This document shows, piece after piece, positions 1 to 36,129 of a DNA stretch of 36,129 bases. Source of the stretch: Clostridia bacterium (lineage in GTDB: Bacteria > Bacillota > Clostridia > Oscillospirales > CAG-272). The stretch covers positions 1 to 36,129 of the forward strand of contig JAFVOP010000054.1 of assembly GCA_017505745.1 (NCBI GenBank), given 5' to 3'. How positions within the stretch are numbered: the stretch's first letter is position 1; every line of letters starts with the position of its first letter. The position numbers and the translations under genes were made by a program. The notes below the pieces were generated by a model, which worked only from the letters and a program-made list of their open reading frames with translations, ran no database searches and was not told where the DNA came from.

Positions 1-106
1 TTGTGCAAAGGGAGGTGGCACGCGACAGCGTGACGGAGAGGGCTTTGGAAATAAAATCCCCTCTCAGGCGCCCTCCTGCGCCAGCTCTCCCGGTGGGAGA
101 GCCTTT
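1..106. repeat. Intergenic hairpin repeat (REP-like), three small stem-loops
   Basis: The stretch contains an inverted pair CACGC/GCGTG (19-32), an inverted pair GGCGC/GCGCC (67-82) and a stronger stem GCTCTCCC/GGGAGAGC (84-102) followed by CTTT. GC-rich, multi-hairpin, non-coding sequence of this style is common between genes in gut Clostridia, but copy number cannot be tested here. The last stem could also act as a weak plus-strand terminator for a gene left of the window. Bases 107-184 show no convincing feature beyond a short AAAACAG/CTGTTTT dyad at 138-154. Confidence 0.4.
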
Positions 107-184
107 CATGATTCCTTAACTGAATGACATTGACCCGAAAACAGATCCTGTTTTTGTTCCCGATCCCGGTACGGAGAGCAGCGG

Positions 185-820
185 TTATTCGGGCTTGTCA
201 TCCCCGTCCGAGGGCTCGGAGGGGGCTTGGGCAACGGGAGCATCCTCGGCGGAAACCTCCATCACGATTCCGTCTGTCACCGGTTCTTCGTCGGGTGGGA
301 GCGTTTTCAGCTTGAAGTGTGCGATCACTCCTGCGATCAGGTAGTACAGCACCCAAACGTGGAAGAGAACGTCGACCAATGTGTCGGTGGCAAAACCGCC
401 GAGCAGGAGAAACGCCGTATCCAAACTGAACAGCACCAGGGCGGCAATCATCCAACCCACTCGTCCCTTGGAGGAGAAGAGCCAGCACAGCGCGTAGACT
501 GCTACGATCACAACGGCAATCGCGACGAAGATCCACAGTGCCGAAGACGGCAGAAATTCAATTCCTTCCGGATAAAACTCTGCATAGTATTCCGGTGGGA
601 GCTTCCCGCAAAACTCCATACCGAAGCCTGTGATGAGGCGAGGGAAGAATAGGGAAAAGAGGAAGTAAGAGCTGCCGTTGGAAAGCAGGATTACGATGTT
701 GATCAGTGTGAATGCCACGGCCAGCATCAGGTTTGCGCGCGCGGCATTGTATTTTGCCTCAAGCCTTTGACGCGGCGGGATCTGCGGTGCCGCTTGGTTA
801 TTTTGAAACAGATTTGCCAT
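185..820 (-). CDS. Hypothetical multi-pass membrane protein
   Basis: I do not recognise a family. The 211-residue product begins with a short hydrophilic, Pro/Gln-rich segment (about 1-30) and has four or five hydrophobic segments (about 31-60, 92-114, 122-145 and 147-168). It ends in an acidic, Pro-rich cytoplasmic-type tail. The start at 820 follows AAAGGAG with about 5-6 nt spacing, and a TTGACA-17-TATAAT promoter lies just upstream at 851-879. It appears to be a single-gene unit, with hslO upstream on the same strand but separated by its own promoter. Function unknown. Confidence 0.7.
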   Translation of the reverse strand: MANLFQNNQAAPQIPPRQRLEAKYNAARANLMLAVAFTLINIVILLSNGSSYFLFSLFFPRLITGFGMEFCGKLPPEYYAEFYPEGIEFLPSSALWIFVAIAVVIVAVYALCWLFSSKGRVGWMIAALVLFSLDTAFLLLGGFATDTLVDVLFHVWVLYYLIAGVIAHFKLKTLPPDEEPVTDGIVMEVSAEDAPVAQAPSEPSDGDDKPE

Positions 821-850
821 AGGGTCTCCTTTTCATTTTTTAGATGCCTT

Positions 851-879
851 ATTATATTACAAAAGAGACGGTTTGTCAA
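851..879 (-). promoter_or_regulatory. Sigma-A type promoter of the membrane protein gene
   Basis: On the minus strand, TTGACA (874-879) is followed by 17 nt and TATAAT (851-856), a full consensus match. It sits between the hslO stop and the start at 820. Confidence 0.8.
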
Positions 880-885
880 CCAATT

Positions 886-1770
886 TTAAAACATGCCATC
901 GATATCGTCGCGGTTGTAATACTGCTTTTTGTCGCAGAAGCGGCAGCTGATCTCCAAGCGCTCGGGTTTTCCCTCCGCTACCTGTTCTTCCAGAAGCTTG
1001 ATCAGCTCGGCTTTTCCGAGGGTGATGAGCGCACGCGTGGTGCGCTCGCGGTTGCAGTTGCAGCGGTAGGAGACATCCAATTCGTCGAATACGTCAAAGG
1101 GAATATCGCGGAACGCGATCTGCGCGATCTCTTCGTTGGAGGCACTCGCGTCAAACAGACGCGAGATATTGGCCAGACCGTTGGCGTTTCGTTCGATCAG
1201 ATCTACCGTTTTGGGATCGGCAAAGGGAAGGAGCTGCACCAGCACGCCGCCCGCCGCACGGCAGGTGCAATCGGTGTCCACCAGCACGCCCAGGGAGCAG
1301 ACCGTGGGCACCTGCTCGCTTTGCGCGTAGTAGGTGGCGATATCCTCGGCAACCTCGCCGCTTACCAGCGGTACCGCGCCGTTATAGGGCTCGGCTCCGC
1401 CCATGTCACGGATGATGTGGAGCAATCCGCGCCCCACTGCGCCGCCCACGTCCAATTTCCCGTTGGATTTCAACGGCAGATCGACCGCGGGATTTTGAAT
1501 ATATCCGCGCACGTTGCCGATGTAATCGGAGACCGCCAGCACGTGCCCCGCAGGGCCGTCGCCGTGAAGTGCCACGGTAATGGTGTCGGTCTTTTCGCCC
1601 AGCATACACCCCATCATGGAGGTGACGGTGAGCAGACGCCCCAGCGTTGCGCTGGCCGTGGGCGCGGTTTGATGCAGTCGGATCGCCTCGTTGACGATCT
1701 CGGTGGAGTTGATGACGTGAATACGCGCGCTTCCGTCGGCAGTCATGGCGCGCAAAATCGTGGATGACAT
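886..1770 (-). CDS. hslO: Hsp33 family redox-regulated molecular chaperone
   Basis: This is a cytosolic holdase chaperone activated by oxidation, 294 residues, the usual Hsp33 length. The zinc/redox switch is intact: C237-x-C239 and C276-x-x-C279 form the C-terminal CxC...CxxC centre that releases zinc and forms disulfides under oxidative stress. The N-terminal part carries typical Hsp33 text such as VTSMMGCML and [14 protein letters not shown] chose the start at 1770 because AAGGAAGG lies 7-8 nt upstream; a longer in-frame reading to 1830 lacks a ribosome binding site. A long gap with palindromic repeats lies upstream, so it is probably transcribed alone. Identification is firm. Confidence 0.95.
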
Positions 1771-1805
1771 AGGGATTCCTTCCTTTGGTATGATGTTTTT
1801 GTGGG

Positions 1806-1828
1806 GAAGCTTTATGAGCATAAGCTTC
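1806..1828. repeat. Inverted repeat upstream of hslO
   Basis: GAAGCTT-T-ATG / CAT-AAGCTTC forms a near-perfect stem with one bulged T and a two-base loop. It is adjacent to the larger palindromic repeat at 1844 and lies in the probable 5' leader of hslO. It could be a leader hairpin or part of the repeat cluster. Confidence 0.5.
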
Positions 1829-1843
1829 ATTAACGTATTTTTT

Positions 1844-1898
1844 CTGGGGAAAACTTCTTGAAAGAAGTTTTCCCCAGACCCCTTTCAAGAACTTTCAA
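1844..1898 (-). repeat. Palindromic intergenic repeat, copy A
   Basis: The core 1844-1877 is a perfect inverted repeat: CTGGGGAAAACTTCTT, a GA loop, then its exact complement. A conserved flank (1878-1898) reads on the minus strand as GAAAGTTCTTGAAAGGGGTCT. The same flank-plus-palindrome layout recurs in opposite orientation at 2162-2228 and in degraded form at 2055-2098. I found no promoter or coding role. The element could act as a bidirectional terminator, RNA stabiliser or REP-like mobile hairpin. Confidence 0.65.
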
Positions 1899-2054
1899 AA
1901 CAATTTCCATTGCTAAATTGGTTTGTTTCGTGCGCTTTATATCTGCAATAGCTCCCGCGAGCACTTTGGGACGGCTTCTTGCAGAGAAGCCTTCGACCAC
2001 AAAGTGCTCCATGAAGGTAGTTTTGATATAGAGATCATACTCTTTCATGAGAAC

Positions 2055-2098
2055 AGTGTTTATGGGAAAGAAGTTTTCTCAACCCTCTTCAAGAGCTT
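2055..2098 (-). repeat. Palindromic intergenic repeat, degraded copy C
   Basis: Read on the minus strand this stretch runs AAGAAGCTCTTGAAGAGGG then TTGAGAAAACTTCTTTCCC. It resembles the flank and one palindrome arm of copy A at 1844-1898, but the second arm is not preserved. It looks like a decayed member of the same family. The rest of the 1771-2243 gap contains no convincing gene: a 72-codon minus-strand reading at 1830-2048 lacks a ribosome binding site and runs into copy A. Confidence 0.45.
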
Positions 2099-2161
2099 CT
2101 TCCATCAGCTCTCAAGGTCTGTTACAAACTGCATGTTAAGGCTTTGCAATGCAACTGCGTG

Positions 2162-2228
2162 GAAGGTTCTTGAAGGGTAGGGGGTGCGGGGGGAGGGGAA
2201 CTTCTTGGAAGAAGTTCCCCTCCCCCCG
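2162..2228 (+). repeat. Palindromic intergenic repeat, copy B
   Basis: The core 2187-2228 is a perfect 20-bp-arm palindrome with a GG loop; the arms are CGGGGGGAGGGGAACTTCTT and its complement. The left flank (GAAGGTTCTTGAAGGG) matches the flank of copy A in the opposite orientation. It lies about 15 nt past the methyltransferase stop and has no T-run of its own, but such a stem would stop or stabilise transcripts from that operon. Confidence 0.65.
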
Positions 2229-2243
2229 CGACAAAACAAACTC

Positions 2244-3041
2244 CTATTTTTTTGCCCTTGCTGCGAGATACCAGCGCTCGGTGGTGTCCGTGGGGGCAGA
2301 GAATTGAAAATCCGACCACACGCCGAGAAATTCGAGGTGGTTTTTCTCCAATGCGGAGAGGATCTCGGAAAGCTCGTAGCAACGCTCCTGCTGATGCTCG
2401 TCGCAGCGGCGGTAGGCGCCGTTGGGAAGCTCCTCGAAGATCGAGAGATCAAAGTCGCAGATCGCGGTGTCGGGGTGAAATTCGTTTTGCCAACCGCAAT
2501 ACACGGCGGCGCGCTCCTCCGAGTCGGTTCCCTCGTCCCACACCAGCTCGTCCTCCAAAACGTAGGCGTTATTGCCATAGACGTGGCGGAATTTGTAGGG
2601 CGTATTCAGATCAAACAAAAAGAGCCCGTTGGGATCGAGGTAGTTGTGCACACAGGCAAAGCACTGCGAAAGATCTTCGGGGGAGAGCAGATAGTTGAGG
2701 CTGTCGAGGCAGCAGGTGATGGCTCCCACCGTACCGTACAGCTCAAACGCGCGCATATCCTGCTGCAAAAACAGGATGCGGTCGTTTTCTCCCTTGCGCA
2801 GATAAGCCTCGGAGAGCATGTCCGCGCTGCCGTCCACGCCAATCATATCGTAGCCGCGCGCGGCAAGCGCCAGGGTCATGCTTCCCGTGCCGCAGGCAAG
2901 ATCAAGCACCAGCTCGGGGCGGGCGGGGAGAAAACGGTCAAAGCAGGCCTCCACAAAGTTGGCCCACGCGGTGTAGTCGATCTGCGCGTTGAGACGGTCG
3001 TATACGCGTGCCAGCGCGGAGTAGCCCTCACATCCCGTCAT
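2244..3041 (-). CDS. Class I SAM-dependent methyltransferase
   Basis: A 265-residue cytosolic methyltransferase of the Rossmann-fold class. Motif I reads LDLACGTG at 46-53, the acidic ribose-binding residue is in GVD at about 68-70, and LDSLNYLL sits near the post-I/motif IV region. Substrate cannot be read from sequence; related proteins are usually annotated only as methyltransferase domain proteins. Its ATG overlaps the TGA of the YerC-like regulator gene (3038-3041), so translation is coupled and the two form one operon. The stop codon is TAG, which matters because it shows that TAG normally terminates in this genome. Confidence 0.85.
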   Translation of the reverse strand: MTGCEGYSALARVYDRLNAQIDYTAWANFVEACFDRFLPARPELVLDLACGTGSMTLALAARGYDMIGVDGSADMLSEAYLRKGENDRILFLQQDMRAFELYGTVGAITCCLDSLNYLLSPEDLSQCFACVHNYLDPNGLFLFDLNTPYKFRHVYGNNAYVLEDELVWDEGTDSEERAAVYCGWQNEFHPDTAICDFDLSIFEELPNGAYRRCDEHQQERCYELSEILSALEKNHLEFLGVWSDFQFSAPTDTTERWYLAARAKK

Positions 3042-3340
3042 CTGCGGCGATCCTCGCGGTCCAAATGCTCTAAAATTGCCAAATAGCCTTCACTGCCGTA
3101 CTTCATGCAGCGGTTGACACGGCTGATGGTAGCGGTGGAAAGACCGGTTTGATTTGCAATTTCGGAATAGATGTAGTTTTTTCTCAGCATTTTTGCCGCC
3201 TGTAAACGGCGGGACATTTCCAAAAGCTCGGATTCGGTGCAAAGGTCGCGGAGAAAGCTTCTGCATTCCTCGGGGGTGCGAATTGCCATGATCGCACGAA
3301 ATAAATATTCGATCGCGGGGTCAGAAACGTGGTTTGCCAT
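3038..3340 (-). CDS. YerC/YecD family TrpR-like DNA-binding protein
   Basis: A 100-residue helix-turn-helix protein of the TrpR-related YerC/YecD family. The hallmark text is visible: an N-terminal helical section, then ESELLEMSRRLQAAKMLRK and the recognition region YSEIANQTGLSTATISRVNRC. The start at 3340 follows GGAGG with about 8 nt spacing; upstream in-frame codons have no ribosome binding site and overlap the promoter. It is the first gene of a two-gene operon with the methyltransferase. Family members are small regulators of uncertain target. Confidence 0.9.
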   Translation of the reverse strand: MANHVSDPAIEYLFRAIMAIRTPEECRSFLRDLCTESELLEMSRRLQAAKMLRKNYIYSEIANQTGLSTATISRVNRCMKYGSEGYLAILEHLDREDRRR

Positions 3341-3382
3341 TTTTTTATCCTCCGTTAATAGTGCATTCGGTGGTATGCTCTT

Positions 3383-3411
3383 ATTGTAACATGATTGTGA
3401 AAAAAAGTAAA
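3383..3411 (-). promoter_or_regulatory. Promoter of the yerC-like/methyltransferase operon
   Basis: Minus-strand TTTACT (3406-3411), a 17-nt T-rich spacer and TACAAT (3383-3388), 43 nt upstream of the start at 3340. Divergent from the promoter at 3493-3521. Confidence 0.7.
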
Positions 3412-3492
3412 GAGCCGATTGAAAATTTTTTGCATTTTGCGGCAGATTTGCCGCGCTCGGGGAGAAAAATACGAAAAAAAACGGCGGATGTC

Positions 3493-3521
3493 TTGACAAG
3501 ATTTCCGGATGGCGGTATAAT
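3493..3521 (+). promoter_or_regulatory. Consensus promoter of the orphan membrane protein
   Basis: TTGACA (3493-3498), exactly 17 nt, TATAAT (3516-3521), about 40 nt before the start at 3562. It is a perfect sigma-A-type match. Confidence 0.85.
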
Positions 3522-3561
3522 ATAGTATCGGCGTTTTATTTTTAGCGAAGGAGATTTTACT

Positions 3562-4230
3562 ATGGGCTTGTTGCAATATGTTGGCGATCTTTCGTCCAAG
3601 GATATTTATCAGGTGCTGAGCGCTCTGAGCGGAAGGCTCACCGATTGGGCAACCGCGCGAGGCATTGCCACCTGGCTGGTGTTTGCCCTGGGGCTTGCTG
3701 TTTCCGTGATCCTCGGCTTTGTTGGATACCGTTTGATCAAATTGGTGATGGGGCTTTCGTTCGGTATGATCGGATACGTGGTTGGAAAGGCACTCTTTGC
3801 CTTCCTTGCCGAAAAGTGGGAGTGGCTTCCCGCATGGTGCGTATACGTTCTTGGCGCAGCAGTAGCCCTTGTGTTCCTCTGCCTGGCGTTTGCAAAATTT
3901 TCGTACGCGATGTTCGTTTCCTTTGCACTGGCAGGGTATTGTGTCACCCTCTTCTACACGGGCAATACCGCACTGGCCTTGGGCGGCGGCATTCTGCTTG
4001 CCATGCTGTCGGTGTTCATGGTTCGCATCGTTTTCATCCCCACGTGCAGCTTTTTGTGCGGATTCCTCAGCATCAGCTTTTTGTCCCAGCTGCTTTCTAA
4101 AGTGGAATCGTTGCAGCTGAAGGACGGAAACCGTCTCTCGCTCTGCTGTGCGATCGGACTTTCCGTGATCTTCGCAGTATTCCAGTTTGTAAAGAATCGC
4201 AAATACAAGGAAGAATGGATCGAAGAATGA
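3562..4230 (+). CDS. Multi-pass membrane protein, TMEM198/DUF4203-like
   Basis: A 222-residue protein made mostly of hydrophobic segments, about seven: near 36-58, 62-80, 92-108, 112-130, 134-150, 152-170 and 190-208. It has small-residue-rich helices and a short basic C-terminal tail (KNRKYKEEW). The pattern resembles the TM7S3/TMEM198-like DUF4203 family, but the match is by impression only. A good ribosome binding site (AAGGAG) precedes the ATG at 3562. It is a monocistronic unit with its own consensus promoter and a strong terminator at 4243-4283. Function unknown. Confidence 0.75.
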   Translation: MGLLQYVGDLSSKDIYQVLSALSGRLTDWATARGIATWLVFALGLAVSVILGFVGYRLIKLVMGLSFGMIGYVVGKALFAFLAEKWEWLPAWCVYVLGAAVALVFLCLAFAKFSYAMFVSFALAGYCVTLFYTGNTALALGGGILLAMLSVFMVRIVFIPTCSFLCGFLSISFLSQLLSKVESLQLKDGNRLSLCCAIGLSVIFAVFQFVKNRKYKEEWIEE

Positions 4231-4242
4231 TCCTGCATAACC

Positions 4243-4283
4243 GAACCCGCCCCTCGGCCAACGCCGAGGGGCGGGTTCCTTTT
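4243..4283 (+). terminator. Rho-independent terminator
   Basis: A 16-bp perfect stem, GAACCCGCCCCTCGGC with its complement at 4263-4278, a 4-nt loop and CTTTT. It ends the membrane-protein transcript and, being symmetric, may also stop the convergent M56 peptidase transcript ending at 4287. Confidence 0.9.
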
Positions 4284-4286
4284 GTA

Positions 4287-6722
4287 TCAGGGAAGTGTGA
4301 CAAAGCTTTGGTCGGATCCAAGCAGGGCATTGGCCAGCTCATGGGCACGTTTGGTTTTCTTTTCTGCATCGGTGTGTCCGGTTCCCCAGAAAACGAACTG
4401 TACCTTGGAGGGCTCGATGCGCTCGTATTCACTCCAAAATTGCTCATAATATGAGTGGTATTCTTCCTCGGTTACTTCTTTTTCCAGATGGTAGTAGCGA
4501 CCGTCAGATATTTCACGGAGGAAGAGAACTGTTGAGCGAGTGCTTTGATCAATGGAATATACCGCAAAGAAGGACTTGTCACCGCCAAGAGTATACTCCC
4601 CTTGGCAGAGTGTCATGTATTCTCCGTTGTTACGGCTTTGGTAGACGCAGAGATCGGGAATCGCCTCCTCTCCGTTACAAGGAAGCGAGCAGGCCCCGAT
4701 GTTCACTCCCGAATAAAGATCGTATACGTGTATGGAAAGTCGGTTTCCCTGAGTAACGGGATAGGCTTCCAGTACCTCGGGGATCCCATCGAAATTCACG
4801 TCCGCAAGACCAACCGACGCACTTCCGTACATACCGTTACGGGGATCGTGAATATCAAATGTGGAAAGAAGCTCGACAAGGGCATTTTTTATCGGTTTGT
4901 TTTCCTCTGCCCTGCCGTTTAGCACGCGTGTTTGTCGAACGCTTCCATTGGCGACGGTGAGTGCATACAGAATCGGTTCCCCCGCCTCCGAAGTGCCGCT
5001 TTGCAAACACAATTTCCCTTCGTGTGCGGCAAATTGATTACCGTAGCGGATGTCTGCGGTTGCTTTTTTTGCGTTGCTTTCATATGCCGTTACCGCATAA
5101 TAAAGGGAAGATATGGTCGGATCATTCGGAGTTGGTGTCATTGTCCAAAGCTCGTGAATTCCGTTTCCGTCTACATCTGCCCATGCAATTGGAGTATCAA
5201 AAAGACATTGGACCGAAGAGCTTGTAACGAAATAGAAATTTGGCAAAGACGACGGATGTCCGTTTACAAGCTCTACCTGCATAAAGATCTGTCCGCCTGT
5301 GTATTCATACAGCTTTTCGGGCGAGACGTCGATGGGATCATACGGGTGATCCCCTCCGATGATGGCTTTGGCTTGCTCGGGAGTCAATTCCTCTGCGGAA
5401 ACGTTTTCCCGTTGCACGTAGTAGGTGCATTGGGCGGAAACCGAGCCGTCCGTTTTTTCATAATAATTTAAGAAAACCGCACAACCGTCTCGGAAAAGAA
5501 AAGATTGCCGATCAAAGGTCTCCACAGAAAACCCTTCCTCCCGCATCGTTTGATAGTATTCCTCGCGCGCTTGTTCCGTTACGTTGACGTAGGTGCGGAG
5601 GATGGACCTGTTGCGATAAACGGTAGAGCGCAGTGGAAACCCGGGGAGGGGAAAGGGTGGCGTTTCGGGAATTTCGATCACATTGGCAATATACAGGTTG
5701 CCATCCTCATAAATCCCGTCATCCCGATAATCCTGCACAGTAGGCTTCTCCGGCGCCTCCGGGTTGTCTTTGGGATCGGTCAGAAGGCAGACTGCAGTCA
5801 CAACGCAGGCAACCATCGCCACCAGAAGGATCCAAAAGGCGGGGCGCTTGTAGTGCAGAACCTTTTTTACGCGTGCCTTCACGCCCACCTCGCCAAAGGC
5901 AAGCGGACAGACGGTGATCAAACGGCGAGGTCCGCTGCAATCCAGGAGCGCCTGAGAGTAGGCGGCCTTTTCCTCAAGGGGCCACTCGCGGATCACTTTT
6001 TCGTCGCAAGCCAGCTCAATGTCACGGCAAAGCAGGACGTAGGCAAGCCAAACGAGCGGATGGAACCAATACAAGGTCAGCAGCAGATATCCAAACGGCT
6101 TCCACCAATGGTCGCGACGTCGCAGATGCGCCCGTTCGTGCGCAAGAACGTAGGAAGCCGTTTGCGCGTCCATACCGGAGGGAAGATAGATCGACGGCTT
6201 GACGATCCCAAGAATAAATGGAGAAGAAATCTCGTCGCAGACGAACACACGGTTCTCCTTGCAAAGCGAAGCACGCACCTTGCGGTGCAGACGCAGATAG
6301 CTGATACAAGCATAAAGAGCAAGTGCAATCGCTCCCGCCGCCCAAATATATCCCACAATCTCGGTGGCAACCTGCCAAGGATCGGCGCTGTTGCTTGCGG
6401 GGGCGGAGGGAAGCACCTCTCCAAGGATCGGATTCACAGCGCTGTCCACCATCGGGATCCCGCTTTGGATCACGATCTGCTCGCCCGCTATGGGCACGGA
6501 GGGCGAGATTGGCGCCGTGCTTACGGTTTGGGTGCTGGGGATCAGACTCCACGCGCTTTCGATGGAAAACGGGCAGAGTAAACGAATCGCCACAAGCCCC
6601 CACAGCACACAGAAGATCCATTTTGGAGCACGTCGCAAAAGAGGGCGCAAAAGAACCACCGCCAGGATCAGCCATCCCGCCGTGATACTCCGGTTTAAAA
6701 GGATCAGAAACAGTTCCCCCAT
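4287..6722 (-). CDS. M56 family (BlaR1/MecR1-like) membrane metallopeptidase with large extracellular C-terminus
   Basis: A membrane zinc-peptidase signal transducer of 811 residues. The N-terminal part (about 1-305) has the BlaR1 layout: membrane helices at about 8-28 and 36-52, a further helix at 120-142, the catalytic HERAH at 195-199, ELACDE (236-241) as the downstream zinc ligand region, and a last helix near 288-308. The remaining ~500 residues would be extracellular. They lack a recognisable penicillin-binding sensor (no SxxK/KTG set seen) and contain two Asp/Gly-rich repeats of FG-GAP or EF-hand style (VDGNGIHELW, VNFDGIPEVLEA). I chose the ATG at 6722 over 6728: AGGAGG is 7 nt from the former and only 1 nt from the latter. 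It follows the BlaI-type gene by 2 nt. In this family ligand sensing triggers cleavage of the repressor. The ligand here is unknown. Confidence 0.88.
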   Translation of the reverse strand: MGELFLILLNRSITAGWLILAVVLLRPLLRRAPKWIFCVLWGLVAIRLLCPFSIESAWSLIPSTQTVSTAPISPSVPIAGEQIVIQSGIPMVDSAVNPILGEVLPSAPASNSADPWQVATEIVGYIWAAGAIALALYACISYLRLHRKVRASLCKENRVFVCDEISSPFILGIVKPSIYLPSGMDAQTASYVLAHERAHLRRRDHWWKPFGYLLLTLYWFHPLVWLAYVLLCRDIELACDEKVIREWPLEEKAAYSQALLDCSGPRRLITVCPLAFGEVGVKARVKKVLHYKRPAFWILLVAMVACVVTAVCLLTDPKDNPEAPEKPTVQDYRDDGIYEDGNLYIANVIEIPETPPFPLPGFPLRSTVYRNRSILRTYVNVTEQAREEYYQTMREEGFSVETFDRQSFLFRDGCAVFLNYYEKTDGSVSAQCTYYVQRENVSAEELTPEQAKAIIGGDHPYDPIDVSPEKLYEYTGGQIFMQVELVNGHPSSLPNFYFVTSSSVQCLFDTPIAWADVDGNGIHELWTMTPTPNDPTISSLYYAVTAYESNAKKATADIRYGNQFAAHEGKLCLQSGTSEAGEPILYALTVANGSVRQTRVLNGRAEENKPIKNALVELLSTFDIHDPRNGMYGSASVGLADVNFDGIPEVLEAYPVTQGNRLSIHVYDLYSGVNIGACSLPCNGEEAIPDLCVYQSRNNGEYMTLCQGEYTLGGDKSFFAVYSIDQSTRSTVLFLREISDGRYYHLEKEVTEEEYHSYYEQFWSEYERIEPSKVQFVFWGTGHTDAEKKTKRAHELANALLGSDQSFVTLP

Positions 6723-6724
6723 AT

Positions 6725-7090
6725 TCATTCCTCCTTTTTGCAGGCGTCGATCAAGCGTTGGATCTCCTTCACTTCCTGTTCGGAGAGAGGCTTCCGTGCG
6801 GTAAATGCGGCGATCAACGCGGGGAGCGAGCCGTGAAAGCTTTCCTCCACAAAGCGTTCGCTTTTGGCAGCGTAAAAAGCATCGCGCGAGAGCTTGGAGG
6901 AAACCGTGCCGCCAATGTTTTGCAGCAGCCCTTTTTCGCAAAGCTTGCGCAATACGGTATACGTTGTCGGCTTTTTCCAATGCAATTCGCGCTCACACAG
7001 CTTTACCAGCTCTCCGGAGGAGATCGGCTCCCGTTGCCACACCAGCTCGGCAAAGCGCAGCTGCACCTCGCCCAATTCCAGTTCTGCCAT
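6725..7090 (-). CDS. BlaI/MecI/CopY family transcriptional repressor
   Basis: A 121-residue winged-helix repressor of the BlaI family: LGEVQLRFAELVWQREPISSGELVKLC, then the recognition part WKKPTTYTVLRKLCEKGLL, then a C-terminal dimerisation helix. It is paired with the downstream M56 peptidase, the classical proteolytic induction couple. Two 17-bp dyads (7119-7135 and 7148-7164), one inside the promoter spacer, are the likely autoregulatory operators. No beta-lactamase gene is nearby, so the regulon target lies elsewhere or is the pair itself. Confidence 0.93.
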   Translation of the reverse strand: MAELELGEVQLRFAELVWQREPISSGELVKLCERELHWKKPTTYTVLRKLCEKGLLQNIGGTVSSKLSRDAFYAAKSERFVEESFHGSLPALIAAFTARKPLSEQEVKEIQRLIDACKKEE

Positions 7091-7118
7091 ATCGTTGTCC
7101 TCCTGTTCTGTTTTTGAG

Positions 7119-7135
7119 GTTTACTCATAATAAAC
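7119..7135. promoter_or_regulatory. Candidate BlaI-type operator, proximal dyad
   Basis: GTTTACTCATAATAAAC, arms GTTTA/TAAAC around a 7-nt centre, between promoter and gene start. It shares length and arms with the dyad at 7148-7164, with centres 29 bp apart (about three helical turns). Confidence 0.6.
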
Positions 7136-7146
7136 CGCCCGTGTTT

Positions 7147-7175
7147 AGTTTATCATGAATAAACCGATTTGTCAA
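7147..7175 (-). promoter_or_regulatory. Promoter of the BlaI/M56 operon with embedded operator
   Basis: Minus-strand TTGACA (7170-7175), 17 nt, then TAAACT (7147-7152). The dyad GTTTATCATGAATAAAC (7148-7164) fills the spacer and overlaps the -10, so a bound repressor would block polymerase. The -10 is a weak match, which fits a regulated promoter. Confidence 0.65.
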
Positions 7176-7198
7176 CCCCTTTTTGAAAAAAATAAAAA

Positions 7199-7228
7199 AG
7201 CGGACCTCACAACTACGTGGGGTCCGCT
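7199..7228 (-). terminator. Rho-independent terminator of the SemiSWEET-like gene
   Basis: On the minus strand, AGCGGACC and its complement GGTCCGCT pair across a short loop and are followed by a run of T (complement of 7190-7198). It lies 20 nt past the stop at 7248. Confidence 0.85.
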
Positions 7229-7247
7229 TATGTAGGGGGCGGAACGG

Positions 7248-7553
7248 TTACTCTGCAGCTTGCTCGCGACGGCGATCCAATCTGCGGTTTCTGAAATACA
7301 TGACTACGTCGGCACTGACCATGATGAAATTGAGAACGTAAAAGAAGAGGACGTACCATTTTTGCCCAATCGCCTCCATATACGCTTCATTGACCAGCTT
7401 TGAGGTGATTCCTGCCACGTAGCCGAACAGGATCAGGCACAAAAATGCCAAGCTTTTTCCTTTGGCTGTGCGCGCCCGATAGGATTTGAGTACGTTGAGC
7501 GGCCACGAGGCGCCAAAGCTCACGATCATAACAACTTCCAGGATTTCTGCCAT
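7248..7553 (-). CDS. SemiSWEET / PQ-loop family small membrane protein
   Basis: A 101-residue protein with three hydrophobic helices (about 3-20, 36-55 and 65-85) and the short PQ-loop-like motif SWPLNVLKSYR after the first helix. This is the size and layout of bacterial SemiSWEET proteins, which dimerise and transport sugars. Substrate is not readable, and some PQ-loop proteins of this size have no known transport role. The start at 7553 follows AAAGGAG with 7 nt spacing. It is monocistronic: promoter at 7592-7620, terminator at 7199-7228. Confidence 0.82.
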   Translation of the reverse strand: MAEILEVVMIVSFGASWPLNVLKSYRARTAKGKSLAFLCLILFGYVAGITSKLVNEAYMEAIGQKWYVLFFYVLNFIMVSADVVMYFRNRRLDRRREQAAE

Positions 7554-7591
7554 GCTTTTACTCCTTTTGACAAATAAAGACTGTAAGCACA

Positions 7592-7620
7592 AGTATAGCA
7601 CAAAGCCCCCGATTTGTCAA
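7592..7620 (-). promoter_or_regulatory. Promoter of the SemiSWEET-like gene
   Basis: Minus-strand TTGACA (7615-7620), 17 nt, TATACT (7592-7597), ending 39 nt before the start at 7553. Confidence 0.8.
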
Positions 7621-7890
7621 GGAGCGGGGAACACAAATCCGCGCGCGGTCGCAGTACTCGGATTACTGCCTTTTGTGCATTTTGCCAACAGGCTTTGGAA
7701 CGTCATCTTTTTGCAAAAAAAGAGGCCTTTTCTCTCTTTTTTGCGAGAAAAAAGAGACTTTTTGGGTCTTTTTTCAGGATGAAACGGTGTCAAGACGGAA
7801 CATCTTTCTTTTTGTGCACTTTATGCAAGTAAATTTTTTTGCATAAAACGCCGAAAAACATCGAACTAAGTAAAAAAAGTGAAAAAGCGA
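7621..7890. other. Gene-free stretch with several inverted repeats
   Basis: No gene is supported here. It holds an A/T-rich stem TCTCTTTTTT/AAAAAAGAGA near 7733-7757 and a 9-bp dyad TTTATGCAA/TTGCATAAA at 7820-7847. The motif TTTTGTGCA occurs twice, near 7670 and 7811. The stems could be terminators or leader structure for the transport operon, or a small RNA could be encoded, but no clear promoter for one was found. Confidence 0.35.
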
Positions 7891-7920
7891 TTGCAATCCC
7901 AAGCGGGTTGGTGGTATAAT
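7891..7920 (+). promoter_or_regulatory. Promoter of the RDD/ABC transporter/nuclease operon
   Basis: TTGCAA (7891-7896), 18 nt, TATAAT (7915-7920), about 53 nt before the TTG start at 7974. This is the only clear promoter seen before the solute-binding protein gene. Confidence 0.65.
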
Positions 7921-7973
7921 ATAAAAGTGTGGTATTTGTTTCGAAAAGTACGGAAGAAAAGGAGAGAGGCACG

Positions 7974-8717
7974 TTGTTTGATCTGCAAAAGGCAAGCTTG
8001 TGGAAGCGTCTTTCCGCGGCGTTGTTGGATGGAATTCTTTTGGTAACGGTGGCGGTTGGCGCAGTGCTCCTGCTCTCCCTGCTCCTTGGATACGATGCAA
8101 GGGTGGAGCGGCTGGAGGAGATCTACGCCATCTACGAATCCGACTACGGCGTGGAATTTGACCTGACTCAGGAGGAATACGAGGCGCTTGATGATGCGGC
8201 GCGCGAGAGATATGACGAGGCAAGTCTGGCATTTTCCAAGGACGGTGAGGTCAGTCACCTCTTTGAATTGCTGTTTCATCTGACGATCCTGATGATCGTA
8301 TTCGGAATTCTGCTCGCATTTTTACTTCTGGAATTTTTGGTTCCGCTTCTGCTTCAAAACGGACAAACGGTTGGTAAAAAGGTGTTTGGCGTGGGTGTGA
8401 TGCGCACCGACGGCGTTAAGCTTACCCCCCTGCTTCTCTTTGTTCGCACGGTGCTTGGCAAATACACCGTGGGAACCATGCTCCCCGTGATGCTGGCCGT
8501 TCTGCTTTATTTCGGTGTGATGGGACCGATCGGGCTTTTGCCCGCGGCAGCGCTCCTGTTTGCGCAGGTCCTGCTCCTGTTTGCCACTCCGGCGCACACG
8601 CCGCTTCACGATAAGCTGGCGCATACCGTTACCGTGGACCTTTCCAGCCAGATGATTTTTGAAACTCCCGAAGAGCTTCTTGCCTATCAAACAAAATACA
8701 ACGAAAGTAAGGAATGA
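7974..8717 (+). CDS. RDD family membrane protein
   Basis: A 247-residue membrane protein. The RDD signature is present: LWKRLSAALLDGILL at the N-terminus (Arg and Asp in the first helix), a central VGKKVFGVGVMRTDG segment and a C-terminal HTPLHDKLAHTVTV. Hydrophobic helices lie at about 10-35, 95-122 and 160-205. I chose the TTG at 7974 because AAGGAGAG lies just upstream; the GTG at 7929 falls only 8 nt past the -10 box and has no ribosome binding site. Its stop is 7 nt from the ATPase gene, so it is co-transcribed with the transporter. Role unknown; RDD proteins are often linked to transport. Confidence 0.82.
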   Translation: MFDLQKASLWKRLSAALLDGILLVTVAVGAVLLLSLLLGYDARVERLEEIYAIYESDYGVEFDLTQEEYEALDDAARERYDEASLAFSKDGEVSHLFELLFHLTILMIVFGILLAFLLLEFLVPLLLQNGQTVGKKVFGVGVMRTDGVKLTPLLLFVRTVLGKYTVGTMLPVMLAVLLYFGVMGPIGLLPAAALLFAQVLLLFATPAHTPLHDKLAHTVTVDLSSQMIFETPEELLAYQTKYNESKE

Positions 8718-8724
8718 GACGATT

Positions 8725-9816
8725 ATGAAGGTTGAATTGCGGAATTTGACAAAAATATTTCCCAGCCGAAACAAAAAATCGGGGGAGGAAGTGATTGCCG
8801 TAAACGATTTTACGTTTACCATCCCCGACGGCAAGCTGATCGGCCTGCTTGGCCCCTCCGGATGCGGAAAGAGTACTACACTTTACATGATCAGCGGTCT
8901 GCAAAAGCCGACCTCCGGACAGATCTTTTTCGGAGAGGATGACGTGACGGAGCTGTCTGCGGAGAACCGCGGGATCGGTCTGGTGTTCCAGAACTACGCG
9001 CTCTACCCGCATATGACGGTCAAGCAGAATATTCTGTTTCCGCTTCAAAACCTGAAGGGGGCGGACAAGCTTCCCAAGGCCGAAATGCTGCAGCGCGCCT
9101 ACGAGGCGGCAAAGCTGGTGCAGATCGACGAGTTGATGGATCGCAAACCGGGAGAGCTTTCGGGCGGTCAGCAGCAGCGTGTTGCCATTGCGCGCGCACT
9201 GGTAAAGATGCCCAAGGTACTGCTTCTGGACGAGCCGCTTTCCAACCTCGACGCGCGGTTGCGTCTGCAAACGCGTGAGGAGATCCGCCGCATTCAGAAG
9301 GAAACGGGCATCACCACGATTTTCGTTACCCACGACCAGGAGGAGGCCATGAGCATTTCGGATATGATCGTGGTCATGAAGCTGGGCGTGGTTCAGCAAA
9401 CGGGACGCCCACAGGAGGTTTACGACGATCCCACCAACCTGTTCGTGGCCAAGTTTTTGGGTACGCCTCCCATCAACGTGTTTGCGGGAGAGGTCAAGAG
9501 TGAGAAGCTCTACATCGGCGGTGTAGCCGTGTTGGACGTTCCCGGTGTGGAGGATCGCGAGGTGACGGTTGGAATCCGTCCCGAGGGCTTTGTGCCCGAT
9601 GCAAACGGTCCGCTTGTCTGCAAGCTCAATTCGGTGGAGGTCATGGGGCGTGACGTCAGTGTGGTTTCCACGCATGCGTCCTCCCTCAATCCCATCGTTC
9701 GCTCGATCGTCAACTCGGATTACAGGATCTCGTCCGAGGAAACCGTTCGCTATTCGCTGAAATCCCATAAGGTCTTCCTGTTTGACCGCCGGGACGAGAC
9801 CAGAATTCGCTTTTAA
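8725..9816 (+). CDS. ABC transporter ATP-binding protein, MalK/UgpC/MsmX type
   Basis: A 363-residue cytoplasmic ATPase that powers a CUT1-type importer. Walker A GPSGCGKST is at 43-51, the Q-loop VFQN at 87-90, the signature LSGGQQQR at 145-152, Walker B LLLDEP at 166-171 and the switch His in VTHDQEE near 203. A C-terminal regulatory extension (about 240-363) matches the MalK/UgpC class. The start at 8725 follows a modest AAGGA site. Genes for two permeases and a binding protein follow at once, so this is a dedicated rather than shared ATPase. Confidence 0.95.
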   Translation: MKVELRNLTKIFPSRNKKSGEEVIAVNDFTFTIPDGKLIGLLGPSGCGKSTTLYMISGLQKPTSGQIFFGEDDVTELSAENRGIGLVFQNYALYPHMTVKQNILFPLQNLKGADKLPKAEMLQRAYEAAKLVQIDELMDRKPGELSGGQQQRVAIARALVKMPKVLLLDEPLSNLDARLRLQTREEIRRIQKETGITTIFVTHDQEEAMSISDMIVVMKLGVVQQTGRPQEVYDDPTNLFVAKFLGTPPINVFAGEVKSEKLYIGGVAVLDVPGVEDREVTVGIRPEGFVPDANGPLVCKLNSVEVMGRDVSVVSTHASSLNPIVRSIVNSDYRISSEETVRYSLKSHKVFLFDRRDETRIRF

Positions 9817-9827
9817 GGGGAATCGGT

Positions 9828-10772
9828 ATGGTAGAAAGCAAACATAAATGGAAGGCGTGGCTATACCTGTCGCCTGCGATCGTGCTGCTGCTGATCTTTA
9901 CGGTATGGCCGATCATCAATACGATCCGTATGTCGTTGCTGGTGGACTACAGCACCATCAAGGAAACGGGCGGATACGCGTTTGATTTTGGCATCAAGAA
10001 CTTTGTTCGCGTGCTGAATTACCCCAAATTTCTCAACTGTTTGAAGAATACGTTGCTTCTTTGTGTGCTGACGGTTCCGCTTTCCACGATCCTGGCGCTT
10101 CTGATCGCGGTCTGCCTCAACGCCATCAAGCCCCTGCAACGGTTTTTGCAGACCGTGTTTTTCCTCCCCTATGTAACCAACTCGATCGCTATCGGTATGG
10201 TGTTTTCGGCGATGTTCAATATTATCGGAAACAACATTGGAAGCTCCACGCAGCTGATCACCACGGCGGGTATCATCAACAATATCATCGGGGTATTTGG
10301 CGTGGATCCGATCAACTGGATCAACGCCGGCTCAAGCTATTGGGCAAACATTACCGTTTTGGTGGTTTACATCGTGTGGGATGCGCTCCCGTTCAAGATC
10401 CTGGTGCTTCTGGGCGGACTGCAGAGCATCAACAGGCAGTATTACGATGCGGCAAAGGTGGATAGCACCCCGCGCTCCAGAGTATTTACCAAGATCACGG
10501 TTCCGCTGCTGTCTCCCATGATCGCCTACGTGGTGATCACGGCGTTTATCGGCGGATTTAAGGAATATTCCAGCATCGTTGGTATTTTTGGTGACGGAAT
10601 GGGTCCTGCGGGAGACAAAGGACGCCTGAACACGATGGTTGGATTTATTTACGATTCGCTTGCCGCCTCCCAGGAGGGCCTGGCAAGTGCGGCCGCGCTG
10701 ATTCTTTTTGCGATCATATTTGTTGTTACCATGATCAACCTGTATGTCAGCAAAAAGAAAACACACTACTAA
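9828..10772 (+). CDS. ABC transporter permease, MalF/UgpA type
   Basis: A 314-residue integral membrane subunit with about six helices (first at 11-33, last near 285-308). The EAA loop that docks on the ATPase is visible as YYDAAKVDSTPRSRVFTKITVPLLSP at about 204-229. It is the first of a heteromeric permease pair, 11 nt after the ATPase gene. The CUT1 class normally imports oligosaccharides, glycerol-phosphate compounds and similar; the nuclease neighbours suggest a nucleic-acid-derived substrate, but the sequence does not show this. Confidence 0.93.
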   Translation: MVESKHKWKAWLYLSPAIVLLLIFTVWPIINTIRMSLLVDYSTIKETGGYAFDFGIKNFVRVLNYPKFLNCLKNTLLLCVLTVPLSTILALLIAVCLNAIKPLQRFLQTVFFLPYVTNSIAIGMVFSAMFNIIGNNIGSSTQLITTAGIINNIIGVFGVDPINWINAGSSYWANITVLVVYIVWDALPFKILVLLGGLQSINRQYYDAAKVDSTPRSRVFTKITVPLLSPMIAYVVITAFIGGFKEYSSIVGIFGDGMGPAGDKGRLNTMVGFIYDSLAASQEGLASAAALILFAIIFVVTMINLYVSKKKTHY

Positions 10773-10784
10773 GGGGGTGGAGAA

Positions 10785-11675
10785 ATGACGGAACACGTTT
10801 CGATGCAGGAAAAGAATCTGCAGCAGGTCTCCGCGCACCAGCGCATTGTGAAGGTTGCCGTACAGGTGCTTCTGTACGCCTTCCTCTTTTTGATGGCCCT
10901 CACGGTCCTCTTCCCGTTTTACTGGATGCTGATCTCCTCGGTCAAAACGCTTGCCGAATATCAGCTTCAGATCCCTACCTTCTTCCCGCGCAAGATCGTT
11001 TTCTTCAACTACGTAGAGGCGTTTCAAACCGCCAATCTCGGCAGGCTCTTTCTCAATACGCTCTACGTGGGTGTTGTTTCCACACTGTTGTCTCTGGTGA
11101 TCACGGTGCTTTCGGCCTTCGCTTTTGCAAGACTTGAATTCAAGGGCAAGAACGCTCTGTTTGCCGCGCTCCTGGCAACCATGATGATCCCCGGGGAGCT
11201 CTTTACCATTACCAACTACATCACGGTGGATACCTTTGGATGGATGGAGACCTTTACGGCGCTGATCGTGCCGTTTTTGGTGAGTGTATTCTACATTTAT
11301 CTCCTGCGACAGAACTTTATGCAGATCCCCAACGAGCTGTACCTTGCGGCAAAGGTGGACGGAACGAGCGATTTGAAATACCTGTGGAAGGTGATGATCC
11401 CTCTGGCGCTCCCCACACTCATTTCGATCACGATCCTGAAAATGATGGGCGCGTGGAACTCCTACATCTGGCCGCGTCTGGTTGCCAACAAGCCGGAGAT
11501 GCGACTGATCACCAACGGTTTGCGCAACGCGTTTACCGATGCGAACACCCAGCAAACCAATATCCCCGTGCAGATGGCGGCGGTTGCAATTGTCTCCTTC
11601 CCGCTGTTCCTGGTGTTCATTTTCCTGCGCAAGTATATTATGAAGGGCGTTTCCCGCAGCGGCATCAAGGGATGA
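10785..11675 (+). CDS. ABC transporter permease, MalG/UgpE type
   Basis: A 296-residue second permease subunit. Hydrophobic helices occur at about 27-48, 92-115, 125-145, 158-178 and 262-282. The EAA loop reads ELYLAAKVDGTSDLKYLWKVMIP near 182-204. The ATG at 10785 follows GGGGGTGG-type pairing sequence 12 nt after the upstream stop. It completes the transmembrane channel with the MalF-type subunit. Confidence 0.93.
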   Translation: MTEHVSMQEKNLQQVSAHQRIVKVAVQVLLYAFLFLMALTVLFPFYWMLISSVKTLAEYQLQIPTFFPRKIVFFNYVEAFQTANLGRLFLNTLYVGVVSTLLSLVITVLSAFAFARLEFKGKNALFAALLATMMIPGELFTITNYITVDTFGWMETFTALIVPFLVSVFYIYLLRQNFMQIPNELYLAAKVDGTSDLKYLWKVMIPLALPTLISITILKMMGAWNSYIWPRLVANKPEMRLITNGLRNAFTDANTQQTNIPVQMAAVAIVSFPLFLVFIFLRKYIMKGVSRSGIKG

Positions 11676-11691
11676 CCGCACCCCAAATCCA

Positions 11692-11710
11692 ATATCAATA
11701 CCATTGATAT
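11692..11710. promoter_or_regulatory. Inverted repeat before the solute-binding protein gene
   Basis: ATATCAAT-ACC-ATTGATAT, a perfect 8-bp dyad in the 62-nt gap between the permease stop and the binding-protein start. It could be an operator, or a hairpin that adjusts the level of binding protein relative to permease, as is common for such operons. No clear promoter was seen with it. Confidence 0.4.
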
Positions 11711-11737
11711 AATTACGTTTTACGAAAGGAAGAAACC

Positions 11738-13168
11738 ATGAAAAAGACCATGACCAAGCTTCTCTCTCTGGTGCTTGCGGCGATGCTGATGCTCAGCACG
11801 CTTGCCTTTACCGGCTGCCAAAAGGCCATGCCCGACTTCGAAATGCCCGAAGGCGGCTATGACGGAAGCGAAGTGACCATCACGTTCTACCACACGATGG
11901 GGCAGTCTCTCCAGAGCGTTCTGAATTCCGCGATCGAGTATTTCAACACGCTCTACCCCAACATCCACATCGAGCATACGCAGATTGGCGGCTACGATGA
12001 CGTGCGCAACCAGATCAGCACCGAGCTGACCGCGCAAAGACAGCCCAACATCGCCTACTGCTATCCCGACCACGTGGCGCTTTATAACGTAGCGGATGCG
12101 GTGGTAACGCTCGACCAGTTCATCTCGAGCACGCAGGAGATCACGCTTGCCGACGGCTCCACCACGATCCTCGGCCTGACTCAGGAGCAGGTGGACGATT
12201 TCGTGGACGGCTACTGGAATGAGGGCAAGTCCTTCGGTGACGGTAAGATGTATGCGCTCCCGCTTTCCAAGTCCACCGAGCTGCTGTTCTACAACAAGAC
12301 CTTCTTCACCGAGCATAATCTGTCGGTACCCACTACCTGGGAGGAGATGGAGGCGGTTTGCAGACAGATCAAAGAGATCGATCCTACCTGTATCCCGCTT
12401 GGATATGACTCTGAGGCCAACTGGTTCATCACGCTTTGCCAGCAGTACGGCTCGCCCTACACCAGCCTGGATGATAGCGGACACTTCCTGTTTGATAACC
12501 AAACCAATATCGATTTCGTCAAAGAGCTTCGCACCTGGCACAAGGACGGTCTTGTGACCACGCAGGAGATCTACGGCGCGTACACCTCCGGACTCTTCAC
12601 CGCACAGGGTGAGGGAGAGGTCAAGAGCTATATGTCCATTGGCTCCTCGGGCGGTACCGTGCATCAGCTTCCTACCCAGGACGGCGACGGCAAGTATCCC
12701 TTTGAGGTTGGCATTGCTTCCATCCCGCAGGTGAACCCCGAAAAGCCCGCCGCAATCTCGCAGGGTCCCTCTCTCTGCATTTTCCAGAACGAGAATCCGC
12801 AGGAGGTAATCGCGTCCTGGCTGTTTATGAAGTTCCTTACCACCGATCTTGCCTTCCAGGCAGACTTCTCGATGGCATCGGGCTACGTTCCGGTCATTGA
12901 GTCGGCAAAGAACGATCCCTTCTACGAAAACTTCCTTTCCAAGGCAGACGGCTTTGATAATCTTGCCGCTCTTGGCGCCAGCGTATGTCTGGCCCAGAAA
13001 GACGCTTACTTCACCTCTCCCGCATTCAACGGCTCTACCGTTGCCCGCGAGCAGGTGGGCGCCCTGCTCCAGAAATGCCTGACCGAAAACTGGAGCGATG
13101 CCGAGCTGGATGCAAAGATCAAGGAAACATTCCGTGATGCGATCACGGAATGTGAATACCGTTCTTAA
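11738..13168 (+). CDS. Extracellular solute-binding lipoprotein of the ABC transporter (family 1)
   Basis: A 476-residue surface-anchored binding protein. The signal peptide is Lys-rich at 2-7 with a hydrophobic core, and the lipobox AFTGC places the lipid-bearing Cys at about residue 27. The mature part shows family 1 features: EVTITFYHTMG near the start, WEEMEAVCRQIKEIDP, and NPQEVIASWLFMKFLTT, typical of SBP_bac_1 sugar-type binding proteins. It captures the ligand outside and delivers it to the two permeases. Ligand is not readable. The gene follows the permease by 62 nt and precedes the thermonuclease-like gene by 19 nt. Confidence 0.93.
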   Translation: MKKTMTKLLSLVLAAMLMLSTLAFTGCQKAMPDFEMPEGGYDGSEVTITFYHTMGQSLQSVLNSAIEYFNTLYPNIHIEHTQIGGYDDVRNQISTELTAQRQPNIAYCYPDHVALYNVADAVVTLDQFISSTQEITLADGSTTILGLTQEQVDDFVDGYWNEGKSFGDGKMYALPLSKSTELLFYNKTFFTEHNLSVPTTWEEMEAVCRQIKEIDPTCIPLGYDSEANWFITLCQQYGSPYTSLDDSGHFLFDNQTNIDFVKELRTWHKDGLVTTQEIYGAYTSGLFTAQGEGEVKSYMSIGSSGGTVHQLPTQDGDGKYPFEVGIASIPQVNPEKPAAISQGPSLCIFQNENPQEVIASWLFMKFLTTDLAFQADFSMASGYVPVIESAKNDPFYENFLSKADGFDNLAALGASVCLAQKDAYFTSPAFNGSTVAREQVGALLQKCLTENWSDAELDAKIKETFRDAITECEYRS

Positions 13169-13187
13169 GCGTTGCGGGAGGACGGCC

Positions 13188-14546
13188 ATGAACCGGCATC
13201 TGCAAAAGGGAATCGCTTATCTGCTTCTCCTGTGCACGTTGCTTTGCGGCCTGTCGGCCTGCGGAGAAAGCGAGCCCTCGCACATCGACTACGCCGTTGC
13301 GCACACGTTTGACCCTGCCTCCACCGAAACGGTGAAGGCGGAGGTCACGGTGAAGAGCTTTATCGACGGCGACACCACGCATTTTTACGTTCCTACGTCC
13401 ATTTCGGAAAACGGCGTGCTCAAGGCGAGATACCTTGGCATCAATACCCCCGAATCCACAGGGCAGATCGAGGCGTACGGCAAAAAGGCGGCAAGCTTTA
13501 CCAGAGAAAAGCTGGAGTCGGCAACCTCGATCTACATCGAATCGGATAACGGCAAGTGGAATCTCGATTCCACCGGCGCGCGGCATCTGGTTTGGGTTTG
13601 GTACAAGAGCGCGGACAGTGATACCTACCGCAATCTGAACATCGAGATCATGCAGAACGGACTTGCGATCCAATCCAATTCGGCGGCCAACCGATACGGA
13701 GAATCCTGCGTGGCGGCCTACAATCAGGCAGCCGCCGAGCAGCTGCACGTCCATTCCAAAGAAAAGGATCCCGATTTCTACTACGGCGAGGCGATTGAGC
13801 TGACGCTCAAGGAGCTTCGTTGCAATATCGCGGATTACGCGGGAAAAACCGTGGCGTTTGAGGCTGTTGTTACCAAGAACAGCGGAGCTGACGGCGTGTA
13901 CGTGGAAGCGTACGATGCCGAAACCAATATGTACAACGGCATTTATGTGTACTACGGCGCCAATGCAACGCCTGCCGTTCGCGAGATCCTGAAGATCGGC
14001 ACACGCTTGCGCGTGGCGGGTAAGATCTCTGAGTTCAACGGCTCGTATCAGCTCTCGGACGTCAGTTATTCGCCCTACCGCCCCTCCTCCAAGGATCTGC
14101 AAAAGCTGGACGAGGAGATGCACGAGGCGGCATATACGCTGACCGATCCCGCCCGCTTTGTTTCGGGCGAGGTTGAAGTTTTGTTTGAGGATAGCAAGCA
14201 AACCTATTCTTATGCGGAATTGGCGTTGCATTCATCGGTAACGTTCGAGACCCTCAGAGTGTTGCGTACGTCCACCACCACCAATCCCGCAAGCTCCTCC
14301 AACGGTGCGATCACCGTTTACTGTGAAGCCTCCGACGGTACCAAGATCACGGTTCGGACCGCGGTTCTCTACCGGGAAGACGGGGCGCTTGTCACGGCAG
14401 ACCTCTTTGAGGGGAAGACGCTGGCATCTGTGAAGGGAATCATCGACTATTACGATCCCGATTCGGGAGAGGAAGAGGATGACGGCGATTTCCACTACCA
14501 GATCAAGGTCCTCTCTCTGGGGGACATTTCCATTCAGGGTTCCTAA
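13188..14546 (+). CDS. Surface lipoprotein with thermonuclease (SNase) domain and OB-fold-like C-terminus
   Basis: A 452-residue secreted lipoprotein with lipobox LSAC and the lipid Cys at 25. Residues about 48-210 form a staphylococcal-nuclease-like domain: FIDGDT (58-63), RYLGINTPE (81-89) supplying the catalytic-type Arg81 and Glu89, and TGARHLVW with Arg132. The second calcium-ligand Asp of S. aureus nuclease is Asn86 here. After it, VAFEAVVTKN through GTRLRVAGKISEFNGSYQLSDV resembles an OB-fold of the nucleic-acid-binding type; the last ~100 residues are unassigned. The start at 13188 has GGGAGG 6 nt upstream. It directly follows the transporter genes, so the likely role is cleavage of extracellular DNA or RNA at the cell surface. 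The nuclease fold call is strong; activity is inferred. Confidence 0.88.
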   Translation: MNRHLQKGIAYLLLLCTLLCGLSACGESEPSHIDYAVAHTFDPASTETVKAEVTVKSFIDGDTTHFYVPTSISENGVLKARYLGINTPESTGQIEAYGKKAASFTREKLESATSIYIESDNGKWNLDSTGARHLVWVWYKSADSDTYRNLNIEIMQNGLAIQSNSAANRYGESCVAAYNQAAAEQLHVHSKEKDPDFYYGEAIELTLKELRCNIADYAGKTVAFEAVVTKNSGADGVYVEAYDAETNMYNGIYVYYGANATPAVREILKIGTRLRVAGKISEFNGSYQLSDVSYSPYRPSSKDLQKLDEEMHEAAYTLTDPARFVSGEVEVLFEDSKQTYSYAELALHSSVTFETLRVLRTSTTTNPASSSNGAITVYCEASDGTKITVRTAVLYREDGALVTADLFEGKTLASVKGIIDYYDPDSGEEEDDGDFHYQIKVLSLGDISIQGS

Positions 14547-14572
14547 AAAAAATATAAAAAAGGAGAAAACCA

Positions 14573-17488
14573 ATGAAAAGACTACTTGCACTTGTTCTTG
14601 CCACTCTGATGTGTCTGAGCGTTCTCGCCGGATGCAAGAGCGGCGGAAACACCGGACTGGATGACGCCAAAGAGTATTTGGATACCGTTATGAAGGCCGG
14701 ATCCGAAAACACGCCTGCCGACTACACCGTACTGAATAAGGTTGTGATCGGCAAGGTAGAGTATGCGGTTAGCTGGTCGGTAGACGTAACCGCAGGCGTT
14801 CGCGTTGTGGTTGCCGAGGACGGCACCGTAACCGTTGACGTGGATGAGAGAGCGGCTGCAGACGTGGCATACGTTCTGACCGCTACCATCAAGGATGCCG
14901 ACGGAAAGACCGTAAGCACCTCCTACAACCGCAAGGTTCCCGCATTCAAGGAACTGACCTGGGCAGAGTTCTGCGCTACCGAGGACGACGCGGCTGTTGT
15001 GGTAAGCGGTATCATTACCGGTATCATCGATACCGAAACCTAGCACGAGCTCTATCTGGAGGACACCGACGGCGGTTACTATGTGTATAACCTCGATGCC
15101 GAAAAGATGGACGGCCTGGAGATCGGTATGGAGATCCGCGTGCTGGGTATCCGTGATACCTACTACGGCGTGAACCAGATCATTGATGCATCGGTAGAGA
15201 TCATCAACGAAACGCCCGCTCCCATAGAGCCCAAGGATATTACCGAGGCTGTTTTGGCTGCGGATAGCCTGAAGGATGAGGATCTGCTGAAATTGCAGTC
15301 TACGCTGGTTTCGATCGAGGGTGTTACCGTGATCGGACAGGATTCCACCAACGACACCTACTTCAATTTCTCGATCGACGGCAAGCTCAGCTACGTTCGT
15401 ATCTCGGGCTCTGCAAACATGCTCAGCGAGGAAGATACCGCAACCTTCAAGGCAAACGTAGAAGAGAACGTTGGTAAGGGCGCAACCGCTACCGGTATCG
15501 TTTCGATCTACAACAACCAGATCTATCTCATTCCCGTAACCGTGGATGCGTACGCAGATTTCCGGATCGTTGAGCGCACCCCCGAGGAACAGGTTGCGTT
15601 TGAGGCAGACCTGATGGTAGCTCCCGGCACCGTAACCGAGGCCGGCACCGTGACGCTCTCCACCGCTGTGAAGCTCTACGAGGACGTGACCATTACCTGG
15701 GCGCTGGGTGAGACTACCTACGCAACGCTGGACGGAAACAAGCTCAACATTGCGATCCTTCCCGACGAGGCGCAGACCGTTACCCTCACCGCAACCCTGA
15801 CCAACGGCACGGCAAGCACCACCAAGACCTTTACCGTAAAGATCAACGCGGCTCCCACGCAGGTTGCCGATATGGTGACCGCTCCCGTTGCAGAGACTCT
15901 TTACAAGTTCTACATCAAGCAGTACAACACCAAGCAGACCCTGTATTTTGCAGGCTACGATAAGGGCCTGACCTACACCACCGATCCCACCAAGGCCGTA
16001 GACGTTGGTCTGGAGGCTGTGGAAGGAAAGGACGGCGAGTTCTACTTCTACTACATGGTAGGCACTGCAAAGAACTACATTCTCATCACGCCCGATGAAA
16101 AGGGTGAAAACTACGTGATCTCCGCATCGCGCTATAACAACGGCTCCAATACCTACAAGTACAATTCGGATTTCAACACCCTTACCACCACCATTACCCT
16201 CAAGGATAAAACCACCGGTGAGGATAAGGAAATGACCTACTGGATCGGCACCTACTCCAGCAATGCAAGATTTGGCGTATCCGCGATCTCCTACATCAAC
16301 GCAGGCAACTACCACGTCAGCCAGTTCCCGGCTCACTTCGGCGCTCTCATTGATGTGACCACCAAGACCGACGCGGAGAAGGTAGAGAGAGAAAAGAACG
16401 ATCTGAGCATTCAGACCGCGTTCGACGAGCTGGGCGGAACGGTTTCGCTTCCCGCATACGGCGATCTCTATGCAAAGGTTACGATCACCTGGGCTGCCGA
16501 GGCAAACGCTGCAGTGGTGATTGAAAACGGCAAGCTTAAGGCAGTTCCTCAGGCAGAGGACGCAAGCGTAAAGGTAACCGCTACCATCACCCACGGCGCT
16601 GTAACCGAAACCAAGGAATTTACCGTTACCGTTGCCAAGAAGGTTGTTCCCACCACCATCACCGTGGCAGACGCTCTGGCAAAGGCAGATGACGAAACCG
16701 TTTCGGTAAAGGGTATCGTTACCGAGATCAACACTGCATGGAATGAGCAGTACGGCAATATCACAGTTACCATCTCCGATGCAACCGGCACGCTCTACAT
16801 CTACAGAATGAAGACCAACGTAAAGGTTGGCGACGTGATCATCGTAACCGGTAAGATGGGTACGCACAACGGCAACCGTCAGGTCGCTACGGGCTCCTCT
16901 GCAGAGATCGTTCCGGTTTCCACCGTGGACGAGGTTTTGGCTATGGAGGACAACGCGGAGGTTGTAGTTGCAGGTACCGTTACCGCAATCAACACCGCAT
17001 GGAACGAGCAGTACGGCAACATTTCCGTTACCATCACCGATGCGGCCGGCAAGACTCTGTACATCTACCGTATGAAGGCGAACGTTGCCCTGGGCGACGT
17101 GATCGTGGTTACCGGTAAGATGGGTACGCACAACGGCAACCGTCAGATCGCTACCGGCTCCACCGCAGAGATCTTCGGTAACACCGGCGAAGCCGCTCCC
17201 GAGCCTCAAAAGGTTACGATCGCTGCTGCTATGGAGCTCACCGACGGAGCAGACGTGATCATCACCGGCACCGTTTCCACGATCGACGAGGCGTGGAGTG
17301 AGCAGTACAGCAACATCACCGTTACCATCACCGATGCTACCGGTTCCCTCAAGCTCTACCGCCTGAAGACCAATGTAGCCGTTGGTGACGTGATCACCGT
17401 ATCCGGTAAGATGGCAACCCACAACGGTGCCCGTCAGATCGGCTCCGGTGCAACCGCTACCGTCGATACTCCCGCAGCAAACGGCTGA
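14573..17488 (+). pseudogene. Large OB-fold/Ig-like surface lipoprotein gene interrupted by one in-frame TAG
   Basis: One continuous frame of 971 sense-or-stop codons runs from the ATG at 14573 (AAGGAG upstream) to TGA at 17488, broken only by TAG at 15041-15043 (codon 157). The text on both sides reads as one domain (SGIITGIIDTET / HELYLEDTDGGYYVY), and no start with a ribosome binding site follows the stop. The N-terminus is a lipoprotein signal, lipobox LAGC with Cys21. Then come an Ig-like region, two OB-like domains (about 125-205 and 220-345), an atrophied Ig domain, a middle region (about 430-590) of unknown fold, another Ig domain and three tandem OB-fold repeats at the C-terminus. 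Such OB modules are found in surface nucleases such as YhcR. A CAG-to-TAG change would explain the break. It may be a recent mutation, an assembly error or readthrough. Confidence 0.8.
16666..17485 (+). repeat. Three tandem repeats encoding OB-fold modules
   Basis: Three coding repeats (about 16666-16914, 16915-17193 and 17208-17485) share the pattern VxVxGxVxxIxxAWxEQYxNITVTIxDAxGxLxxYRxKxNVxxGDVIxVxGKMxTHNGxRQ. The first two are nearly identical over stretches of nucleotides, e.g. around the HNGNRQ codons, while the third is more diverged. This suggests recent duplication or gene conversion. They give the lipoprotein a repeated binding surface. Confidence 0.85.
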
Positions 17489-17517
17489 TCGGAACGGCGA
17501 AAAGCCCTTTCAAATTT

Positions 17518-17550
17518 CGGAATCCTCCCTTCCGGGGAGGATTCCTTTTT
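17518..17550 (+). terminator. Rho-independent terminator of the transporter/nuclease operon
   Basis: GGAATCCTCCC and GGGAGGATTCC-type arms with a TTCC loop and a run of T, about 30 nt past the stop at 17488. Confidence 0.9.
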
Positions 17551-17558
17551 TACTTCTC

Positions 17559-17586
17559 TTGACAAACCTTTAAAAAAGAGTATAAT
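17559..17586 (+). promoter_or_regulatory. Promoter of the ribonuclease lipoprotein gene
   Basis: TTGACA (17559-17564), 16 nt, TATAAT (17581-17586), 32 nt before the ATG at 17619. The RNase gene is thus separated from the upstream operon by a terminator and given its own consensus promoter. Confidence 0.85.
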
Positions 17587-17618
17587 AAAGAAAAAGATTC
17601 GAGAGGAGGGGGAACGCG

Positions 17619-18842
17619 ATGAAATTGCGGTTGAGAGTTGGCTCCGTGATTCGCTGCCTGTTGCTCCTGCTTGCTTTGCTCGGGCTGTTTGCCGCGTGCG
17701 CGGCTCCGATCAAGGCGTTGGAGATCCAAGGTGAGGATCGCATCACCCTGATGGTGGGGGAGACGGTGACTCTGACTACCGATCTGCCGCCGCAATATAT
17801 CAAGGATTTGGAATGGAGCGCCTCACACACGTCGGTCTCCGTGGATGCAAACGGAAGGGTGACGGCGGTTTCCGAGGGGAAGGCCATTGTTACGGTCTGC
17901 TACAAGGATCTGAGCGACCGCGTATTGGTGGACGTGGTCTCTCCGTCCGAATATCTGGAGCTTGTAGGGCGTGAAGCCTTTTATCAGACCTATACCGTGG
18001 CCGACAGCTACGGGGAGGCATTGGCAAGATCGGAGCAGGGGCTCATGTCGGGAAGCCTGACGGTTCCCGCGCAGGCCCCCACGCTTGCAACCGTTCAGCC
18101 GCGACTTGACGGCGCGTTGATCCGCAACAGTCAGCCTGCTTATATTGACGAAAATACCTATGCGGTGGTGGATGCCTACGGAAACGAGGTGTTGCGCGTT
18201 TATCGCGGTGGCGGATACATCACGCTTGAGGAGGTGGCGGCTTACGTCTATGCCTTTGGAGAGGTTCCCGCCAATTACGTGGAGGGGAAGAATGCCGAGC
18301 CCGAGGATAGCCCGTGGGGCGAGTATCTGCGCCTGAATCACACCCCGTTCAGCGGTGATACCGACCGTTATCCGTACGAGCCTGTTCTGCCCGATATCAG
18401 CGGCTGCGGCGGGGAGCTGGATTATTATGAGATCGACGTTGGCACTACGGGAACCGATTGTGATCCGCGCTATCAAGCCAAGATCTACAACGACGGTGAA
18501 ACCATTACGCGCGGAGCGGCGCGCATTGTGTACACCCGTTACGATGCCAACGGGGATGCGATCCTCGATCCCAATGAAAAATATCTGTTTTACACCTACA
18601 ATCACTACAACGATTTTCAGGAATATCTGAATTATTACGGCGGATGGGGAGAGCTGTTTGGAAACGTCACGGGTGGCGGAACGTTATCCAGTCGGGAGGA
18701 CTATGCGCCCACCGCGTACGTGTCGACCGTCCGCGCACCCTTGCCCGCGGCTCCCAACGGAGAGGCCGTTACAGCGGCGCTTCTTTTCTATGACCCGCGC
18801 CGTTGGCAGTATGCCGCTTGGCTCGTTGCAGGGGCGGCGTAA
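17619..18842 (+). CDS. Lipoprotein with Ig-like domain and C-terminal barnase-type ribonuclease domain
   Basis: A 407-residue surface protein. The signal peptide ends in a lipobox (LFAAC, Cys27). Residues about 34-108 match a bacterial Ig-like (BIG2) domain: LMVGETVTLTT, then VSVDANGRVTAVSEGKAIVTV. Residues about 195-350 carry the features of the microbial ribonuclease N1/T1/barnase family: YITLEEVAAY, YYEIDV with Glu271, RGAARIVY with Arg298 and Arg302 four apart as in barnase, and YNHYNDF with His329, matching barnase Glu73, Arg83, Arg87 and His102 in order. The predicted role is cleavage of extracellular RNA. No barstar-like inhibitor gene is visible nearby. GGAGGGGG precedes the ATG. Family assignment is from motif reading, not a search. 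Confidence 0.8.
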   Translation: MKLRLRVGSVIRCLLLLLALLGLFAACAAPIKALEIQGEDRITLMVGETVTLTTDLPPQYIKDLEWSASHTSVSVDANGRVTAVSEGKAIVTVCYKDLSDRVLVDVVSPSEYLELVGREAFYQTYTVADSYGEALARSEQGLMSGSLTVPAQAPTLATVQPRLDGALIRNSQPAYIDENTYAVVDAYGNEVLRVYRGGGYITLEEVAAYVYAFGEVPANYVEGKNAEPEDSPWGEYLRLNHTPFSGDTDRYPYEPVLPDISGCGGELDYYEIDVGTTGTDCDPRYQAKIYNDGETITRGAARIVYTRYDANGDAILDPNEKYLFYTYNHYNDFQEYLNYYGGWGELFGNVTGGGTLSSREDYAPTAYVSTVRAPLPAAPNGEAVTAALLFYDPRRWQYAAWLVAGAA

Positions 18843-18890
18843 AAAATGCTTGGGCGACCTGCGAAAAAGCAGGTCGCCCAAGCATTTTTT
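18841..18890. terminator. Strong bidirectional terminator between convergent operons
   Basis: A 22-bp perfect stem, AAAAAATGCTTGGGCGACCT-GC with its complement, around a GAAAAA loop. It overlaps the RNase stop codon and ends 2 nt before the surE stop, so it serves both the plus-strand RNase gene and the minus-strand tdk-surE operon. Confidence 0.95.
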
Positions 18891-18892
18891 AT

Positions 18893-19615
18893 TTACGGAA
18901 TCTCTCGGGACAGGCGTTCGTAGGCCGCCGCATCGATGCGCGCGGCGGTGAGCGGAGTAATTGAGACGCGGCCCGCGCGAACGGCGTCAATGTCAACGCT
19001 CAGATCACGGGCTTCGTATTCCAGAGGGTCTCCCACCTGGATGTAGCGATCGTTTCCGCGGTACTCAAAATCGTCGGTGTAAAAGGGACCGCCCTGTCGG
19101 GTAATCGCAAAGCCGCGCACGGTTGGCGGAAGATTGACGTTGTAGAGCGAATGGCGCTCCAATAAGCGTTTTGCGCAAAAATAGTCAGCAACCGCATCCA
19201 GGGCGTGGATCGACTCTAAAAAGGCGTTGGGATCAGCCGAGAGGGCCACGCCGCGGATCCCAAGCCGAGCGCCCTCCAAAATAGCCCCAACGGTTCCCGA
19301 ATAGGCGATGTCGTCCCCCAGGTTGTAGCCGCGGTTGATACCCGACAACACCAGATCGTAGCGTTGCTTCAACCCTAACACACCGAAACGGACGCAGTCG
19401 GCAGGGGTGGAGTCCACCGCATACGCGCGCACGTCCCCAAATCGGTCGGTGCGCTTGATTTCAATCTCATTGCGAAAATCGATAGCTTGGCTTTTGCCGC
19501 TTTGCTCCACCTTGGGAGCCACCACGGTGACCTCTCCAAAGCGAGAGAGAACCGGAATGAGCAAGGGGAGGATCGGAGATTCGATCCCGTCGTCGTTGGT
19601 GAGAAGGATCTTCAT
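18893..19615 (-). CDS. surE: 5'/3'-nucleotidase SurE
   Basis: A 240-residue metal-dependent phosphatase that removes phosphate from nucleoside 5'- and 3'-monophosphates (and, in some species, short polyphosphate). SurE hallmarks are present: MKILLTNDDGI with Asp8-Asp9, VVAPKVEQSGKSQ, and the SGINRGYNLGDDIAYSGTVGA core. It is the last gene of a minus-strand operon; its ATG overlaps the upstream DHH gene stop by 4 nt (ATGA), so translation is coupled. In this context it would supply nucleosides from the monophosphates released by the DHH enzymes. Identification is firm. Confidence 0.95.
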   Translation of the reverse strand: MKILLTNDDGIESPILPLLIPVLSRFGEVTVVAPKVEQSGKSQAIDFRNEIEIKRTDRFGDVRAYAVDSTPADCVRFGVLGLKQRYDLVLSGINRGYNLGDDIAYSGTVGAILEGARLGIRGVALSADPNAFLESIHALDAVADYFCAKRLLERHSLYNVNLPPTVRGFAITRQGGPFYTDDFEYRGNDRYIQVGDPLEYEARDLSVDIDAVRAGRVSITPLTAARIDAAAYERLSREIP

Positions 19616-20592
19616 AGCCAGCCCTCGTGTTCTGCTTTGTACGCTCTCAGTCTTTCATCGGCCTCGGCGATCAGGGCGCGCATTTCGCGCTTGCTATGGA
19701 CCGTTGCACCGCTGGCACAGTCATGTCCGCCGCCGTGATAGTGCTCGGTGATCGGATTTACGGTTACAAACCGTGAGCGCAAACGAACGCGGATCGAGCC
19801 ATCCTTGGCCTCGATAAAGGCCAGCCAGATCAGGCTCCCCTTGATCGAATCCATGTAGGACACCGAGGCGCAGGCCTCTTCAAAGGTCAGACCGAACTTT
19901 TTTTGCATGGCGCGGCTGACGTAGAGACAGGCCACGCCGTTTGCCGTACGTTTCATTTTTTTGTATACGTAGGCCTGGAACTTCAGCGTGTGGAAGTCCT
20001 TCATATAGAGATTGGCATACAAACGGTCCACGTCCACGCCCAGATCCAACAGCAACCCCGCGTAGCGCATGGTGTCGCCCGAGACCGAACGGAAGCGGAA
20101 GCGTCCCGAATCGGTGACCATACCCGCGTAGAGGCAGGTGGCCGCCTCGCGGTTGATCTTAAGTCGGTCGCGGAAGGTGTAATAGAACTCCACGATCATT
20201 TCGCACGCCGAGGACTTGTGCTCCTCTACCCATCTGCAGGTGCCGTACGGTTCGGTCTCAATGTGATGGTCGATCTTTACGATCTCCCGACAGAGCGCGT
20301 ACCGCGGGTTGGAGATGCGTGCGGTGGTGGCGGTGTCGATCACGATGCCGAGAGCATTGGCGTAGATTTCGTCGGACAAAGGCTCATCCTCTTCGCCGAG
20401 AAAGGCAACAAAGTCCGAAAAATCGGCGTTGTTGACGTAGATCTTCTTTTCGGGATAGCTCAGGCGCAGGATCTCGCAAAGACCCTTTGTGGCTCCCACG
20501 GCGTCTCCGTCGGGGCGCAGATGGCGAAACAGGATCACAGTTTCGTAGGCTTGGATCTTTTCGAGGATCGCGGTCATATGTTCCAGATTCAT
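19612..20592 (-). CDS. DHH/DHHA1 phosphoesterase, NrnA-like (copy 1)
   Basis: A 326-residue cytoplasmic phosphoesterase. RHLRPDGDAVG (23-33) gives the first metal motif, VIDTATT (84-90) the second, the DHH triad is at 108-110 within KIDHHIE, and the C-terminal substrate motif reads HYHGGGHDCASGATV. NrnA enzymes degrade 2-5 nt RNAs from one end and may hydrolyse pAp; some members act on c-di-AMP products. It overlaps both neighbours by 4 nt (ATGA). It is paralogous to the next gene (20589-21536), but the two differ clearly in sequence, so they are not a recent duplication. Confidence 0.9.
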   Translation of the reverse strand: MNLEHMTAILEKIQAYETVILFRHLRPDGDAVGATKGLCEILRLSYPEKKIYVNNADFSDFVAFLGEEDEPLSDEIYANALGIVIDTATTARISNPRYALCREIVKIDHHIETEPYGTCRWVEEHKSSACEMIVEFYYTFRDRLKINREAATCLYAGMVTDSGRFRFRSVSGDTMRYAGLLLDLGVDVDRLYANLYMKDFHTLKFQAYVYKKMKRTANGVACLYVSRAMQKKFGLTFEEACASVSYMDSIKGSLIWLAFIEAKDGSIRVRLRSRFVTVNPITEHYHGGGHDCASGATVHSKREMRALIAEADERLRAYKAEHEGWL

Positions 20593-21536
20593 AGCAGTGT
20601 TTCCTTTGAAAGAGCGTTGAGGTCTTCGAGGAGCGCCATTGCCTCCTCGCGGTTTTTCAGGGTTGCGCCGCTGGCTTTGGCGTGTCCGCCGCCGCCGTAT
20701 TTCACGGCAATGGGGTTGATGTTGTGGCGATTGGAACGGATTTCACAGAGCACCGTGCCCTCGCTTTCGGTAAAATTGACCCAGGTGTCGATGCCTCGGA
20801 TCTCTCCCATCACGTTCACCATTCCGCGGGAGACCGTAAAGGTATCGGCACAGTATTGCTTGGCCTCCTCCTCGGTGGTATAGATGTAGGCCACGCGGTG
20901 CGGCGTGGTTTGGATCTTGAGCGCAAAGCGCGCGCGCAATTGGATGAAAAACAGATCGTCGGAATAGAGGTTGCGGTAGATATCGGAGGTGTCAAAGCGG
21001 CGCTCCATCAAAAAGGAGGCCATGCGGAAGGTCTGGGAGGTGGTGGAATCGTAGCGGAAGCGCCCCGAATCGGTGACCATGCCCGTGTACAGCATCTTTG
21101 CCGCCTTGGCTGAGACGGTGAGTCCGCACTCCATGGCAAAGGCTGTGAGCAGCCCGCAGCAGCTTTCAAAGGAGGTGTCGGTTATCTCCACGTCTGCGAT
21201 CTTCTCGCAGAAGATGTGGTGGTCGATGCGCGCCGTTTCGTCGGCAAGCGTGTAGCGCTCGTCGCTGATGAGCGCCTTTGCCGAGGTATCCAGAATGATG
21301 GCAAGCGCGCCCTGATACTGTTCGTCCGCAACCGTGTCGATCGATTGCTCCCCAAGAATAAAGGAAAAGCGGGGGGTCATGTCACCAACGGTCAGGATCT
21401 CCTTTTCGGGAAAGGTGTCGCGCAGGATCTGTGCCAGACCAAATTGGCTTCCCAGCGCGTCTCCGTCGGGGTTTTTGTGTCTGTGAAGAATGATGCGGGG
21501 GTATTTTCGGATCTGCTCGTAGATTGGTTCGAACAT
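20589..21536 (-). CDS. DHH/DHHA1 phosphoesterase, NrnA-like (copy 2)
   Basis: A 315-residue paralogue of the previous enzyme. HKNPDGDALGS (20-30), ILDTSAK, RIDHHIF (DHH at 105-107) and KYGGGGHAKASGATL near the C-terminus are all intact. I set the start at 21536 because AAAGGA lies 7-8 nt upstream; an ATG at 21554 would overlap that site and the end of the HD gene. It starts 4 nt after the HD gene stop, and its stop overlaps the start of copy 1. Two adjacent NrnA-like genes suggest specialised substrates, such as RNA versus DNA nano-oligomers or pAp versus pApA, which the sequence alone cannot separate. Confidence 0.9.
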   Translation of the reverse strand: MFEPIYEQIRKYPRIILHRHKNPDGDALGSQFGLAQILRDTFPEKEILTVGDMTPRFSFILGEQSIDTVADEQYQGALAIILDTSAKALISDERYTLADETARIDHHIFCEKIADVEITDTSFESCCGLLTAFAMECGLTVSAKAAKMLYTGMVTDSGRFRYDSTTSQTFRMASFLMERRFDTSDIYRNLYSDDLFFIQLRARFALKIQTTPHRVAYIYTTEEEAKQYCADTFTVSRGMVNVMGEIRGIDTWVNFTESEGTVLCEIRSNRHNINPIAVKYGGGGHAKASGATLKNREEAMALLEDLNALSKETLL

Positions 21537-21540
21537 ACTC

Positions 21541-22773
21541 TCATCCTTTCTCAATGGACCGCGACGAAGAGTCGCCGTCGAAATAGCCCTTGTATTCCAC
21601 GCGCAACGGACTGCCCGGGAACAGGTGGGCGTGCAGGTCGATGAAATAATTATCGGTCATGCTGGCGATATAGTCCACCACAATATCGTTTGGATCGGCT
21701 TGCTCGTACGGGACTGCTCGCTTGTAGTGAATGGCGTTTACGTAATCGATGTGGTGGGTGTAGATTGGGGAGGACGTTCTGTTTTGTTGCAGGTCCTCCA
21801 AAAGCTGCCCGTAGATCTCCTCCATCATCGGCTTTACGGTCGTGTCCAGTCCCGCAAAGGCGGCGGCACGGTGGTAGATGCGCGTATAGTTGTCGATCCG
21901 CGATTTGCGGAGAGCGCGAAAATGCTTGGTGTCCAATTTGATATAGGGCTTTCCGTAGCTGTTTTCGATGACGTTGACCACCAGATTATTAATGATCTCG
22001 GCGTTGATCGAGCCGATGTCCTCGTTGAAAAACATGCTTTCCTCGGCAATCTTGGTACGGGCGGCATCCTGGCGATCCTTACCAAGGTAGGCGATCACGT
22101 CGGAGAGCCGTACCACACTTCCTTCCAGCGTGCTGGGCATCAGCTGCATCATGTAGTCGCGGTCCACGTAACATTTTTGAATCATGCGGTCAAATTCTTC
22201 AAAAGAAGTCAAAGGAACGGGGTGGTACTCCTCGCAATCCAGCTCGCCGTTGTGTGTGGCGATGCCGTTGAGGGTTTGCAGGCTGATGTTATAGGGAAAG
22301 ATCCCGTCCAGCACGCGCACCGAGTGGATGTTATGGAAGAAATGACGGCCCGTATGACGGAAATAGAGCTCGTCCAGGTAAGCCTCTCCCGTGTGTGCAA
22401 ACGGGGGATGGCCGATGTCATGTCCCAGCGCGATCGCCTCGATCAGATCAAGATTGAGGTGCAGAGCACTGCCGATGGTGCGCGAGATGCGTGAGACCAG
22501 CTGCACGTGCAAACTGCGGCGTGTGAGATCGTCGTTTTTATAGAGGGAAAAGACCTGGGTCTTGTCGGTGTAGCGGTTATAATAGGGGCAATGCAGGATC
22601 TTGTCGATATCGTGCACAAAGGTAGGGCGCCAAACCGTTGCCGCATCCTTGGCAAGGTTCTGGCGGCGGACTACCCGGGTATCGTCAAACGCCACTTTTG
22701 GAAAAACGCCGCTTTCCTTGGCGCGTTGGATCTCTTGCTCCAGCTCTTTGGAAAGAGCCTCAAATTTTGGCAT
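21541..22773 (-). CDS. HD-domain deoxyguanosinetriphosphate triphosphohydrolase-like protein
   Basis: A 410-residue cytosolic enzyme. RSLHVQLVSRISRTIG (His89) and GHDIGHPPFAHTGE (His118-Asp119) form the HD metal site in the layout of dGTPase/dNTPase proteins, and SDVIAYLGKD supplies the later Asp. Members split dNTPs to deoxynucleosides and triphosphate. Substrate preference is not readable, and some dGTPase-like proteins are SAMHD1-like or regulatory. The start at 22773 follows GGAGG with 7 nt spacing. It lies between deoC and the DHH pair in the same operon, which fits deoxynucleotide turnover. Confidence 0.88.
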   Translation of the reverse strand: MPKFEALSKELEQEIQRAKESGVFPKVAFDDTRVVRRQNLAKDAATVWRPTFVHDIDKILHCPYYNRYTDKTQVFSLYKNDDLTRRSLHVQLVSRISRTIGSALHLNLDLIEAIALGHDIGHPPFAHTGEAYLDELYFRHTGRHFFHNIHSVRVLDGIFPYNISLQTLNGIATHNGELDCEEYHPVPLTSFEEFDRMIQKCYVDRDYMMQLMPSTLEGSVVRLSDVIAYLGKDRQDAARTKIAEESMFFNEDIGSINAEIINNLVVNVIENSYGKPYIKLDTKHFRALRKSRIDNYTRIYHRAAAFAGLDTTVKPMMEEIYGQLLEDLQQNRTSSPIYTHHIDYVNAIHYKRAVPYEQADPNDIVVDYIASMTDNYFIDLHAHLFPGSPLRVEYKGYFDGDSSSRSIEKG

Positions 22774-22803
22774 ACTGTTCCTCCGTACGTGCTTGGGGGA
22801 TGA

Positions 22804-23472
22804 TCAATATCCGGTGATGCCGGTTTCGCTCTTCGCGATCTTTACGATGCGGCTGGTTCCCAGGCGATCGGCCCCAAGATTGATAAAATCCTCGGCGTCG
22901 GCAAGCGACGAAATTCCGCCGGCCGCCTTGATGCGAACTCCCTTGCCGATATGTGCGGCAAACAGAGCCACGTCCTCGCGCGTTGCTCCTGCCGTGGAAA
23001 AGCCGGTGGAGGTTTTGATATAGTCGGCGCCCGAGGCGGTGACCAGCTCGCACATCTTGATCTTTTCCTCGTCGGTGAGCAGACAGGTTTCAATGATCAC
23101 CTTGAGGATCCTGTTGCCGCACGCCTGCTTCAAGGCGGTCAGCTCAGCCAGGATCTCGTCGTATCGGCCGGATTTCAGGTGGCCGATGTTGATTACCGTG
23201 TCGATCTCGTCGGCTCCGTTGCGGAGCGCGTCCTCGCACTCAAACACCTTAACGGCGGTGGTGGAATATCCGTTGGGAAAGCCGATGACCGTACAGATCT
23301 GCAGCCGATCGCCCACATAGTCCTTGGCCTGCTTTACGTAGCAGGCGGGAATGCAGACCGAGGCGGTAGAAAAACGGATACCGTCATCGCAGATCGCGCG
23401 GATCTCGTCCCAGGTGGCGGTCTGCGCAAGCAGGGTGTGATCGCATTTGGAAAGAATATCGGATAGCTTCAT
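22804..23472 (-). CDS. deoC: Deoxyribose-phosphate aldolase
   Basis: A 222-residue class I aldolase that splits 2-deoxyribose-5-phosphate into glyceraldehyde-3-phosphate and acetaldehyde, the last step of deoxynucleoside breakdown. The catalytic set is complete: [11 protein letters not shown] with Asp91, the Schiff-base lysine Lys153 in YIKTSTGF, and Lys182 in RIKAAGGI. It begins 4 nt after the tdk stop and is followed by the HD gene after 30 nt. A pyrimidine phosphorylase or phosphopentomutase, the usual partners, is not in the window. Confidence 0.97.
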
Positions 23473-23476
23473 CGGT

Positions 23477-24073
23477 TCAAATCTCCTTTTCGTTCAGTTT
23501 TTGCAGTTGGATCTGTGTTCTCCAACATTTGTGGCACATGGCAACGTAGCAATCGTTTCCGCCCAGCATCACCTGGTCGCCCTCGGTAACAACGCGTCCC
23601 TGTTCGTCGATGCGTGCGTTGACGGTGGCCTTTGCTCCGCAGGAGCAGATCGTTTTGATCTCGGTGATCGAATCGGCCAATTCAAACAGGCGGCGGCTAC
23701 CGGGGAAGAGATGAGAGAGAAAATCGGTGCGGAGGCCAAAGCAGAGCACGGGGATATTGCGCTCATCCACGATCCGGCGTAGGGCATCCACGTGCGCGGC
23801 GGTAAAAAATTGACACTCGTCGGCAATGATGACGTCGGCATCGGTGTGCAAGGCGAGAAAGCGGGCGTAAAGATCGTCCGAGCTTTCTACCGTATCGCAG
23901 GGAGCCGAGAGCCCGATGCGGGATTGCACCGTTCTTTTTCCGTCGCGGGTATCCAGGGCGGGCTTGATCAGCCAAACGCGCATCCCACGCTCCTCATAGT
24001 TGAATTTGGTGATCAACGCTTGCGCGGTTTTGGAGGAGCCCATCGCGCCGTATTTAAAATAAAGCTTTGCCAT
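23477..24073 (-). CDS. tdk: Thymidine kinase (class II, zinc-binding)
   Basis: A 198-residue enzyme phosphorylating thymidine (and deoxyuridine) with ATP. The P-loop GAMGSSKT is at 9-16, DECQF at 85-89 includes the catalytic-base Glu86, and four structural zinc cysteines are in place (C143, C145, C180, C183). The start at 24073 follows GAGGTGG; the in-frame extension to 24190 crosses the upstream terminator and is rejected. It is the first gene of the six-gene operon tdk-deoC-HD-DHH-DHH-surE. A TACAAT box lies near 24107-24112 with no strong -35. Confidence 0.96.
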
Positions 24074-24131
24074 TGTTCCACCTCGCTCAATTTCTATCCT
24101 CTTTATTGTACCATATTTTTTGACAAAAGAA

Positions 24132-24165
24132 AAGAGAAACCGAAAATATTTTTTCGGTTTCTCTT
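24132..24165. terminator. Bidirectional terminator between the MBL-fold gene and tdk
   Basis: AAGAGAAACCGAAAA and its exact complement around a 4-nt loop, with T-rich sequence on both sides. It lies 22 nt past the MBL-fold gene stop and just upstream of the tdk promoter region. Confidence 0.88.
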
Positions 24166-24186
24166 GCTTCTTTTTTTGCCGCGGTC

Positions 24187-24864
24187 TCAAATCTCGGTTT
24201 CGTAGCCGTCAAACGCGACCTCCAGACCGTGCGCCTTCATCTTTTCGGCAAGCACTGCGTGAGTATCGTGCAGGGTGCGCGCCATATGGCTGATGCAAAA
24301 GCGCTTGACGTAGGGGGCAAGCGTTTTTTTCATTTCCAGCACCATGTTCAGGTTGTTGTGCTCAAAGATCCGATAGTCGCCCGGGAGGTCGCCAACGGTG
24401 GCGTCCAGAACGGCATAGTCCACGCCCTCGCGCTTAATGCTGGCCACCTCCTCGTAAAGGAGCCAGGCTCCGTCGAGGCCGTAAAACAGCTTCTTTTCCC
24501 CATCGGAGATGATAAAATGGACGGTTCCGCAGGATGCGGTGGCGTGATTGCCGCGAAATGCCGAAACGGTGTAGGGACCGAGTTCAAGCACCTGTCCCGG
24601 CTCCATGGGATAAAACTGTGCCGGTTGCAGGGATGCGATCGTTTCCTCACAGTAGTGATCCCCATGGGTGTGGGTGTTGATGATATAGCGGATCTGTTTG
24701 GGATCTTTCCCAAAGGTCTCCAGGGCATCGGGGACGTTGGGATTGGGGTCAATGAGGAGGCAACCGTCCACCAGCAGGGCAGAATATCTGCGAAAGCCCT
24801 CCATATCCCGATGCTTTTGAATCTTCCAATCGGCGGCTCCGGTTCCTAAAAATGTAATTTTCAT
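24187..24864 (-). CDS. MBL-fold metallohydrolase
   Basis: A 225-residue single-domain metallo-beta-lactamase-fold enzyme without a signal peptide. It starts MKITFLGTGAADW, a typical first strand, and has the metal motif THTHGDHY (HxHxDH), a later His in FRGNHATA, an Asp in LDATVGD and ISHMARTLHD near the end. The overall style resembles PhnP-like phosphodiesterases and other small MBL hydrolases; substrate unknown. I chose 24864 with AAAGGAG 10 nt upstream. It follows the beta-helix gene by 37 nt and ends in the terminator at 24132-24165. Confidence 0.87.
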   Translation of the reverse strand: MKITFLGTGAADWKIQKHRDMEGFRRYSALLVDGCLLIDPNPNVPDALETFGKDPKQIRYIINTHTHGDHYCEETIASLQPAQFYPMEPGQVLELGPYTVSAFRGNHATASCGTVHFIISDGEKKLFYGLDGAWLLYEEVASIKREGVDYAVLDATVGDLPGDYRIFEHNNLNMVLEMKKTLAPYVKRFCISHMARTLHDTHAVLAEKMKAHGLEVAFDGYETEI

Positions 24865-24901
24865 GTGTGCAAGGCTCCTTTCCTGCGCATTTGGGGAAAG
24901 A

Positions 24902-25999
24902 TCAGTAGGGGAGGCGTACCACGCGGGATTCATCCACACCAAAGAGCAGAGTGGAATCCGCGGCAGCGCCTTTCAGGATCAGCTTCGCGCCTTCTGTTGA
25001 GAAGGAGAGAGCGTTTACGGTGTTGTTTTCACCGTCCAGAATCACATCTCCGTCGGCAACGTTGCACATCAGCACGTTTCCGTTCCCCTCAATGCGAACC
25101 GATTCGCGGCTGGAATGCAGAAAGACGTTGTTGAAAATACGGTTCTGATTTCCGATGATATAAAGTCCGATCGCGGTGGTTTTATATACCTGTCGCGTAT
25201 AATTCTCGGCATCGATGCGCTCGTAGTACCAAAAGGTTCCGGGAGCGTCGACAATATTATCGCGGAAGGCGCAGCGCGAGATCTGCTTGAGGTAGACCGC
25301 AGCGGGCTCCTCGGCAAGATGGTTGGCTCCGCAGTTGCGGACGAAGTGAATATCCGTGATATCCACGTTGTGAATGCCGCGCTTTTGTTGAATCGAATTG
25401 CTTCCGTCCGCGAAAAAGCCGTAGGACGGGGTATCGGCAATCACGCAGCGGTTGAAATGCGCGTAGTAGGAGGCGGCGGGGGCAAAATAAACGCCCACGC
25501 AGCAACCGTCCATATTGATCTTGCGGAAGTCGCAGGCATCGATCTCCGCATTCTCTGCAATTGATACCGCGCAGGCCAGACCGCAACAGGATACCTTTGA
25601 GAAATCTCCCTGATCTACTCGTTGGCCTCCCAAATACAGACCCGCAGAGGCAAAGGGGCGCTTGCAATCAAACATTCCGCGCGTATCCATTCCAAGAATG
25701 TCTCCCTGGATCCCGATGTCACTTACCATTGCACCGGCGGGGAGTGCTTTGACGCCGATCGATACGGCGGGGTGATCCTTCCCATTCAGACGGAGCTTGG
25801 TTCCGTAAGGGGTTTCAAAAACGCCGTTTGGGTCGAGATTGTAGGCCCAAACCTCGCCTTGCAGGTGAGAGGAGGGGGTATCTATCACCAAGGGGGCATC
25901 CAGCGGATAACATCCAACCGGCAAATAGACCTTTCCTCCGGTGTTACAAAGCTTATCCAGTGCGGCTTGAATCTCTGCTCCTGTTTGTATGACGTTCAT
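24902..25999 (-). CDS. Right-handed parallel beta-helix (pectate lyase-like fold) protein
   Basis: A 365-residue protein with the pectate_lyase_3 style opening (IQAALDKLCNTGGKVYLPVGCYPLDAPLVI). It has repeated short strands typical of a right-handed beta-helix, for example NRIFNNVFLHSSRESVRIEGNGNVLMCNV. No signal peptide is visible, so it is probably cytoplasmic, unlike most secreted polysaccharide lyases. A sugar or polysaccharide role is likely but the specific reaction is not readable. AAGGAG precedes the ATG at 25999. It is the first gene of a unit with the MBL-fold gene, driven by a promoter overlapping the upstream terminator. Confidence 0.75.
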   Translation of the reverse strand: MNVIQTGAEIQAALDKLCNTGGKVYLPVGCYPLDAPLVIDTPSSHLQGEVWAYNLDPNGVFETPYGTKLRLNGKDHPAVSIGVKALPAGAMVSDIGIQGDILGMDTRGMFDCKRPFASAGLYLGGQRVDQGDFSKVSCCGLACAVSIAENAEIDACDFRKINMDGCCVGVYFAPAASYYAHFNRCVIADTPSYGFFADGSNSIQQKRGIHNVDITDIHFVRNCGANHLAEEPAAVYLKQISRCAFRDNIVDAPGTFWYYERIDAENYTRQVYKTTAIGLYIIGNQNRIFNNVFLHSSRESVRIEGNGNVLMCNVADGDVILDGENNTVNALSFSTEGAKLILKGAAADSTLLFGVDESRVVRLPY

Positions 26000-26029
26000 T
26001 GTAAGTTCTCCTTTTCCTATTCTGTGTCG

Positions 26030-26057
26030 ATTATACCATAATCAAAAAAAAAGTCAA
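26030..26057 (-). promoter_or_regulatory. Promoter of the beta-helix/MBL unit, overlapping a terminator
   Basis: Minus-strand TTGACT (26052-26057), 16 nt, TATAAT (26030-26035). The -35 box is part of the distal arm of the hairpin at 26048-26086 and the spacer includes its T-run, so termination and initiation share bases. Confidence 0.7.
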
Positions 26058-26086
26058 GCAAATTTGAAAAAATTGCTTGACTTTTT
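26048..26086. terminator. Terminator downstream of the GRE/SMP-30 operon
   Basis: AAAAAGTCAAGCAA pairs with its exact complement at 26073-26086 around an 11-nt loop, with a T-run on the minus strand. It lies about 100 nt past the SMP-30 stop. Bases 26087-26189 contain no other clear feature. Confidence 0.85.
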
Positions 26087-26189
26087 CCGGAATGTCGGAT
26101 TATCTTTGCCAATCGGCAACGCGCTTTTTTCTGTTTTTTACAAGGAGAGCCCTGCGATCCAACCGTTGGGATTTTTCCGCGCGGCGCAT

Positions 26190-27035
26190 TCAAAACAAAT
26201 ACGGCTTTCTGCCATGGATCGGCATGGACTTATGAAAGGTGCATCCGGCAAGTGGGTCGGTTGCAAGGTCGACGTTATAGGCGGCGGTGACCGCCACGAG
26301 CTCCGTCATGTCGGCACCCGCAAACGCGCAGCTGGCAGGCTTTTGGGTGGGAACCTCAATGCGATCGACCTCACGCATGGTGCGCGTGTCTACCACGGCG
26401 ATCTGCGCGTGTCCCCAGCGGGCCACGTACAGAAGGTCGTTTTCGTCAATCGTAAAGCCGTCCACGCCGTGGATCTCGACCGATCGACCCGTAGCCTCGA
26501 TCTCCCCCGAGGCCTTCTCAAAGGCGTATTCCCTGATGATGTGAGTAGCGCTGTCGGTGTGATAAAAGCGAGTTTCATCCATCGACCAATCCATGCCGTT
26601 GGAGAGGAGCAAGCCGTCCAGAAGCGTCCGTACGGTGCCGCTACGGTCGATGGAGTAGAGCTTTCCGTCTACGCGCTCGGAGAGCTTCAGCCGCTTTTCA
26701 CTTTGCGTGCCCACGTAAATGCGCCCATCGGGGCCTACCTTCATATCGTTGGCGTGGAGGATTTGAACCTTTGTGGGATCGTAGAGCGGTTCAGCCGCTC
26801 CCGGATCCAGATAGGAAACGCCGTCCGCGCGTGAAACGATCGTACGGTTGCTTCGATCAAAGGCGATCGCGGAAACGCCCCGTTCGGTGGGGATTTCCGT
26901 CAGCCTTCCGGTGACAAGATCCAGCTTGCAGATCTCTTTTTCCATGCCGTTGGTAAAATACAGACACTGTTCCGCATCGTTCCAGATCGGCCCCTCACCG
27001 ATGCGGCAATGCTTGTGACCGATTACCCGCATCAT
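26190..27035 (-). CDS. SMP-30/gluconolactonase family protein
   Basis: A 281-residue six-bladed beta-propeller of the SMP-30/gluconolaconase/LRE group, calcium- or zinc-dependent lactonases acting on sugar lactones. Visible metal-site text: GEGPIWN (Glu and Trp of the first blade), HANDMKVGPDGRIYVGT, LLSNGMDWSMDETRFYHTDS and VDGFTIDENDLLYVARW. Its ATG overlaps the stop of the glycyl radical enzyme gene (ATGA), so the two are translationally coupled and probably act in one sugar-derived pathway. No signal peptide. Confidence 0.9.
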   Translation of the reverse strand: MMRVIGHKHCRIGEGPIWNDAEQCLYFTNGMEKEICKLDLVTGRLTEIPTERGVSAIAFDRSNRTIVSRADGVSYLDPGAAEPLYDPTKVQILHANDMKVGPDGRIYVGTQSEKRLKLSERVDGKLYSIDRSGTVRTLLDGLLLSNGMDWSMDETRFYHTDSATHIIREYAFEKASGEIEATGRSVEIHGVDGFTIDENDLLYVARWGHAQIAVVDTRTMREVDRIEVPTQKPASCAFAGADMTELVAVTAAYNVDLATDPLAGCTFHKSMPIHGRKPYLF

Positions 27036-29248
27036 CCGATCAACGCCTCTGCCTGGCGGATAAAACCGTCCTGCTCTTCCTTATTGATGTTGTTCCAAAG
27101 CACGTTCCAGCCGCAAACGCGGATCTGTAGATCCTGATAGCGATCGGGATGCTCTTGCGCGTCGCGAAGCGTATCGGCGTCAAAGACGTTGATATGGAGG
27201 GCGTGGCCGCCACGCTTGCAGAAGGTCATGAGCAAGCCGTACATGGCCTCCAATCCGTCGTCTCCCCGCACGGCGGTGGGAAGCAGACCGAGATCGAGGC
27301 AGGCATCTCCCACAAAGGAGGTGGCATCGATCTTGGTAACCGAAAGGATGGCTGCCGTTGCGCCCTCGCGGCACTGTCCCATCGAAGCAGAGCAGTTTTT
27401 GGAAAGCTCTTCGCCCAGCCGCCGTCCGTTGGCGGAGGCAGCGGTTTTTGCGCCTTGGGTATACGACATACGCGCCACGTGGAAGCCGCAATGCCAGTGT
27501 CCGCCGCGCAACGCAGCGTTCGGGCGTCCGCTGACGTGCTTCGTCACAAAATCGATGATATCGCAGGCTAAAGAATCGGGAAGGGAACGGTTATTGCCGT
27601 ATTTGTCGCGGTCGGCCAACAGCTTGCGGCGGAAGGGCTCGCAGCCCTCGAAATTGCGATCCAGCATCTGTACCAGCTCCTGCAACGAGAGCTCGCGATT
27701 GTCAAAGACGTGTTTTTTGATCATGGCCAGGGAGTCGGCCACGTCGGCCACAAAGCCTACCGAAAGCGCGCTCGTGCCGGCCGCAAGCGCATCCTTGGCG
27801 CGTTTGAGCGCGTTGGGAAAGGTTGCGGAGAGCATGGATTGCGGATTCATGTGATGCAGATAGTCTTCAAAGCTGTTCACCGTTTCAACGATGGAATCGA
27901 TGAGGAAGAGCAACTGCTTTTTGTATTCGGCATAAAGCTCGTCAAAGGTTTCATAAGAGGAAACGGAAGGGCTTGTTCTGCCCACGGCTTCGCCAGTGAC
28001 TCCGTCGCAGCCCTCGTGCAGCGCATACTCGAGCGGCTTTAAGAGATTGAGATAATTCATGCCGCAGCTGTACTCGCCCTCAATGCCGTACTCATAGCAG
28101 CCGGTGACGTGTGCCAGACGCGCCTCCTCCTCGGTGGCGCCGTCGTTGCGCAGAAGAGCAGCGCGGATCGTGGCGTCCGAAACAAAGACGATCGAATTGT
28201 TCCCGCGGCGGATCATATCCAAGGCCTTTTGCAAAAAGGGCTTGGGCGTGGTTTTGGCAACCTTGATCTGGATCTTTGGATTGTAGATCCCCATTTGGTC
28301 GTACACGTCGAGAAAAACGTAGGAGAGCTCATTGATCTCCGTTGTGCCGTCCGCGCGCTCACCGCCCAGGTATACGGGCTGATTCCAGTAGTTTCCGATG
28401 GCGGTGAACTGCAAAAAGAAATGAGCAAGGTCGGTACGCAGCTCCTCCTCGGAGATGCCGTTTTCCCGGTCACGCTTGTAAAAATCAAAAAACAGACGGT
28501 CAAAGTTCGAAAGGGAACGCACCTGCAGGCCTTCGATGTGCTCACAGATCATAAAGTAAAGATAATCTACCAGAAGCGCCTCATAAAAGGTTTTGGGCGG
28601 GTGATATTGGATCTGCTTCAATGCAGCGGCCAGACGCTCGGAGCCCTCGGTGGTCGCGGCCAGGTCTGCCAGCCGCCCCACAAAGTCAAGGATCGCCTCG
28701 TAGGTGATCTTGATCCCTTCAAAGAACGCATTTTGCTCGGAAGTAAGATCGGGGCGTTGGCGCGCGCGCTCACTTTCGCGCAGCAATCCCGCAAAGCCCA
28801 GCTCCAGCACGCGATCCCACACGGGGGTGCTGTGGTCAAAATCGGGCCAGATCGTCACGATCCCCGCTCTTTCGTAGGATTTGATTTTTTGATTGACCTC
28901 GGGAAGGATCTTTTCAAACACTTCCTTTTTCCAGCTCTTGATCAGCGTTGCATTGAGAGGACGGTCGACCATATGGATCGCGGGGAAGCGGTCGCGGCGG
29001 TCGCAGGCAATGCGCGTGTTTTTCAGCACGTAAGCAAGGGCCCGCGCCTTGCGCACAGGGTGCGGCAGATGGACCAGCCGCTCGTCCTGCTCCAAAATCC
29101 CGTTGAGGATCTCCTCTCCCGAGAGTCCGGTAGCCTCGGAAAAGATCTCGTCTCTGCGAATGAATCGCTTGTGGGGGTCAAAGGGCTTGCTTTGATCGTG
29201 ATATTTATTCATAATGTACGCGTAATGTTCGCTTGGAATGTATTTCAT
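27032..29248 (-). CDS. Glycyl radical enzyme (PFL-like superfamily), CxE dehydratase/lyase type
   Basis: A 738-residue oxygen-sensitive radical enzyme. The active-site cysteine loop reads VTGCYEYG with Cys384 and Glu386, the C-x-E arrangement of glycyl radical dehydratases and C-O/C-N/C-S lyases, not the Cys-Cys pair of pyruvate formate-lyase. The C-terminal radical loop reads IRVCGWN with Gly713. SANGRRLGEELSKN is the conserved PFL-like segment before the radical domain. Substrate is unknown; length is on the short side for the family. GGAGG lies 7 nt before the ATG at 29248. No radical-SAM activase gene, which such enzymes require, is found next to it. It is followed by the SMP-30 gene and faces an AraC regulator. 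Confidence 0.93.
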   Translation of the reverse strand: MKYIPSEHYAYIMNKYHDQSKPFDPHKRFIRRDEIFSEATGLSGEEILNGILEQDERLVHLPHPVRKARALAYVLKNTRIACDRRDRFPAIHMVDRPLNATLIKSWKKEVFEKILPEVNQKIKSYERAGIVTIWPDFDHSTPVWDRVLELGFAGLLRESERARQRPDLTSEQNAFFEGIKITYEAILDFVGRLADLAATTEGSERLAAALKQIQYHPPKTFYEALLVDYLYFMICEHIEGLQVRSLSNFDRLFFDFYKRDRENGISEEELRTDLAHFFLQFTAIGNYWNQPVYLGGERADGTTEINELSYVFLDVYDQMGIYNPKIQIKVAKTTPKPFLQKALDMIRRGNNSIVFVSDATIRAALLRNDGATEEEARLAHVTGCYEYGIEGEYSCGMNYLNLLKPLEYALHEGCDGVTGEAVGRTSPSVSSYETFDELYAEYKKQLLFLIDSIVETVNSFEDYLHHMNPQSMLSATFPNALKRAKDALAAGTSALSVGFVADVADSLAMIKKHVFDNRELSLQELVQMLDRNFEGCEPFRRKLLADRDKYGNNRSLPDSLACDIIDFVTKHVSGRPNAALRGGHWHCGFHVARMSYTQGAKTAASANGRRLGEELSKNCSASMGQCREGATAAILSVTKIDATSFVGDACLDLGLLPTAVRGDDGLEAMYGLLMTFCKRGGHALHINVFDADTLRDAQEHPDRYQDLQIRVCGWNVLWNNINKEEQDGFIRQAEALIG

Positions 29249-29267
29249 AGAACCACCTCCAAGAGTA

Positions 29268-29295
29268 ATTATAACAAATGAGAGAATTTTGTAAA
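29268..29295 (-). promoter_or_regulatory. Promoter of the glycyl radical enzyme operon
   Basis: Minus-strand TTTACA (29290-29295), 16 nt, TATAAT (29268-29273), 19 nt before the start at 29248. It is back to back with the AraC gene promoter. Confidence 0.75.
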
Positions 29296-29312
29296 TGATA
29301 AAAGCAAAACAC

Positions 29313-29341
29313 TTGACGAAATCGAAACGAAATGATATAAT
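29313..29341 (+). promoter_or_regulatory. Promoter of the AraC regulator gene
   Basis: TTGACG (29313-29318), 17 nt, TATAAT (29336-29341). The spacer contains repeated CGAAA motifs (CGAAATCGAAACGAAAT), which could be half-sites for the regulator. Confidence 0.75.
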
Positions 29342-29360
29342 ATCCTTGAGGTGATGCAAA

Positions 29361-30143
29361 ATGAAAAAGGAATGGAAGAACGTGGTGTTCACCTACGTGA
29401 AGGTTGCCGTTTTCGTTGCGCCGAACGCAGGGAAGAGTCTGCATGAAAACCGTCCGTTTCACGGCTTTGTTTTGAATGATGAAAACGGAATCAAGGATTA
29501 TTATTTTTCCAACGGAGAGGTTCTGCACACCGAGGGAGGGGATTTTTTCTATCTGCCCAAGAATTCCTCGTACCGTGTAAAAACGGTACAAAAGGGCGCC
29601 TGCTACGCCATCAATTTCGAGGCTGAGATCGAGGACTCTCCGTTTTGTATCAAGCCGAAAAATTACGACGCGCTCAAAAAGAGCTTTCGAACGGCGTGTG
29701 ACGAGTGGGGAATGCACGAATCCACAAGCCACGCGGCGGCCATGCGAGCCCTTTACGATGCCATCCATCTGATGCAAACGGAGCAGCTGCAAAGCTATAT
29801 GCCAAGCAATCGGCAAAGCCTGATCGTGCCGGCTTTGGAAAAGCTTCGGGTCGATTTTACCGATTGCGAGCTTACCGTGGCCGAGCTTGCCTCGCTTTGC
29901 GGCATGAGCGAGGTCTATTTCCGCAAAATTTTTGTCAATAGCGTTGGGATCTCCCCCAAGGAATATCTGATCCGCAAGCGCATGGAATACGCCAAGCAGC
30001 TTTTGTTGTTGGGCGAATTGGAGATCTCGGAAATCGCGGGGCTTTGCGGCTACGGCGAGCCCTGTCATTTTTCCCGCGAATTTAAAAAACGGTTCGGCGT
30101 CTCACCGGGCGTTTTTCAGGGACGCTTTTATAAGAAACGCTGA
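29361..30143 (+). CDS. AraC family transcriptional regulator
   Basis: A 260-residue regulator with an N-terminal cupin-like sensing part (about 40-90: FSNGEVLHTEGGDFFYLPKNSSYRV) and a C-terminal double helix-turn-helix (about 170-258): ELTVAELASLCGMSEVYFRKIFVNSVGISPKEYLIRKRMEYAKQLL, then ISEIAGLCGYGEPCHFSREFKKRFGVSPG. GAGGTGAT precedes the ATG at 29361. It is divergent from the glycyl radical enzyme/SMP-30 operon with a 112-nt shared promoter region, so it most likely controls that operon in response to a sugar-like ligand. Confidence 0.93.
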   Translation: MKKEWKNVVFTYVKVAVFVAPNAGKSLHENRPFHGFVLNDENGIKDYYFSNGEVLHTEGGDFFYLPKNSSYRVKTVQKGACYAINFEAEIEDSPFCIKPKNYDALKKSFRTACDEWGMHESTSHAAAMRALYDAIHLMQTEQLQSYMPSNRQSLIVPALEKLRVDFTDCELTVAELASLCGMSEVYFRKIFVNSVGISPKEYLIRKRMEYAKQLLLLGELEISEIAGLCGYGEPCHFSREFKKRFGVSPGVFQGRFYKKR

Positions 30144-30162
30144 TCCTTAAAAAAGAAAAGCA

Positions 30163-30199
30163 GGAGGACTCCCGCAACGGTGTGTTGCAGGAGTCCTCC
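30163..30199. terminator. Terminator between convergent araC-type and DUF4097 genes
   Basis: GGAGGACTCC...GCAAC with complement GTTGC...GGAGTCCTCC forms a 15-bp stem with one mismatch. A T-rich tail follows on the minus strand (DUF4097 side); on the plus strand only GTTTTC follows. Confidence 0.85.
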
Positions 30200-30231
30200 G
30201 TTTTCATTGGTAAGGTTGGTCAACCCGTTTT

Positions 30232-31206
30232 TCAGTTGTTTGGTTGGATGCGGATCCGAATGTCCCCCGTGTCGGTGGTAATTTCGCACTTGCCGCCTGT
30301 AACTGAGCTCGGCACCTCTGTTTTGCCGGTATCGGTGCGGACCAGAAATACCTTGTCGGAAAGCAGCGTCCCTTCCACGTCTCCGGTATCGGTTTGGATC
30401 CGAAGCTCTGCGGCGTCGCAAGCCTCCAGCGTCACGTCTCCCGTGCTTCGCTTGACGGAGAAGGCCTCGGATGCGATCACATTTTTTAAGATCAGCTTGC
30501 CGGTGTCTCCGTCGGAGCGCAGATTTTTGCAGGCTACGCTTGTCAGCGTTGCTTTTCCCGTAGAGACGTTCACCGTCAGATCTCCTGCGCAGGTCACGTC
30601 CGAGACCGTGATCTTGCCCGTGGAAACCGAAAGTTGGAGCGAGGCGGCAGCGATTCCTTCTGTGAGAATGTCGCCTGTGGAGGCTGTTAGCGTAACGTCC
30701 CCCAAGGCGGAGGCGTGATTCGTGACGTCCCCGGTGCTGGTTGAGATCGCGATGCTTTCAAAATGAAACGCCGAAGAGATCCGCGTGTCCCCCGTTTTTC
30801 CCTTGACCGAGAGCGTACCGTATGCTCCCTCGGGAATCGCAACCGTAAGCTTTGGCGGCTTGCCAAAATGAATGCCGATATACTCGTACCATGCTCTCGT
30901 GTCCACTACCTTGATCACGAGAACTCCGTCCTCTACCGCAACCTCATGCTTGCGCTTGGCTTCTTCATAACAAACCACCGTGCTCTCGGAGCCCTCGGCA
31001 GGAACCAGCTCCACCTGCGCGGTATCGGTACGGATGGAAATGTCCGAAAAGGTTTCGCTGAGGGTATAACGGTTGGTTTCGTATTTGGTTGTGGATAGCT
31101 TTGTAAAATCCCAGTTCAGCACGGTCATCACCCCTACAAACAGAATTCCGCTGATCAGAAAGAGCACCGTTGCCACCGTCAGCCATATTTTTACCGCAGT
31201 TCTCAT
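30232..31206 (-). CDS. DUF4097 family membrane-anchored beta-strand repeat protein
   Basis: A 324-residue protein with one N-terminal membrane helix (about 8-30) and an extracytoplasmic region built from short repeated strands with the motif STGD/DTGK/DTGD about every 20 residues, the hallmark of DUF4097 (putative adhesin) beta-helices. It is last in the PadR-DUF1700-DUF4097 operon and its start overlaps the DUF1700 stop by 4 nt. This trio recurs in Bacillota and is thought to respond to envelope conditions, but the molecular role is unknown. Confidence 0.9.
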   Translation of the reverse strand: MRTAVKIWLTVATVLFLISGILFVGVMTVLNWDFTKLSTTKYETNRYTLSETFSDISIRTDTAQVELVPAEGSESTVVCYEEAKRKHEVAVEDGVLVIKVVDTRAWYEYIGIHFGKPPKLTVAIPEGAYGTLSVKGKTGDTRISSAFHFESIAISTSTGDVTNHASALGDVTLTASTGDILTEGIAAASLQLSVSTGKITVSDVTCAGDLTVNVSTGKATLTSVACKNLRSDGDTGKLILKNVIASEAFSVKRSTGDVTLEACDAAELRIQTDTGDVEGTLLSDKVFLVRTDTGKTEVPSSVTGGKCEITTDTGDIRIRIQPNN

Positions 31207-31805
31207 TTTTCTTTCTCCTTACTCACAAAACAGCGTTTGATCCCACGCGCTATGGCTTTGGTGAGCCATACGCCGCCCTTGGTTGCCGCATGACATCCAA
31301 AGAAGAAAAGGATCGCCAGCGCCGCGCAAACCAGTCCCGCACCAACCGTAGCAATACCCGAAAGAGGATGCCCGGAAATTGCAACCAAGGCTCCCGCCGC
31401 CACACCGCCAATCGCGCCTGCGGCAAGGGATACGAAGACGGCCCACAGGGAAATGACCAAGGACCAAAGCACGGCGTACAGCGCGAGGAGCACGGCAAAG
31501 GCGGCGATCGCCAACGAAAGCCAGATGGGCGAACCCACCGCCAACAGCACGATCTCCCATGCGCGGAGCCGTTTGTTTGAAGTTGGCTTTGCTTTTTTCT
31601 GTTTGGTACGTGGGAGCTCCGCTAAAATTTGCGCCGCGATCGCATCCACCGAGCCAACACCTGCAACGGCGGCCTCTTCAGTTGCGCCTTCCTCGATACG
31701 GTCATCGATCATCTCGCTGTAAAAGGCGAGACGTTCCTCAACCTCCTCGTTGGGCAAATCGGCCAACTGCTTTCGCAGGGCCGCCAGAAAGTTGCGTTTT
31801 GTCAT
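31203..31805 (-). CDS. DUF1700 family membrane protein
   Basis: A 200-residue protein. The N-terminal soluble part matches DUF1700 (MTKRNFLAALRKQLADLPNEEVEERLAFYSEMIDDRIEEGATEEAAVAGVG), followed by three hydrophobic segments at about 86-112, 116-142 and 148-172. It overlaps both neighbours by 4 nt, so translation is coupled in the operon. Family members are found with PadR regulators and DUF4097 proteins. Function unknown. Confidence 0.9.
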   Translation of the reverse strand: MTKRNFLAALRKQLADLPNEEVEERLAFYSEMIDDRIEEGATEEAAVAGVGSVDAIAAQILAELPRTKQKKAKPTSNKRLRAWEIVLLAVGSPIWLSLAIAAFAVLLALYAVLWSLVISLWAVFVSLAAGAIGGVAAGALVAISGHPLSGIATVGAGLVCAALAILFFFGCHAATKGGVWLTKAIARGIKRCFVSKEKEK

Positions 31806-32119
31806 CTTTCCGGATCCTCCTTACTTACAAATTGATAGATCGCCATCACCTCGCGCCACTCATCCTTGAAATCTTCAATGCGTCCGAGTCCTGCTTTGGT
31901 AATATGGTAGTATTTTCGTAGCCGTCCTTCGTGCTCGGAGGTGCGTACCGTCAGCAGGCCCGCAAGCTCCAACCGCTTCAATACCGTGTAGAGTGTGGAT
32001 TCCGAAAGCGCTATATACGGCTTCAGATCCTTGATGATCCTATAGCCGTAGGAATCTTCCTGTCTGATCGCGGCCAACACGCATACGTCGAGCAGTCCGC
32101 GCTTTAATTGAGCATCCAT
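31802..32119 (-). CDS. PadR family transcriptional regulator
   Basis: A 105-residue winged-helix regulator of the short PadR subfamily: MDAQLKRGLLDVCVLAAIRQEDSYGYRIIKDL, then STLYTVLKRLELAGLLTV and the wing EGRLRKYYHITKAG. I set the start at 32119 with AAGGAGGGG upstream; the longer frame to 32173 would begin within the promoter. It heads the operon with DUF1700 and DUF4097 genes. A 21-bp imperfect dyad covering the -10 (32141-32161) suggests autorepression. Confidence 0.93.
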   Translation of the reverse strand: MDAQLKRGLLDVCVLAAIRQEDSYGYRIIKDLKPYIALSESTLYTVLKRLELAGLLTVRTSEHEGRLRKYYHITKAGLGRIEDFKDEWREVMAIYQFVSKEDPER

Positions 32120-32140
32120 GGCAATACCCCTCCTTTCGGA

Positions 32141-32173
32141 ATACATCATATCACGAAGTATTGTGTTTGTCAA
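32141..32173 (-). promoter_or_regulatory. Promoter of the PadR operon with candidate operator
   Basis: Minus-strand TTGACA (32168-32173), 17 nt, TATGAT (32145-32150). The overlapping 21-bp stretch 32141-32161 is an imperfect dyad with ends ATAC/GTAT and inner TC/GA pairs (7 of 10 positions pair), the sort of site a PadR dimer binds. Confidence 0.7.
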
Positions 32174-32208
32174 TAGATTTTTGAAAAAAATTGAGGAAAT
32201 TGAAAAAA

Positions 32209-32236
32209 GGGGAGAGCGCCGTGCGGCGCTCTCCCC
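32209..32236 (-). terminator. Terminator of the aldo/keto reductase gene
   Basis: GGGGAGAGCGCC and its exact complement with a 4-nt loop; on the minus strand it is followed by TTTTTTC. It lies 19 nt past the stop at 32256. Confidence 0.92.
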
Positions 32237-32255
32237 GAAGCTGTGACAACCTGTT

Positions 32256-33263
32256 CTATTTTCCCATGGTTTGCGCGGCCTTTTTTAACATCTGACGGAT
32301 CGGCAGCTGATACGGGCAACGCGTTTCGCAAATGCCGCAGCCGATGCAGTCGGAAGCGGTTTTCGGCAGCTGCGCGTACCGATCACGCGCCCAGTCCTTC
32401 AGATCGTAGCGGCTGTAATAGCCCTCAAACAGAAAGACCGCCGAGATGTTGATCCCCGCCGTGCAAGGCGCACAGTAATTGCACCGACGGCAGAAGTTGG
32501 TACCAAGCGCTTCGCGGATCGCGGCGATTTTCTCCGTCTCCTGCTCGGTCAAGGGAGCCGTGTTGGCCGTGGCCTCTGCGTTTTGCGCGATTTCAGAGAT
32601 ATCGGCCATGCCGGGAATCACCACCGAAACGTTGGGATTGCTGACCACAAACCGCATGGCCACGGTCGCGTCCTCGATCGCTCCGCCTGCCAGGGGCTTC
32701 ATGCAAATAAATCCGATGTTGTGCTTTGCGCATTGCGCGATCAGCTCCTCACCCTGCGTTTCCAAAACGTTGTAGGGAAACATGACCGTTTCCACCCACG
32801 GCAGCTCCACTGCACGACGGAAGAGATCCACCGAATGGAGCGTGATCCCAATATGTCCGATCTTGCCTGCCTCCTTGGCCTCCAGCAGGGCCTCCAGAGC
32901 GCCTCCGGGAGCCATGACCTGCTCCAGATCGGCAGCACCGGGGTTGTGGATCTGGTACAGATCGATGTAATCGGTGCGGAGATTGCGGCGGCTGACGTCG
33001 ATATCGCGTTGCATGGCCTCCTTCGTGCGCGCCATGCTTTTGGTGGCAAGCACAAAGCGGTCGCGCACCCCTTCCAGCGCATAGCCGAGGTACTCCTCGC
33101 TCACCGTATATCCGCGCGCCGTGTCGATAAAATTCACACCTTCCCGAAGCAGCTCTCCAATCAGGCGTTTCGTTCCCTCGGCATCAATTTTTTGGATCGG
33201 GATCCCGCCAAAGCCCAAGCGCGAAACCGAGAGTCCGGTCCTTCCCAAATTTCTGTATTCCAT
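32256..33263 (-). CDS. Aldo/keto reductase with C-terminal 4Fe-4S ferredoxin-type region
   Basis: A 335-residue oxidoreductase. Residues 1-260 are an aldo/keto reductase barrel: MEYRNLGRTGLSVSRLGFGG, FIDTARGY (catalytic Asp/Tyr region), and the NPNVSVVIPGM segment for cofactor binding. The C-terminus adds two cysteine groups, CRRCNYCAPC and CIGCGICETRCPY, the second of 4Fe-4S ferredoxin type. This fusion is a known clade in anaerobes, with unclear substrate. The start at 33263 follows AAGGGG. It ends in TAG. The gene lies directly behind a truncated gene and uses that gene's promoter. Confidence 0.92.
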   Translation of the reverse strand: MEYRNLGRTGLSVSRLGFGGIPIQKIDAEGTKRLIGELLREGVNFIDTARGYTVSEEYLGYALEGVRDRFVLATKSMARTKEAMQRDIDVSRRNLRTDYIDLYQIHNPGAADLEQVMAPGGALEALLEAKEAGKIGHIGITLHSVDLFRRAVELPWVETVMFPYNVLETQGEELIAQCAKHNIGFICMKPLAGGAIEDATVAMRFVVSNPNVSVVIPGMADISEIAQNAEATANTAPLTEQETEKIAAIREALGTNFCRRCNYCAPCTAGINISAVFLFEGYYSRYDLKDWARDRYAQLPKTASDCIGCGICETRCPYQLPIRQMLKKAAQTMGK

Positions 33264-33313
33264 TGCATAACCCCTTTTCGTTTGTTTGCTTTTATGTATA
33301 TTCCATCGTACTT

Positions 33314-33418
33314 TTATCCGCATGCCTTTGCGAGCTGTTGCAGCGTCTGCGGAATTTCGTGAACGTAGGTTGCGCTGTTTCCGATAAATAAAAATTTCAT
33401 TCCGTTTTGAAACTCCAT
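33314..33418 (-). pseudogene. N-terminal remnant of a GNS-motif (DUF4886/SGNH-like) hydrolase gene
   Basis: Only 34 codons remain: MEFQNGMKFLFIGNSATYVH then EIPQTLQQLAKACG and TAA. The text KFLFIGNSxTYVHEIPQTLQQLA is the typical opening of DUF4886/SGNH-type hydrolases, where the Ser after GN is the nucleophile; a full protein would be about 200-300 residues. Promoter, AGGGAGGG ribosome binding site and ATG are intact, but the rest of the gene is gone and the aldo/keto reductase starts 50 nt later. A deletion has probably joined this 5' end to the reductase gene, which now has the promoter. It could alternatively act as a leader peptide. Confidence 0.65.
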
Positions 33419-33442
33419 CAGCCATCCCTCCCTTTGAAAACT

Positions 33443-33471
33443 ATTATACCACAAGCTTGACCGATTGTAAA
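33443..33471 (-). promoter_or_regulatory. Promoter of the gene remnant and aldo/keto reductase
   Basis: Minus-strand TTTACA (33466-33471), 17 nt, TATAAT (33443-33448), 25 nt before the ATG at 33418. Confidence 0.8.
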
Positions 33472-33506
33472 GAGTGATATTTGCCCGCAAGGGCAAACAT
33501 CGTTCC

Positions 33507-33545
33507 AAAAACGAAAAAACAGTCCATTGGACTGCTTTCGTTTTT
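33507..33545. terminator. Strong hairpin, likely terminator
   Basis: Arms AAAAACGAAA + CAGTCCA pair with TGGACTG + TTTCGTTTTT around a one-base centre, with A/T runs at both ends. It lies about 265 nt past the glycosidase stop (minus strand), at the edge of direct repeat copy 1, and upstream of the remnant gene promoter. A smaller stem TTTGCCC/GGGCAAA lies at 33480-33497. Confidence 0.65.
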
Positions 33546-33645
33546 GTGTTGTACCGCCTAAATAGATGCCACGGTGGGAAAGTCAATAAAGTCAAGGGTT
33601 TTCGGCTATCTGAGGCGGTTCCATGTACATTCTAAGTAGATGCCG
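33536..33645. repeat. Diverged ~110-bp direct repeat, copy 1
   Basis: It aligns along its length with 35531-35641; over the first 65 bases about four in five positions match by eye. Each copy contains two TAxxTAGATGCC-like motifs about 75 bases apart (near 33560 and 33635). The copies flank the AT-richer glycosidase gene in the same orientation. No transposase is present. Confidence 0.75.
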
Positions 33646-33692
33646 ACCTATATTTGTATAACGAGGAGCGACCGCATAGAAAATTGAGCATG

Positions 33693-33723
33693 AGAACTCC
33701 GTTTCAAATTAAAGCGGAGTTCT
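33693..33723. terminator. Hairpin 3' of the glycosidase gene
   Basis: AGAACTCCG pairs with CGGAGTTCT across a 13-nt loop, about 90 nt past the glycosidase stop. There is no clear T-run on the minus strand, so a terminator role is tentative. The rest of 33646-33810 shows no gene. Confidence 0.45.
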
Positions 33724-33810
33724 TTAAACACACATAGAAATAAAAGAAGATTCTCACTTTCGACGCCGATTGTTACGGGGTTCTAAAGTGGAAACCTATT
33801 CAAAAGGGGC

Positions 33811-35334
33811 TTAATCTCTGGGGGAGGCGTGAATAATTTTTGTTTTGCTTGCGTAGTGTATCTCTATCTCAATAGGCTCATCGCATATTGCGGTAATTAT
33901 CGGCTCATCGTTTTCTGTCGTTCTTTCCTCACACATAAGATCAATTGAAAAATCATTGAAAGGATAATTCTTTACACCGTGTTTTTCAAGTAAACGGACA
34001 TTCCACACTATTTTTCTTTCTCTGGCATGTGGACGAATGCCAAAAACATACTCGAACAGTATGCTGATGGGGAATAGCCCTGACCATCCGACAAAATCTT
34101 TTTTTGCCGGATCTCCTTTACTGCTTTTTTCGGGTGCGTAATTTTCGTAAAGAGTTGCATCCTTATTGAATACATTTACCACGTTGTCAAGACAGTTTCT
34201 GGCTATGTCATATGAAAGCTCATCGAATCCGTTTTTTTCAAGTCCTTTGAGAACCATATAATTTGTAGGAGCCCATACACTGCCTCTCCAATATTTCCCC
34301 TCCTCGCTGTATTCGGGGTGATCTGCAGAAAGTGTAGGTACGCGACAGGGGCGCTTGAATTCTTTGGGATTATCCAAGTGCGCCACAAATCTCCCAAGCC
34401 TTTCTTTCGGTATGATATCTGCAAGGAGTGCCCAGTATGCGCCAACCGATTTTACCTTGTTGAGCTCACCGTTCTTCCAAAGATCATAGTAAAAGGCATC
34501 GTCTTCGCTCCAGAGCTTCTCGTTGATTACGGTTGTGAGATTTTCGATCTCACTTTCGAGCACCGAGATGTTTTCATCGTCGCCGCGTCCGATTATATCT
34601 GCAATCTGTATAAGGATCTTTGCGCATAGCACTTGCTGGATACATGTGTCTACCCAAACCATATGGCCGTGCGAGAATATAACATGGTATCCTTTTTCAA
34701 GACGTGGTTGATTATCCATACCGCAGCCCCAACCTGTAGACCAGTATGTACCATCACGCCAGGTTCTGTGCTCCTTGAGCCACAGGTGATAAGCGAGCAG
34801 GGGATCAAAAATCTTCTCAAGACGGTGTGTGTCTCCCGTCTGACAATAATACTCCCATTCCGACCACGCCAGAATATTTGGACCGGTGGATGAGGGGTCG
34901 TGCCTTGAAAAATGCTCTCCGGGCTTAAATTCGCATAACTCGCGGCAAATGAAGCCGTCCTTGTGCTGATGTGAATAAAAGTTGTCGAGTGTTTTTTGGA
35001 AATTAAATGCGTGAGCCCCATATTTGCCAAACATAACTATAAACGAAGAATCCCACATGAAAAGATAGTCGTTAAACGCGGTATCTATAAAATTGGAAAC
35101 GAAATTCGCCTCGGCATTTGCCTTCCGAAGGTTGCCGAATGCTGTGCGCCACGCAAAATCATAGCAATCGATTACGTCACCGTGATCTTGCCAGATAGGA
35201 GACGGAAGCAGATGCGATATTTTTTCGTATGTTGGAAGCTCCGTATCTTCGGCAGGCATGTTGATAAATTCATTTTTCTTAACAATAGGGGAGTTGTTAT
35301 AAGTTAGGTCTTGATTTATCTGAAAATTTGCCAT
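33811..35334 (-). CDS. GH63-like (alpha/alpha)6-barrel glycoside hydrolase
   Basis: A 507-residue cytoplasmic glycosidase without a signal peptide. Features of the GH63/GH37 clan: FMWDSSF (about 92-98), STGWGCGMDNQPR with the probable acid Asp207, YWRGSVWAPTNYMVLKGL, and ATLYENYAPE...FVGWSGLF near the C-terminus with the probable base Glu. The nearest functional types are mannosylglycerate/glucosylglycerate hydrolases and alpha-glucosidases such as YgjK; the substrate is not readable. AAGGAAG precedes the ATG at 35334. The gene is visibly more AT-rich in third positions than its left neighbours and sits between two direct repeats, which suggests horizontal acquisition. Confidence 0.88.
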   Translation of the reverse strand: MANFQINQDLTYNNSPIVKKNEFINMPAEDTELPTYEKISHLLPSPIWQDHGDVIDCYDFAWRTAFGNLRKANAEANFVSNFIDTAFNDYLFMWDSSFIVMFGKYGAHAFNFQKTLDNFYSHQHKDGFICRELCEFKPGEHFSRHDPSSTGPNILAWSEWEYYCQTGDTHRLEKIFDPLLAYHLWLKEHRTWRDGTYWSTGWGCGMDNQPRLEKGYHVIFSHGHMVWVDTCIQQVLCAKILIQIADIIGRGDDENISVLESEIENLTTVINEKLWSEDDAFYYDLWKNGELNKVKSVGAYWALLADIIPKERLGRFVAHLDNPKEFKRPCRVPTLSADHPEYSEEGKYWRGSVWAPTNYMVLKGLEKNGFDELSYDIARNCLDNVVNVFNKDATLYENYAPEKSSKGDPAKKDFVGWSGLFPISILFEYVFGIRPHARERKIVWNVRLLEKHGVKNYPFNDFSIDLMCEERTTENDEPIITAICDEPIEIEIHYASKTKIIHASPRD

Positions 35335-35364
35335 AGTTTTCTTCCTTTCGATCTTGTCTTAATG

Positions 35365-35393
35365 ATTATATCATAAAGTATGGGTATTTTCAA
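35365..35393 (-). promoter_or_regulatory. Promoter of the glycosidase gene
   Basis: Minus-strand TTGAAA (35388-35393), 17 nt, TATAAT (35365-35370), 30 nt before the ATG at 35334. A second TTGACA at 35394-35399 is too far from the -10 (23 nt). Confidence 0.7.
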
Positions 35394-35530
35394 TGTCAAT
35401 CTCCTATAAATATTTTGCATATCTTTAAATAAGGCGGTAAAATTTATTGATTTTTAACTTGAGATAAATTTTGCATACGCCTCTGTTCCAGACATTTATA
35501 GAGCTTCATGAGAAGTCGCGCTACCTTTTA

Positions 35531-35641
35531 TTTTCTTTTTGTATTGTGCTTCCTAAATAGATGCCACGGCGAAAAAGTCAAGAAAATCAAGGATTTTTGA
35601 CCTTTTGGGGCAAATTCATGTGCATCCAAAATAGATGCCGA
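35531..35641. repeat. Diverged ~110-bp direct repeat, copy 2
   Basis: Partner of 33536-33645, same orientation, with TAGATGCC-type motifs near 35560 and 35632. It lies between the glycosidase promoter and the last gene. The remaining gap sequence (35400-35530) is AT-rich with no gene seen. Confidence 0.75.
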
Positions 35642-35669
35642 TTTCGTTTTTCGTAACCCGTATGCAACT

Positions 35670-36129
35670 TTACCTGATTTCCGATATGTATAGAATAATA
35701 TTCTCGCCTTCTTCATTCGTTACATATTTAATTCTCAAATGCTGCCCGTTCATTGTTATGACACCGCCATATTTAGCAATAGCAGTATAACCATTTCTTC
35801 CGTCAGCGTTACTATATGCGAAATACACCCCGTTAATTTCAAAATTCTCCGTTCCTTTGCCGTCTGCAGGTAAAGGATTGTAGTTTTCTACATATCCTTC
35901 CACAACAGATACACTATCAGATTCCAACATCGTTTTATATTCGTTATATTCTGCAATATGAACGGTAAAGAAAAGTAGAAACACAACCAAGCAAAAAGCT
36001 CCAATTGAACGCGTTATTATTTTGAAAACTTTTGGTGATATTTCCTTTGTTCTACTGCCAATATCGACGTAAGGTTCAGCTCGCCTGCCAATAAGTTTAT
36101 CAGCGAAGAAAAAAGCCGCACCAATCAAA
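35670..36129 (-). CDS. Membrane protein, 5' end beyond the window (partial)
   Basis: The frame is open to the window edge, so the true start is not visible. The 152 residues seen include a basic cytoplasmic stretch (DKLIGRRAEPYVDIGSRTKEISPKVFKIITR) and one strong helix (about 43-62: IGAFCLVVFLLFFTVHIAEY). The C-terminal extracytoplasmic domain of about 90 residues (VEGYVENYNPLPADGKGTENFEINGVYFAYS) ends in ISEIR. The C-terminal domain has the look of small envelope proteins of unknown function. I do not recognise a family. AT-rich codon use matches the adjacent glycosidase region. Confidence 0.6.
   Translation of the reverse strand, partial: LIGAAFFFADKLIGRRAEPYVDIGSRTKEISPKVFKIITRSIGAFCLVVFLLFFTVHIAEYNEYKTMLESDSVSVVEGYVENYNPLPADGKGTENFEINGVYFAYSNADGRNGYTAIAKYGGVITMNGQHLRIKYVTNEEGENIILYISEIR

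Follow-up and report, generated by a model that had tools for sequence, protein, structure and literature searches.

Importers of the CUT1 type are annotated by default as sugar transporters. What would such an importer carry when the genes around it encode nucleases and nucleotide-processing enzymes? The question is raised by a locus of a Clostridia bacterium (contig JAFVOP010000054.1; the window is the whole stretch analysed, 36,129 nucleotides) from CAG-272, a lineage found in animal guts; to our knowledge, the uptake of nucleic-acid building blocks by wall-less bacteria and gut anaerobes is poorly known. An initial annotation, whose coordinates and gene content on both strands were confirmed, had read the locus as a scavenging system for nucleic acids. 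We consider it likely that this is so: surface nucleases would feed the CUT1 importer, and DHH enzymes and SurE would finish the process inside the cell.

Architecture of the locus

The plus strand carries, behind a promoter-like site (7891..7920, a 10/12 consensus match only), the gene of an RDD-family membrane protein (7974..8717, PF06271 52 bits, starting at TTG 7974 or GTG 7929), followed by those of a CUT1-type ABC ATPase (8725..9816, PF00005), two BPD_transp_1 permeases (PF00528) of the UgpA/MalF (9828..10772) and UgpE/MalG type (10785..11675), and a solute-binding lipoprotein, hereafter SBP (11738..13168, SBP_bac_8, PF13416 115 bits; also supported by orthologues and alignment). A MalK/UgpC-like ATPase, two such permeases and an SBP_bac_1/8 protein in one operon are what makes up a CUT1-type importer. 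Two further lipoproteins, of SNase and OB-fold/aBig_2 type, complete the series, and the Pfam matches bore out the plus-strand content given initially. The order RDD-ATPase-permease-permease-SBP-SNase-OB lipoprotein is kept in nearly all orthologous loci of the family with sufficient contig, with the RDD gene present in 41 of the 42 that have more than 4 kb upstream.

Glycerol-3-phosphate/glycerophosphodiester importers (UgpABCE) are among the best models for the ATPase, both permeases and the SBP, but all scores lie under the curated cut-offs (UgpC-type NCBIfam model, 343 bits against 432; NF007852 and NF008210 for the permeases; UgpB NCBIfam model, 55.2 bits against 411) and the neighbours in the window are nucleases. 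By sequence similarity the SBP resembles sugar and glycerol-3-phosphate binders. The UgpB model was matched by 41/43 SBPs (E <= 0.001) and the P68 lipoprotein model by 29/43, the window SBP falling under the cut-off of the latter. UgpB substrates are phosphorylated.

On the minus strand lie thymidine kinase Tdk (23477..24073, PF00265 136 bits), deoxyribose-phosphate aldolase DeoC (22804..23472, PF01791), an HD-domain protein (21541..22773, PF01966), two NrnA-like phosphoesterases, DHH1 (20589..21554, ATG at 21536) and DHH2 (19612..20592), and the nucleotidase SurE (18893..19615, PF01975 163 bits). Adjacent genes between the start of Tdk (24073) and the stop of SurE (18893) are separated by gaps of 4-30 nt or share 4 nt. 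DHH1 and DHH2 both carry DHH (PF01368) and DHHA1 (PF02272) domains over cut-off, the combination expected of NrnA-like enzymes. The initial family calls on this strand stood; the HD protein resembles dGTPases but stays under the dGTPase cut-offs (TIGR01353, 110 bits against 152). The placement of Tdk and DeoC in a nucleotide breakdown unit holds for the operon in the window, whereas in relatives their linkage is only patchy.

The two convergent units had been described as sharing one terminator. The hairpin between them (18843..18888, not assigned to either strand) is real, folding at -43.8 kcal/mol where shuffled sequences average -11.5 (z -11.4). The plus strand, however, is not a single unit, because an intrinsic terminator at the end of the importer unit (17519..17545, plus strand, -22.1 kcal/mol, z -4.6) and a perfect 12/12 promoter-like site of sigma-70 type (17559..17586, plus strand, by consensus match only) separate the barnase-like gene from the rest.

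Surface lipoproteins

The SNase-type lipoprotein (13188..14546, plus strand) matches PF00565 with 34.8 bits over a cut-off of 21, stays under the cut-offs of NF047694 and NF033681, and has a C-terminal stretch like the N-terminus of ExeM/NucH. In 86 of 86 aligned sequences, among which a few genomes are represented twice, D62, R81, E89 and R132 are kept; the window protein was also aligned to staphylococcal nuclease from the PDB, and we take these residues to be the catalytic Arg/Glu/Arg and the metal-binding Asp. The family call was likewise upheld for the OB-fold/aBig_2 lipoprotein (14573..17488, plus strand, PF01336 35.9 bits, PF20578), although an in-frame TAG at 15041-15043, splitting the ORF into 156 and 801 codons, had been missed. 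Since the frame is open at that position in all 14 aligned relatives, the window copy is either truncated or affected by an assembly error.

The third protein, a barnase-type RNase lipoprotein with a Big_2 domain (17619..18842, plus strand, PF02368), reaches 17.5 bits with PF00545 against a cut-off of 24, and a sequence search of the PDB gave no match to a barnase. Its assignment nevertheless holds up: weak PF00545 matches were obtained for 11 of 12 homologues (best E 0.0011), and E271, R298, R302 and H329 are invariant in 12/12, a Glu, two Arg and a His that presumably correspond to the barnase-like residue order. Lipoprotein signals point to a location of the nucleases and the OB-fold protein at the cell surface.

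Co-occurrence within the CAG-272 family

The functional link between importer and nucleases is strongly supported by the homologues of the SBP, the comparison that had been suggested as a check. An SNase gene lies downstream of the SBP gene in 47 of the 48 family loci with contig room, a count that admits SNase ORFs overlapping the SBP gene and becomes 43/48 under stricter adjacency; the sole exception (L059) is an SBP gene on a contig of 8.7 kb that shows no importer genes. The same arrangement was found in 4/4 loci of another family of the order and in 9/9 named loci, against 0/12 in a sister importer clade consisting of 11 family loci (29-36% SBP identity) and one from another family of the class (L116). 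In the SBP tree (FastTree, long branches flagged) this nuclease-free clade is nested inside nuclease-linked rows, so the SBP branch as a whole is not uniformly tied to nucleases.

The intracellular half of the proposal finds support in joint presence across genomes, whether or not the genes are physically linked. Across 196 family genomes, DHH1 is present in 48/50 with the importer and in 7/146 without it (Fisher 1.4e-35), orthologues being defined by at least 54% identity, a cut placed at a gap in the identities, and G011 being counted on two contig-edge fragments; SurE is present in 45/50 and 8/146, respectively. The importer is carried by at least 27 labelled genera, and its association with DHH1 holds inside 16 mixed genera (stratified z 5.2, for rows carrying genus labels), whereas the sister importer shows none (p 0.62). 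DHH1 shares a contig with the importer in 22/48 genomes and lies on a separate one in 26/48, and of the 31 family loci whose contigs extend 9 kb downstream, 11 have no DHH/SurE unit in that stretch. DHH1 occurs without the importer in 7/196 genomes, three of them >90% complete (G028, G058, G064), and the importer without DHH1 in 2/196.

In a FastTree phylogeny from which importer-less genomes with DHH1 were left out, DHH1 (branch support 88) and DHH2 from the clostridial loci cluster with enzymes of Bacilli, apart from the sampled resident NrnA-like proteins of the family; long branches were flagged in this tree, including the one that parts those resident proteins from the rest.

Related loci in Bacilli

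Importers related to that of the window were sought in Bacilli with SBP profiles. In the phylum and order scans the top 4-6 candidates per genome were scored (10-11 in two scans), so the matches are lower bounds. Loci were chosen across the score range, as 40 listed places plus L103 and then 40 listed places of a second scan; their counts are not independent, because certain genomes contributed more than one locus. As importer-less controls we used 12 genomes out of the 46 in which the first scan gave no match.

The same families of intracellular enzymes stand beside these importers, which often share their strand with SNase, Endonuclease I or lamin-tail proteins, with DHH enzymes and sometimes with SurE; the other nuclease families met here are Endonuclease I and LTD-SNase. 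SNase, DHH1, DHH2 and SurE all lie on the importer's strand in L194 and L196 (in L194 the DHH and SurE domains are over the Pfam cut-off and SNase is an HMM match without a Pfam hit), and L173 reads ATPase-permease-permease-SBP-SNase-LTD protein-SNase-DHH1-DHH2. In loci with room, every DHH gene present runs in the direction of the importer. No SNase was found within 2.6 kb downstream in 18/41 loci in the order of G815 and in 14/39 of the class sample, and five loci (L175, L177, L179, L181, L187) combine importer, DHH and SurE without a nuclease match. Synteny in the order of G815 is partly with housekeeping genes, and that part may be plain inheritance.

Comparison with known systems

The initial annotation had regarded a CUT1 importer linked to nucleic acids as new, a claim that earlier publications do not support (PMC3585158, PMC8289736, PMC8397711, PMC10470597, each in its available text). 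In Mycoplasma agalactiae and its kin a co-transcribed SNase-ABC operon (MAG_5030-MAG_5070), for which uptake of nucleotide precursors was proposed, is described with the parts found in the window, namely an SBP-like lipoprotein, an SNase lipoprotein, an ATPase and two 'sugar'-type permeases; compared by description, its order, SBP-SNase-ATPase-permease-permease, is unlike that of the window, and the available text makes no mention of the RDD protein, OB lipoprotein, DHH pair and SurE (PMC3585158). Our search with the P68 lipoprotein model gave no match in 398 genomes, and none in the controls either.

DNA-degradation loci are also reported for Candidatus Izemoplasmatales (PMC8289736) and for X. 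coldseepsis zrk13, where the cluster is up-regulated with DNA (PMC8397711). As described in these texts, they comprise extracellular nucleases, a lamin-tail/nucleic-acid-binding protein, 3'-5' nucleases, phosphohydrolases and ABC transporters. The gene families that characterize a locus of this type were found in the window and again in L173, whose genes are co-directional whereas those of the window are convergent. The window has in addition the RDD protein, the barnase-type RNase, SurE, DeoC and Tdk, and its host is a clostridial MAG. The nucleic acid-degradation locus of Hujiaoplasma nucleasis zrk29, many genes of which are induced by DNA and RNA, resembles the window by description in its extracellular RNase, NrnA and ABC transporters (PMC10470597). 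With related sets in wall-less bacteria, the locus extends a known idea and is not categorically new.

A model for nucleic-acid scavenging

The proposed module builds on what was observed directly, namely gene content, conserved order, co-occurrence and conserved catalytic residues, and on enzyme activities predicted from the protein families. The lipid-anchored nucleases would act at the cell surface, the SNase-type protein on DNA and RNA and the barnase-type protein on RNA, where the OB-fold lipoprotein may bind nucleic acids. The SBP would capture the released short phosphorylated fragments or nucleotides and the CUT1-type importer bring them in; inside the cell, the two NrnA-like DHH/DHHA1 enzymes would convert short oligomers to mononucleotides, SurE would dephosphorylate the latter, and the resulting (deoxy)nucleosides would be used by Tdk, by DeoC and, perhaps, by the HD protein. 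The imported products are thus probably phosphorylated, as short oligonucleotides or nucleotides, since the presence of two oligonucleotide phosphodiesterases and a nucleotidase in the cytoplasm is best understood if the substrate still has phosphodiester or phosphate groups. More tentatively, and with somewhat less than even confidence, the importer could be dedicated to oligonucleotides (or 3'-phosphonucleotides), representing a CUT1 branch that shifted to nucleic-acid fragments, moves between Bacilli and gut Clostridia with its own DHH1/DHH2 and SurE, readily exchanges its surface nucleases and, in some very small genomes, is retained with no partners but DHH enzymes.

It is rather unlikely that the importer's substrates are nucleosides or bases already dephosphorylated outside the cell, with DHH and SurE, linked for regulation, acting on pAp, on cyclic dinucleotides or in endogenous RNA turnover. 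DHH/DHHA1 enzymes do act on cyclic dinucleotides too, a mycoplasma enzyme degrading both c-di-AMP and nanoRNA according to the available text of PMC7373297, and the ABC transporters of the Izemoplasmatales locus were judged 'probable nucleoside or nucleobase transporters' (PMC8289736, available text). However, no surface nucleotidase family was matched in the window locus, SurE and DHH1 accompany the importer even when unlinked, and the five Bacilli loci named above retain importer, DHH and SurE with no adjoining surface nuclease matched. An ordinary oligosaccharide or glycerophosphodiester importer, whose adjoining nucleases serve otherwise, for instance in clearing extracellular DNA or biofilm, is improbable: its best family models are of UgpABCE/carbohydrate type and SNase is absent from a sister clade within that genome family, but the importer stands beside nucleases of several families in two classes and shares its co-occurrence profile with DHH1 and SurE. 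Nor was any glycosidase family matched by more than one of the 46 closest genes flanking the module, which belong to mixed families (one GH92 among the first 25 of 67 families, ranked by number of members), so that consistent glycosidases in place of nucleases, named beforehand as the refuting outcome, were not seen among them. The 25 neighbours of the sister clade were mixed too, with one alpha-amylase and one GHL6 match among the first 25 of 47 families listed. That the convergent units are independent neighbours, in synteny without function, deserves very little credence; they do lie on opposite strands, and on separate contigs in the genomes counted above, but unlinked cases still co-occur, the Bacilli DHH genes run with the importer, and the association holds inside mixed genera.

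The nucleic-acid scavenging module that we favour offers a defined SBP, nucleases and intracellular enzymes in a conserved set, and so a direct test of the substrate of one importer. It would correct annotations in the at least 27 labelled genera of the family that carry the importer, and would tie the observations in mycoplasmas and Izemoplasmatales to a broader module.

Organization of the locus

The window corresponds to contig C47 of a 2.34 Mb genome (121 contigs, 87% completeness). Its plus-strand unit starts with an RDD gene (7974-8717), followed by the genes for the CUT1-type ATPase, two permeases, the solute-binding lipoprotein (SBP, 11738-13168), an SNase lipoprotein and an OB-fold/aBig_2 lipoprotein. 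This gene content, as initially annotated, was found, but the barnase-like gene placed in the same unit is set apart by a terminator (17519-17545, plus strand) and a perfect promoter-like site (17559-17586, plus strand), and looks like a separate transcription unit. The predicted convergence of two units on a terminator was borne out by a very strong hairpin at 18843-18888, between the barnase-type gene and the minus-strand unit Tdk-DeoC-HD-DHH1-DHH2-SurE, whose neighbouring genes overlap or almost touch. The OB-fold lipoprotein gene has an in-frame TAG at 15041-15043, absent from all 14 aligned relatives, which are open there; it may be either a truncation or an assembly error. Upstream of the importer unit lie an M56/BlaR1-type sensor gene and an adjoining small ORF (4287-7090, minus strand), and about 10 kb past the Tdk end, in a stretch of lower GC, an MGH1/GH63-like glycoside hydrolase (33811-35334).

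The SNase lipoprotein matches PF00565 above the cut-off. D62, R81, E89 and R132, which we take to be the catalytic positions, are present in 86 of 86 aligned sequences; the protein was also aligned with staphylococcal nuclease. No barnase was among the PDB sequence matches of the barnase-type protein, and PF00545 remains below its cut-off in 11 of 12 homologues; a barnase-like Glu, two Arg and a His are invariant in all 12 and presumably play the barnase roles. The HD protein resembles dGTPases, as had been suggested, with scores under every cut-off shown. The SBP is homologous to sugar binders and UgpB binders, the UgpB-like kinship extending to 41 of 43 SBPs; its closest relatives among the named loci come from MAGs of Clostridia, the nearest from sheep colon (83% identity).

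Conservation of the importer neighbourhood

Counting the window's own genome, 101 of the 196 genomes of the family gave an SBP match, and 50 matches (one partial) were set as orthologues at an identity of at least 42%. The co-occurrence of SBP homologues with SNase, proposed as a check of the nucleic acid link, was confirmed: SNase is encoded downstream of the SBP in 47 of the 48 orthologue loci whose contig runs on for more than 900 bp, versus 0/12 loci of the sister clade, related importers used as control (SBP identity 29-36%; 11 loci from the window's family, one from another family of the class). The same position is kept in 4/4 loci of another family of the order and in 9/9 named loci of another collection, whose species may overlap with the family set. 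Where more than 4 kb is available upstream, all three other importer genes are present in 41/42 family loci, as is RDD (41/42). The genes directly flanking the module are a mixed set (46 scanned). Separately, the SBP orthologue of one locus, L046, is broken into two ORFs, and one stop lies inside the match in 5 of 50 orthologues (four TGA, one TAA).

In the sister clade (L061-L071, L116) the SBP gene is followed by one for a protein of about 230-276 residues. In the 11 family loci this protein has about 230-270 residues and mostly a lipoprotein signal, and some copies weakly resemble the OB lipoprotein; a Pfam scan of two such proteins gave zero matches.

Association of importer, DHH enzymes and SurE

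DHH2 (19612-20592), DHH1 (20589-21554) and SurE (18893-19615), all on the minus strand in the window, occur together in 20 of 31 family loci with more than 9 kb downstream, on the opposite strand every time. The unit is found in 3/3 loci of another family of the order and in 5/5 named loci (SurE in 3/5), and in 0/8 sister loci. Over 196 genomes, 48 have both importer and DHH1, 2 only the importer, 7 only DHH1 and 139 neither (Fisher 1.4e-35, co-occurrence p-values being inflated by shared ancestry). For SurE the figures are 45, 5, 8 and 138. Two results speak against shared ancestry as the sole cause of the importer-DHH1 link: it persists inside 16 mixed genera (z 5.2), and in the control, with the sister importer present in 69 genomes, no association with DHH1 is seen (p 0.62). 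Importer and DHH1 share a contig in only 22 of the 48 genomes. In the order of genome G815, reached via locus L103 of an Acholeplasmatales MAG, two NrnA-like matches occur in 29 of 30 listed importer-bearing genomes and in 2/12 without an importer match; the exception, G883, has a single match at a contig end, and in G913 both matches score identically, possibly a single gene present in duplicate in the assembly.

Related importers in Bacilli and history of the module

SNase lies at most 2.6 kb from the related importer, on the same strand, in 23/41 and 25/39 sampled Bacilli loci. DHH enzymes, where found (17/22, 7/9 and 17/29 loci with room), are co-directional with the importer. Two loci, L194 and L196, carry ATPase-permease-permease-SBP-SNase-...-DHH1-DHH2-SurE on one strand; Pfam upheld DHH and SurE of L194, its SNase-like protein having no Pfam match. 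Five others (L175, L177, L179, L181, L187) have importer-DHH-SurE with zero nuclease matches to our own profiles, DHH and SurE of L175 being upheld by Pfam. In five small genomes (L152-L156; contigs of 0.65-0.88 Mb), the importer and one or two DHH genes adjoin a gene read as MnmE, so that part of this arrangement would be housekeeping synteny; our own profiles matched no surface nuclease there.

The Pfam scan of representative Bacilli loci gave Endonuclease I, LTD-SNase and metallo-beta-lactamase proteins. The latter (L117, 12666-14198; L126, 4508-7516; L141, 2586-4007), one of them fused to Endonuclease I, are possibly further surface nucleases. A barnase-type homologue (32% identical) was also seen within a Bacilli importer locus (L131, 1560-2813).

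In the DHH tree (103 rows, 18 of them clostridial locus rows including the window's two), the clostridial locus enzymes cluster with those of Bacilli, apart from 12 resident clostridial NrnA-like proteins, whose separating branch is fully supported, but long and flagged by the program. The DHH1 branch (support 88) holds, among the rows sampled, only importer-locus ones. The SBP tree places the clostridial clade amid Bacilli rows and likewise nests the sister clade inside the nuclease-linked rows. Although unproven, the simplest account is that the module was exchanged between Clostridia and Bacilli and the nuclease lost in the sister line.

Proposed mechanism and relation to known systems

We propose a model in which surface nucleases would cleave DNA and RNA, the SBP and importer would bring the fragments into the cell, and DHH1/DHH2 and SurE would complete their breakdown inside. 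Given two phosphodiesterases and a nucleotidase inside, together with the UgpB-like kinship of the SBP, we infer that the entering substrate would be phosphorylated fragments and not nucleosides.

The initial annotation regarded a nucleic acid-linked sugar-type importer as new; four reports precede it. In mycoplasmas, SNase has been described alongside a binding protein and an ABC transporter of sugar type, co-transcribed in M. agalactiae (PMC3585158, 2013). DNA-degradation loci of Izemoplasmatales comprise nucleases, phosphohydrolases and ABC transporters, nucleases or nucleosidases adjoining related binding proteins being remarked there (PMC8289736, 2021). Induction was described for DNA-degradation-type loci (PMC8397711, 2021) and for a nucleic-acid-degradation-type locus, NrnA included (PMC10470597, 2023). 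The idea of nucleases with an ABC transporter is thus already in print, and the window locus belongs to that kind. No report of such a locus in gut clostridia was recognised in the open-access literature searched. What appears new is that a clostridial family has the convergent layout, with RDD, a barnase-type RNase, SurE and genes for salvage; new also is the quantitative support for importer, DHH1 and SurE as one set.
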